Assembly (NCBI GenBank): GCA_963920765.1
Contig: OY987243.1
Location: 25,229,419-25,293,418, forward strand
Length of the DNA stretch: 64,000 nt
Reading direction: 5' to 3'
From: Ulota crispa
Taxonomy: Eukaryota > Streptophyta > Bryopsida > Orthotrichales > Orthotrichaceae
The first letter of the stretch is position 1; the number at the start of each line of letters is the position of its first letter. The notes under the pieces were generated by a model, which was not told where the DNA came from, did no database searches, and saw only the letters and a program-made list of their open reading frames with translations. Of this stretch, positions 1 through 64,000 are shown piece after piece. The position numbers and the translations under genes are program-made.

Positions 1-2782
1 ATTTAATTTTTTGATTTTGCTATAAACTATAATTATGAAGGCATTCACATTGTCCATGTCAATGGAGTAATGGCAAGGCAAGCCAAATGTTGCCACAAGT
101 GCCTCAAGAGAATTGATTGGTGAAACACTATATGGGCATAGTGGCACACAGACTTCTACAAGTTGGAGCCAGTCAATATCCATTGCAAGTTTCCTTGTGT
201 GTGCTTTGTGGTAGCAAAAAATTGGCAAGGGTTCAAACATGTTCTAGAGCCTTATTGTGGCAACCCTCACCGGCTTTGCCAATCATTGTTTTCCACGCAC
301 TAGCAGTTTGAAGCCCTAAAACTCTACATATAAAGAAGTGTAATCTTCAAAAATTTGTAGGTGTATGCATTCACATCTAATCTTGCTACTCACAAAATTT
401 GAGATGAAGCAAAAGCTTATAGAATTTTGTAAAAATTGTCAAATAGCAATTACTTACCAAAAAATGAGATTTTGCCATCACATGTTGTTTGACCAAATGT
501 GATAATCCCACATCTCCCACGGTCAATTGTTCTCAAAATTTGCAAATTGTTTTCTAAATAGGTGTTCCACCATTTTCAATGATCACATTTTGTGAGTCAT
601 CCAATTGACTAAGATGCAATGCATCAAAGTTATAGGTCTCTAAAAACCTTGATTTTGGTGAAAATGACCTGAGCGCTTAGGGGTTAATAGATAATAATAT
701 AAACTAAAATTAGTCTGAAAGGAGGTTTAAGAGATGGCAAATTTACCTTAGGGAAGCCAAAAGAACCACCTTGAAAATATTGTCACAGAGCCGTATTTTT
801 AATTTTATACTATTATATTAAAAAAACTAACCAATCAAAATTTCAAGGGCAATTGGTTTTGTTCTTAGTTAATTGTCATTTCTGCACTTGAGAGTAAGTA
901 GCTTTATTTATCAGAGTTAATTCCTAGTTTTCCCTAATCTTCTCAAATTTCAAAAATGGCCTTGGATCTTTGAACTTCTTAAGAATCTAACAAAATGTTT
1001 TCAAAAATAGAAATAAGATAGAAAAATTAAAGATACTCATTTATTAGATAATAAAATATATGCCATCCGAGACTAAAATGTCACATAAGTCCGAAATATC
1101 AATCGAAAATCATGCATTTTCTTAAATTTATTTTCATTCTTCTGATTGATTGGAGAATTATGAAAAAAAGAGAACCTAATGTCACACCAACTAAAATATC
1201 TATATAGATATGTGAAAGGTAGCAAGTGTTGTGATCAAACTCACAACACTTTTTGAATTCAATTACTATTTCATTGGTTTAAGTTTCATTGCAATTAGTG
1301 ATTGCAATAACTATATAAAAATGCACAAGGACCATAAAATCACTATGAACTCACTTTGGCTATGTTCAGAATGCATTTCTAAGCCTAATTATTTAAGTCA
1401 GTTAATCAATCTGAAGAATTAGAAAGGCTAGTGATTATTAAAAAGAAACTATTTAGAATATAAATGATATATATGTTATAGTTAAAATTTTGAAAACAAA
1501 GAATCATTATATTCTAAATAATGGTTTTTAATAGCAAATTTAATTATTTTTTGAAAACTGAAGATCAACACCTTTATTCTTACTGAAAAGGCTTAGTATA
1601 TTTTAATTTCATAAGCTAGAATTCTAAAATGAGCAAACTATTTTGTTTATAATGCTTTATAATTTGAATTTTAGCATTAGTTCATTTTGAGGTAGAACTA
1701 TGTTACACGGTGATACTAAATTTGCCAAAAAAAATTTGTTTTTTTGAGTTATGAACGCAATCAACTCCAAAATCAAGTTGTAGTTTCGAAGTCACTGTGG
1801 ACCCTTGGCAGAGGTTAAAATTCATAATTTGAAACATGGTGATGTGGTAGCCAAGCTTGAACTTTGGCACTCAAGAATAAAGAGGTGTGGGTGGCTATTC
1901 TTTTCCTTTCTCCTTCCTTTCTCCTTTTCACAAATGTAGTGAAGCTGTGCTAAGATTTTTCTCCAATGAAAATTACTTCCATTTTTGCATCAATTTTTCT
2001 TTTTGCTTTATATTTGTTCTATTGTCCTTATTTATTTTTTGATAATTTGAGGGATTATTTGTTTCGCAAGTAACTTTCCAATGACACCAAGCACGCCAAT
2101 CTTAGAGAAATTTTGGTAAATTTGCAAGGAGTAGATGCATATTGCAAGGTTAGTATTGAAGCACTAATTTCAAAACTTCATATTTTGGTGAATTCTTACC
2201 CAAATTTTGTGTAAATTTTTATGTTGTATGTGCAGTGAAGTTTGGTTTTTGGCAAAAAACTGAATCATTGACATTAAATTCTGATGAAATTTTGATTGAT
2301 TTTTGCATGCATAACGGTTTTAAATTTTAATTCTATACATGCAAGAACTTGATTTTCAAAAAAGGCATATCTTTTATTGTATAGAATTTTGTAATGTGAC
2401 TTAGATGAGTGGAAGTAAATTTTAGTCTATTTTTCAAAAATATTTTTTAATATTTTAGACATTTTTGAAATTTTAACAAGATTTCAAGTAAAGTAACATT
2501 ATTTGCGTACACCATTGAGATCAATTGACTTTAAAAAGTTGTAGTTAAAACATGAAAAGTTAGTTTATGAGGAGATTTGAGATACAAAAATTTCATCAAA
2601 TACATATTTGGCGTAAAATTCAAGGTCAAAAATATAAAAATATTGAATTCTGAAATGAAAAGTGATTACTACATTTAAAATAATTCAATAATAGTATATT
2701 TGTATTTTTTGATGATCTATTCATATTTTGTTAATTCCAAATAAAAATTTCAAGGTGAATGTGTGAAACTTTTTTATATATT
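1..2782. other. AT-rich intergenic DNA
   Basis: No gene can be supported here. The short open frames have no recognisable domain and the composition is uniformly AT-rich. The only recognisable structure is the orphan TTAA-type transposon end listed at 668-687. Confidence 0.6.
668..687 (-). repeat. Orphan right end of a TTAA-type element
   Basis: The sequence CCTGAGCGCTTAGGGGTTAA is the inverted form of the TTAACCCCTAAGCGC-type terminus found across the window, and is close to the left end at 35237. No convincing left partner is visible in bases 1-667. The partner is degraded or lies upstream of the window. Confidence 0.5.
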
Positions 2783-3555
2783 GGGTGAATGCATGGTTAA
2801 GTGGCTCAAAATTGTGTCACATTATAAAAAAATTGCACACATTCAATTTTCAAATGCCTAAGAGGTACATTGGAAATTTTCAAAAAAGAAAAAAAAGTCC
2901 ATTGTAGAAACTTAAACTTCATGGTAAGTACAATAATGTTGTTCATATTCTTTTTTAGCATTTTATGGAGGTGTGGAGGACTTTTGAAAAAACATGAGTG
3001 TGACGATTCTGTTGTTAATAGGTTTTTCAGGGACTTTTTAAAAATGGTTTAGTTACTTAAGAGAATACAAAGAACTATGATTCTTGTGGGTATTTGGGTA
3101 AAATTTTAAGAAATTATAATCTTGTTTTGTAAATGTGTATTGAGTGTTTGCAAAGAAATTTTTAATGCCTTTTTTTACCTTGGATTTTACAAAGTCCTTT
3201 TCTCCTTTGTCTTTTTTTTTTTTCCTTTTTTTTTTTTTTTTTTTCAACTTGAATATTTTTCTAAGTTCTAGGATAGGCTTTTAGCATAAGGACTTTTTGA
3301 ATAACTTTGATTGATTTAAGTCTAAGCCCTAGAACATAACTTGCAATGGGTAATTTCAAAAAGAACAAATCTGGAGACATTGGACCGTTGGATTGAGTTT
3401 ATAAGTCCATTGTAGACATGAAGAGGCCACTTAACCACCATGACACTTGATGAAATTGCAAATTAACACTTGAGTCAAAATCCTTAAACCCGCTTAAGGG
3501 ACTTTGAGAATAGGGACTCTTGCCAAAATTGAGCCACTCAACCATGCATCTACCC
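2783..3555. mobile_element. 773-bp terminal-inverted-repeat element
   Basis: The left end (GGGTGAATGCATGGTTAAGT, 2783 onward) and the right end (reading inward on the other strand, GGGTAGATGCATGGTTGAGT) form an imperfect inverted repeat of about 30 bp. TATT lies immediately outside both ends (2779-2782 and 3556-3559) and may be the target duplication. There is no coding capacity. The superfamily is not clear. The core TGCATGGT is shared with the ends of the element at 31501-32122. Confidence 0.6.
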
Positions 3556-3559
3556 TATT

Positions 3560-4315
3560 ATATGTCATTTGTATTTTCAAGCATCTACAACAAACAAATA
3601 GTAATAGAATGATGTTTCTTTAAATGTAGTTAAGAAACAAAAGTTGCACAACTGTTACTGTTTGCAATTTCACTTTGTTGCATTAGTAAGATATTGTACA
3701 TGTGAGTTTTTTATTTCAGATTTTTTTGCTAAATTAATATACAAGTTTTTTAGAATGAATGAATTGTTATTTTTGTAATATAAGAACATATATTTTTGAA
3801 CTGCAATCAGCAATTTGTATAGCACAGTATGCAACTAGAGTGCAACTGAATTAGATTATAAAATTTAGATGATTTTGTCCTGCAACCAGTTTATGATTCG
3901 ATTTCAATATATTAGCTACTAATTTGCAAATAATTTATAACTATGTTGGAATTAATTGGGAACTGTGTTGCTGTTGCTTGTTAATCGTACTAGAACTTGT
4001 TTGCAGCCTTGACATTACCAGTATGTTACCATGCTACATTTCTTTGCACTTGAATTACAACCAATTTGCAGTTGGATGGCGATTGAAATGCAATTAGATT
4101 GCAACTGAATTACACCCGGATTGTAACAGAAATCTGCAATTTTTTTTTTCTACTGTGTGGCAACTCAATTGCAAATGGATTGCAATTGCGACATATTGTG
4201 TGGTATGGGATTGGCAATGATCTATAACTTTGTTGCAAGCATATAGAACCATTTATTTTTTGCAATTCAAATGAAGTTGTAACCATAGTTTTATTATCGA
4301 TTGTAGATAAATTTA
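3560..4315. other. Intergenic, no feature seen
   Basis: AT-rich sequence with repeated short words of the type TTGCAATTGGATTGCAACTG around 3840-4200. No gene or clear transposon boundary was found. Confidence 0.5.
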
Positions 4316-4378
4316 GGGTCTTGATACTGCCACCTCCCTCTTTTACATCACTGTTCAAATTTTATGGGTTTTTGGGGA

Positions 4379-4428
<50 letters not shown>

Positions 4429-4747
4429 ATTTATAGAATTAAATACGCATCCAACCAAGTGATTTTTTGTTGGTTTTTCTCAAAATGATAAATTGCAATC
4501 AAAATTTTTTATAAGAAAAGACAATACCCTATTATCTTTTCTTATCAAATTTTTTGATTGCAGTTTATCATTTTGAGAAACACCAACAAAAAATCACTTG
4601 GTTGGATGCATATTTAATTCTAAATTGAAAAAAAATTGTCCCCAAAAACAACTAAGAATTGAACAATGCTGGTAAAAGAGGGGGTGACAATATCAAAAAA
4701 GAGGGTGACAATATATATAAAAAAAGAGGGTGGAAATATCAAGACCC
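4316..4747. mobile_element. Foldback element with homopolymer in one arm
   Basis: Two long arms are inverted copies of each other. The ends GGGTCTTGATACTGCCACC (4316) and, inverted from 4747, GGGTCTTGATATTTCCACC match. The central arms at about 4434-4520 and 4540-4630, which share CATCCAACCAAGTGATTTTT, would fold into a hairpin of more than 80 bp. The left arm carries a T run of about 34 bases (4382-4415) where the right arm has a short A run. No clear target duplication. Non-autonomous. Confidence 0.65.
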
Positions 4748-5706
4748 TATATTTTATAGAAAACAACAATTATGCTACAACTAAAAAAGGACCAAACAAT
4801 AATTTTTAGAATCTAAAACAAAAATCATTGTTTACAAAAGCAATATGAACAACTACTTAGTACTTAGCAATACAACTTTGTTGCAATTATGTTTGATAGG
4901 TGGCAAATGAAGATATTGACAAATCAAGCATCTAAAACAATAATTGTTTACAAAAAACAAGCAGCAGTAAATGCAAATTGTAAATAAAACACTTGGAAAA
5001 GATGTGCCTACATGCAATTGTATGTTAGTTGAGACTTGATGGCAGCTACAACCAATAAGAAAAAACATCATGCCACGTAGGATAAAATGGGAAATTTCGT
5101 TTGTGATCTTAAACAAAATTTCATATCCAATCAGCACTTCTATTGATGAGTTATCACATTAGCTTAGATATGAATTTCTGATATATCCTAAGCAACTTGT
5201 TTACAAAGACTAAATGGCAACTAAATAGAATCTAAGCATTGACTCAAAATATTCATATGGATTAAAGTTATTTATGTTTTATACAACTCAAAATGAGTGA
5301 TTTATGGCAATTCAGTATTTCTGTTTTTCCTCTAATGTAATACAAATAAGAGTAGAAACAAAATTAAATGCCAACAATTTAAATACAAATGTAATGCAAA
5401 GGCAAAAGATAATACAAGAAGCAACAAAAGTACATGAAATGTTGACCAAAAGTATGTATATCTATACTACTAAGTGGGAGGCACTTACTCCATGCCCTTT
5501 TCTAGAATCTTTTAGAATTTTTGGACTATGGAAGGTCAATAGTCATTGGGAAACTTGGCATCAAGGTTGTTGGGCTTCTTTCTTACAAATCTTTGAGTTT
5601 CCTTCATACAAATTGATTGATCTTTTTCTCAAGAGGAGAAAAAATACCAAATGTAACAAAACAATACATATCTATATTACAAAGTGGAAGGATTTTGTTC
5701 AATGCA
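4748..5706. other. Intergenic, no gene supported
   Basis: AT-rich DNA. An open frame at 5304-5717 includes two degenerate copies of a repeat (around 5455-5520 and 5665-5725) and has no recognisable domain, so it is not called a gene. Confidence 0.45.
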
Positions 5707-5887
5707 CCCTTTTCTAAAACCTTCTAGAACTTTTTGTTGTAAGTTGAAGCAACAAAGGGCGCCCAAGATATAGAACACCAAGTGCCCTCCAACCATGTCC
5801 TTTTCCAAAATTTTATAGAACTTTTGGTGGAAGTGGAAACAATAAGCCATGCCCCAAATATAAAACATCAAATGTCCTCCAACCATG
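5707..5887. repeat. Two-copy tandem repeat, about 91 bp
   Basis: The block beginning TTTTCTAAAACCTTCTAGAA recurs about 91 bp later as TTTTCCAAAATTTTATAGAA. Both copies end in a CCTCCAACCATGTSC phrase. Further degenerate copies lie upstream (about 5500). No function is apparent. Confidence 0.6.
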
Positions 5888-6009
5888 TGCTAGAAATCAA
5901 TAAAAGGCCAAGGGCCCCCTTGCAAAGTATTAAAGAGTAGCATTGTAATGAAAGCAATTAATATTTTTGGTCTAAAAAAAGGACTAAAATGATGATGCAT
6001 CAAAATTGG

Positions 6010-6165
6010 ATTTTAGACCAATTGGGAGATGTTGATTTTTTGTAAAGTACATCAATATTATATTCTAGACCAATTGATTTGTGAAATATTGATATTTTGC
6101 AAAGTACATCAGGATCATACTCTAGACCAAATGTTTTGTGGAACATTGATTTTTTGTAAAGTTGA
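6010..6165. repeat. Three-copy tandem repeat, 53-57 bp
   Basis: TAGACCAA starts at 6013, 6066 and 6123, each followed by a TTGATTTTTTGTAAAGT-like phrase, giving three diverged copies with a period of 53-57 bp. Confidence 0.7.
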
Positions 6166-6236
6166 ATAATGCATTACGCATACATATCCAACTCCCACAA
6201 AGCATGAGCATGTATACTAGTGCGTGTGTGTGCATA

Positions 6237-6436
6237 NNNNNNNNNNNNNNNNNNNNNNNNNNNNNNNNNNNNNNNNNNNNNNNNNNNNNNNNNNNNNNNN
6301 NNNNNNNNNNNNNNNNNNNNNNNNNNNNNNNNNNNNNNNNNNNNNNNNNNNNNNNNNNNNNNNNNNNNNNNNNNNNNNNNNNNNNNNNNNNNNNNNNNNN
6401 NNNNNNNNNNNNNNNNNNNNNNNNNNNNNNNNNNNN
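6237..6436. other. Assembly gap of exactly 200 N
   Basis: The gap is flanked by GTGTGTGTGCATA on the left and (TC)n on the right, so it probably sits in a compound dinucleotide microsatellite. The round length suggests a placeholder size, not a measured one. Any reading frame crossing it is meaningless. Confidence 0.95.
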
Positions 6437-7096
6437 TCTCTCTCTCTCTCTCAGAAACCTTGAGTTTCGGGACAGTTTGAACATGCAAGTGAGGTACGGA
6501 GGAAGTAAGTCCTCGTACCTGGGCAAGTGCTGCTATCCATTGGAGGAGGTAAGAACAGGATGAATAAGAGGAAAAACAAATGTTTGAGAGATGTGAGAAT
6601 ATAAGAATCAACAGCAGAAAATGAGTAGGACGTCAGAAACATGTGGAGGAGAATTGAATTTGGTTTCATGACATTAAGTAGAGCTCCCTCTACAAATGTG
6701 TCTGCATGCTGCAGCAACAGCAGCAGCAACAGCATCCAAAGTGACATCCTGACACCAGCACCGCTCCAAGAAAATCTCCGAGATTTTAAGAATCCTCTGG
6801 CTGCGCACGCACGTACAGTACAGCCTTATTTCGTGAGCACCGAACCTCCTTGTACACCTCCTAAGTTAAAATCTCTGACGACGATAACGACGACGACCTC
6901 TTCTTTTGACGTTTGATACAACAGAAGCAGCAAAGTTACCGAATTTTCACCAAATTAAAAATTCCTCAGGATGAACACCAGCGACAAAATACCAGCACGA
7001 CAACACCAGCGGTCACCGGTCATTGGAATATCTCAAGTTTCTACATGGCATCTTTTTCCTAGAGCTGGATGATGATGATGATGAAGAGCAGAAAGT
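6437..7096. other. GLK downstream / 3' flank
   Basis: This stretch lies 3' of the GLK gene on the minus strand and is less AT-rich than the surrounding DNA. It holds a CAG/CAA trinucleotide tract (about 6710-6735) and a GATGAT tract just past the GLK stop (7067-7085). It probably includes the GLK 3' untranslated region. No separate gene is supported. Confidence 0.45.
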
Positions 7097-8602
7097 CTAG
7101 CAGGTGGAAGGAGGCACGGTGTTAATGCCTTGCCGCTGCAGCTCCGCAATGACGCCTTCCATGGAGGGCGGCTTCAGTCCTAAAGGCGGGGGCGTCCAAG
7201 GGTTAGCGAGCGCTTCTCCAATGGCGGCGTCCAAAACTTCTTTCGACAAATGCGTCTCCGGCGGTTTGCTGCACGCAGCAACACCGGCGGCGCGTCCTAT
7301 GTCACTGTCATACAATTGGTTACAAAGATACATCGAAGCCGAGAATTGATCTTCACTGTAATAGCAGCTCTCATCTGGAAAGCCCGGTGCTACCATTGGT
7401 GATCCAGCAGCAGCAGCAGCGGCTAACGGCACGCGCATGGGATGAGGATAACAAGCGGCTGGACGAGATGAGAAGCCGTCGTAGGTCGTTGTTCCCGTCG
7501 CGGGATGCTGCCAGTAAGATCCATCAGGAGCTTGCCAAAAGGACGGAGGCGCCACGGTAGGTTGCTGCCACATATGTACATTGGAGTGATCTACTGTAGG
7601 ATATCCCCAGACCTTAAGAGGAGTAGACGTTATCGGATGATGCTGTCCCGGTTGCAATGCCGGAATGGCTACGGAAGGCCGCGGTTGAATGTGCGGCGTG
7701 TGCAACGGAACAAGATAAGGTAAGGCGCCATCACGCCGCGACGAACTCCGCGGCCACGACGCAGGCGAGTACGTCCGCCTATGCGTCCACGACGCGGCCT
7801 CGGCCTCTCGAGCCGCCAGGTGCCGACGATGCGACCGATACTTCTGCAGATGGCTGGCGATGTTATGCCGCGTCAGACATTGTACTCCCATGAGCTCCAA
7901 GATACGCGACGGGAACGCTTTCTCCACGCCGAGTTGCTCCACCGCGTGCACGAACCGCCGGTGCAGCTCGGGAGTCCAATCGACCTTCGCCTTCTTCTTC
8001 GTCGTCGTCGTCGCCGTTCCCGTCCCCGTCCCCGCCACAATTTTACACGACGATTTCGGACTCACGGCGGTTTGATTACTATTATCTTTCCGATCGCCGC
8101 TACTGCATTCCCCTCCGCTATCCGAAACAGACACGCCATCTCCCGCGACGTTACTCGCCTTAGCTAACAGCAACGCCTCTTCCTCGCCTACCTGCACCGA
8201 ATTCACTCCGTCGTGTTGCAACAATTCTCTCAGCTCTCTCAACTCCAAATTGTCCAAGCTCTTCGGACTCTGCGCATCGAAACTAATACTCTCCAATAAC
8301 TCTCCGTCGCCTCCTCCCACGCCACTCACCTCACCGCTTATCTCATCAAAATCTAACACATCTACATCGCCGCACCCGGACTCCGTCACAAAATTCAAAC
8401 ACTCTGCGAATTGGCCATGCACGGAAGTCGTCGTTGTCTCCTCGGTGGACTCTCCCGCACCGCCCTGGCTGTTGTTGTTGTCGTCCACAAAAACGCTGGT
8501 GCCTTCCACGCCAGCAGGCGTCACACTTTCTCTCAAACAGGAGGAATCCGACAGAGCCTCCTCACCACAATGCGTATCTAGCCTCGCCATGTCCATCGCC
8601 AT
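7097..8602 (-). CDS. GLK: GOLDEN2-LIKE (GLK) GARP transcription factor
   Basis: A nuclear transcription factor of the family that activates chlorophyll-synthesis and light-harvesting genes for chloroplast development. The start chosen (ATG at 8600-8602, first of three clustered in-frame ATGs at 8602, 8596 and 8588) gives 501 residues. Visible in order: an acidic N-terminal region with [12 protein letters not shown] (about 83-94); a low-complexity GTGTGTATTTT stretch; the GARP/Myb-like DNA-binding domain (about 204-262) with [21 protein letters not shown] and [19 protein letters not shown]; the GLK-specific AREAEAA box just after it; a proline-rich middle with KVWGYPTVD; and the C-terminal GCT box (about 451-494) with [17 protein letters not shown] and [10 protein letters not shown]. 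The C-terminal box separates true GLK from other GARP proteins. The frame is open through the whole coding region, whereas Arabidopsis GLK genes have several introns. A frame extension to 9016 runs into a transposon and is not taken as coding. Confidence 0.93.
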
Positions 8603-8945
8603 ATCTCCATCGCCCACCACCACCACCACTAGCCTCCTCGCTCTTCCCTCCGCCCCCTCTATACTATCCTCTTTCTCCCTCGAAGCATGGTGGCCTCTAA
8701 AAAGATGGCCTCGGATGAAGCCACTCTCTCGTGGATGACGGTCTGGATGAGAGCCTGCATTCATCCCCCTCTGGCCTTTCAGCAGACACCCCTCTGCTCC
8801 ACTGTACCCCTGGATGCCAAGGGTGCCTCGCTGCGCTCCCCACGCGCCCCCCTCTCGCCTCTGCTCCCGTTGGCCTGCTCCGTACAAAACCAAAAGCTGA
8901 GCACCGCCTTCCCCCCTTCCTTTGTGCCAATATCCCAAATTCTTA
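8603..8945 (-). other. GLK 5' leader / proximal promoter
   Basis: A GC-rich stretch between the chosen GLK start and the upstream transposon. It is open in the GLK frame, but the predicted extension (G-, R- and V-rich, VVVVVGDGD next to the start) is not like GLK N-termini. It is best read as untranslated leader and promoter. The promoter-distal edge is cut by the element at 8946. Confidence 0.5.
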
Positions 8946-9165
8946 GGGTATGTCACACTGGTGTTAGGAGGGGTAGTAGGAGTATGAATGCAATCTAAAG
9001 GTATGTCTAAATGCATGTAAGGGTATATTCACACTTGGTGTTAGGAGGGGTATTAGGAGTATGAATGCAATTTAAAGGTGTGTCTAAATGCATCTAAGGG
9101 TATGTACACACTTGGTGTTAAGAGGGGTATTAGCAATATGAATGCAATCTAAAGGTATGTTTAAG
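8946..9165. repeat. Tandem triplication of the MITE left terminus
   Basis: Three copies with starts at 8946, 9021 and 9098 (period 75-77 bp), each beginning GGGTATRTNCACAC and containing GGTGTTARGAGGGGTAKTAG and ATGAATGCAATYTAAAGGT. The third copy is cut short. Only the right-hand MITE end remains single-copy. Confidence 0.85.
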
Positions 9166-9666
9166 TTAAGCCTCTTTAATTTATATTTTTTCATAAATTA
9201 ACAAATTAGCCTAATTTATGCACATCATGAAATTTAATTTGTGTTTTGTCATAAATTAACAAATTTGTTTTTTATATGCTCATACTTGGTATCATATTAA
9301 CCGTGACAAAGCATTGAATTGCTTGCGCTGCAACATCCTTTCAAGTGAGAGGTTAGTTAGCAATTTACAATATGCTCATCTTTTGAAAGTTTAAGAATAG
9401 AGAAGTTGGATCCAACTATGGCCATGTTAAGGAACACAATGGCCATGTTGCCACAAAAGTTGCACAAGGATTGCCATGTGACATATGCCAATTGCAAACT
9501 TTTTTATAAGGAACCAATGGGCTTAATTTGTGCACATTGTTGAGGGATAACTTGTTAATTTGTGCATTTATTTTTAGAAAATGTAAAATAAAGAAGCATT
9601 TAGGCTTTAAATGCATCTAATTTTCCTTCGCTATTACCACTCTTAACACCAAGTGTGAACATAACC
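8946..9666. mobile_element. PIF/Harbinger-like MITE upstream of GLK
   Basis: The left end GGGTATGTCACACTGGTGTT and the right end (inverted, GGTTATGTTCACACTTGGTG) are terminal inverted repeats. TTA flanks both sides (8943-8945 and 9667-9669), the 3-bp target duplication typical of PIF/Harbinger. The element is 721 bp with no transposase. The left terminus is present three times in tandem (see 8946-9165). It ends about 340 bp upstream of the GLK start codon. Confidence 0.8.
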
Positions 9667-9846
9667 TTAGTCCACGGTAGAACCACCCATACCCATGCAT
9701 CTCCCCCCAATTTCCATACATCAAGTCAAGTTTGTAATCATTTTTTATTTTTCTCATAGAAAAATAAAGCATAAATTTTTAAAACAAAAGTTTGTACTTA
9801 TTGGAGAGGTTTAGTACTTTTGTGAAATTTTGAAGTTGCTTTAGCC

Positions 9847-10080
9847 TTAACTCTTAAACAATTGTAGAGCATGGTATATCCTTTGCAATATAATTGGCAT
9901 TTGCTATCAACAAGAAGTTTTAATTTGGGATCTCAAATAGCTCACTAGAATCGCATTGATATGTATTTCAATTTCTTTCTTGATCTCAACTCTAGTAAAG
10001 GGGTGAATCTATGCCAAATACAAGAAAAGTACCTCGTATTGTATTGGTCATAGCCGCACATTTAGACTTTGAAAGATTAA
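9847..10080 (-). mobile_element. TTAA element, 'U' subfamily, 234 bp (reverse)
   Basis: Bounded by TTAA at 9847-9850 and 10077-10080. On the reverse strand it is collinear with the copies at 10077-10304, 16286-16518 and 16590-16831, sharing CCAATACAATAYGAGG near one end, GAGATCAAGAAAGAAATTG in the middle and GCATGG near the other. It forms one arm of a large inverted repeat with the next element, sharing the central TTAA. Confidence 0.7.
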
Positions 10081-10304
10081 ATGTTGTTGGAGCGAGTACA
10101 ATATGAGGTATTTTTCTTAAATTTGGAATGGATTTGCACCTTCATGTGCACCTTTAGTGCATTTGAAATCAACAAAGAAGTTGGAATGTAGATCAATGCA
10201 GTTCTAGTGAGCTGTTTGAGATCCAAAATTAAAACCTCTCGATGGTAATAAATTCCAATAATACGGCAACATATCTACTATGCCCTAGGGACATTTAAGG
10301 ATAA
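10077..10304 (+). mobile_element. TTAA element, 'U' subfamily, 228 bp (forward)
   Basis: Starts at the TTAA shared with the previous element (10077-10080) and ends at ATAA (10301-10304), a decayed TTAA. It carries TACAATATGAGGTATTTTTC, AATCAACAAAGAAGTTGGAA and, near the right end, TATGCCCTAGGGACATTTAA. It lies in inverted orientation to its partner. Non-coding. Confidence 0.7.
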
Positions 10305-10945
10305 GAAAGTCACGTTGATGTACTTTTGAGTTTGTTATTATTTATTGACTTTATGAAGTGCATCATTAATTAAACACATCATTGTTAGGTCTAACATTTG
10401 TACACTATGGACCTTCTACATTTTTCTTTATGGGTTCTCTCTGTTATGATAAATTCAAATTCTTTTCACATTAAATTTACCTTCTTAATTCAGAAATGTC
10501 CTTTCGAAATTTACTCTAAAAACAAGTATGATAAGAATCTTGGAAATTTATCACAGCTAGCACTTAATGTTGTAAAGTAAATGAACAAAATTCTAGTGAA
10601 ATTAACTAATTTTCAACTACAATCAACTATGAAAGGAAGTACAATCGAGAGTACAATTTCAAAACTGGTTTCAACGATAAAATATTGGCTCGTGTTGCAA
10701 CAGGTCCAACCATATGGATGTGGTCAATTGATTGTAGCATAATGCTTATATATAAAAGGCATTGTTTAATTAATCTTTTAGATTGCACTTTAGAACACAT
10801 TCGCACATTGTTGATAATCTAGAATATTCTATGGTCCTTAAAATAAAAGATGAAAAAATATTTGAAAAATCATATGTTTTGAGTTATGAACAAAATACAA
10901 AACGGCCACGCATAAATTAATTCCAAATAAAGCTATGCTCATAAC

Positions 10946-11183
10946 TTAACCCTTAAACACCCTAGTAACAAGATCCTGTTGTTGGGGATTGCAACTTGAT
11001 CGCACTTTTTCTCTCAATTTGTACGGTGAAAACGATTGTAACTAGTCTCCATTAGCAAAGAAGGTAATCCTTTTTCAAATCCTACAGTCACTTTTTTTGG
11101 GTGTAATTTTTCAAACTTTGGTGGCCATTAAATCCCCCATTTTCTCCTAAACCCTAAAACAACTTTGGGTGCTCAAGGGTTAA
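10946..11183 (+). mobile_element. TTAA element, 238-bp subfamily, copy 1
   Basis: Begins TTAACCCTTAAACACCC and ends GGGTGCTCAAGGGTTAA. It is collinear over its length, and identical in length, with the copy at 61180-61417. The two share AGGATCCTGT or AAGATCCTGT near the left end, TTTTTCAAATCCTACRGTCA, and GTGGCCATTAAATCCC. Non-coding. Confidence 0.85.
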
Positions 11184-11323
11184 GGTTACAAATTGGTGCA
11201 ACAACCTACAAAGCAAAACTATTTCTCCTTTGATAAAAAAACAAAATTTTAAAGGAATATGCTTGAATTGTTTGAAGTTAAAAACAAGATTCTCAACACA
11301 ACATTGTTTGGCTTTTCTAGCAC

Positions 11324-11870
11324 TTAACCCAAACGCCCAAGGGGGTAAGGGCAAAACGTAAATGTGTTATAAAATAATACTTTTGTAACTTCAATGAACT
11401 TTGTTTCAAAAGAGAAAACAAGAATCATGATGTTTAGTAATTATCCATATGGTCAAACTTTCAAAAAAAAATTGTACTCTTATTTAATGAATTTGGAAGC
11501 ATTTATTGTTTAATATTCATCAAGATTACAAATTTTATTCTCAAAGTTTAAAATTTTGTCCGATTGGTTACAAATAGACCCTCTATTCTAAAACTCAAAA
11601 ATGCAATATTTTTGAAGGAGAGAACATCATTAGTTTCATGATATAGTAAGTTTTATAACACTAATAAATACTAAAATGTTTGTTTTTGAAAAATTCTCCT
11701 TGGTGGAGTTTAACTTGAATTGTCATGATTCAAATTGCATTGAAAAGTATACTTGTTTTCTTATATGAAAATACTTTTAATTTTTCAATTTTTTTTTTTT
11801 TTTTACATTTGGGACAGCTTGCAAAAAAGGCAGCGATTAGAAAATGGTCAATTGGGCGTTTAGGGGTTAA
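11324..11870. mobile_element. TTAA element, 547 bp
   Basis: The left end TTAACCCAAACGCCCAAGG and the right end (inverted, TTAACCCCTAAACGCCCAAT) match except for one small gap. No coding capacity. Confidence 0.75.
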
Positions 11871-12543
11871 CCTTTCATACTTTGACTGCTTAAGGGAATT
11901 TTAATCTCAATAGAGTAGAAGTGTGTATTTTGATCAAATTTATAGAATACTGTATATTTAAAACGACGTAAAGATGTATTGTATAACTCAAACTTGAAAA
12001 TTTCAAGACAATTTTTTTTGGTCTACTTATTGGTGCCCACAGCTATTAGTGTCTCCCACTTTTGAATTCTTTAGAGAAACTTAAATCAGTGGATGTTTTG
12101 TTTTGAAAAAGAGTTTTCAAAACAAAATCAATGTTTTTTAATTGTAGAGCGAGTTGTAGAGTTTGAAAATAATCCCATTCCAATAGGCATGGTCATATTA
12201 TGCTAAAGGCATGAAAGGCATGGCCATACAACGTTGAAGTATGGATTTAGACATTACTAGAAAATTTAGGTGAATATCAAAGCTTGGAGCTAAATATTAT
12301 ACAATAAACACATCAAATTGTTGACTGTTTGTACTGTTTGTAGAGATTCTATATTAGATGTTACTTTTCAATGCTCAAGGTACCTTGAGATGCAAGCTAA
12401 GGGTGACCATTTACGGCAAAAAAAAATCCTTTTTTAGTACAAAATGGAGTGTTTTTGTGTTCTCTATGAGAATTCTCCCTCTTCTCAATGATAGTTCCAA
12501 ATTTCAAAAGTTGACCACCCTATTTTATGCCATTCTAAGACAC

Positions 12544-13505
12544 TTAACCCCTAAAAAACCAAGGGTGTTTTTTGAGAAAAAATCTCAAAAACTACCAACT
12601 TTTAGTGCATTGCCTAAAATTGAAAATAAAAACTTTTTTTCTCAATTACAACCATACAAAGATGTGTTGAACAGATAAGTTTATACGTGCAAAAATAATT
12701 CAGCCCATTTGGCCGCATGGATTGTAAGATTATAACATTTGAAGCAAGAAAAATAGCTTTTTTTCATTCCTACAAAACAAGGTTAGCAGACTTTGAGCCT
12801 TCCTAGAGTAAAATTTCTGCTGTACACAAATTTGAGGTTTTTGACCATTCACAAGTATATGATGTTAGGTTCACTCATGAAATTTTTTAGATGCAAAGAT
12901 AGAATCTAGCTTACTCTAAATCACCCTACAATGCAAGGAGGTTTAGTGAAGTGGCATTACATTAATTATTCTTTCATGATTTCTTGTGCAATGAGGAAAT
13001 TTTTTATTTGAAATCTAAAATGGTGAAAAGTTAGAGACAATCATTTGGAATATGTGAAAAAAAGTTTCAAGAGTTTTGGATTTATAGATTGAAAGACAAT
13101 AGGGCTTGAAGTTAGAGGAGTTTTTTTTTTCTTGAAAGTGCCCAAACATAGTTAACAAAGCTTGACTCCCTTCTAAATGTGATGTGAGGGTTTGATTTTT
13201 TTTTTGACAATTTTATATTATGCTTTTTCAGTTACATACTTGCCAAATGTCAAAAAGTTAATGAGAGTTTTAGCATAAGATTCTCCAAAGATGCCCAAGC
13301 TGCCCAGGCTGCCCAATTTTTTTTGGGCAAACATAACTTTTGAACTAGGCATCCGATTGGGGAAGAAATTACATTTCCACTTACAGGATACATATTTGCA
13401 CCTTGTGTAACAATTTTGAGAGCATCTAATAAAAATTAACTCCATATGACCCTACCCAAGTTCTCAAGTGGTTGTTGAACATCCACTTGGTCCATTAGGA
13501 GTTAA
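12544..13505. mobile_element. TTAA element, long subfamily, 962 bp
   Basis: Left end TTAACCCCTAAAAAACCAAG and inverted right end TTAACTCCTAATGGACCAAG. The interior contains a GGGCAAACATAACTTTTGAA phrase similar to the interiors of the elements at 17849 and 34319, so it belongs to the same long subfamily. Short open frames inside are not recognisable proteins. Confidence 0.65.
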
Positions 13506-14816
13506 GTGAAGAAAAAAACTAAAAAAAATGATTTAACTTAGAGAAATCAATCTCCAAAAAATTTAGTCATTCAGGAGCACATAAAAGTCTTTTTCTCCAA
13601 AATGTAAATTACATTCATTAAAAATCTATTCCAAAATGTAATCATCACAATCCTCCAATAATGATGCCAAAAAATTGTGCTCATGTTATGAGTCTACATA
13701 TCAATTCAAGAGTCATTTTTAGCAAGAAAAAGCATTGTGACAGTTTTAGGAGCTATGTTCAAAAGTCTTTTTCTCTTATCACATTAGAGATATATATTTT
13801 ATTTTGGTGAAAATTAAATCATCAACAAGTCTACTTTCTAAGTATGAGTCATTTCTCTCTTAAAAACTTCATTTTTCAATGAAACTATATCCATTTGCTA
13901 AAAAAATACTTCATTTTACCCTTGTGACATACATAATAGTATCCCTTAGCTTGCATCCAATTGGTACCTACCAATATTAGAAATTCCAATTACATTTGGT
14001 GTATATACAATTAAGGAAACTTTGAAACTCGAAGTCAGATGTGTTAGTTCAAAACGAATTAATAATACATGCTCATGTAAATTCACTTGACTATAAGTCA
14101 AGTCTCCTAATTTAGTAATATGATATGCAATTTCCAGAATATAGATATGTGTATACGCCTAGATATTTTGATCAAAGCGAAGGATGCAATTATTTATGAC
14201 CTCTACAATTCTTTTTCATTTGAATTCTAAAAGTGATTGTAATGAAGAACTTGAACTTGCTATTGAGGAGCTGGGTTTTTTTTCAAAATTGTTTTGAATT
14301 TTTGAACCTTGAAAGAAAAATATTAATGCAATTTAAATAATGGATAATATAATATTTATTTTGAACTTTGATATGATTGGCTAAAAGAATGAGATTTGTG
14401 ACATGCTTAAATTGTGCATTCATTTACCATTTTGTTGTGTACAATATGTCCAAATTTAAATCTTTGCATTTTAAGGCCCCAAGAGAAATTTGTATTGCAT
14501 TTATAAGTGTACTCTACAATCGCATAATTTGGCCAATCTCTCGAAAATGTATGTCAAAATAACTCATTTTGTGTTCATGTTAGCTTTTTGAAAGTTAATT
14601 ATTTGAAAATGGGAATGTTCTTGATTTATACTAAAAAAACATGAATCTGACAGTGTAGTCGTAATTTAGGACAGAAAAGTCACAAAAATTATTTTGTGTG
14701 TCAATTACAAAAGATCAATATTTTCTTTAGTTTGTACCACGTTAAACAAAAGAGAAAAATCAAGGTTTGTGAAAGAAACCTTGACCTTCATGTATTCTTT
14801 TGTTTACTTCCAATGA

Positions 14817-15440
14817 TTAACCCCTAAATGCCTGAGGCTTTTTTGAGCTTATAGGAATTTGCTCTATCTTGAACAAAAGTCAATGTTTTAATAAGTTGTC
14901 TTAATTTTTTTAAATTGTAGCCGTACAAATTCAAACTAGACATGTTAGATATTATATAGGAAAAGAAAACACAACAACATCACTTACGGATTGAAAAATT
15001 ATAATGTTTGATCATGAAGGTGTTAAAATTGCAAATGTGACTTCTAGTCTTTCAATCCTCTTTTCACATGTTGGATCTAAAAAGTTGGTCACCAAAAAAA
15101 ATGGTTAAAAAACACAACACATATAACTTCAATCACTTTATGACTTTTCAAAATCTCTTTTAAGTTTTTTAAAAATGAATTTCTAGTGTAAATTTTCTCC
15201 AAGATTTAGTGTATTTGAGGCTCATTTCAAAGAGCTCTCAACATTACAAAACTTCAAGATCCTTGTAAAAAATCTTAAATAAGAAAATCATAATCAATCA
15301 TTTTCAAGATCAAATTTTTGGTGCTAAACTAGACTTCAAGAAGAACATTGCAAAAAAATAAACTACTAAAAATAGCAACTTAATTAGATTTGATGAACTT
15401 CATAATATTGTGGACACCAAAATTTGGTGTTGCAAGCATT
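14817..15440. mobile_element. TTAA element, 624 bp
   Basis: Left end TTAACCCCTAAATGCCTGAG and inverted right end TTAACCCCTAAATGCTTGCA share 16 of 20 positions or more. No coding capacity. Confidence 0.75.
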
Positions 15441-15959
15441 TAGGGGTTAAAGAACAACATCCTTGATTGGTCAATTGAAGGTGAATATGAACTTAAACCT
15501 TGAGACAATGATAACAAAATTGTTTCACATGAACCATTTTCATTGTTGAAAGTCATTTTTAGTCACTGCAACAATCAATACATGATTGCACAGGAACTTA
15601 GGAATTAAATCCACAACAAAAAAACCAACTTCAAAACATGTGTAACTGATGTTGATTTAATAAGCTGTTATGAATCAAATTGTGAAGTTTTAGGTCTCTT
15701 GTTACTTTCAAAGTGCCAAATTCACTTTTTATTAGTTTAATCTAACTCTATAGAGTTTCAAAGTGTAGAATTGATATTAGACTATTCATTTGTAATAAAT
15801 AGTTTTCCATTTTTTAGAATCCTGAATTTTTTTTATCATAATGTTATTGACTAGTCTTTAATTTTTTAGTATTCTTTAAATTTTGTATCTTTGTTGAATC
15901 CTTGCAAATTTGCTTTTGATGTTTTGACATCCTAAATTCTTCAATTATCCTTCTAGATA

Positions 15960-16209
15960 GGGGAATGCTATATTGTGAGCAGGGATCCATGAGCCATGAG
16001 CCTAGGTTTTTTGTTTAAATACTCAATTTCACCTATAATTGTGTACATAGGGCCCTATAATTGTGCATTTTCTACTATTATCTTTTATAACGCTTGCTTT
16101 TTTAAAAGTTTTTTCATTGATTTTGAGTTCAACATTGGTTCATGCTCACCAAATCTTGGCTCACCACTCATAGGCTCACCAAGTTATGCTCACAAAATAG
16201 CGTTGTCCC
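15960..16209 (+). mobile_element. Dispersed 250-bp inverted-repeat element, copy 1
   Basis: Ends GGGGAATGCTATATTGTGAG and (inverted) GGGACAACGCTATTTTGTGA are terminal inverted repeats. TA lies outside both ends. The whole unit recurs on the opposite strand at 55742-55996, sharing GATCCATGAGC, CTATAATTGTG and ATTGTGCATTTT in the same order. Non-coding MITE of uncertain superfamily. Confidence 0.7.
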
Positions 16210-16285
16210 TAAGCAACAATCTTTGCAATTTTTAGGCACTCAAAATAATGGGAATTAGTTTCAAGAATTAAGTTTAAGCTTAACC

Positions 16286-16518
16286 TTAACCCCTAAATTT
16301 CTAATTGTGCCGCTACTACCAATACAATATGAGGTCTTTTTCTTGTATTTGGAATAGATTCACACCTTTACTACATTTGAGATCAACAAAGAAGTTGGAG
16401 AATAGATCAAAGCAATTCTAGTGCGCTACTTGAGACCCATATTAATATTTCTTATTGGTAACAAATGCCAACTATATGTGAGCGTTTATATTATGCCCTA
16501 TGGTAATTTAACCCTTAA
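16286..16518 (+). mobile_element. TTAA element, 'U' subfamily, 233 bp (forward)
   Basis: Begins TTAACCCCTAAATTTC, carries CCAATACAATATGAGGTC, GAGATCAACAAAGAAGTTGG and TATGCCCTATGGTAATTTAA in the subfamily order, and ends at the TTAA at 16515. That TTAA is also the left end of the small element that follows. Confidence 0.7.
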
Positions 16519-16593
16519 CCCATTAACGCCAAGAGGTCTTGAAATACATGGGAAATCAACCATATTCTAGTTGGTTGGGTGTTAATGGGTTAA
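16515..16593. mobile_element. Tiny TTAA element, 79 bp
   Basis: Begins TTAACCCATTAACGCC and ends GGGTGTTAATGGGTTAA. It sits between two inverted U copies and shares a TTAA with each. It is related to the 81-bp element at 27243 (shared TCTTGAAATACAT / TCTCAAAATACAC). Confidence 0.7.
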
Positions 16594-16831
16594 ATGACCA
16601 AGCAACCATAGGGCACAGTATGTAAGCTGTTGTATAATTGGTGTTTGCTACCAACAAAAAGTTTTAATTTGGGATCTTGTCTACCTCACTAGAACATCAT
16701 TAATCTATATTCTAACTTCTTTGTTGATCTCAAATGTAGCCAAGGTGTGGATGCTTTCCAAACACATTAAAAATACATCATATTGTACTGCTTACTACAG
16801 GCTGCTGAAACATTTAAGGGTCAAGGGTTAA
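16590..16831 (-). mobile_element. TTAA element, 'U' subfamily, 242 bp (reverse)
   Basis: Reverse-strand copy. It reads inward from TTAACCCTTGACCC at its right end, then GTACAATATGATG, GAGATCAACAAAGAAGTTAG and GTGCCCTATGG, ending at the TTAA at 16590-16593. It is the mirror partner of 16286-16518. Confidence 0.7.
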
Positions 16832-17176
16832 AATAACCGAGCCCATTTTTTCTCAGAAAACATTCAAAATAGTTGTTTTTAGTGATTTGATCTTGAGAGA
16901 AAGTTTTTCTATTTTGTACAAATCTGTCTTGCATGAGATTTATGGAAGAAGACATGGTGAAAATATTTGTGATGTTTATGATCATTTGAACTAAGTACAA
17001 AAGTTTCTTTCACTAGAAGAATTACAGCAATAAACAACTAGGTCACAACAATTGCACAACAATTGAACAACTATACAAGAACTATGCAACAACTACAAAA
17101 TGACTTGATTACAATCATATAGTTGTTGGGTGAAAGTACGCTAGAGGTGTACCTTTTTTGGACAATTTTTGCATAC

Positions 17177-17270
17177 AAAAACACATTAAAAAAAAACACA
17201 TTAAAAAACAAAAAAAACACATTAAAAACACATTAAAACCCCATTAAAAGCACATTAAAAGCACAAAAAC
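17177..17270. repeat. Imperfect ACACATTAAAA repeat
   Basis: Low-complexity run of ACACATTAAAA-like units of variable spacing, within the CACTA-like element. Confidence 0.7.
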
Positions 17271-17848
17271 ATTGAATAATTTTTGTGAATTTTGTTTGAA
17301 ATTTGTTTTTAGCTATTCTAGACCCAGTTGAAATCATTTGGAATCTTAAATGCAATTAAGGAAAACATACTTTTTCACAAAATTATCTCTTGTCAAAAAA
17401 CGAGCAAAAAATCAGCATTATTTTTGTAGATATTTGAAAAATTTGTGAATAATGTATTTAGAAATTTGAATGCAAAATTGGATAGAAGAGCCATGGATGT
17501 CTTTTGTGAAGTAAGGGTGGAAGAAAATGATTTCTCCAAGTCCAAATTTTTTTTGCAGTTTTCCATAATTTTCTAGTACTTTCTAGTACTGTGACATTTT
17601 AGTAATGGTCCACAAAAGTAAAAATTTAGCAACTTGTAATTTTTTTTAATAAATTCAATCATGATCCTATGTAGTTTGCACATATAGTGAATAGGAAAAC
17701 AACAAAAAGTTCTAAAAAGACCTTTAAACTTTGAGTAATTTCAAGTACAAAATCATGTTTACCTCCATTTTTGGGTTGTGACACCCAAAGTGGTATAAGG
17801 TAGGAGCACCCATAAGCGTCAATCTAAGGGTTTCAAACATGATGAGTA

Positions 17849-18779
17849 TTAACCCCTAAAGGACCATGGCCTTTATTTTGTCAAAAGAAACTCAAAACTG
17901 CCACCTCTATGGCAAAGAGTAAAAAAGTTTGAAAATCAACCATTTTGCATATCTGACCATAAGATCTTGTGCTAGACTACTATAAGAATGTGTTATACAA
18001 AACTCAAGAACTTTGACTGCACAAATTGAAAGGTATTTGCATTTAAAAAGTAAAAAACAACTTCTTTTGCACCTTGCTTGATTAGATTTTTTAACTTTGA
18101 ACATTTTTAACTTAAAATTTTTGCTCCACAAAGTTTGGAATTCTATTTTTGCATGGTGGGAAGTTGAGTTGGGAATCTTGAGAAAAAATAAATAAATAAA
18201 TAAAACTTAATTTTCATTCTTTAAAAAATCATTAGGTAGAAGAAGGTATGAGATTGAACAAAAACGTAAATTGCTAATAACCCTGCAATGGAATTGAAAT
18301 GCAATAATCCCAATGGTAAGATTGTTCTAGAAAGCAAACTTCACCCTCTCCAACAATTTTTTTTGAAAAAATGTTAAAATTGCATTCAAAAATGAAGTTT
18401 ATAAGTTATTTTTTCAAGAAGATGCTTGAGTTGCCCAAAAAACTAGATTGTCCATAATTTTCTCATAACTAGTCCAAATGGAATGAATCAAAGCTTCAGA
18501 AGTAGATAAAGATATAATCCATGAGAAATACAAATTAAAATTTTTTTTCAAGTTTTTATAAGATTTTTTTTTGCTGCCCCTAGTCTCCAAATTTGTGCTT
18601 ATTTGGGCATAACTTTTGCTCCTTGGCATCAGTTGGAATAAAATTATATTCCCCAAAAGCTAATGTGTTTTTCTATCTTCAAAAAAAGTTTCAAAAAATC
18701 AAGACAAAAATTGAGGCCGTAGGTACCTGCCCAAAATCCCATTTGTCCTCCGAAGGGACAACGGTCTTTTAGGGGTTAA
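17849..18779. mobile_element. TTAA element, long subfamily, 931 bp
   Basis: Left end TTAACCCCTAAAGGACCATG and inverted right end TTAACCCCTAAAAGACCGTT. The interior aligns with 34319-35240: both have CAAAACTGCCAC or AAAAACTGCCAC, then a GATCTTG..CTAGACTA phrase, and near the right end GAAGGGACAAYGGTC. It is nested inside the CACTA-like element. Confidence 0.8.
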
Positions 18780-19782
18780 TAAACAACTAGCAAATTATAG
18801 GATCCTATTAGGAACAAAAAAATATTGACTTTGCAATTTTAAATTTATTATTTGGATACTGTGAGAATAAGTTGTGAATTTTTAAAGAGCAAACTGCCAT
18901 TGTACCCATAACCACTATCAAGATTTCATGTTCACATGTTGTACATCCTTGTCATTACATCTATTTACTTCCAAAGATTTTCCAAGATTTCAGAGGTGAC
19001 GGTTATGGGGACAGCGTTGCTTATGGGTGCTCCTACCTCAGGTCTAGTGTACTTTCACAACATTGTGCAATTGTTGTGACCTAGTTGTTTATTGCATGGT
19101 TTTCTTCTATTGTTTTGACCCTTGCTTGCAATTTTTAGGTCCCCTTGATTGCATATTGTGGACGTTTTTTACACTATGGGTACTAAAGAGATTCCTTCAA
19201 CAATTTCTAAATCATGTTAGGCTTGTCTTTGCAAGTTTTTATGGCCAAGGAAGACATGGAACACACATCACATGGACCTTCATTGCAAACATGTGCTTGA
19301 AATTCAAATCGAATTGAAGTTTTTTGCAAACCAAATTTTCAAATGATGTTTTGAAAACAAAAAATCCAAATCGTGGATTGGAAGACTTTACCTTTAGTAA
19401 CAACAAAAAGAAAAAAAAAAGAAAAAAAAAGAAAAAGAAAAATATCTCATAGCTATTGCAATGAGAAACCTAATGTATTTATCTAATACACTATTGCTTT
19501 AAACACATTCTAGTAGAGGGTCTCGCCTTCATTGGTTGCATTTGGGAAAAGTTAAGAGCAATAGGCATGCTCAATTTGCCCCTTGATCAACAATTTCTTC
19601 AAAATCCTTCATAACTTGTGAATCGTAAACTTGATTTCAACAAAATGTACATTTGTATGTAGCCCTTGCAAAAATCCATCTCAAAAAAAAAACTCAAAAG
19701 GATTGATCAAAAATCCCAATAGCATAAACTTTCCCAAAATCTGTTTTGTCTCTTGTACAAACTTGGGTGTTTTAGGGGTTAA

Positions 19783-21394
19783 CTTCCTATTTAGCATCTC
19801 TATGCACCCCTAAACAACCCAACAAAATCAGGATCGGGATATAGATATAAATTAAGGCGTGTAGAGACAAGATGTGGAACCAAAGTGTCAAGGTAAGAAT
19901 ATCCATCGCCAACCACCTCCCAATGCCGCACTTTACACTTAAGGTGTTCTCCACACACTCTTGACCCCAAAGTGGAGCAGTGATTATATGCCATTTGCAC
20001 AAGCAAATTTTGCCACATATTGGCTTAATAGTTTGTGAGGGTTGGGATTGGGACCATCAAATACATGTATAGGAACACATCCAAGCAACTTCAAGGTTAG
20101 TCTACAGTTGCTTTTAGGATCCTATGAGCTCTAACTTTTCCCTTTAACATAAAATATTTTACAACACCTTTTTTCCACAGAAATGACATTCCATGATAGC
20201 TTGTTGAAAGACTAATCCCACAAATTTTTTTCTTGAATTTTCCGAGACCTTGCAATACCCAAACCCTTAAACGGTCATGTATGGGTATACTTATGTTAAC
20301 CCCCTTTGGATCAACTTTCATGATGCATTGGAATCACAAAACTGCCGAAACATCAAAGGAATTACAAAACCATACACAGAAGTATGCTAAGAAACAACAA
20401 AATTCAAAATTCAAAATATTTTTCCAACAACAGTTTTGCAAAGAAATGATGTGAGTTTACCAAAGTTAAAAAACGCTAATCACCGTGGCCAAGTTCGAAT
20501 GCAACAAGGCCCTTAGAGAGAGAATTGACGCTAGTTTTCTTTGAATCACTTTCCTCTAGAGCAGTGTTTTTTTTTGGGCAATTCAAGGCCCAGTTGCGTA
20601 AAAAAAAAAAAAAAAAAAAAAATGGAACTTCAAGCCTATAGAAAAATAAGGGGGATTTTTCTTTAAGAAACGCCAAATTGCAATAATGAAAATTGCATTG
20701 CAGTTTAGGCTTTCATAAAATTCTTGTCAAATTGAAAATTGATGCCACCACTTTAAAATTATTTGAGGTGTTTTTTGATCCAATTCCATGCAATAATTAA
20801 GATTTTCAAAAAATGTCAATGAGTATTTTTTGCCTATAGAAAAAATCCCATGAAAAAATCCCATGATGCTGCAAATATCCATGCATAGGGGCCACCTTCA
20901 ACTCCAACAAAAAATAGGATGGAGCTTGCAAATTACAAACCATTTCCAAAGAATGCCACACAAGCATTGGTCGGAAAAACAAAAAAAACCCTGCTCTAAC
21001 TTAGAGGCCAGCTCTTGAGCCTACAAACTCAGTTCAAAGGCTTCTCTCGTGGGGCCACCGGCCACGCCAGTCACCTGGTTCAAATTCCCGAATTGCATTT
21101 AGGTCACCCAAGCCCGTCCGGTTGGTTGGACCATTCCCTTTTAAAGCGAGACGCCCGTGCATCTAGGATCTGCGCGAGATCCAATATCTACGATCGGAAA
21201 CGAGGATTGTCGATCTACTCCTCTGCTAGATACCTATACCAGGATCTACGTCGTCGTCTTCAACACCCCGGGATGGCGATGGCGATGGCGAAGAAGAGGA
21301 GAGCTCTCGCTTGCAGAGAGAGCGAGAGAGAGAAGGCCGGAGGTATGTAGCGTGATGTAATATGAGCGATTGAGCGGAGGTGGAGGAAGAAGAG
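19783..21394. other. Intergenic DNA and PMI1-like gene promoter
   Basis: To about 20990 the sequence is AT-rich with an A run at 20600-20622 and no supportable gene. From about 21000 it becomes GC-rich, with AG-rich tracts near 21295-21345. This is probably the promoter and 5' leader of the PMI1-like gene. An upstream in-frame ATG at 21362 meets a stop three codons later. Confidence 0.5.
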
Positions 21395-24300
21395 ATGATG
21401 CAGAAAACGGCGAATTCGTCGGTGCCTGGAGGAAGTCGGGGACACGTCGGGGGTCAGCTGGTGCAGGAATTGGAAGCTTTGAATCAAGCTCTGTATCAAG
21501 CCGGACAACAACAGCAGCAGCAGCAAGGTCATCATCACGGCAATGTTCCGTCGCCGAAGCGGCTGGCGCGGCGTGAGACGATGCCGGCTCGATTTGAGAG
21601 TGAACTGGAGAGCGAGCGGGAGACATTAGGGTCGTTGTTGAGATCTTCGCATTCTAAGCCTCCCGTGCCAGCTAAAAGCTACGTCGATGCTGGAAGAAAG
21701 GGAGACAGTTTGAACGAGTTTGAGGATGATGAGATGAGTGAATCAGTAGGTGACGAGTATGGTGATTCTATTCGGCCATCGCTGGAGGTTGGAGAGAAGA
21801 AGAAAGGGATGTGGAGTTGGAAGCCGTTTCGGGCGTTGGCGCATGTTGGACGGCAGAAGTACAATTGTTTGTTTACAGTGCATGTGCACGGGATTGAAGG
21901 TTTGCCTGCATCGGTGAATGGTCTTCGTCTGGGAGTTCACTTCGCAAAGAAAGATGACATCGGTGCGCAGACGATGCCGTCTAGGGTTTCGCACGGGTAC
22001 TGTGAGTTCCAGGAGACGCTTCACACGAGGTGTAGCTTGTACGGCACTAAGAATGGCGCCAAAGGGATGATGAAATGGGAGTCGAAGCAGTTTTTACTGA
22101 CTGTGATTGCGCTTGATGTTGATGAGCTTGTGCTTGGAAGACATAAATTGGAGCTGTCCAGATTGCTGCCAGATACGGTTGAGGATGAATTTTTGAAGCA
22201 GGATACGTGGACGACGTCGTTTAAACTTACGGGAAAGGCGCATGGCGGGATGCTTGTTGTCACTTTTGGCTGTGAAGTTCAGACTGGAAATGTGTCGCCC
22301 TCATCGAGCTCTCGATTTGGAGAGTCGCCCGTGCTTCGGTCTGTGCGGTCGTTTAATAGCTTGCCAAACTCCGGTCATGCGACTCCTTTTAGATATGCGT
22401 CGGAGGATCATCATTCTCCTGCAATGTCTGACCCTTCAGCTGAGTATCGTGGCATGGAGCATTTGAGTCTTGATGACTACACTCATGAGGGGGTCTACAG
22501 AGGGAGTATGCGCTCTGATCCCCAAGCTGAGTATGCAAAATCTCATGTGAATGCGAATGTAAGGGGAGGAGAAGAAGAAGAGGAGGAGGAGGAGGAGGAA
22601 GAAGAAGATGATGATGAGGTGGAATTTACTGTAATTGATAAAGGAGTGGAAATGAGTTCGATAGTGGATACTGTCCCTGGCCGGTTTTATGATGCATTCG
22701 AATCAGGGATTGCGGCAGATGTTGAAGAGAAACAAGTTGATATATCCACTCAAAGCGGATCATACTATGGTGATATTTCGGAGGATCGGTATGAAGAATA
22801 CGAAGACGAAGGTATCCAGCTAACGTGAATGAAAAAAGTCTTCATTTTTGTCCTGCTTTACACTGATGAACTGCTAGACCTAATGTGCACTTATTGGGTC
22901 CATGGTGCATGAAACCTTTTAATTACTTGGTATTGCAATGATAGTGACAGCATTTGTGTCAGTTGATGTATTGCATCTGTTCTTTTGCAAGACTAGATTA
23001 GCAAGGCGCTTACATGGTATAGTACGCAATTTTAGGCCTTGATGATGTTTGTGATGTTCGTTGGAATGGTTTTGTAAAGATTTTCCCGTCAAATTGTATA
23101 GATGTGAAATACGAGTCACCTGGAGCTGTAGGAGATGTAAAGGAAGTTGATGATCACAAGGATTCTGGGAGTCGACTAGAGAGCGATCCTGATTCCAAGC
23201 TCGTGCGAAGGTCGACTGATGACGAACTGGAGATGCAAGAGCTTTTGGCTGCTTTGGGTGAACAAGAACGTGAGACAAGAGGATTGGAGGGTGCTGATAG
23301 CCCGACTAAGTTAGAGGCGGAAGACTTCAAAGGTGGTTCTCTAGTTTGCTCTCACTTTCTTGAAAATGAGATTACCACTGACCATGTTACTGAGAATATG
23401 TGCTCTGTTTTGTAGATGATGATATGACGGAGGAAGAGTTATTATCGTTGCTTCCCGGAGGGAGTCAGTGGGAGTCAGCTAAGAAAGCCCCTCAAACTAA
23501 AGAGCTAGAGTCGGAGGACGAATTTGAGAATGTCGCGGGTGAATTTCTGAACCTTTTAGAATATGACGTACAGCCATCACCAGTACTGCCCACTCCTGAC
23601 AGCAAGCCAGACTCTCCTCGTGCTCTGCTGTTTAAGCAGTTCGAAAAGGAGGCCATGATTGAAAGTGGATCGGGGCTAAGAACGAAAACACCAGAGTTAC
23701 TATCTTCTAGGGAGCTATCTGAGGCTCCAGACTTTTACCTGGATGGTGTTCCCAATGACCGAGGTATTGATCCTAGGCTGACAAATGAACCCCACAGTCA
23801 GGCTACCCATCAATATTCCAATTCTGAGGACTTCAGCAATTTAGGTGAGTTCGTCTGGCATGAGTTCTTGTCCACATCTTGGTCCCCATCCCTCTCCTCT
23901 CCCTGTTCTAGGTTTGCGTTAAGTTTTGACAATTTGATTCATTATCTGACGGTGTTCTGAGAAAAGTCCATCAGTTCATGCCCACTAGTTGGTGTGTTGA
24001 CTCAATGGTTTGCTTTCTGACAGTATCTTAGTTAGTAACCAGTGAAGATTTGTTCTATGCAGGTTGGGGTAGCGAAGAAGATGTTGAATTGGCTTCTATT
24101 ATGGAAGCTGCAGAATCGGAGCTTCAAAAGGCGACTCAAACAATGCGCAGTAAGAATAGAGCTAAATTGCTTGAAGATGAAGAGACTGAAGCCCTCATGC
24201 AAGAATGGGGATTAAACAAGAAAGTGTTTGAGGGGAAATCTCGGACATCCTCATACGCAGACGACACCGGCAGTTCCTTTGCCATGGTGACATTGGAGCC

Positions 24301-26146
24301 ACCACCTCTGGGCTTTGGACTTGGTCCTGTTGTACCTGTACGAGACGGGGGTTCTTTGATGTCTATGAATTCCCAAAATTTTCAGGCATCAAGTGGCAGC
24401 AAGCTAGTCATGCAGGTGTCCAAGCCCGTTGTGGTGCCAACGGGTATGGGAGCCGAATCCTTGGATATTTTACTACGGGTGGCATCATCAGGTATGGATG
24501 GAATGACGAACCAGGCTATGTTGACAATGCCCTTGGACGATATCACAGGAAAAAGTGTGGAGCAAATTGCAAGTGAGGGGTTTGCTGCCTTCAGAGGGAA
24601 CCAGCTCGGACACGGCGAATATGGGTTAGTTTCTTCATTCCATACTCTATGACTGTCGTAACAGGGTTGATTGAAGAGCCTTGTTGGACCCACGACTTCA
24701 AAGTCGAGTCAACATATATTTGGTGTTTGCTCTTTCGAGTTGAGAAAGAAGTTACGATGCTCTTGTTTAGGAGCTTCCGTCAACACCAACTAGGGTTCTT
24801 GATTGATTGTTGAACTAAATGTTGTAAATATCAAGTACGTTGATGTTATCCTACCTCAGTTTTCAAGTGGTATTATGTGCAGGTATCCAGCTCTAGAGGG
24901 TGGCCATGCTCCATACAGTCTGGAACACACGCAAGATTCTTCCCGTAATCTTGGGACCTCGACTTCCCAGTCAGCGTCAAGTTTAGCGACGTCATCAGGT
25001 CGCACAAACACGCGCAAAAGCAACCCCAACTTCGGTGATGGTACATTCTTATCGTTAGAAGATTTAGCGCCCGTGGCCATGCAAAAAATAGAAGCTTTGG
25101 CTTTAGAAGGCCTTAAAATACAATCTGACATGGCGGAAGAGGAAGCACCCTATATGGTGGATCCCTTCTCTAAGCAGGGAAGGATAGAAGGTGGCAACAG
25201 TGCCAGAGGTGGAACGTCCGAAGTCAACTATTTGGAAGAAGCAACGAGTTCGAGTTTCTTAGATGACAGGAGCGCAGAAGAAGACCCTGGAACCCTGGAT
25301 GACTTTTCGATGGCCATATCCTTGGATGAGTGGATGAGGCTGGATGCTGGTGTGGTTGATGAGAATGATATCAAAGAAGATACTAAGGCATTAGTGGCTG
25401 CTCACCATGCTACCCATGGGGACATTGTACCTAGTAAGCAAACGGGAAAGCAGAAAGCAGCAGATGGCGTGAACGACAAAGGCGGGCACATGGGTAACAC
25501 GGTCACTTTAGCCATGCTTCTCCAGCTTCGGGATCCTCTGCGGAATTTCGAGCCCATCGGAGCTCCTATGATGGCTCTGGTCCAAGCTGAAAGAGTCGCC
25601 GTTCCTCCCATGCCTAAACTCAGATTCGGTAAACAGATTTCGATGAGGGGGAACAATGAGCGTTACGACGACCCCCCTGCCCAACCGCTGTTCAAAATCA
25701 CGGACGTCACTCTCTCCGGTGTGAAAGCGGGTGATGAAACAGCCACTAACAAGACGAACCAAAAACAATTAGGATGGGGTAATCCAAAACAGCAGCAATC
25801 AGGCTCTCGCTGGCTTGCTGCTAGTGGAATGTCCAACAAGAACGCCAAGGCTCCAATCTCGAAGACCAAGAGCATTCCATCATCTCACTCCACAGCTCGT
25901 CCTGTCTCTCACCCCGTAGTAGCTCCCCCGGTATCTCGCCCGGCATCTCGCCCGGCAGCGCCCTCAGTAGCAGCTCCTCCAGCTGCTCGCCCAGCTCCCA
26001 GCAAAGCCCCCCCAAGCAAGATCGACTCTTTGTGGAGTCTCTCTGCGAAGATTACTTCCAGGTTTGGGGGTAATTCGTCTGTTTCCAAGGTTCGGAACCC
26101 GGATGTTGCCATTCCGAAGACTGGTTGGTTTGGTAGGAAGAAATAG
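21395..26146 (+). CDS. PMI1: PMI1 / PMI1-RELATED NT-C2 domain protein
   Basis: Homologue of Arabidopsis PLASTID MOVEMENT IMPAIRED1 and its PMIR paralogues, cytoplasmic or membrane-associated proteins needed for light-driven chloroplast and nuclear positioning through actin. My exon model is 21395-22811, 23102-23332, 23416-23844, 24063-24624 and 24883-26146. All introns are GT-AG and the frame is kept throughout, giving 1300 residues. The start is the first in-frame ATG after an upstream stop. An N-terminal polyglutamine run is followed by the NT-C2 domain (about 148-296), with WSWKPFRALAHVGRQK, CLFTVHVHGIEGLPASVNGL, QTMPSRVSHGYCEFQETL and GRHKLELSRLL. Then come a long acidic region with a glutamate run (about 390-405), a middle homology block in exons 3-4 (EEDVELASIMEAAESELQ), and the conserved C-terminal block (DPLRNFEPIGAPMMALVQ, FKITDVTLSGVK, QQQSGSRWL). 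The tail is proline/alanine/serine-rich. It is longer than Arabidopsis PMI1 (about 840 residues) and nearer PMIR1. The family call is firm. Which paralogue it represents cannot be decided here. Confidence 0.93.
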
Positions 26147-27117
26147 GATGCATCAGCTGTCCTGCATTATCAAGTTTTTTTTTTACAGTATCTGTTCCGA
26201 ATATGCTGTACTAATTTGTGAACTCAGTGAGTCAAGTCTACACAGAACGTCTGCAATGAAGCTCGCCGAAGGTAGTCTACCAGGTGTCGTTGCTGGATGT
26301 TGCCGTTTTTTTTGCACGTGTGTAATCTTTTTGGAGTAGAAAATATCATCATTCTTTACCAATACTCATGCAGATTCTGAGTTAACATTGGATTTGGTAT
26401 TTTTAGTCTTGCGGGTTTGTAAATAATGTACGTGTCAATTCAGCAAAAACCTTCTGCAACGTTTCAAGTCTTTTCAGTATGTATCATAGTGGCTAGTGGA
26501 CCTACTGGAATTGTGGGATTTGGAGTTGAACTAATGTTTAGAGACGCACATGTGAGCTTTCAGTGAAAACTTACACTGAAGAGCTACCATAAGTGACCAA
26601 GTCTGACTTCCAAATTTGAGAGCGCTTACCGTTCTTCCACCGGCTACTTTAGGTACAGGAACATTGTACTTCGAGCTTGTCAAAGACGAACAAACTGTGT
26701 TCCAATGTATATTCCTATTTCCGGTAGTGCTGGTCTCCTTTCTTTCTTTAACGCTTGTTTATACATGATTATATTTTCGCATTGTTGGGGGTTGAAAAGT
26801 GTTGCAGTTTGTTGGATAATGTACCTCACATTTCTCCCTTCATGTTACTCGCTACTGTACTGTACTGTACACTTTTACGTTTTTAGCCCCCATCTACTCT
26901 GACGTGTCCGATTCCAGGAGCCTGTGTTCAAACTTCAGTTTTTGTCTTCGTTTTGGCTATCATGAATGTGCCAAATCATCATTTTATTTTGTCCAAGATG
27001 AAGCCATGTGTTTTTACAAATACTGATCTTTTTCAGTTTTCTCGAAAGTAGGTTAATATCGTTGTGAGGTTTCTGTAGTTCTAGGCTTATGAAATTCGTA
27101 GACCTTATTAGAATTAT
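26147..27117. other. PMI1-like gene 3' flank
   Basis: This is sequence downstream of the stop codon and probably includes the 3' untranslated region. A 26705-26902 open frame has hydrophobic composition but no recognisable domain and is not called. A short (GTACT)n-like run lies near 26854-26870. Confidence 0.45.
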
Positions 27118-27492
27118 GGGAAAGTTTTATGGATACCCTTAAAGTTTGCCATTTTTGTTTAGATATCCGTGGTCTTTTAGAAATTGCACAAATACGTGAG
27201 GCGTTTGTTTTGTTATGCACGCTACGTATTTCATGACCAATGTTAACCCCTCAACGTCCCGGGTATCTCAAAATACACTCAAATGGGGGCAATATTTGGA
27301 CCTTTTGGACGTTGAGGGGTTAAAGCAAGGAGTGCAATAGAACAAAAGCAACATGCGTACAAGGGAGAATGTAGTGGCATTCATAATAGAATAAACGCCT
27401 AAAAACTATGGTCCAAGAATATTTGTGCAATTTCTAAAAGACCATGGGTATCTACAAATATGGCAGACTTTAGGTGTATCCATAAATTTCCC
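27118..27492. mobile_element. Foldback element, GGGAAA ends
   Basis: Left arm GGGAAAGTTTTATGGATACC and inverted right arm GGGAAATTTATGGATACACC continue as an inverted repeat for more than 90 bp (shared TGGTCTTTTAGAAATTGCAC). The 9-bp flanks TAGAATTAT and TGGATTTAA match at six positions, so a decayed Mutator-type duplication is possible but unproven. It hosts an 81-bp TTAA element in its loop. Confidence 0.65.
27243..27323. mobile_element. Tiny TTAA element, 81 bp
   Basis: A perfect 17-bp terminal inverted repeat, TTAACCCCTCAACGTCC, at both ends. It lies near the loop between the two arms of the 27118-27492 foldback element and is related to the 79-bp element at 16515. Confidence 0.85.
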
Positions 27493-27722
27493 TGGATTTA
27501 ATCGCAGATTCTCCACTGTTTTATAGCAGCCAATGTAATGAAATATCATATTTCAATTGGGAAACGTGCTAAGAGGAACAAATACATAATCGTTGAAATT
27601 GCAATAAATTCCAAGAGTCAAGTATACATTTGACGCTTGGGACTTGGGAGCCCACAAAGTGTTAGAAATATTGTATAAATATATTGGATTTGTGTTTAGC
27701 TTGCACATGTAACAACCATACA

Positions 27723-28091
27723 TCTATCTATATAATAAGCTTAGCTCTATTAGTTGGGTAGTTGGGTGTCAAAATAATAGAATGTAAGGCGGTTGAGAAA
27801 CTAATTAATAACCAAATTTGTTGCAGCCGAATTTTCTACCTTACTAACCGGCATTGTATGGGGGGCTATGGGCATGGGATGGGATGGGAATCTTTGGTGG
27901 AACCCATTGAATCTTTTTCCAACTTGAATTCGGAATTCACATATAAAGGGGGTGGGGAGGGAGATGAAGAGTCAAATTGATTTGAATCTAAAATTGCATT
28001 TGAGTTTATATTATCTCATGAAATATTTTTTATGAGCATGGGGGTGGCCCGATAGCCTTTCACCAAAATAGCGGGTGCACAAGTCCACTAG
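27723..28091 (+). mobile_element. Possible Helitron-like element
   Basis: Starts TCTATCTATATAATAAGC after an A and ends AGCGGGTGCACAAGTCCACTAG before a T in the sequence, the A/T insertion context and CTAG end expected of Helitrons. A short CCCG/CGGG stem lies 20-50 bp upstream of the end. It is 369 bp with no helicase. The stem is weak, so the call is tentative. Confidence 0.35.
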
Positions 28092-28719
28092 TTTGTTATA
28101 ACAAGCTTAGCTCAAAAATGTGTTCCTCTATTCTCTAACCAAATGAGATTTTGCTTCTAATAATCCAATACCTTGGTTGAATGATGCATTAGTAAATAAC
28201 CTTGAAATAGTCTATTAATTATATCTTGGCTTTTTTATTCATTTCATTGGAAAAATAACAAGTGCAAGTTCAACTATGTATAAATGATGTATGTTTAATA
28301 TATGTGGTACCAGTGTAAAAACTTTTGAATATTCTTCTGGGGTTTCAAGTGGCAAATGATTTCTACTACATAAAATTAGCTGTGTACCTCTTATCATTTA
28401 TAAGGAGGTTTTTTACATTTATGCGTTCTTCAATACTTCGGTGCTTATTTGGAGTGACATGGACAATCTTCGATGCTTATACAAATAATATTAACATACA
28501 TTTGGAACAAAAACTAATAATAATTTTATAAATAAAAGGTGAATATATAATATATAAGGCATATATAAAGAATATATATGCATTTTGATTGGCTAAGAGA
28601 GTGTTGTGGTGCAATTGTCAATGACCTATTGTTAACGTTTGGTGAAACAGCTCAACCTAATTGATTAAAAGAGTGTTGTGGTGTAACTTTCAGTGATTCA
28701 TTATATTTTATTAATCACC

Positions 28720-28945
28720 ACATGAGAGAGGGATACATGCATAAAGTGGTTTACATTGAGTCTTTTTAGCAAAAGATCAACAAAGGAGAGGGGCACATGC
28801 GTAAAGTGGTAGTCCTTTTAGCAAAAAATCAATAGGGGAAAGAAGGGTACATGCTTAAAGTTGTGTAGACTAAGTCCTAACGGAGAACCAATAGGGAAAA
28901 GAGGGATACATGCGTAAAATGGTTTACACTGAGACTTTACTTTGA
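28720..28945. repeat. Four-copy tandem repeat, 54-60 bp
   Basis: ACATGC occurs at 28735, 28795, 28849 and 28908, each preceded by GAGRGGGNA-like sequence and followed by GTAAARTGGT-like sequence. Confidence 0.75.
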
Positions 28946-30994
28946 ATCAAGTTGCTGTCTTCGTTTGTACAACAGGTACCTAAACTTGTATAAGACATAA
29001 ATTCATCTTGATGTGCCAAAAGGAAAAATATAGTGTAATACTAATATATGCTTTTACATGCCAAGACTCCAATTACTTTTGAAGTATATTGAAGAATTTT
29101 AGATAAATGGTACAATTTCAATGGGTCATTGGGTATTTTTGATTCTCAGTTAAAAACATATTTAATTTTGAGCCTTACCAAATGTTGATTCCTAGTAAGC
29201 AGGGCATGTTTTTTGACAAATCTGTTTTTGCCAGATTCCAAAAGAGCGCAGGCCATTGGAGAATAAATGGAGGAAGCAGCCTCAATTCGTTGTCTCTGTC
29301 GTCTGCTAGTAAGGGCGAAAAGTTTAAATCATAGAATATTAAAAATTAGTAATTAGTAGAAGGGCAACAACAAAATACAATTGATGACCATGAGAGCAAT
29401 GAATTGTACGGTTATGGTATTGTAAAATTGGTAGCCTTATGTAGTGACATCGTTTAATAAAAGTATTTCAATCTGTCGTCTTATTTGGGCAATGTCTTTA
29501 TGCTATGCAACTTGTAAGCATCTTATAAATTCTAAATTTTACTTATATTACAATTATGGTTTCTTTAAACCTTGCACTTAGAAAAATTTGCAACTATTTT
29601 TTTCCACCTCCAAAAAATTGCTTAACCAATTGTAATTTGCTTTCATAAACATGTGTCAATTTGCTAGAAATTTTCTCTACATCTTGCATTTCTATTCTGC
29701 AATGAAACTCACCAAAATTGTTCTAAATACATTTGTTTTCTAGTACATTTTAACTTGCAAAGGAATGAAAAGAATGCATCCCATGAAATGAATATTAATT
29801 AAATTTTCATAAAAAATCTAACCATGCCATGGAAATTAGAAGAAAAATAAAATGCATTGTTTGTTTTGCACAAACGTTAATGAATTTTCAAAAATATGAA
29901 AAAATTGGTTGTTTTTGTTATTTCTGTACCTAGTGTTGTTTTTACTTTTGTGGCTTGGAATTCTAGCAAAAAAATCTTTGAAATTGCGTCTATATGGTCT
30001 AATCTACCATACAACAACCAAGTGCATTTGAGACTATAATTGCACCGTCATCAACTATTTAGTGAAAAGAGTAGATTGGAACCATTTCTACTATTTTTAA
30101 AAGCCTTTTGATTTTTTGAATGTGAGGTGCAAGAAAATGGCTTAAGGTTGTCAAACATAGTATCATTTGAATAATTGCATTCATTTAACAGTAAGGCTAT
30201 TGTTAATATGGCGCAGTGTTTGGGGAGGTAAATCCTTTTTTTAATCCTAATGGATTTTATATTTGCAATGTTTTTTGCAAATGGGCCATTCACCATTCAT
30301 GCCAAAATTAGACAAAAAGTTGCAGATGTCAAACAAAAAGCTCTAAAAGCTCTAGTCTTATGAATAGTAGAAAAAATTGGCACACACTGGATAAAAAGTT
30401 AAGGGCAATAGACAGAAAGTATTTATTTTTGTTTTTTGTTTTTTGTCTTTTGGTGGGTTGTGGTTGTGGACGGAATTCGGCAAAGGAAAGACATCACATG
30501 AAATGAGCAGACATAGGACAAAACAAGGAAAACATCCGAATTTTTGGCCTCTCCAAGGTAAAAACATTCAAATTGTCGATATCACATATTGGTTGCAAAG
30601 AGTTGCATGTGATAGAGGCGTCAATGTTTGGCAAACATTGGAGGTCATAAAAATCTATCATGAATGCCACCAACAATCACTACTGGAGTCCCAAGCTTAT
30701 TTTTCTTTTCAAGTGTTTGGTGCTTAGTTAGTTGTTTTAGTTAGTTGTTGAACTTAAATTACCAAGCTCGTAGGTTCTTATTTCATCATACATGGTTAGT
30801 ATCTGATACAAGCAAAGACCTAAATTCCAAATATATGTGAATGTCATCTGAGTGAAGCTAATAATTTTCTTTTATCAATTTTTTTTTAATATTTTTCTTC
30901 TTAAGAAGTTATATCAATACTTTTACATTGGAAGTGTGAGCTATAGAAGTAAAGTTAGACCAAATGTACTAAAAATAAATACAATGGTGCTTGG
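28946..30994. other. Intergenic, no gene supported
   Basis: AT-rich DNA with T-rich and A-rich runs. Short frames at 30358-30727 on both strands overlap each other and show no domain. Confidence 0.5.
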
Positions 30995-32444
30995 TTAACC
31001 CCTAAAGGACCAAAGTCTCCTTGGGGGATTTTCCGGATTTGGGTAGGCTCATGTGATCTTAATTTTTGACATGGTTTTTTGAAATTTTTTATGGGTGTGT
31101 AGGAATGTATAAGGTTTGTGGGATGCAAAAAATCTTGTGATTATGTCACACAATTCAAAAGTTATGGGCTATTTTTGGCCAAAAGCAGTTTGAGAGGCAA
31201 CTTGGGCAAGGGAAAAGATATTGACTTTGAAGGGAGGGGGCAAGTAAGGGGTTGCCACATGTTGCTCTTGTGGTCCCCATTACTTTGTCATTGCCCCCTT
31301 TCATTTCCAATATGGAGATCAGATTAGGTTTTGGGAGCCTCTAAATTTTAGAGATTTTGAGTTTTTTTCCTTTGACATTTAAAGTTCATGTTTATCTTCA
31401 TACACATTGTTCAGATTTTCCATATCTAAGAACATGTGCTAGGAAACTTCACTAAAAAATGTCATAGTGTATTAACAAAACTTGTTAAATAACATTATAT
31501 AGTTGCATGGTCGGTTGACCCAGAATGCGTGTTCTATTCAACTTTCAGGAAGATGTTCTGATTGTAAGGCTTATTTCTTATAGAAGAAAAAGCTTGGAAG
31601 CATCCTAAATTAGGGAATATGTTCTATACTTGTTCATAACAAAATATGTAATCAATGTTTGTTAAAATTAATAATACTAGAAATAATGGACTTTTCAATG
31701 CATATATTTGGATTGTCCCATTCACTGCATCCTATGAAAATGATTGACATAATGTATCAATTTAGCTTTAATGCGTACATAGGGACTACATATGTGATTT
31801 AGCATCTCTTAAGTATTTCAAAAACGTGCTATAATTTTAGACAAGTGGCGTATAATAATAGCCATGGAATTTTTAGTGCCCAAATTCAGGCTAAATGTTT
31901 AGGCGGCAATATCTTAATGATTTTAACATTTTTTTAGTTTTTTCTTTTTTCTTTTGCAAAAATCTTCCCAATGGCTACATGAGCTTGGCCTTTTTTTGTA
32001 GAATGCACGTATTTGTATAAAGGAAAACAAACACTTTGTGATCCATACTCACAAAAATCTCAAAATTTTGGACTTTTTATGAGGTCTTATCCGCCGTTTT
32101 TGGGTCAACCGACCATGCAACTGACCAATGGCATTGCAATACTTATTTAGGATGTGTTCAGTGTCTTTGATTGCCTTGAAAATTGGTATACATATGTCTA
32201 ACTTGATTACCTATAAGATAAAATTACAACTTCAAGGTCTATAGTGCAAAACAAAATGCTCACAACTTTCATTCCGTATGGTCAAATGTCACAAAATTTT
32301 CAGCACTTCTTCTACAAGTGCATTACAAGATCTTTTGGTTAGATTCCAAGAAAAGCATTTTGATGTAAATTTTGATGAACACAGCAATAGGGGCAATTTT
32401 GAGTGGTTTTTGGTAGAAAATGGCCTTGGTGTTTTAGGGGTTAA
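30995..32444. mobile_element. TTAA element, 1450 bp including a nested insertion
   Basis: Left end TTAACCCCTAAAGGACCAAA and inverted right end TTAACCCCTAAAACACCAAG. It contains the 622-bp element at 31501-32122. Without that it would be about 830 bp, close to the long subfamily. Confidence 0.65.
31501..32122. mobile_element. 622-bp element with perfect 22-bp inverted repeats
   Basis: The 22-bp ends at 31501-31522 and 32101-32122 are exact reverse complements, beginning AGTTGCATGGTCGGTTGACC. No direct duplication is visible outside them. The palindrome TGCA within the ends could itself be the duplicated target. No coding capacity. Superfamily unknown. Confidence 0.75.
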
Positions 32445-33586
32445 CGTCAACTTTTGTAACAACAACAATAGGATAAGATTGCAGTCCCACTCCCTTTTGC
32501 CCAAAGCATGTATTATGAGCATGGCTAAGGTCAAGTGCTTGCATGTGGTCAATGTTTGCTTTTTGTCAATGCCCATTTTTACTCATCACTTAGAAAGGGG
32601 TTTGGTTAGGTTCCAAAAACATGGATGGGAAAGCACCTCCAAAGTTACAAGTTACAACCACTTAGAACTCAAAAAAGTAATGCAAATAAAGTGTTTGTTT
32701 ATGATCAATGCCTTGGATAAGGTCAACACTATTTTCTAGCCCAAATTGTTGACCTTATCCAAGCACCTTTGTATCACCAATTTTTTTCAATATTTTTCAG
32801 AAATCACATTTGTAAATACAAAAAATCTCAATGGAAAATGTACTTGATCAAGTGCAAAATTAGAGAGGTGCTCTTCAATCCTTATGATGTTTATTTGCAT
32901 CATAACCTCTTATTGCATTTTGCATCCAATAATTAAAAATAATAGCAAAGCATTTGAAAGTAAAATTTACCTTTCAACAATCTTTCGATTTATTGGTTCT
33001 AAAATTTCACTTCTCATGTGGTAAAATTTAGAATTGATAAGGAAATACTTTCTATTTTAGTGTCTTGAGACTACAAAGCAACATTTACTAAATAACTTGT
33101 CAAGCAATAAGTTAGCTATTGAACATTATTGATTGCATTGTGCTTTCACCTCATCTATGGGTTTCTATGAACTTCCATGGTCTAAGATCACAAACACCTT
33201 GAAATATTTATGAAGGATTATGGCACAAATTCCCCAAACTTTAATAAAATCCTGTTGAGCTAATGCACCCAAATCTTCAAAAGAGGCTATGAAAGTCCCA
33301 TAATAATGAACTCTAAAACAATTTCAACCAAGCAAATTTTTATTTTGTTTTATTTTCAAAAAACCATGGTCAAGTATGAGCTTCCGATGGCATTCTTGTT
33401 AAGGCTTCTCAAATTGGATTGTATGTAGCAAGACAGAATAGTTAGATGAAATCCACTCTTACGCATGACTTGATTATATCTAACCTACATGAATAAATCA
33501 AAATATCAATTGTGGTTCCCATGCTCTCATTTTTATGTAAAAGTCACAAGTGCACAAACTCCCAATGCCTAATTTGTGCTATTGCA
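32445..33586. other. Intergenic, no gene supported
   Basis: AT-rich DNA. The open frame 32278-32739 starts inside the preceding transposon and has no recognisable domain. Confidence 0.5.
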
Positions 33587-34138
33587 TTAACCCCTAAACT
33601 CTAAATACCTTTTTTTTTTGGCAACATAGCAATTTTGGGCAGCTCATTACCAATGGGTTTTTTATTTTTTTCTTTAAATTTTTCTCACATCATGTGTCCA
33701 AGGAGTAGCTTTAAGGTTCACCAAATTTCATGACTTTTGACTTCATGGTTCAAAAGTCATTGCATATTATGTTGTTTTCTTAACTTGGCAAGTAGCCCAA
33801 GCAACTCAAAAAAATCTCTTGAAAACTCACATTTTTTTTTTTTTTTTTTGAAGTTGGTTTTTTTGATTTACATACACATGGGAAGCTTTTAATCATTCAA
33901 TTTCAACTAATGAGGTGAAAGTTATGAGGAATTTAGGTTGAATTTTCAAGAGGTTTTCCCAAGCTGCACAGGCTGCCTAGCAAGCAAAGAAAACAACATG
34001 ACATGCAATAACTTTTGAACCATGAAGTCAAAGATTATGAAATTTAGTGGACTTTAAAGCTACTCCTTGGACACATCATGTGGGAAAATTCCAAAGAAAA
34101 AAAAGAAAAACCTGTTGGTTCAGGGCTTTAGGGATTAA
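33587..34138. mobile_element. TTAA foldback element, 552 bp
   Basis: Left end TTAACCCCTAAACTCTAAAT and inverted right end TTAATCCCTAAAGCCCTGAA. The interior arms are long inverted copies (CACATCATGTGTCCAAGGAG near 33686, inverted near 34055-34080), with T runs around 33832-33850. Confidence 0.75.
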
Positions 34139-34318
34139 GATTAAGTATGGTTGCTAAAATATATTTTGTAAATTTGAACCAAAACATTGATTTTGAGACG
34201 TGATATTACAACTATTGCAATTGTTACCATTGAGAGGGAGTAAAAGGTTGCAACCATCCATTATTGATGAAAATAATTGTATGAAAGCTATGACTCCAAT
34301 CAAAAAAATATATGTTTC

Positions 34319-35240
34319 TAAACCCCTAACGGACCAAGCCCTTTTTCTCCTAAAATCACTAAAAACTGCCACTTCTAGGATGTTTAGAAAAAAGAGATTT
34401 TATGTTTTGTTTTTGGAAATCCAACTACAGGATCTTGCCCTAGACTAGAAGAGGTACTTGTCGGAAAAAAATCAGCTCATTTCAAATGGAGAGGAGTGAG
34501 ATATTTACATTTAAAATGAAAAACAAAGCTTTTTTCCATGCTGTCCAAAAATTTCAGAAACCTTTGATCACTCTTATAACAAAAAAATTGCTCTACCCAA
34601 AGTTGCGCTTTATTTTTTCCATGTAGGAGATCAAATTAGGTATGTGTAGGAGAATTTTCAAATCAATTGGAAGTTTACTAGACATGGGGAAAAATAGTAA
34701 GTAAAAAGAAGTAGAGAATGAGTCAAAGCACTAAATTGTTAAGAATTTAATTATTAAAATGAAAAATGCTAATCCCAACGGTGATAATGTTGTGATAAAC
34801 AATCTACTTCCCTTGATTTAATTTTTTTTCCAAAATATTGAAAATTGAGTGAAAGAAAGGACTTCAAAGTTTATTTTAGAGTAGAGATTCCATAACTGCC
34901 CGCAAACAAAAACTCATCACAACTTTCATCTCATTGATTGAAATTGAATGATTCAAAGCTTCTCATGAATAAAAAAAATCTAAAGAACCAATTTCAAAAT
35001 TTTATTTAAAAATTAATAATTTGTAAAGAAGTTTTTTACCCTAAACCCAAATTTTCATAAATTCATGCATAACTTCTTTGTCAAATGTCAAAATGAAGAA
35101 AAAATTAGATGCCCACGCAGATCTTTAAATTCCCCACTTTCAATAAAAATTTCAAAAAATCACATAAAGTAGTTCAGGCATAGGTACATGACCAAAGTCC
35201 AACCTATCCCCTGAAGGGACAATGGTCCTTTAGGGGTTAA
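34319..35240. mobile_element. TTAA element, long subfamily, 922 bp
   Basis: Left end TAAACCCCTAACGGACCAAG (TTAA decayed to TAAA) and inverted right end TTAACCCCTAAAGGACCATT. The interior is collinear with 17849-18779. Its right TTAA (35237-35240) is also the left TTAA of the next element. Confidence 0.75.
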
Positions 35241-35485
35241 CCCTTGAGCGCTTAGTCTTTGAACCTAAAATGTCTGATCTGCTTGCAATCAAAGTATTCC
35301 TATGGGTTGAAAAATACGATCCACAAAATTGGACCATATGAATTGTTAGTGGAAAGCGTCTCCATTGTGTTGGGCTCAATTGAAGGTAGTTTCATGGAAG
35401 GAACAATGAGATTGTAGTGGTCAAAATTGAGTTGACCTAGTTTTTTGAGAGACATTATAATGTCTCTTGGGCACTCAGGGGTTAA
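35237..35485. mobile_element. TTAA element, 249 bp, abutting the previous one
   Basis: Left end TTAACCCTTGAGCGCTTAG and inverted right end TTAACCCCTGAGTGCCCAAG. It shares its left TTAA with the 922-bp element. Confidence 0.75.
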
Positions 35486-35535
35486 TACTAAAAGTGATTG
35501 AATTTTATCCATTATATATAGAAATATAATTACAT

Positions 35536-35655
35536 TACATATATATATGTATATATATGTATACATATGTATATATATGTATACATATGTATATATATGT
35601 ATATATATGTATATATATGTATATATATAAATATATATAAATATATATAAATATA
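35536..35655. repeat. AT-rich microsatellite
   Basis: Alternating ATATATATGT and ATACATATGT units grade into ATATATAAAT units. Confidence 0.9.
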
Positions 35656-37001
35656 AAATCTAATGATAATTTGCAATAAATTTTGTTAAAGTCCTTGTGA
35701 TGTGAGGAACAAAAATGTGTTGGAGGAGGAAATCATGTTTTTTTATAAATTACATCATTTGTTTCCATAATATTTGTAAGTGACATTCTAATCCAATTTT
35801 TGTCTTCAAAATGATAAAAAATGGGCTAGAAGTAGTAACAAAAAACTCCAAATTTACAAAATTAAACATGTAATTGAAATTTATTTTATTTTGTATATAT
35901 AAAACTCATAAAAAGAAATACAAAAATTGTAGAAAAATTAATGTAATTTAGATATGAATTTGAAGTGCATCTAATATGTAATGCAATAGCTGTGACTAGA
36001 TACTACCCTCTCAAGGTAGAGATGTAGAATACTACAAGTTTTGCATTTAACAGCTTTCAAATAACTCCAGGTTAAAAGTGTTGTATTGACTTTTCCACAC
36101 TGCATGCTGAAGAAAATACAATCACTTTTAAGTTGCATAAAGAAGCATAGATATTCTTGGACAAGCAAGTGCACCTTTTTACAAATAATGTCATACTTGT
36201 CCTAAACTAACCTTTTCATAGAAGAATAATTTATTCATTGAGGCTAATGTTCAATTTCCTTTTGTTGCTTTAATTTTTGGAATCTATGTTTTCAACTCTT
36301 ATTTTGATATTAGATTTTTTTGTTTTGTTTTTCATAACTTTAGTGGTTATGATTATCAACTCTTAGTCAATTAATCCTTGAACTCAATAAAACTCAAGCT
36401 CTTAAATACTAATGTGGTGTTGAAAATAAACATGTATTGATATAGATACAAATTCCTAGATATATGCCTAGATAAAAGATTTGACATGTTTCTTTATGAA
36501 AATATCAATAGCTAAAAATGGTCATTGACGCTAGTAATGTAAGAAAAATCTGAGGGAAAATTTATAAAAAATAATGTTTAGAAATCAACAAAAACAACAA
36601 ATTAGAAGTTTGAACTTAGAGACACTAAAAATTTAGGCAATGCAACCAAAGAAGTAAGATACTTATTTATGAAAAACAAATAATGAACAAACACATTCAT
36701 CCAACACAATTTCATCAAATAAACCATTCTAGATTGCTTTGCTATAAAATATTTGGATTTATGAAATTAACTAAATACACTAATAAAGTATAAATTATTA
36801 TATTTCATATTATCATCTCAAAAAAGACCCTTGGCAAACAATGTTGATTCTTTTTATTTTGACATGATTGTTGATTCAATGATGATTAAAAATACTTGTG
36901 CATCTCAAAAGGCACCTTGAATGAATGATGTTTTGATGTTAAAACAACTGAAAAGATTCAGAATCCAAAACTAAAGCCAATGAATTCATCCGCTTTTGTC
37001 C
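35656..37001. other. Intergenic, no feature seen
   Basis: Strongly AT-rich sequence with no gene, inverted-repeat element or tandem array that I could support. Confidence 0.5.
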
Positions 37002-37201
37002 NNNNNNNNNNNNNNNNNNNNNNNNNNNNNNNNNNNNNNNNNNNNNNNNNNNNNNNNNNNNNNNNNNNNNNNNNNNNNNNNNNNNNNNNNNNNNNNNNNN
37101 NNNNNNNNNNNNNNNNNNNNNNNNNNNNNNNNNNNNNNNNNNNNNNNNNNNNNNNNNNNNNNNNNNNNNNNNNNNNNNNNNNNNNNNNNNNNNNNNNNNN
37201 N
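37002..37201. other. Assembly gap of exactly 200 N
   Basis: The same round length as the first gap, so the true size is unknown. Frames spanning it are artefacts. Confidence 0.95.
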
Positions 37202-37369
37202 AATTGCTCAAACTACATAGACAAATGTACAACTAGTTTTACAAGCTTAGATTTATTGTACTTTTTCCTTGGAGCACTAGAGATATTGCTCCATGAATAG
37301 AATCCAAACCACAAGGGTCAATAAATCCATCTTCAAGAACACAAATCCTCCATTTATCCTCTGAATAGG

Positions 37370-37455
37370 CAATTATCAACCCATCCAATCACACCACCCA
37401 ATTATCAATCCACCCAATCACACCATCCAATTACCAACCCACCCAATCAAGCCAC
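37370..37455. repeat. Three-copy tandem repeat, about 28 bp
   Basis: Units of CAATTATCAACCCATCCAAT followed by CACACCAC, repeated three times with a few substitutions. Confidence 0.8.
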
Positions 37456-37816
37456 TCTTCAAACTACTGTACAAAATTGTTGGCAATTACATTAATTAGT
37501 GACCATGAGTGACCAATTCCAATCACATCATAATCATTTCCAATACACAAGAAACTCATAATTTAAATCTTTCAATTATTATATTGTAAAATCAATAATT
37601 GTCTACAATAGAGTTTTTTTTATTGCTATTGCCAATTTATTGTTAATGACCAGTTTCAACCAAGTCAAATGGACTTCAACCTATTAAATGACAAGGATGA
37701 TTTCTAATGTAGCATGTAAATCATCAAAAGTTCCATTGGCATGCTATTTCATAACGTATGTGTTAAAAATATAACCATATAATAAAAGCAACAAGATTCA
37801 AAGCTATTCAAAGCTC

Positions 37817-38762
37817 TTACCTCTTCAAGCTCGTCAAGTTCTTGAACCATTGAGCCAATTCTTCTACCTCTTCATCATTAGGATGTGGACATCCCAACAA
37901 CTTATAGAGTTCACCTCTTGCCCTTGTTGTTATGGGACCTTGACAATCACAAAGGTTTTTAGCTACAATTTGTTGAAACCCATTTGGTTTATAGTTACAC
38001 CACTCTTTCATAAAAGAGTCATGAGCACTTGTATCATCACTTACATTGAATAATGCAAGGATAGACTAATCATGACCTCATTAGTAGGATACAAGGTGGC
38101 AACTTTTGATGTTCCCGAGAAAAACTTTGTCACAATACTAGTGAAATTCTTTTGCTAAAATTAACCATCACAAATTGAGTTAAAACTGACTTTAGAATTA
38201 TTATTAGAGAGGTAATTGAAACTACTTAAAATTACATAATTAGATGAAACCACCCTCAAAACATTACAAATCTAATTACTTCAAAATTAGTTAGGAATTG
38301 ATTACCATCATTAGTTTTAGTTCAGAAATTTAGTTCAACATTACTTCAAAATCATTTATAAAGTAGATTTATAAATAAATTACTAAATTGAGTTTATGAA
38401 ACTTGGAATTCTTAACTACTTAGTTTCAAACAAGTTAACATCACAAAATTAGTTGAAAATAAATACTAATTGTTAATACTATTATATATGAAAACATTGC
38501 CAATCTAATCTAGTAAGATTTTAATTAAATTATTTTAATATCTAAATTTCAAGATCATTGGTTATAGAAAAGAGTTTACTTTGACAAGTTTTTCTAAGCA
38601 ACATGGGAGTTTGTCCTTAAGCTTCTCTAATGCAACCTCAAGAGAAGAAGTTAGTGATTTTACTTGCTTTCTCAAGTTTTTAACTTCTTTTTGCAAGTAC
38701 AAATAATGTAACCTCTCTCTTGCATTAAGAGGTGCATTGTATATATTTGAAGGAGGTACCAA
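37817..38762 (-). pseudogene. Decayed coding remnants, minus strand
   Basis: Two minus-strand frames, 38562-38762 and 37817-38011, have protein-like composition. The first is rich in heptad-like leucine/lysine (LQKEVKNLRKQVKSLTSSLE) and could form a coiled coil. The second contains CQGPITTRARGELYKLLG and PNDEEVEELAQW. They may be exons or fragments of one decayed element gene together with 39440-39780. No family can be named with confidence. Confidence 0.3.
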
Positions 38763-39439
38763 TACATCTTGAGCTTCAGCTGGTGTGTTGGTTTGCTAAG
38801 CAGGCCTAATTGGCTCTCTAGGCGGTGTGTGAGCAATTGAAAGTTGCTTTTTGATAGGTTGCTAGTATCTTTTTACCTCTTCTAAAATTGAGATTGCAGC
38901 ATATTGTGAATGGGAACTTGGTGCACCATGTCTATGTGAATGGGAAGGACCAATAGGTCTATGTGAATAAAAGGGCAGTTTGCGTGTTGGATATCTTGCC
39001 AATGCCTTTATTCTTGTTGAAGAGGTTTAAACAAGCTTGCTTTGCTTCAAATGGAGTTGCTTGACTTAATATAGGAGCCACTTTGGTATGCAAATACAAA
39101 AACATAACCTCAAAAATAAAGAAAAAAACAAAGAAGAAAGATATGTTTGTAACAATTCAAAAACAAAATTGCTTAATTTCAAACCTTCAAAAGTTAGAAA
39201 CCATAACTAGCATGATTTACATAATAATCTAGTATCCTTCATTGTAGAAAGCATTGATCAGCCACTACATGACGAAAAAGGCATACCACTTCACTTGTTC
39301 AAAGTGATCCACCTTGATTCTCCAATGTCTGTATTTACTTACCACAAGCAACTGATATACTAGATTTAAATACAATAACTATGCAAGTAAATACATTATG
39401 TAAACAAATTACTTGCATGATGGACCTATGTTCAAAGGC

Positions 39440-39780
39440 GGCAAAATTGGCTTGTGAATAAAACTAATCCACCTTCTCATGCCTAGAATGCAAAAATGTG
39501 CAAAGCAAACTTCTACTTCAAGTTGCATAAGTCAATCATCAAGCTCTTGTAGAATATGTGCATAAGGGCTTTTAGCAGCAATGTCCATAATGATGCCAAT
39601 AAACATTTTGAAGATCCCCAAATCACTTTGGTGTAAAATGTCCACAAATAATGCTTTATAGGGATTTCCCATGGCTGTCATCCCATTGATGAAGCCCCAT
39701 AAAAAATACCGACACACACAAATAAAAAATTTGCATAAATGTTTATCCAGGTGTGATTTAATATGATGAACCAAATGCAT
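39440..39780 (-). pseudogene. Transposase-like fragment
   Basis: The minus-strand frame reads GNPYKALFVDILHQSDLGIF and then ILQELDD before a TGA stop at about 39532. The same frame continues as LMQLEVEVCFAHF and RRWISFIHKP. The DILHQ-x-DLG pattern followed by an ELDD motif resembles Plavaka-type (CACTA-related) transposases as I remember them. The family is not proven. No terminal repeats were linked to it, and the in-frame stop means it is not functional. Confidence 0.35.
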
Positions 39781-42423
39781 TTCCGTTTTCTACATTATTT
39801 AGTATTTCAAATTACTAAAGGGTTTATAAAACAGAGCTCTTGATTATGCCAACTTAAAAGCATTCAACTTATAATTCAATAATGTAAGGGATATTTTTAT
39901 CTTCAGAGCATACAAAGACCACTTCTTTGAAATGGAATATAATTCATTTTTTGGTAAATCTTGCATCTTTTTGGAAATCTTTTTCATGATTTGTTTAGTT
40001 TGAGGTTTAAATGTTTTGTTCACATTTTGAGGTGTTTTGTAGGGCAAAGGCATAAGCTGCATGAGAGTTTGCAAAAGTTTGTATCATATGTTGATGTAAC
40101 TTGCACACACAATACGTAAGAATATAAATCTAAAATGAGATTTACAATATATATTTATGTATGTTTATGAATTATTGGAATATTTGAGATATCAAATAAC
40201 ATCACAAAAAAACAACACAAACGGTGAACAAAATGAAAGCTCACATTGCAACCTTTAGGATGGTTGCAACTATATGTGTACAATAATGGTTAATCAAGTT
40301 GCAATATGCCCAATGGATCAATCAATGTAAGCCCTTGATACATGTCAAAATTATCATGAAACTATCAAAATCCAAACTAGAAACGCGTCCAACACTACTT
40401 TCTTGCTATATTGGTTCAACTTTTGGGCAAGGTCCCATTTTGAAATAAGTGATCTATAACTTGCAATTGTAAGTGATGCCCATAAAATTTGCAAGTATTT
40501 TTGCTAAAACTTTAGTTGTCTATAATGTAACGGCCCTCAATTGCTTGCACGTCATGAGATAAATTTAAGTTAATGTCTATTTTTTTGTATCAACTGATTT
40601 TGATTTTAGAATTTCATGTTATGGAGATAATTTGGTGAACAACTAAACATGTATCAAAAGTAACTATTGGCAAGGTTGCTAGTAGAACATGTCCATCATT
40701 TGCTTGTTTTTTGCAAAAGATGTTTGCTATGAATATCACCAATGGATATTGAATCACTCTCATGTTATTGAAAAGGCTTGTCTAATCACTGTAGAACATG
40801 AGAGGAGCCACCACACTTCCTTCACATCCCATATGCTTCTACCAATCTATCAACCACATGCTTCTAAAATTGTTGAAATTATTTTGGAATTATACATGAC
40901 ATTTCATATGTTTAGGTATTTACGTATCTAACAAGTAGTTAGCCCTTAAACACCACAATTTGTAAGAATACACTAAGAAAGCAAGCCAGCCCTGACATTC
41001 AAAATATAAACAATAACCTTCTTTTACACTCCACCAAGTTGAGAGATTTTATGTCTTAAATAAATGTATGAATTAATAAAATTGAAGACAGATAAGGTTT
41101 TTTGATAATTCTTAATCATTTTCAATAAAATGGAATGTGAATTTATACATAATAGATGCATAATTGTGTTTTCCAACTAGGTCTATTTGCTAAATTTTGA
41201 AGCAAGTATGGTTGAGAATGAAACTGATTACAAAGCCTTATGTCAATGCGTACATGCAAGGCATGCAAGGCATGCAAACTTAATTAGAGTTTGGAATTGA
41301 GCTAAATGAAGACAATTACATAATGATGGACAAGGTTACTATGAAGGTTAGGTGATGCTCGCTTGTGAGGTTATTTAGGTGCAACTTGCAACTTGTACTC
41401 AATTTTTGTTAATCAATTTGTGTTTTGTATTGCAAGTGGTAAATGGAGGATTCAAACATATGAGTTTAGCTTCACATATCCTTTTGGAAGTGATGCAATG
41501 TATGGTGCAATTGCACGTGCAATAATTGGAGAGTGCTATGATTTGCATGGTGTTGTCAAAATTACAAAAGAGTAGGATGGATTCTTCTTGTGCACAGTTA
41601 GTTTTTGCATGACACCTTTTTAATTTTAATTTTTGAGGCCTTTTCTATCAAAAATTGTATTTTGATTTCAATTTTGCAAGTGGAGCTAGAGCTTTCAATC
41701 CATGTTTACATATCAAGAATGGTCTACGGCACAAGTTGAGCCGCTAAAAGTATGCAACATAAAAATCAAATCAAGAATTGAGTTTTGATAGGTGGCTTGT
41801 TTGAATTGTTTATTATGCTCCATTTGGGCCAACATTCCATGTAATAGGGAGTATTCTCCAAGAAGAAAGATGAATTTTATAAGGCAGTACTCTCTAGGAA
41901 GAGGGATGAGAATCTTACATAAAAATTACATGGTTTTATTTTGCACACTTCTAACAATTCATATTTGCAATGACTTAAATCTTTGGATTTGTAATTGTTT
42001 TCAATTAGAGATAGCAATTTTGGGGAAGAAGTTTACCCTCTTGGACATGTCTACAGCAAGATCACAAATGAAGACGTCCAAAGCAAAGTTAACTAAAGAA
42101 TCTCCAAACATAACAAGAATTTGCTTAATTGACAAGATTGCAAATGATGAACTTGAATTTGATAATTGAAAATCCTCACTTCACTGCTTATTTCAAATGG
42201 TATGTATGGTTTCTTTCATGAGGTATGCAATCTCTATTTGACAGTCTTTGATAATTTTGATGTTCAATTATTCAATGTGGTTGTGCTTCAACTCTCTTTT
42301 GAGCTAAAATTGTATATTGGTAAATCCAACAATTTGATTGAGGTCTAAATATAAGTATCTTTTGAATGTCTTTCTAACTTCAGGCTTGACATCAATAAAG
42401 GAATTGAACCTAGTTCACAAGAA

Positions 42424-42489
42424 TTAGCGTTGAAGTTTAGATTAGCTAAAACTAGTATTGAAGCTTAGATTAGCTAAAACTAGCGTTGG
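42424..42489. repeat. Two-copy tandem repeat, about 33 bp
   Basis: GTTGAAGTTTAGATTAGCTA and ATTGAAGCTTAGATTAGCTA begin consecutive units that both end AAAACTAG. Confidence 0.75.
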
Positions 42490-42664
42490 CGCAAACACTA
42501 GTATTGCTCCAAAACATTTCAATGTATCATATATAACTTTAGAAATTGGACATGAAATGTATACACGCGTATTTGACTCTCTTCTTCTTCTTGATAGAAA
42601 TATGGAATATTTTGTCAACAAATGTTGCATTGGCATGTATCTTAAATACAATATATCACTACTT

Positions 42665-42775
42665 TTGATGTAATATTGTTTCATTATTTTTGGTTTGATA
42701 TTGTTTCACTATTTTTGTCTCATATTGTTTCACTATTTTTGGTGTGATATTGTTTTGCTACTTTTGAGGTGTTAT
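42665..42775. repeat. Four-copy tandem repeat, about 28 bp
   Basis: Repeated units of ATATTGTTTCACTATTTTTG with variable GTNTG spacers. Isolated related words recur near 42905. Confidence 0.75.
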
Positions 42776-45090
42776 TGTTAAAATGAAGCAACATGAAAAA
42801 CTCAATAACATTGAATGTGACTTTGTTACTATATTTCAATAACTAGCATTGGGGTACTCAATCAATAGATGATGTTGCATTGACCTGTAACCTACATAGA
42901 TTGTATCACTACTTTTGGTGTGGTGTTGTTTGAATAAAAGAACAATAAAAGATTGGATAACATTGGAAGTGGCATTGTTTCAATGATGGTATAAGCAAAT
43001 AATGAATAACATTGTCCAACAGCTAATTCATGATGTTGAAATACTAAATATCAAAAAATTATTTAAATAATAAATTTTAGGGGTACTGAAAAATTAGTAA
43101 GGTGCAATATCATAATAATGTTGCTACTTTACAAAACATATCAAGATTACATTATGATTTCTTTGTTATTGGTAGGTGAACTCTACTTGAAATCATTATT
43201 TGAAGCAAAAGCAGATTCATTTTTGTGAATGTGGATTTGAAATTGAAGCTAAATGCTTTTTTAATTGGAGGTATTTAATTCAATCAAATGAAACTTGTGA
43301 TGTTGTCTCTGCTATTTGAATTTTGGCTTTGTGCATGTCTCTGCTCCTAAGATTGAGTTGTATTGGTCATGATACTATGCTGCTTTAGTGTTTGAGTTAT
43401 AAAACATTGTTTAGTTGCCATGATATGCTTCAATGTATTATTGAATGTGTATATTCTCATGGTTCTATGTCTACAATAATTATTTGTTTGTGCACTTGCT
43501 CTATAATTGAAACCTTTCAAATTTTTGGTATTTAGATCTTTTGTGTTTTTTTCTATTTACTTTGAACACAACCCATAAACCTCAAAATTAGAAGTCCATA
43601 AAAATTCAATACAACCTTTACCCACCTTTGCCAATTTGAAAAATAACCTTGTATTCTTGAATCACTTTATTCAAACAACCATGCTTTGGATGAAAACTTG
43701 TTGTAAGTGCATAACAAACAATAAGTAGTATGCAAATCTCCTCACCAATTTGTTTCCATAACCATGATATATTGACTCAATATTGCTTTAAATGATTAAT
43801 GGACTGATACCAAAACAAATCTACTCAAGTGCCATTTCAATGTTATCTTTGATACTTTTTAAATTTGATCTTTCATTGTTATGAATCAAACTAAATAATA
43901 CTAAAGTAGTTCCTTTCCATGTCAATCCATCAATAAAATGCACCAAGGGTAGCACCAAACATAACATGACCATGCTTGCTCAAAGTTTGTAAACACACAA
44001 AAATTGTAAAAGGACAAGAGCGCCATTATTTTTACTCAAAGTCCTAAGTTTGGTTCATGAAGAAGAAATGCAAATGTTCCTTAAATAGATATTGGTTGAT
44101 CACCCATCAACTTATATGGAATATGTTGAAACTTTGACACTCAATCACGCCATTTACACTTGATTGAGTCCACCACTAAGGCACAAGGACACATCAATAA
44201 GAGTCTATAATACAACCAAATTTTTATTTTTTTTATTTTTTTCATTCCATGTTTATTGTAGCTCTCTTCTCTAACCAACGTTCAAAATAATTATAATAAC
44301 ATATAAGAAAGATCTATTACTAAATTCATCTATATCATTAAAAATAAAAAATAACCAAAAAACAACCTAATAAACACAAAACGAAAACATTTGAGCTTGG
44401 AATAGATACAAATCAGCATATTAACTTCAGAAATGGAAGAATACATTCATAGATCCAACCAACAAATAACTTCAATTTTTTTCCTAAATTTCAAAAACCT
44501 CTACCAACCTCCCAAAATTCTAGGAAGACGAACAGTAATAATATAAGCAAAAAAGAGGTAAAAAGGGAATCTTTCGAGAGAGGTAAAACAAGAAAAAGGT
44601 AAAGAACAAAATTACGATTGAGTCCATCAGAACTATTGTGCACACAACACCAAAAGCGATGTTAACAAAAGTTTATGAAGCAACTCCAGAACCAAAACTC
44701 TCAAACTCCAATCAAACAGATCTGAAAACTCATACTTAAAAATACCACCCCAATAAAAAAACAAAAAACAAAAAAAGAAACTGAAAAGTAAATCAATCCG
44801 ACAAAAAGCGCCAAACGACAATCAAGTGAACGAAGGCTATCACCACTTCTGAACAACGTCGGGCAAAAGCTGAGCATACCGTACTAGATTCCATTCTCAA
44901 TATACAAAAAAGGTACTTTCAACTCATAAATGAAGCGTCCTACGGGTCTAAATGGGAAATGCTAAGCAGTCGGAATACTGAAACTCAGAATTGTTCAATC
45001 TACTCCCTCAAAATGGAAAGAAAAAAGGCAAAATATATATAGAGAGAGAGAATTGTCAAGGAAAAAAAACCCACCATACCAAAGAACGTT

Positions 45091-48000
45091 TCAACGATTG
45101 GGGCCAAAATTGGATCCGTTGAGGTGCCAAGGAGACGGGTGGTGAGGCCTACAGTCCTGGGGTCTAAAGGGAGGGAGGTGCGAGGGAGGGGCAGGTTGCC
45201 AATACCGGTTGGTAGGAGCATGAGCTAAGAAGGATGGCAACGGAGGGGGTGGCGGTAGTGTCGAAACCGGGGCAGCCGGTCGCCACAAAGGAGGCTCAGG
45301 CAATCGCTGCTGCTGCTGCTGTTGCTGAGGGTGCTGGAAACCCACGGTGGCATTCCAATTACTGGACACACTTCCTTGCACCGAATGCGCATTAGCAATA
45401 TTACGATGGTTGACAGGAGCGTTGATTATTCCGTGCGGTGGCCAGTTGAAGGACGCTGGTGGTGCTGCTGTAGTAGTTGTAGGCGCCACGTCATCGACAA
45501 CGTGATCAGGCAGAGCTGGTCCATTCACATTGTGACTCACAACGGGCGGAGGTGGTCTCCCTCGTCCAAGATGAAGCGAATCAAACTGTAGTTTACCAGT
45601 AGTGGTGTGCATAAGAGTGTTCAAAGGAGCCCAAGTGTAGGGCGCATTAGGCGACTTTTGAAAGCTACCATTATATGCTGATGGAACGAACTCCTGCCCC
45701 GGCGGCATACTACCAGGAGGCGGTGGCGGCGGCGGAGGCGGTGGAGGCAGTAGATTGCTGCTGTTGTTTGCTTGTTCCAGCGGCGATGTTGCTGCGGAGG
45801 GTGGTGGTGGTGGTGGCGGCGGTGGTGGCGGCATCGGCAGAGCCCAGTCAGGATGCAGAACATCCCAATTGGGCGCTGGCGCTGGCGCTGCTGCTGTCTT
45901 GGTATCCTCGACGACTCTCATCGGCTCTGCATTGGTTTCTGAAAACGGGTGATGATTACCAGCAGATGTGGACAGCGGTTGGCCACCTTGAAAATTACCT
46001 GTATTGACAATCTCCTCTCGGGGCTGCTGCTGCTGCTGCATTGAAGCTGGAATCTGTACAGGAACACACGCAAACCAACGGTGAGCCACAGGCACGCATT
46101 CGCTTCACCATTCAAAGTCGTTTGTTTCCTACTCCCCTCTGTCCCTCTAAAAACGTCCAAAAAGCTTCCTAGCAAAGGATTAATTGTATTTTTAGTCGTT
46201 GTGCTAGTGAAACATGCATTCTAGAATCAATATACCATCTACCAAATGTATGCAAAATCTCCAGCTTTGATGTCGCCGTTTGGGCACCCAAATTCCATGC
46301 AAGAAGTACCATATTTGTGCATGATGTCAGCTCCTCATTATTGATGATTTAGAGATTAGTAGCAATGGTACCTCAAGCTTGCTAGGAGAGGAATGCTCTC
46401 TGATTGCTTAACTTGCCCCCGTGAGATCATTGAACATGGCAAACGCTTTCTCAGCGTTTGCAATTAGCAAAAGGGAGAGATTTTTAGTGGTACAAGAAAT
46501 GTGTCTGATTTGGAGCTTTTTAGAGGGACAGAGGGAGTACTTGCTAAGCGCGGAGGGTGTTTAGAAGAGAGAAAACATGCAGATCACCACGAAGGGGAAC
46601 ACTTACATTTGTAACATTTGCTGGCTGACTCGTGGTTTCTCGCGGTGCACCTCCGTTTTCCATGCCCAAAAGTGCAGAGAGACCTGCCAAGCCGCTATCT
46701 CCTCTCTGCTGTGCAGCAAGCTGCGACACCAGGTGTGGGTTGCTAAGAAGAAGCGCGAGTAGGTTGGGGTCGTGACCAGGGGCTGCGTTCTCGCTCTGCT
46801 GCTGTGCTGCAGGTACATTTGTGCTTGCGACGGGTGGCTCAGAAAGAATCTTGGCATTACCGTTCGTCGAGGGAGTAGACTCTACACCGTGATTGACAAC
46901 AGCGATAGGAGAACTTGCTTTACCCGAAGCGCACTCCAAGACCTCGACTGGTATTTCAGGAGTCAGAGTGTCGTCGTAAACAGGTTCTTCGTCCCACAGA
47001 TCTTTGGGATTGTCAGGGACAGGAAACACGACAGAGTAGATCTCTTCTTCCTCTCGTTTCACACGAGCAGCCTGAAATCCAAGCTCTTTACTAGCGTCTC
47101 CAGCCACAACGCCCCACGCAGGATTCAGATTAAAAGCTGCACACATGGAAAAGGCTTATATTTCATATCTACCTGGGCCGTCCAGGTCTTAAACTGTACA
47201 TTCATTTCGTCTCGGCTTGCAAAGGAATATTAAAACAAAAATTTGGAAAAGATATGTAATTATGAACCAACGAACATTTCCATTTACCAAGAAGGCAATC
47301 TTCGACCACAAAACCATCCATCAACTAACACGCCCACAGCATCCTACTAGATTGCAACTACCAATATTAACAAAATTGAAACGACAAAATCCAAATGAGT
47401 GAAGGCATTGATTGCAAAAACGCCAGGAATTGAACCCTTGAAAGCACAAACCTGACGGTACAACCCAAGGAACGGAGTGAGCTTCACTGCCTTTGCCAGA
47501 CACATTCCCAGGAGCTGAAACGTCACGACCTCGACTTTCCTCTGGGGCATGCTCCATCAACGAATCCGTGGCTGGTGATACATTCACTGGGTCCTCAGGT
47601 GATACATTCGTTGAGTCATTTACGACATTGATATCTTCCGCTATATCAGGTACTATGTCCATAGGCTTTGCAGATAGAGCAACAGCGATTGAGGGAGACA
47701 AAGGGTTTCTGTCAACATCATCCAGCTCAATACTCGTAGCTTGACCCAGGTTGGAGCCACTCCCTGGAAGAGCGGCATGATGCAAATGAGCAGTACTTTC
47801 TGCTCCTTCCTCGAGAGTATCCACATAAACAGGACTTGTTTGTGTGTTAATAGCTTGCTCTAACTCAGCAACGTTAGCTTCACTAGCCTGTTCAGCCAGC
47901 AGTGAATCAAAAGTCTTGTCATCTAGGATCTGTCTAGGAGTAGAAGTGACATCGACATTAGATGTCGTAGGTCGAGGAAGAGGAACCCCACCCCCAATCT

Positions 48001-51000
48001 GAGTAGGTCTATCCCCTCCATCCATACTCGCATACCTGTCCAGCGACCAGCCATCACCAACAGGTGAGGGTTTACCTCTACTGCTATATAGATCTGGTGT
48101 GCTCACAGACTTGTTACCACTAGTACCAGCTGTTGGTAGTTGCATCAAGCGGGCACGCAATTTGGCTTTCCGAATCTCATCGGCTGAAAGGGGACGTGAG
48201 GTTTTGCCTACTTCTATGACAGGACGTCTTGCAGTGGGTTCTCTCCAACGATTGCCATTTCCCAAATCCTCCACAGGTAGCAACTTTCGCCTTCCCTTAT
48301 GCTCTGATCGAGTACAAGTTAAGGGGATTTTCATAGATGTTAATAACTACTAGCGGTGAAAAAAGAATAAGAACACATAAACCCATAAAGATCTCAAAAG
48401 ATGAGAAATAGGAAACAGGAACCCATTTCACTGTAAAAACTTGCAAAGGCATCATAACCAAGAACTTCTAGCAGCCTAAACGACTCAGATTCAGGAAATC
48501 TGCAACTGTTATACAGGAATCAAGATTAAGAAGTTTTCAAAGTATGGTAAACAATAACACAGCAACTAAACACGTGTCCTGTTATACGTAGAAATATATA
48601 TATGCGAAAACAGAAGGATACGATCACCCAGTAAATGTTTTCTTGACACTGGTGTTGCAATGTTTGCAGCATCTGAAACAGGAAAGGTACTGGAGCTCCT
48701 AACAGTACTCTTTGCAGCAGCCACTGTCGCAGTACCCTTCGACTCATCATCCGCTCTACAAAACAGTTACTCGTTGAAATCATTAAAGTCTAAAACCAAC
48801 ATATGGCTGGATGTTTTACATCTAACCAGCAAGAAACTCCAGTCTTGTAATAAATATTCCAAAAACATAAAAGCAGACGGGACAACGAAGAATTTGCTAC
48901 CTTAGTACAAGAGCAAACTTGCTCATCTCTAGCTTGGCGACTAGCAAATAAATCTTATAGTATATGCAGAGCAAGACGTACAACCTGGCCAAGATAGACA
49001 GATATTGCACATGAAGAAAAATACCTATCCTTCAGCGCTTGTGCTGACGTTACTTGAGTGCAGGATGAAATACTTGACACAGTAATATTCACTCCAACCT
49101 GCCAAAAATTAGCACTGATCAGTTGCAGGTTCACTTTACAGACACTCAAGAAAATGCACAAAGACTCAACGCTTGAACATACAGACATGCAGAATGAAGA
49201 AGTAGTGTTGATCATAATGAAACATGTTGAACTGATCCTACAATTAAAATAAGGCCTTCGCAAAAATGTCTTGTCTTCAACATATAAAACGTTTAAAAAA
49301 TCAACTCTATCAAAATAGATAGAACATTGAATCCCAGAACGTTGTCTGAATCACATGTCTTGCTTAGCAAACCTCAAAATGTAAACTGCACATTTTACAC
49401 TCTGAAGCTCTCCTAAATTTCTGACTTCAGTGAGCACTGTGCAAAAAGACCCGCGAGCAACGTTGTTTAAAAACTTGCCGAAAATCACTTACATCCATTG
49501 CCTGAGTAGCGCCGATTTCATCCCCCGCCGCAATTTCTGAAAGACGAGGTTTGATATCAGCTTGATATTGGGGAACTCCCTTGCGTGGGGCAGTTTTCCG
49601 AAAATTGCGCTGCACTGCTGCTAATGCTTTTACCTTTGAGGCACTGTAATTTGCTAAGTCCTTGACCATCGTCTTTGACTTGGTATCAGACTTAGGTTTA
49701 GCAATATGTCCGCCAGTAGCAGCATGTGTCAATCCAGATGACTTCATTGCCTCTCCTGGCAGAAGTGCTCTAATTGAGGTCCGCGCTGAATCAGACTGAC
49801 CCTTCACCGACTCCACTGTAGTAAAGAGACGAGGGCATTTGCCTCAGATTTCTGTAATGCGCCTTCAACTAACAAAGGGACGATTCAACCAGCAATAAAG
49901 CACTTGTCAACACTTTTAAGCATCGAGAATATGAGCTACAAGTAACAGTACAAACCTGTTTTTTTCCTCGCAAGACCTCCTTCAATCTTCTTCACAATCG
50001 ACCCAGGATCCCTGCAAGCCAAAGATGCAAAACATTGAATTGACAAATGAACTTCCGCAGTTAAAATGAGTGAGTAAATACAGTCGTCGAATTTAGATAT
50101 GATCTAGAAACATTGAGAACTGATGAAACAATATTAGTTAATGTGCATGTATTGGCATCGACTAATATAACCAAGTGGAAGCCTTGCTTCGACGCAATAG
50201 CGATCCATGTACCTCTGCCTCTTCTGAACTCTTTGCGGAACGTCCAGACTGTCTGCAAAACAATAGTGACTGATGTCAATGTAGTACGTGAAGTAAAATG
50301 GCTTAAGTAAAGTATAAATATTCGTTCAATTCACAACAACAAAATTCTGATGTAGTGAATACGTAACAGAACGCGATGGAATTGCATCGAACAAGAAAAT
50401 ACTAAAAAAGAGACCAATAAAAAGCTCTGCATAATAGAACTACGCAACCGAGGCCAACTCAGGCACTTCTAGAAGTCAACCTATCGAGGAGTAAAAAATC
50501 TCCACAGGGCAAACGCATCCACACTTTAATCAACCTATACAAGGCGCACATGATAACACCAGGTTGTATACCTTTCGTGGCAGGTCCCGGCCCAGGAGAG
50601 TCCACGAGAGCTCCACTCTCATCCTTGTTCCTGAAGATATTGCTCCATTTCGACATAAGAATGCGAGCAGAATTTGAGACATCTGACGCCCAGAGCAATA
50701 GCAGGATCACACACAAAGAATTCCGTAAGTCCTCAAAACTTTGACATGCAAGAAGTACAAGACGGCCAATATTCAGTACAGTGCATGATGATTAAGATTT
50801 CCAGATAGCAGGGAAACCGAGGGAAAAGTCACAGAACTAGGAAACACTCGCCTTGTACAAAGTAGAAACGGAGTTTATTAACAGGTTGCAATAGTGCCGA
50901 TACTTGGAGGGGGACAGCACAGCTCATAGGTAAATGGGATAAAACCTGCAAATAATTGTCACCTTAAAACTTGCTCCCAAACTAGAGGCATTAAGTAATG

Positions 51001-53425
51001 CAAAACAAATAAAAGATTCTACTATTCTCAGGTACTGCATTTGCAAACAATTAACATCACCTACTAGTTAATACAGACAGCTTGAATCTACGCCACTCCC
51101 TACGAAACACAACAGATAAATATGCGTCTTGAAAATCCATAGGACATTGAGTACATTAGAATAGAACCATAGGTCTCGATCAGTACGTGTAGCAATTGCC
51201 GCAGGACACTGGTCTGTTCATCGGCAGCAGCAGTGATCAACCACGCACACAAAACCTTAAGCCCCCCTTTTTCCAAGAATCTGCCGATAGAATATTGCAT
51301 AAAATGTGGCAAATCAACTACCGTGATACAAGATGCTTTTAATATACAGAATGGACTTACAGCATGATCAAAATAAAGAAGAGAATTGTCAGATAAAACC
51401 TGCTTGCCAAGAATAATTCCTAAAACGCCCAGTTTACACTGGACATCGACTTCAAGAAAATTCTGAATGATAGTAAGAGAGAAAAAGATGTTCGTAAAAA
51501 ACAAAATAAAACAAAGTAGAAATATACCTTCTTAGCATCAATCCTTGCTCTGTCTGTAATATAATTTGGAGAAGCTTTTCTTGTTGCATGAAGTATAGCT
51601 CTCGTCGCATTGTTTCCAGCAGTGTTTCTACAGACTCCACATCCGTCAGCTTTGCAAAGCTAAGGTTATTTTCAAGCATCTGGTCGGGTCGACCCTCCAC
51701 AATTTGATATGAAATGTGCGGCTTAGCTTCATCTAAGCATTGTTGAATATAAGCCTTCACTCGGGCCTTCTGTGATGCAAAAAAGTCTCGCACCTGAGGA
51801 GCCTCCAGGAATAAACTTAAGAAGTCAGATTCTGAAACTGGAATATCCATAGTCCAACAAAAGTCTGAATTACATTAACTATAAATGCCTTCAACAATTC
51901 CCTTAAATTTGATAAAGCACAGAAGGTAGATAGAATTTTACATGTGTGAAAAACAAAGATAAACATCACAATCTTATTATTCAATGCGCAAGTGCCGCTA
52001 CGCAGAAAAGAGAGAGGGAAAGGACTGACTGGTCCACGCAAACAGCTTATAAGTTAACAGGACAAAACCACCTGAGTCTGCGTAGCACCACAATTCTGGG
52101 CAACGTAACGATTTTCTGTCTTCGTAAGTGTATCTTTGATAGCAAAGACATCTTTCAAATACTTCAAAGTCTCCGCTGAGAGGTTGTACGTTTGTCTCAC
52201 TGCCACAATGCGCAGTGCTTGCTCAGCTTGACAAATGAACTTGTAAGTAAAAAGTGCATACAGACAATCAGAAATCACAACTAAAAACTCTGCAAAGTTC
52301 AATTCTACCGAGCAAAACTCGAGCATAATACTTATGATTTGCGCAATTCTCGTAACCCAAATATACCGCATAACCTATGCCCAATGGCTTACGAACATCC
52401 CAAGAACGTCCAGGATCATACCTTCTTTAGTTCCAAGAACTGCAGAGGCCTGCAAAACGTGTAACATTAATTTAGTCATAGAAAACGTATTGAAATTCAT
52501 GAGCATACGAGTCTCAAAATAAAATCCCTAACTCTTCATAGGCATTCGAAACCACTGAGGTAATTAACATATCGCCTTACGGCCAGAACATTAATCGGAG
52601 GTCTTAGGGTTTACCGGTTTATCAGAAATGCAACAACTAAGTACAGTCCATCACAAGGCTCACTATGCCTAGCATCGGTATATGCGAAACTTGTACGAAC
52701 TAAAGTCTTCAAGACGACAACCTCCACTAATGCCACACGTGCAAGAAGACGTGACAACAAACATCACTACTCTCCAATTGTGCACCGTAGGAAAAACATT
52801 ACGGACGAGTTAACCAATAACCGTCATCTCTGACCAGTGTGTGCGTTACCCTAACACTTCAACCAAGACATGATTGATTCTTGAAACAAACATCTCAAAC
52901 AAACATGAATATGCAAAAATCAATGGTTCGCACCAGCTCTTGGTCCAAGGGGTTAGCACCCGTGAGGCCGCACTGCAAAGTAACGACACGGCGAAGTTCT
53001 TCAACTTGCGATTGGAAAGTTTTCTTCTGCGATTCCAGCTTCAGCACTGCCTCTCTTCGGTCCGGCTCCTCTTCTACCTTATTCACATCGTCACTCCCAT
53101 CCTCCATGGCCACCTGAAATGCTTCCCTCTCCTCCTTCACAACCAATCCCTCCACAACCTCGTTATTCACAACGGCGTTCCCAGCCCTAGAAACCCTAAA
53201 CTCCAAATTCGAGCCCTGCTCAATCGGATTCGCGAACAAATCCTCGAACTCCACAGCCTCACATGCCGCGCCATCATTCTCCGTCGTTGTCATGGCGCGC
53301 GCAGAATCCTGCCAGCTCGGCCCCGAGAGTGCAGGTTCCTCCACCAATTCGGTCCTTCCGGAAGCATGGCGGATGGCGGAGGAAGTCGAGGCCTCCGCGG
53401 AAGAAGAAGACGGGATGCCGTCCAT
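45091..53425 (-). CDS. LD: LUMINIDEPENDENS-like homeodomain protein
   Basis: Homologue of Arabidopsis LD, a nuclear regulator of the autonomous flowering pathway acting on FLC transcription. My exons (minus strand, high to low) are 53425-52934, 52449-52422, 52226-52072, 51793-51528, 51280-51187, 50945-50852, 50682-50572, 50252-50213, 50011-49956, 49815-49493, 49098-49025, 48755-48628, 48303-47452, 47136-46607 and 46053-45091. They join in frame to 1401 residues (Arabidopsis LD is 953). Landmarks: QSQVEELRRVVTLQCGLTGA (exon 1); a divergent homeodomain (about 181-244) with LKYLKDVFAIKDTLTKTE and TQVRDFFASQKARVKAY; a TFIIS N-terminal-like helical region (about 290-395) with LEKGGLKVLCAWL, NKLRFYFVQDVSNSARILMS and KWSNIF; RPLSADEIRKAKLRARLMQ (about 657-675); DPNLLALLLSNPHLVSQLA (about 1027); and a glutamine- and proline-rich tail. 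Intron 6 has a GC donor (50851-50850). All other introns are GT-AG. Confidence 0.9.
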
Positions 53426-53444
53426 GACCTCGGACGACGGGAGC

Positions 53445-53459
53445 TTAAGCGGCAGCCAT
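53445..53459 (-). CDS. Minimal upstream ORF of LD
   Basis: ATGGCTGCCGCTTAA, a five-codon upstream open frame ending 20 bp before the LD start ATG at 53425 and out of frame with it. If it lies in the transcript leader it could lower LD translation. Leader inclusion is inferred, not shown. Confidence 0.4.
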   Translation of the reverse strand: MAAA

Positions 53460-53571
53460 TAAGGTAAGACAAACTCCACCGGAGAAAACAAAGCAAACAG
53501 AGAAAACAGAGGAAAACGGAGAAATCAGAGGAAAACAGAGGAAGAAATCTGCCGCGAGAGAGAAGACAGGG

Positions 53572-53600
53572 AAGACGACGACGACGACGACGACGATGAC
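53572..53600. repeat. (GAC)n microsatellite upstream of LD
   Basis: GACGACGAC tract followed by a GAGA-rich stretch (53640-53652), about 150 bp upstream of the LD start, in the presumed leader or promoter. Confidence 0.85.
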
Positions 53601-53765
53601 GAATACGACGGAGGAGAAATTTTTTTTGTGATGGCGACGAAGAGAGAGAGAGATTCTAGTGATTGTAGAAACATTCCCCGACAGAGAAGGACGTTAAGTT
53701 TATGAGGAAAAGCAATTCTTTCTTCTTTTTCTCTTCTTTCTACTCCGGAATCCTCCCCCGCAAGC

Positions 53766-53784
53766 TTAACCCCTAATCGCCGAG
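53766..53784 (+). repeat. Orphan TTAA-type end near the LD promoter
   Basis: TTAACCCCTAATCGCCGAG resembles family left ends. No right partner was found within the next kilobase. A weaker left-type word, TTAACCCTGTCAAGTGC, is at 54415. Confidence 0.4.
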
Positions 53785-54814
53785 TTGTGGGGTCTAGATG
53801 GATGACGAGACTGGCACTGGATGACGAAGACAAACTATTCATCCATCGAATGTTGTATTTACAGGAGTGGACAAAAAAGATCCATTCCTTACTCAAATCC
53901 TTCTCATATAAGGTAGTATGCTCTAAAATTGTCATTTTAAGGGCTAGTTTTCTTTTTATGGTTTTTTCAAGACAAAAAAGATTTTTTGTTTAATTTTTAA
54001 ACAAAGAGAGATGGATGCAAATTGTAACACACTTTTTTTCATGTTTTTTGAAGGATTATTGAATTGTTGATGAATTTTCAATTTTTTTTATAGTAAACAA
54101 CTATTTGTGACTCTAGGTCTCCCATAAACCGTCCCCTTGCAACTTGTGAAGAGATGGGTGAAATCAAGGAGTGTGATTGGCTCTTGTAATAAAATATACC
54201 TTTTCTTCTATGACTGGAAGGGGTCCATTCAAAAACCACTTCATATCCTTCCCTAAGTTACTATGTGGCCCTTTTTTTGAAAGGGTCGCAATTAGAGCAT
54301 ACAACCTTAATTAATTCTTTGCCAAATCTAAAACCAATTACATATTTTGAAAGCCTATAAAGGGGGAAAATATGTGTTAAATTTTGAAAAGTAAAGTATT
54401 CCAACTAAATGCCTTTAACCCTGTCAAGTGCAATTTTGTACTATCAAATATGCTATATTCATCAACTTTTAGTCTTCTACCAAAAAAAATTTAAAGTTTT
54501 AACCACTTTTTAGAGCTTAAAACTGCCCCAACTCAAGCAAGCCTCTTATTGTAGATAGAAAGAGGGACACAATGCACTTAAATTTGACATGAATCAAATT
54601 AAGAGAAGTGTTAATAAAAAATCATTTAAAAAAGCATCAAAGAATGATTTAAATGCTTTTAAAATCACTATAAGTCCACCACTAATCTAAAACCAATACA
54701 TTCTCAATCTATTATTAGAACTTTCAACATATGTACTTTTAAAATTTAAATTTAGTGAAGTATTGATTGCATGGGAGGAGTGTGATTGAGGAATGGATCT
54801 TTGTGTCCCCATCT

Positions 54815-55008
54815 CACTAGAAGAAAAACAAGGATAAACAACTCCACAAATCACAACAACTAGGTCACCAGAACTGCCTTGCAACTCCACAAACAACTAC
54901 GCAACAATTGCACAACTAGATTGTAGTTGTGCAAATGTTGTGGAGTTGTTGTGCAGCTGCAAGACAGTTCTGGTGACCTAGTTGTTCATCCTTGTTTTTC
55001 TTCTAGTA
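54815..55008. mobile_element. CACTA-like hairpin element, 194 bp
   Basis: Left end CACTAGAAGAAAAACAAGGA and inverted right end TACTAGAAGAAAAACAAGGA, with TCT directly outside both (54812-54814 and 55009-55011). Nearly the whole element is an inverted repeat, with arms sharing AACTAGGTCACCAGAACTG. The same terminal words bound the 2.1-kb element at 17011-19112. Confidence 0.8.
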
Positions 55009-55078
55009 TCTCTACACTAAATAGTGCATTTAAGTTGTTCCCACACTAATTTCTTTACATTTAGCACTTAAAAAATGA

Positions 55079-55307
55079 TGTGTGTGTGCATGTGTGCGTG
55101 TGCGTTGGTTTGATGAATCCTTTTTAGTTCAAAGTCCACCTTAAAATAGAGTGGAGTCCAAGTTTAACCAAGATGAAAAAAATTAGTTCAATATCCACAA
55201 TAAAAATAGAGTAGAGTATAAAACTAAAAGTACAAAAGTTATATAATTGGAATGGATTCATCAAATTGACACACACACACGCGCGCATACACAAACACAC
55301 CCAATTC
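55079..55307. repeat. Inverted repeat with TG/CA microsatellite arms
   Basis: The GTGTGTGTGCATGTGTGCG arm leading to GGTTTGATGAATCC is mirrored by GGATTCATCAAATTGACACA. Between them a TTCAAAGTCCACC / TTCAATATCCAC unit is duplicated. Probably a decayed inverted-repeat element. Confidence 0.5.
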
Positions 55308-55429
55308 TTTTGTATAATAAGATATTAAATTATGCTAAATGGAATCACCATGGTTTTTTAGCTTTGCTAAATGTAGCAACAAATTGCAATTGGACATGTT
55401 TGTTTGGTCATTAGTGATCGGTGTTACCT

Positions 55430-55570
55430 AATGGGCATGGGGATGGGGGGTATGGGGATGGGAGGCATGGAGATGGGGCAAGGATGTGAGGCATGGTAAT
55501 GGGAAGCGTGGGGATGGGGGACATTGGGATGGGAGGCATGGGGATGGATGCATGTTGATGGAAGGCATCA
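55430..55570. repeat. G-rich minisatellite
   Basis: Imperfect units of GGCATGGGGATGGGA, about 15-17 bp, roughly eight copies. Confidence 0.8.
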
Positions 55571-55741
55571 TTTGGTGTTCATTTAGCTTGCTAAATGAGT
55601 TTACCAACTAGTTTAGCTCTATATAAATACTCTCTAGTACTACAATATTTTTTCATAAACAAATATTTAATGACATTTATTATTGTCTAAGTCATAAACC
55701 GTGTGAAATCCTAGCATTTAGAAAGTTGCATGTTTCTCCAA

Positions 55742-55996
55742 GGATAATGCTATTATGTGAGCATGAAACATTGAGTTGTGAGTAGCAAGCCACAAAAAAT
55801 TGTGAGCACTGATGGGTTTTGAGTGCAAAATCAATGGTAAAACTAAGAAAACAACAAATTTTTCAAGGGATAAATATTTAAAATGCACAATCATAGTGCT
55901 ATATACACAATTATAGTTGAAATTTAGTATTCTAACAAAAACTCCAAGCTCATCGCTCACAGCTCATGGATCTATGCTCAAAATAAAGCAATTCTC
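55742..55996 (-). mobile_element. Dispersed 250-bp inverted-repeat element, copy 2
   Basis: Reverse-strand copy of 15960-16209. GGATAATGCTATTATGTGAG at its left (in window orientation) corresponds to the other copy's right end, and GAGCATAGATCCATGAGC (reverse strand) to its left part. The terminal bases are more decayed than in copy 1. Confidence 0.65.
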
Positions 55997-56031
55997 TTGA
56001 GCTATCTAAACAGAAATTAAAAAAAGGAACT

Positions 56032-56707
56032 ATGTACAATTCTAGTTTGTTGGTTATTCAAAAATTATTAAGTACAAATGCATATCTGGGCCATCGAATA
56101 CCTACTTCTAATTTTCAAGGATATTTATACGGATTTAGAAATGAAATGGCTATTATTAATTTAGAAAAAACACTTATTTGTTTACGAAGGGCTTGTAATT
56201 TTATTGAATCTATTATTTGTGCAAAAGGCCATTTTTAGTAGTAAATACCGATCTAGAATATAATAAAATAGTTCAACAAATGGCAAAAACAACCAATTAG
56301 AGCTATATCAATCATAAATGGATTGGAGGATTTTTAACCAATCGCAAACATATGAAGAATGTACAAAAACACTTTCAGAATTTCTCTGCGCATTCCAAAA
56401 CGCCTCTATATCGTCGCCCTTCGATTTTTTTCCGCATTTTAGAAAGATGCAAAAATGTTTTGAAGGAATCATGACACACTATATTCTAGATTGTTTAGTA
56501 ATAATAAATGCAAATAAAAATTCTATGGCTATACTTGAAGCCAATCAATTACAAATACCTATCATATCTTTGGTGGATTCTAATATTTCAAACAGATTAC
56601 AAAAATTAATAACTTATCCCATTCCAGTGAATGATGATTCTATACAGTTTGTATATCTATTTTGTAATTTGATAACGAAAACAGTCATTCTTTCACAAAG
56701 TGCTTGA
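56032..56707 (+). pseudogene. rps2: Nuclear copy of mitochondrial rps2 (broken)
   Basis: Fragments in three frames together resemble bryophyte mitochondrial ribosomal protein S2. The first 68 codons include LLSTNAYLGHRIPTSNFQGY and FRNEMAIINLEKTLICLRRA. A one-base loss near 56235 shifts the frame. A middle part (about 56235-56390) carries a TAG at 56298. A second shift then leads to SSPFDFFPHFRKMQKCFEGI and PIISLVDSNISNRLQKLI before a stop at 56705. It cannot encode a working protein. It is AT-rich, surrounded by nuclear repeats, and best read as a mitochondrial-to-nuclear transfer. The insert may extend to about 56900. Confidence 0.8.
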
Positions 56708-57050
56708 CCACTCTCGCGAAAATCCTTAAGTCGAGGCCGCAGGCCCTAGTTAAAAAAACAATCTCTAGATTGTTTTTTTCAGATTGAAAATGGAGAAAAA
56801 GAAGCTTGAAACTCTTTCTAAAACTTTTTTAACTTTTTTATCAACAGATTTTACTTCATATTCAACTAGTAGTGGACTATTATTGCTCTAAAGCTCTTGG
56901 TCAAGCGGAAAAGCAACCATTTTGAAAGAGATTTTGTGTTTATTATTATTTATAAGTTGATTAATGAGTTATTGGAAAGATATGAGTGCACATTATATTG
57001 CAATAACAAAATAGGTGTTTTCAACATTTGGATTTCAAGAATTTGTTGAA

Positions 57051-57947
57051 GGGAATTGATATGTGTACCACACCCTTTGAACTACTGTACCACACCCTTT
57101 GAACTATTGTACCACACTCCTGAGGTAAATATCAGAATTCTACCATCAAAAAGCTGAATTTGAGAATTTGGAATTTAGATTTGGACTTAGAGACCATAAT
57201 TTTGTCCAAAACCATAAAAAAAGTTGCAATAATCAACAATACCCAAAGAAAAACCTTATATTTTTTTACAAACAAAAGTATAAATAACACTTATCTCTAG
57301 CTAAACTTTTTCATTGGGTGTTGTTGAATTGCAACTTTTGTTATGGTTCTAGACAAAACCATGGTCTCTAAGTCCAAATCTGAATTCCAAATTCTCAAAT
57401 TCAGCTTTTTGATGGTAGAATTCTGAAATTTACCTGGGGAGTGTGGTATGGGGAGTGTGGTATGGGGAGTGTGGTATGGGGAGTGTGGTATGGGGAGTGT
57501 GGTATGGGGAGTGTGGTATGGGGAGTGTGGTATGGGGAGTGTGGTATGGGGAGTGTGGTATGGGGAGTGTGGTATGGGGAGTGTGGTATGGGGAGTGTGG
57601 TATGGGGAGTGTGGTATGGGGAGTGTGGTATGGGGAGTGTGGTATGGGGAGTGTGGTATGGGGAGTGTGGTATGGGGAGTGTGGTATGGGGAGTGTGGTA
57701 TGGGGAGTGTGGTATGGGGAGTGTGGTATGGGGAGTGTGGTATGGGGAGTGTGGTATGGGGAGTGTGGTATGGGGAGTGTGGTATGGGGAGTGTGGTATG
57801 GGGAGTGTGGTATGGGGAGTGTGGTATGGGGAGTGTGGTATGGGGAGTGTGGTATGGGGAGTGTGGTATGGGGAGTGTGGTATGGGGAGTGTGGTATGGG
57901 GAGTGTGGTACAGTAGTTCAAAGGGTGTAGTACACATATCAATTCCC
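57051..57947. mobile_element. Mutator-like foldback element with 9-bp duplication
   Basis: Arms 57051-57250 and about 57300-57947 are inverted copies, with ends GGGAATTGATATGTGTAC on both. TTTGTTGAA is exactly duplicated outside (57042-57050 and 57948-57956). A perfect 9-bp duplication and long inverted arms are the signature of Mutator-like elements. The loop is about 50 bp. No transposase, so non-autonomous. The right arm is inflated by a minisatellite. Confidence 0.88.
57436..57910. repeat. 14-bp minisatellite, about 34 copies
   Basis: GGGGAGTGTGGTAT repeated head to tail over about 475 bp with virtually no variation. It lies only in the right arm of the Mutator-like element. The left arm has two or three related TACCACAC words. 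Period 14 leaves all six frames largely open, giving spurious long reading frames. Confidence 0.97.
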
Positions 57948-57956
57948 TTTGTTGAA

Positions 57957-58859
57957 TTGCCACACAAGTATTTGTTAACCTTTAAATACACAAACAAGCG
58001 CTCAAATGTGAGAGGATCACTTTTGTTCCTTTTTTAGGGTAGAATTGGCTAATTGCTTTGCTAGAAAACAAAAATTGGCCATAATTTTTGCACATGGGTA
58101 CACATTTTTTATAAATTGGAAAAGCTAAAAAAAACCCTCTATATCTTTTGTATTATCACAAATTTCTTATTTAAAATTCAAACGATTTGATAACACTTGC
58201 AACATGTTAATATGAACACATAGTGCCATTTATTCGATTTACCCTTTAACAAGAATATGCACTCCACACATGGTTTGATCTATGTGGATGAAAATGTGCA
58301 AAAATCAACAACAAAAGTGGTTGATAAAGCTGAGAAAAGTTGATGCAAACATAAAGACCATAATTATTGAAGAACATTTTGATGTCATGAAATGAAACAT
58401 CTTTTGGGAGTAAAATTAATAAGAATGATCTTGCTTTGTGCAATTTATAGATGCCACAAATTGACAAAATTATATATTTTCTTTCCTTAGAATATGGTTT
58501 TCTGTTTTTGGATTTTATTTTGTCTTGAATTTCTTTAGTATAGCAGATAAAATGTACGAGAGAGGGCTAAAAAAACATTTAAAATGCATCTTTTAAATTC
58601 CGTAAGATTCTTTCAAAACCTTATATTTTGAGTTAGATATATAGCCGAAGGATTTATTAGTTAAACTTCATAGACTTGTATTAAATGTTTACTTCAAATT
58701 GGAAAAGCAATAACAGTTTAAGTGGTGTATTGATTTTGATAGTTGGTTACGGTAACTTAATTGGATTCAAGGTCAAAATATCTCTATTATTACATCTTAG
58801 CATTCATCTATTTTGTGAGTTTTTGATGTCTTTTTATGGAATTTGAAGTGATCTCTAAA
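57957..58859. other. Intergenic, no feature seen
   Basis: AT-rich sequence without a supportable gene or element boundary. Confidence 0.5.
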
Positions 58860-59092
58860 TTAATCCCTGAAGGGCTCTTGGGCTCTTGAGCTACGGTACC
58901 AAATATGGTCGCAACCAATATTCAGAATTTTGAATTAGTTAGAAATTAAGTGTTACAATCATACATATTGAAGAATTCTATGATGGTGGGTACATAATAT
59001 TTTTTGAAAAGTCCTCAGAGCAACTCAAATACGTTTGTACATATGGTCATACATACGGCTGCAAAAGGGCGTTTGGGCCCTTCAAGGGTTAA
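58860..59092. mobile_element. TTAA element, 233 bp
   Basis: Left end TTAATCCCTGAAGGGCTC and inverted right end TTAACCCTTGAAGGGCCC. The size matches the 230-250 bp class. The interior differs from the other members. Confidence 0.7.
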
Positions 59093-60087
59093 CAATGTAG
59101 AAAGTTTTTTTGTGAAAAATCCACCAACATACTTTAATATAATATTTGAAATCTTTGAATGCTTTGAATAAAAAAACCAAATCTTTATTTACGTTTCTTG
59201 AAAGTTTGAAAACAAAAAGTGTAAAATTTATTGTACAGCTGCATGTTGATGTTTTTTATCGCCATGAAAATCAAAACTCCTCAAAAATTTACCTTGTAAA
59301 CTCCTAATCCATAGATTTTTACGCCTTGTCTTTTCCAAGCTTACCAAAATCAACAAACAATATTTTATTATAAATTGTGTCAAATTACAAATAATACAAT
59401 ATAAAAAGAAATCCTAATCTTGAAAGCGCCCATTATATTATAAATAATTTATATGGTTTTAAATTATTGGGTATATTGACTTTGATCAATCTAAACATTT
59501 CCCATTTTGATCTGAAATGTTTGTTCATTTGATTTCAAAAAAATCTCGATGTAAATGTTACAAAACTTGAATACAACTTGATTGTAGTGTTGTCAAAATA
59601 AATAAATAAATAACTTGGAGTGCGACATTAAGATGGGGCACTCTTGCACAACAAGGACCATGAAGCTCTAAAAAATCATAAAATTGGCAAATAATTATCT
59701 TTAAAGGTGATTAATTGCAAACAAACGCTTATTTGATGTAACACACACTATATTATAAAAAGCATGTATCAACGTGAACATAAATCAATCCAAGTTTGAA
59801 ACCTCCCACTGAACCTGTACACGTTAATTGCCTTGTTTGAATAGTTAATTTTGCATTTATTTGAAAATTGTTATGCACAGCAAAGTCCTTGGTAAAGTTT
59901 CAATGCTATCAATTAGGATTTAGATTGTGAGTTGGAAGGCTAACTTGAACCTTGGATTTGACTATATATCAAAATGCCAAGTTTAGAGGAGCCCTTTTTT
60001 TTCTTGTTGCTATATAACCATTACACTTAGTTATGAACTACATTTGTGTTGTTCAATGAATGCTTATATGAATAGTAGTATATATAT
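59093..60087. other. Intergenic, no gene supported
   Basis: AT-rich DNA with no recognisable feature. Confidence 0.5.
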
Positions 60088-60223
60088 CTACAAGAAAAGT
60101 ATGGTTGAATTTACAAAAAGTTAACAAAGATTGTGACCTAATCTACAATAATCTACAATATAGTATAGATTAGGTCACAATCTTTGTCAACTTTTTGTAG
60201 ATTCGACCATGATTTTCTTGTAG
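60088..60223. mobile_element. 136-bp hairpin element, CTACAAGAAAA ends
   Basis: CTACAAGAAAAGTATGGTTG and its mirror CTACAAGAAAATCATGGTCG bound a near-perfect hairpin (arms share AACAAAGATTGTGACCTAAT). The ends resemble the CACTACAAGAAAA of En/Spm elements, but the outer two bases differ and no 3-bp duplication is clear. Confidence 0.6.
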
Positions 60224-60443
60224 TCTAGAGCTATTTGTTTACTTCTTTGAGTTACTATTTTTAATTGAGTATATGTAGTATTAGTAATCTTTGGTTTGTT
60301 TAAACCCAAATTGGGTGTTTGAGTAGAAGAAGTACTTTGAGGTGTTTGAATAGATTATGAAGTCTTCTTGGACCCTTGGCCAAGGTAAAATTAGACATCA
60401 AACTATTTTATTACTTAATCTTGTCGATTGAATTGCTAATTAG

Positions 60444-60510
60444 CATTATATAACACCAAAAATCATTATATAACACCAAAAATCATTATATAACACCAAA
60501 AATCATTATA
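60444..60510. repeat. 20-bp tandem repeat, 3.3 copies
   Basis: CATTATATAACACCAAAAAT repeated three times without change, then a partial copy. Confidence 0.95.
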
Positions 60511-61179
60511 CATACATTTTCATTTTAACTTAATAACAAAAATTCTTTGAAATTTCTAAACCAATATCAGTTGCGGTTTTTAATTAGTTGCCTTAATATA
60601 AGAGTGGAGGTTTGATATAAAAAGATCAATTTCATAGTAAACGGTATTTGTGCAAATCACCAAAAGCTTATTATAACAATGATTGTGCTATTACTATATC
60701 ACGTTTGAAATAATTTGTTGCTCTCTATTTAACAATGACCTCCAGTTTAAATTGAAATTGACTCAAATATTGGTTCATTAATTCTTAACCCTTTAGTGGA
60801 CCAACTCAAGTTTTAAAATGCGATGATGGGTCATGAAGTGCAATCTAAAAGAAGGGACCGTTGCTAACATCACTATTTAGCAATAAAAATTGAAATAAAT
60901 AATTCAATATTATTTTCATGATCGGTGATAAACTGGAAATTAACGATTTTCACAATGTTTTTTTCTCTAAGTTTACAGAATAGGGATGCTAATTGTGGCA
61001 ATTTTAAAAGATGCATCGGAGCAATATGTTTTCTAATAATTAAATGAATTATATGTGTTTGAATTGAAGAGGCAAGTTTTTAACATGAAACAACTTTTTT
61101 TTGCATTGAACTATTGACTTTTTCACACAATTTTTTGAGACTTGTTACCAAACGAACTTTAAAAAACCACATGACTCTA

Positions 61180-61417
61180 TTAACCCCTGAGTGCCCCAAT
61201 GACAGGATCCTGTCGTTGGGGCCCACAACTTTATCTCATTTTTTTTATTAATTTGTAGAGTGAAAACAGTCATGTCTGGTTCCCATCAGCACAAAAGATA
61301 GTATTTTTTCAAATCCTACGGTCACTTTTTTTGAATGTAATTTTCCAAGCTGTGGTGGCCATTAAATCCCACATTTTCTCCTAAATCCAAAAATAACTCT
61401 GGGCGCTCAAGGGTTAA
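61180..61417 (+). mobile_element. TTAA element, 238-bp subfamily, copy 2
   Basis: Begins TTAACCCCTGAGTGCCCC and ends GGGCGCTCAAGGGTTAA. Identical in length to and collinear with 10946-11183. Its right TTAA (61414-61417) is also the left TTAA of the next element. Confidence 0.88.
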
Positions 61418-62327
61418 CCCTTTAAGGACCACATGACCATATTTTGGTTGCTAGGAGTGGTTTTTGGCCTGTAGGTTGAAATTGCTCAATAATTTAGAAT
61501 TTGGTCTTGAAGTACGCATATGATCACAAATTTTTTGCATCCATCTAAAGAAATCCCAATGCAATTGGGTATGTGAGTTGATAAATAATGGTGTTTATAC
61601 GGCATGGTTTCAAAATATGTATCCATTTTTTGTCAATGATGGATTAAAGCAACAACACAATACATCAAGTATGCAAGAAGAATGTCAAATTTCAATTGCA
61701 CAATTCTAAAAAATTCAAATTGCTTAGGAAATACGCTTGTATTGTTTTCATATGCGGTAATAGTATAATTGTAGTATTTGAAGATCTACAAAAATGTTGT
61801 TGTCATTTTGGCTTTAGAATTTCTCATCTTACATTTAAGGCCAATTCTTGATTGTTTTCACCAATTGGATTTTCCAGAATAATTATCAAATTTCTTGTAG
61901 AACTGTTTTAGGGTAGCAAAGTAAGTGGGTTTTTTGACTCTTTTTGTCCACTTAGCTACACCTTGTGATTGCTATTTTTGTCTATTTTGTGTGAAACTAG
62001 TCTTGTTGGAAAGGTGGGAAACCTTGCTTTCTAGAGATGTAGGGCTTTTCTCAATCAAAACTTGCATGAAAGGTTAACATTCAAAATTATACAAGAATGA
62101 AACACAAGAGATTTTCCGCATACGGCTCACTCAATCATTATAATATTTTACTTCCAACGGTAAATTTAGTTGAAATTTTGGTGCTCTACAATAAACAAGG
62201 TGCACTTCCCATTTGTATGGTTAGATTATTGAAAATGTGTCCATATTTGAGTCAATTCCAAATCTAAGCTTACAGCCCCTGATTTCAATAGATTTTGTGA
62301 AAATGGGTGTGGTCGTTAAAAGGTTAA
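61414..62327. mobile_element. TTAA element, long subfamily, 914 bp
   Basis: Left end TTAACCCTTTAAGGACCACA and inverted right end TTAACCTTTTAACGACCACA. It shares its first TTAA with the 238-bp element. A similar left-type end, TTAACCCTTTAGTGGACC, at 60785 has no clear partner. Confidence 0.75.
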
Positions 62328-62795
62328 CTTGTGAATGGATGAAAAACAAAGTTTTAGTTTAGACGAGACCCGGCTGCATCCTTATTACAGTACTGTTCAA
62401 AATCTGCGCTTCTAATCATACGAGGTTAAAGGTCAACGATTTTCAAAATTACACTAATAACCAATCCAAAAGCTAGGTTTGGCATTTACGGATTAATTTG
62501 GTTCACTTTATAAAAAAAATGAGCATACTCTAGTGAAACCTTAGAGAATTGAATGGAACCAAATATAAACACCAATAGACATTGAACCACACACCTCATG
62601 AACCTCCACAAGTCCAACAACAAGCCCATCCACCCTTTATGGATGTTTGGGTCCAACTCTCAACCAAATTTTGAGACTTAAAAAGTACGTACCATGAAGC
62701 TAGAATTTCTAAATTTCAAGCTTTCAACCAATTAAAATTTGAAAATTTGAGGGGACGTGGGGAAACAGGGAAGTGGTACAGAATCACTGCGCTTA

Positions 62796-63170
62796 GAGCA
62801 TTGCCACTGCAGACAGAAAGGCACATGTAACCTGCACCTTTGAGAGAGGATCTCAAGACTTGAGTTTTGGCCTCCACTGCGCAGTCTTTACCGATCTCCA
62901 AAGAATTACAAAGAGACACTACAACCTTCCGCTCACGCTACTATGCAGGTTTAGAGAGATCGCGTTAGAGCTCACTAAAGAGTAGAATCTTCTAATTATA
63001 ATTGAGAGTGCTAGAGAAAAGAGCTGGAAGGTTCTGGCAAGAACAAGGTTAGCATGAGTGCAATGGGAAGGGTTTCTTAAATTGTGGAGCCGCTATTGCA
63101 ATCTACCCGCTTTGTCGCTCTCCAAATCTCCAGTCACGTTTGTTGTTGTAGCAAAGGGGTGGAGTTGCTC
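62796..63170. mobile_element. Possible 375-bp inverted-repeat element
   Basis: GAGCATTGCCACTGCAG at the left and inverted GAGCAACTCCACCCC at the right are similar. TTA lies outside the left end and TAA outside the right. It directly abuts the next element. The sequence is less AT-rich than its surroundings. Tentative. Confidence 0.4.
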
Positions 63171-63173
63171 TAA

Positions 63174-63729
63174 GGGCAGCTTCACACTATGGCCAAAGGT
63201 CAAGACACCGTCAGTCTGCACCAATCAGATTGCAAGAAAATGAGAGTCTGGCCTCTCAACCCTTCATTTTAGAGGCCAAACTCCAAAGGTTGTCATCCTC
63301 CAAATGTCTACATGGCAGCACTTTATCATCCAAGGTTGACGGCCTCTTGGCAATAGTTTGGGTCAAGTAAAAATGAAGACCCAAACTATGGTTGAGAGGC
63401 CGTCACATTGTTTTCATAAAATAATCAAAAGCTTACAAGATCTTGGCCATTGGATTTGGAAGGTCTAATAAATGCTATGGCTTCCAACTTGGGCTTGGCC
63501 TTTGGAGGTTTCACAATATGGCCATTCAAGTTGAGAGGCCGTGGAAGCTCATTGTCAAGAGTTTAGCCTTTGGACTTGACCTTTGGAGGCTTTACACTAA
63601 GAGCGGCCAAAGGTGTCAAAAACAATATTTTATTACCTATTTTCAGCCCATTTGGTTGGCCTCTCAACAAAGTTTGGCCACTCAATCCCATAGTCTCTTG
63701 ACTTGGCTGGTCATAGTGTGAAACAACCC
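63174..63729. mobile_element. Probable PIF/Harbinger-like MITE, 556 bp
   Basis: Left end GGGCAGCTTCACACTATGGC and inverted right end GGGTTGTTTCACACTATGAC resemble the termini of the element at 8946 (GGGTATGTTCACACTTGGTG). The flanks are TAA and TTA, so the duplication is not exact. The interior has several inverted GGCCAAAGGTC / GAGAGGCCGTC words. Confidence 0.55.
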
Positions 63730-64000
63730 TTAGGATTATGTCAAAACATCCCAACAACCAAGAGTGAAGGGAGGGGAGGGGAGGAAATGCAGAAGAACCA
63801 AGTGTGGAGTTACAATATAGTACCCTAAAGAAAGAGTACATAATTCCCTCTTATGGGATTCATAGAAGTTTGTATTATAAATAAATTAGTTTTTGCCAAA
63901 ATAAACATATCATCATGTTTAAAGGTACAAACTTCATCACAATGTATGAGTCAAATAACAAAAACTAATTTCCATAAAGAAATATATATGTTACTAAATT
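63730..64000. other. Intergenic, no feature seen
   Basis: AT-rich tail of the window. A short GGGAGGGGAGGGGAGG run lies at 63769-63784. Confidence 0.5.

Follow-up and report, generated by a model that had tools for sequence, protein, structure and literature searches.

Introduction

Transposons of the piggyBac superfamily are known mainly from animals. Short piggyBac-type elements have been described there as MITEs in coral (PMC2872659) and as mPok in Daphnia (PMC4912750), and the moss elements studied here resemble them in kind but, judged against the available portions of these two reports, differ by their land-plant host and by the occurrence of several families together. For plants, the accessible part of one article describes piggyBac as only occasional (PMC12732532). 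Angiosperm PiggyBac MITEs appear, in the available part of a review, as a name in its list (PMC10004981); they carry the same superfamily label as the elements described here, for which a transposase partner and empty sites can be added. The same label is found for "PiggyBac" repeats of Ceratopteris richardii, which are far fewer (1,230 copies, 122,417 bp) and which the accessible part of the source names in its repeat table only (PMC6890710). In 207 plant genomes, 4 bryophytes included, MITEs have been surveyed and sorted into five superfamilies; the main text of that work contains neither piggyBac nor TTAA as a word (PMC12550479). Pipelines with such a five-superfamily scheme can be expected to misassign or overlook piggyBac-type MITEs. 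The kind of element is already known, but our search found no published report of a comparable piggyBac MITE expansion, on this scale, in a land plant.

Like T. ni piggyBac (6x67) and Myotis piggyBat (9c0f), the moss elements combine a TTAA target, ends starting with CC, a DDE_Tnp_1_7 domain and aligned aspartates. Unlike T. ni piggyBac, which measures 2472 bp in the available part of its description, three moss elements with complete ends span 8.3-8.8 kb, and introns seem to interrupt the coding region of another locus (L042). Same-ended elements with PF13843, shared ends, the aspartates and TTAA empty sites together indicate that the short elements of our window (the whole stretch of 64,000 bases analysed) are almost certainly MITEs of several piggyBac-superfamily lineages in a land-plant nuclear genome.

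Short elements with shared ends

The window contains 20 exact copies of the terminal motif TTAACCCYTRAR, 9 in forward and 11 in reversed orientation. A first-order Markov control gave a mean of 0.07 ends on one strand over 100 runs, which puts the excess over chance above 100-fold, and the observation of repeated TTAACCCYTRAR-ended elements is confirmed. An earlier note on this DNA had listed 18 start coordinates for at least sixteen elements. Sixteen elements can be drawn, one of them nested within another. Nine of the coordinates are exact starts (10946, 12544, 14817, 16286, 17849, 30995, 33587, 35237 and 61180). At seven others the start is degenerate but the far end matches it (9847, 11324, 16515, 27243, 34319, 58860 and 61414), and two are not starts: 10077 reads TTAAATGTTG, and 16590 marks the TTAA on the right of the 79-bp element at 16515-16593. 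The note's description of elements that begin with the motif and end with its complement holds exactly for 6 of the 16 (10946, 14817, 17849, 30995, 35237 and 61180), but the other 10 deviate from the motif at one or both ends. Its size clusters stand nearly as given at 79-81, 233-249, 546-552 and 914-962 bp, with additional sizes of 458, 634 and 1450 bp. The elements hold 8,947 of the 64,000 bases (14%), and an Rfam search of the window returned 0 matches.

The leftmost element is a palindromic MITE of 458 bp (9847..10304) with worn ends (TTAACTCTTAAA, and TTAT on the right), the right one placed by eye. It is followed by a 238-bp MITE of the TTAACCCYTRAR family (10946..11183), 79% identical over its full length to a second 238-bp MITE (61180..61417), and by a 547-bp MITE (11324..11870) that lacks two bases after TTAACCC at its left end and is drawn on the basis of its ends. 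Full-length copies of the 962-bp MITE (12544..13505) occur at 84-87% identity in L003, L004 and L041, and copies of the 634-bp MITE (14817..15450) in L039 and L007. A palindromic MITE of 546 bp (16286..16831, with an alternative right end at 16824) carries at its centre the 79-bp MITE (16515..16593), for which the ends are likewise the basis. The ends of the 931-bp MITE (17849..18779) match two coding elements, L045x and L046x, and those of the 1450-bp element (30995..32444) match elements 17849 and 34319. An 81-bp MITE with TTAACCCCTCAACGTCC ends lies at 27243..27323, and the 552-bp MITE (33587..34138) is of foldback type with arms of 181 nt that are 81% complementary. The 922-bp MITE (34319..35240), which starts with TAAA in place of TTAA, has both ends in common with the 8.3-8.8-kb piggyBac elements; it shares one TTAA (35237-35240) with its 249-bp neighbour (35237..35485), just as the second 238-bp MITE shares one (61414-61417) with the 914-bp MITE beside it (61414..62327). 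The latter has an 81% full-length copy in L043, and the 233-bp MITE (58860..59092) an 82% full-length copy in L005. The end motif had served to fetch L003-L007 (L005 included), so that one end of each was chosen in advance; it played no part in the retrieval of L039, L041 and L043.

Some of these pairs could be chance pairings or composites of adjoining elements, as may be suspected from the small share with two exact ends, the end resemblance on which 11324 and 16515 were drawn, the visual placement at 9847, and the exact right ends at 687 and 19782, for which a partner was sought in the window and none found. Full-length relatives, however, are present for 7 of the 16, at other loci for 12544, 14817, 34319, 58860 and 61414 and in each other for 10946 and 61180, with further full-length genome copies of 34319, 61180 and 14817. 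Together with the excess of exact ends over chance, this makes mispairing unlikely, albeit with appreciable residual weight.

Large elements encoding a piggyBac transposase

The piggyBac transposase domain PF13843 has at least 120 matches in the genome (contigs C1-C11, best E 1.3e-73), a lower bound from 116 scored of 528 candidates in which all listed matches lie above the curated cut-off, and 0 of 14 control genomes contain it. Ten transposase loci were analysed with long flanks (L039-L048). Three of them, L045x (8255 bp), L046x (8829 bp) and L048x (8530 bp), are elements whose left TTAACCCCTAAAGGACC and right TTAACCCCTAAA ends are perfect. Three in ten is not a fair rate, since L045-L048 were picked for the resemblance that their short loci had shown to element 34319. 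In every pair of these three elements homology starts from base 1, and for L045x-L046x and L045x-L048x it continues through to the final base. The longer same-ended member with DDE_Tnp_1_7 that the earlier note had proposed to look for thus exists in three instances, and no same-ended autonomous partner of another transposase class came to light at these loci. MITE 34319-35240 matches L046x at 78% over 361 bp of the 3' end and at 82% over 195 bp of the 5' end, and likewise matches both ends of L045x and L048x. The stretches in common, about 350 and 190 bp long, mark it as a relative of the 8.3-8.8-kb elements that is shortened in its interior.

Among the remaining long-flank loci, L039 and L040 are 90.5% identical over 5,029 bp, halting at degenerate TTAACCC-type ends, and L042 has, judged by the ends only, a plausible element of 7,495 bp (L042:11-7505). 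L047 has a right end only, and no ends were settled in L041, L043 and L044 within the long flanks. Two candidate pairs of transposase-element ends were dropped as separate MITEs, L041:7149-8115 (like 12544) and L043:729-1637 (like 61414). In the first 30 transposase loci with 1.5-kb flanks, no gene-adjoining end was found at 0-1 mismatch, with a single exception at the L030 edge; TTAA-TIR pairing, scanned for in these 30 loci, likewise found nothing.

Residues D268, D346 and D447 (and 450) of T. ni piggyBac have a catalytic role. The L044 ORF, the one protein examined by residue, keeps aspartates at these four positions of 6x67 and matches the solved structures of piggyBat (9c0f, E 2.6e-24) and piggyBac (6x67, E 7.6e-20). 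A self-made cysteine-rich pattern follows just after the domain in six of nine elements (L039, L041, L042, L044, L048x and the decayed L047x); it has 0 matches in L046x, and matches 0.6-1 kb off in L045x and L043 were left uncounted.

Kolobok and Sola3 elements also duplicate TTAA. Another TTAA-targeting superfamily of this kind might have made the MITEs while piggyBac is merely co-present, given that TTAA by itself is not diagnostic and that most MITE families of the window have no transposase link of their own. The transposase tie covers the CCCCTAAAGGACC group; other end types are assigned by TTAA, CCC and family resemblance, with no partner assigned to the GAG-type family (10946, 35237, 61180) or to 27243, 33587 and 9847, and with matching runs of only 21-132 bp between the coding elements and 12544, 17849 and 30995. 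Against this, PF13843 lies within the perfect-ended elements with which MITE 34319 shares its long ends, which strongly disfavours Kolobok or Sola3 for the TTAACCCCTAAAGGACC group and leaves them very improbable overall. The piggyBac assignment, which the earlier note had inferred from ends and flanks, gains support from these partners as well as from the empty sites below. The window elements are short, lack a transposase and belong to many copies, as MITEs do, and long ends shared with a coding element are seen for 34319 only.

Target sites and empty sites

The inverted ends start with CCY beside TTAA. Genome-wide, an exact TTAA precedes 7,555 of 8,876 copies of CCCCTAAAGGACCA, and 1,321 are without it. 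A flank-join scan for empty sites comprised 105 joins, of which five had junction-spanning matches (8 rows) and three were kept; joins 11147 and 11148 to 11870 were dropped as a mispairing that matches itself. In the three kept cases the empty site aligns with a single tetramer and a gapless junction, TTAA twice, including element 27243 (in L049), and TCAA once, for element 17849 (in L005). Two nested cases agree: TTAA 15105-15108 in element 14817 is the empty counterpart of the L058 insertion, where the alignment on the right reaches no more than 78% and the exact junction was set by eye, and TTAA 61362-61365 in element 61180 is that of the L059 insertion. The filled sites of these five comparisons have two TTAA and the empty ones a single TTAA in four and a single TCAA in one, so that TTAA insertion with duplication, the check suggested earlier, is borne out with one variant. 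In L053 (C7), 352 bp inserted into a copy of the 34319 family at first resembled an empty-site case; the insert was rejected as foreign to this family, its 4-base overlap being AGTA and not TTAA. Tourist-like MITEs of PIF/Harbinger, whose 3-bp TTA or TAA duplications can mimic TTAA beside an A or T, have a negligible chance of accounting for the elements in view of the gapless single-tetramer junctions, the two nested cases, the frequency of exact TTAA before the ends and a partner transposase that is PF13843.

Abundance, mobilisation and age

The 275-Mb genome contains 53,219 exact TTAACCCYTRAR ends, against 1,409 for a reversed-pattern control, and the piggyBac-type MITEs of the window are thus a genome-wide class, with tens of thousands of short piggyBac-type remnants in a land-plant genome. 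Among chains of ordinary length, the Lhcb protein of L054 matches 8htu_U and 7xqp_a best (456 bits), followed by 8c29_G at 436 bits; 8htu and 7xqp are entries from the moss Physcomitrium. Two much longer chains, 9vfj_2 (620 aa, 520 bits) and 9vfj_11 (1048 aa, 442 bits), were left out of this ranking as probable polyproteins. The genome mean is 12.4 ends per 64 kb, so that the window with its 20 is only about 1.6 times the average, and the "dense group" of the earlier note is dense in a relative sense only.

We infer that the piggyBac MITEs moved by TTAA-directed cut and paste, with large decayed same-ended piggyBac transposons probably having moved the short copies. The transposase of the full-length elements would bind the ends and excise the element, which would then be joined into another TTAA, duplicating it; short copies without genes would have been moved in trans and have become more numerous than those with coding capacity. 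The copies look old from their sequences, since the best other genome copies of the three elements tested are 89-91% identical and 110 of the 120 transposase matches contain stops; for the same reasons, transposition has probably ceased or nearly so. Running from coding elements of 8.8 kb down to derivatives of 79 bp, the set offers a natural series for the study of MITE origins. More speculatively, and with rather more doubt than confidence, we suggest that a lineage of large land-plant piggyBac elements, between 7.5 and 8.8 kb long and containing introns and a conserved upstream DFLDSQ stretch, drove a piggyBac MITE expansion that may rank among the largest known, at about a tenth of the genome. 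In a pattern search, this coding-like stretch (...DFLDSQ...) was not found in L047x or L039-L043; it occurs upstream in L045x, L046x and L048x, where it may represent a second protein or a spliced acidic N-terminus.

Elements and ends in the window

In the 64-kb window, exact copies of the end motif TTAACCCYTRAR number 9 in forward and 11 in reversed orientation, where Markov controls give 0.07 per strand. Once degenerate ends are allowed and paired, 16 elements result that cover 14% of the window; both ends are exact in only 6 of them, and the exact right ends at 687 and 19782 are partnerless after pairing. An earlier note had listed 18 coordinates as starts of TTAA-bounded MITEs, proposed there to be piggyBac-type. 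Of these, 16 are indeed element starts (9 exact, 7 degenerate); no end lies at 10077, and at 16590 a 79-bp element has its right-hand TTAA. Full-length relatives were found for 7 of the 16 elements, within the window or in other host loci that include five chosen by end motif (L003-L007). Adjacent elements have one TTAA in common at 35237-35240 and 61414-61417, as is also seen in the fetched locus L060.

Several elements (33587-34138, 9847-10304, and 16286-16831) are largely palindromic and of the foldback type, and L039:430-1155, from a transposase locus, is 96% self-complementary across its whole length; such palindromic elements are a possible source of hairpin RNA. The end motif CCCCTAAA (e.g., at 17849) includes CCCTAAA, which we take to be the plant telomere unit. 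This is probably chance, and it could mislead scans for telomere motifs.

Abundance and age of copies

Across the 275-Mb assembly (157 contigs), exact TTAACCCCTAAA is found 15,477 + 15,495 times versus 41 + 36 for the reversed control, and exact TTAACCCYTRAR 26,697 + 26,522 times versus 695 + 714. The latter corresponds to a mean of 12.4 ends per 64 kb, so the window with its 20 is only about 1.6 times average. Extrapolation from this one window, assuming that its ratio of ends to covered bases holds, puts the elements at roughly 9% of the genome. A first look returned 9,109 genome candidates for 34319-35240, 1,075 for the element at 61180, and 5,129 for 14817-15450; as 40 per element were scored, these are not family sizes. 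The best other copies among those 40 are 89%, 91%, and 90% identical, respectively, and the coding loci L045-L048 share 63-72% identity over the transposase region, with L039 and L040 closer at 90.5%. These values point to lineages that are old and decayed, with younger copies possible elsewhere.

Coding piggyBac elements

The piggyBac transposase domain PF13843 has at least 120 matches on contigs C1 to C11 of the host genome, every listed one above the curated cut-off; this is a lower bound, as 116 of 528 candidates were scored, and 14 control genomes gave zero matches. The match interior is free of stops in 10 of the 120 listed, and introns may account for some of the stops in the rest.

In the first 30 transposase loci, taken with 1.5-kb flanks, the only such end beside the gene is at the edge of L030. 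Long flanks were next obtained for ten loci (L039-L048), of which L045-L048 had been picked for the resemblance of their short loci to element 34319-35240. Upon upstream extension (L049-L051), L045, L046, and L048 carry the transposase within elements of 8,255, 8,829, and 8,530 bp, respectively, with perfect TTAACCCCTAAAGGACC left ends and perfect TTAACCCCTAAA right ends; L047 has a right end, and no left end was found in its extended locus. L039 and L040 have in common a block of 5,029 bp, 90.5% identical, whose limits are ends of the TTAACCCCTCATCGCC / TTAACCCTTCATTGCC type, the left one in L040 reading TTCA. For L042, two ends spaced 7,495 bp make a plausible pair, and L041, L043, and L044 show no settled ends despite long flanks.

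The left end of the 922-bp window element 34319-35240 aligns (344-361 bp, 72-78% identity) with the 3' ends of all four extended L045-L048 elements, stopping no more than 2 bases short of the terminus. The right end does so with L045, L046, and L048 at their 5' ends (188-195 bp, 79-82%), up to the terminal base. Alignment at both ends marks the element, as judged from sequence, as a relative of coding piggyBac elements that is shortened in its interior. Shorter stretches of 21-132 bp are common to the same coding set and elements 12544-13505, 17849-18779, and 30995-32444. No coding partner was tied in this analysis to the TTAACCCYTGAG-ended families (10946, with this motif at one end only, 35237, and 61180) or to the 81-bp 27243 family.

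The uninterrupted 389-residue frame of L044 matches PF13843 at 4.1e-67 and, among solved structures, piggyBat (9c0f) at 2.6e-24 and piggyBac (6x67) at 7.6e-20. Aspartates 268, 346, 447, and 450 of 6x67, presumably catalytic, align with aspartate in all four cases. Of the three stretches that are open in L042, the last two match successive parts of the PF13843 profile; the first matched no family and reads like the start of the domain, and this spread suggests that the gene contains introns. A short cysteine-rich pattern of our own making closely follows the domain in 6 of 9 elements, one of them decayed; this count leaves out hits in extended L045 and in L043 as too distant from the domain, and extended L046 gave no hit. 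Extended L045, L046, and L048 also share, roughly 4 kb upstream of the domain, a stretch around DFLDSQ that looks coding and may be a separate protein or an N-terminus joined by splicing.

Target sites

When the flanks of 27243-27323 are joined, they match L049 (upstream of L045) with one TTAA; joined in the same way, the flanks of L040:7252-7621 align with two palindromic elements of the window, likewise with one TTAA. The joined flanks of 17849-18779 match L005 without gaps over 157 bases, and the lone tetramer there is TCAA. Elements of a 238-bp family are inserted in a 14817-family copy in L058 and in a copy of their own family in L059, and the window counterparts have one TTAA each (15105-15108 and 61362-61365). 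An exact TTAA precedes 7,555 of 8,876 CCCCTAAAGGACCA copies genome-wide and 12 of 14 CCCCTAAANG sites in the window and loci L009-L044, a count that excludes L001-L008 because these were selected by TTAA. One copy of the 34319 family carries an insert of 352 bp (L053:550-901, reverse complement) whose 4-base overlap is AGTA, which indicates another kind of element or event.

Relation to published work

Full-text searches listed no paper on an expansion of piggyBac MITEs in land plants, though subscription papers, preprints, or Repbase might describe one. PiggyBac is named among angiosperm MITE superfamilies (PMC10004981) and plant DNA-transposon superfamilies (PMC10794571), a fern is given 1,230 PiggyBac repeats (PMC6890710), and plants are stated to have piggyBac-like elements (PMC8086355, PMC10813416), "occasional" ones with red algae as the example (PMC12732532). 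A study that lists mariner among expressed moss transposons (PMC7466625) lacks piggyBac, and the main text of PMC12550479 lacks both piggyBac and TTAA. Elsewhere piggyBac is discussed only as a tool, at that date untried in Physcomitrella (PMC5505980), or employed as a vector (PMC13325672), and PMC10619864 came up solely through the word "piggybacking". Our verdict is that the element kind, correctly recognised in the earlier note from the ends alone, is known, and that host and scale are unexpected.

Host genes and other repeats

Genes in the window include those for a PMI1-type protein (PF21745, NT-C2) and for a Myb-like regulator, and the genome encodes chlorophyll a/b-binding proteins, which together identify the host as a plant. 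One host Lhcb protein has as its best matches two solved chains that we take to be from moss. On contig C4, a span of 0.4 Mb (G000:C4:21391382-21771811) has eight chlorophyll a/b-binding matches whose scores are the same or almost so, likely an Lhcb gene cluster. At 57435-57910 of the window, a 14-bp unit (TGGGGAGTGTGGTA) is repeated 34 times with 100% matches, a minisatellite that is very recent or homogenised, and at 60444-60510 a 20-bp unit is present in 3.3 copies, also with 100% matches.
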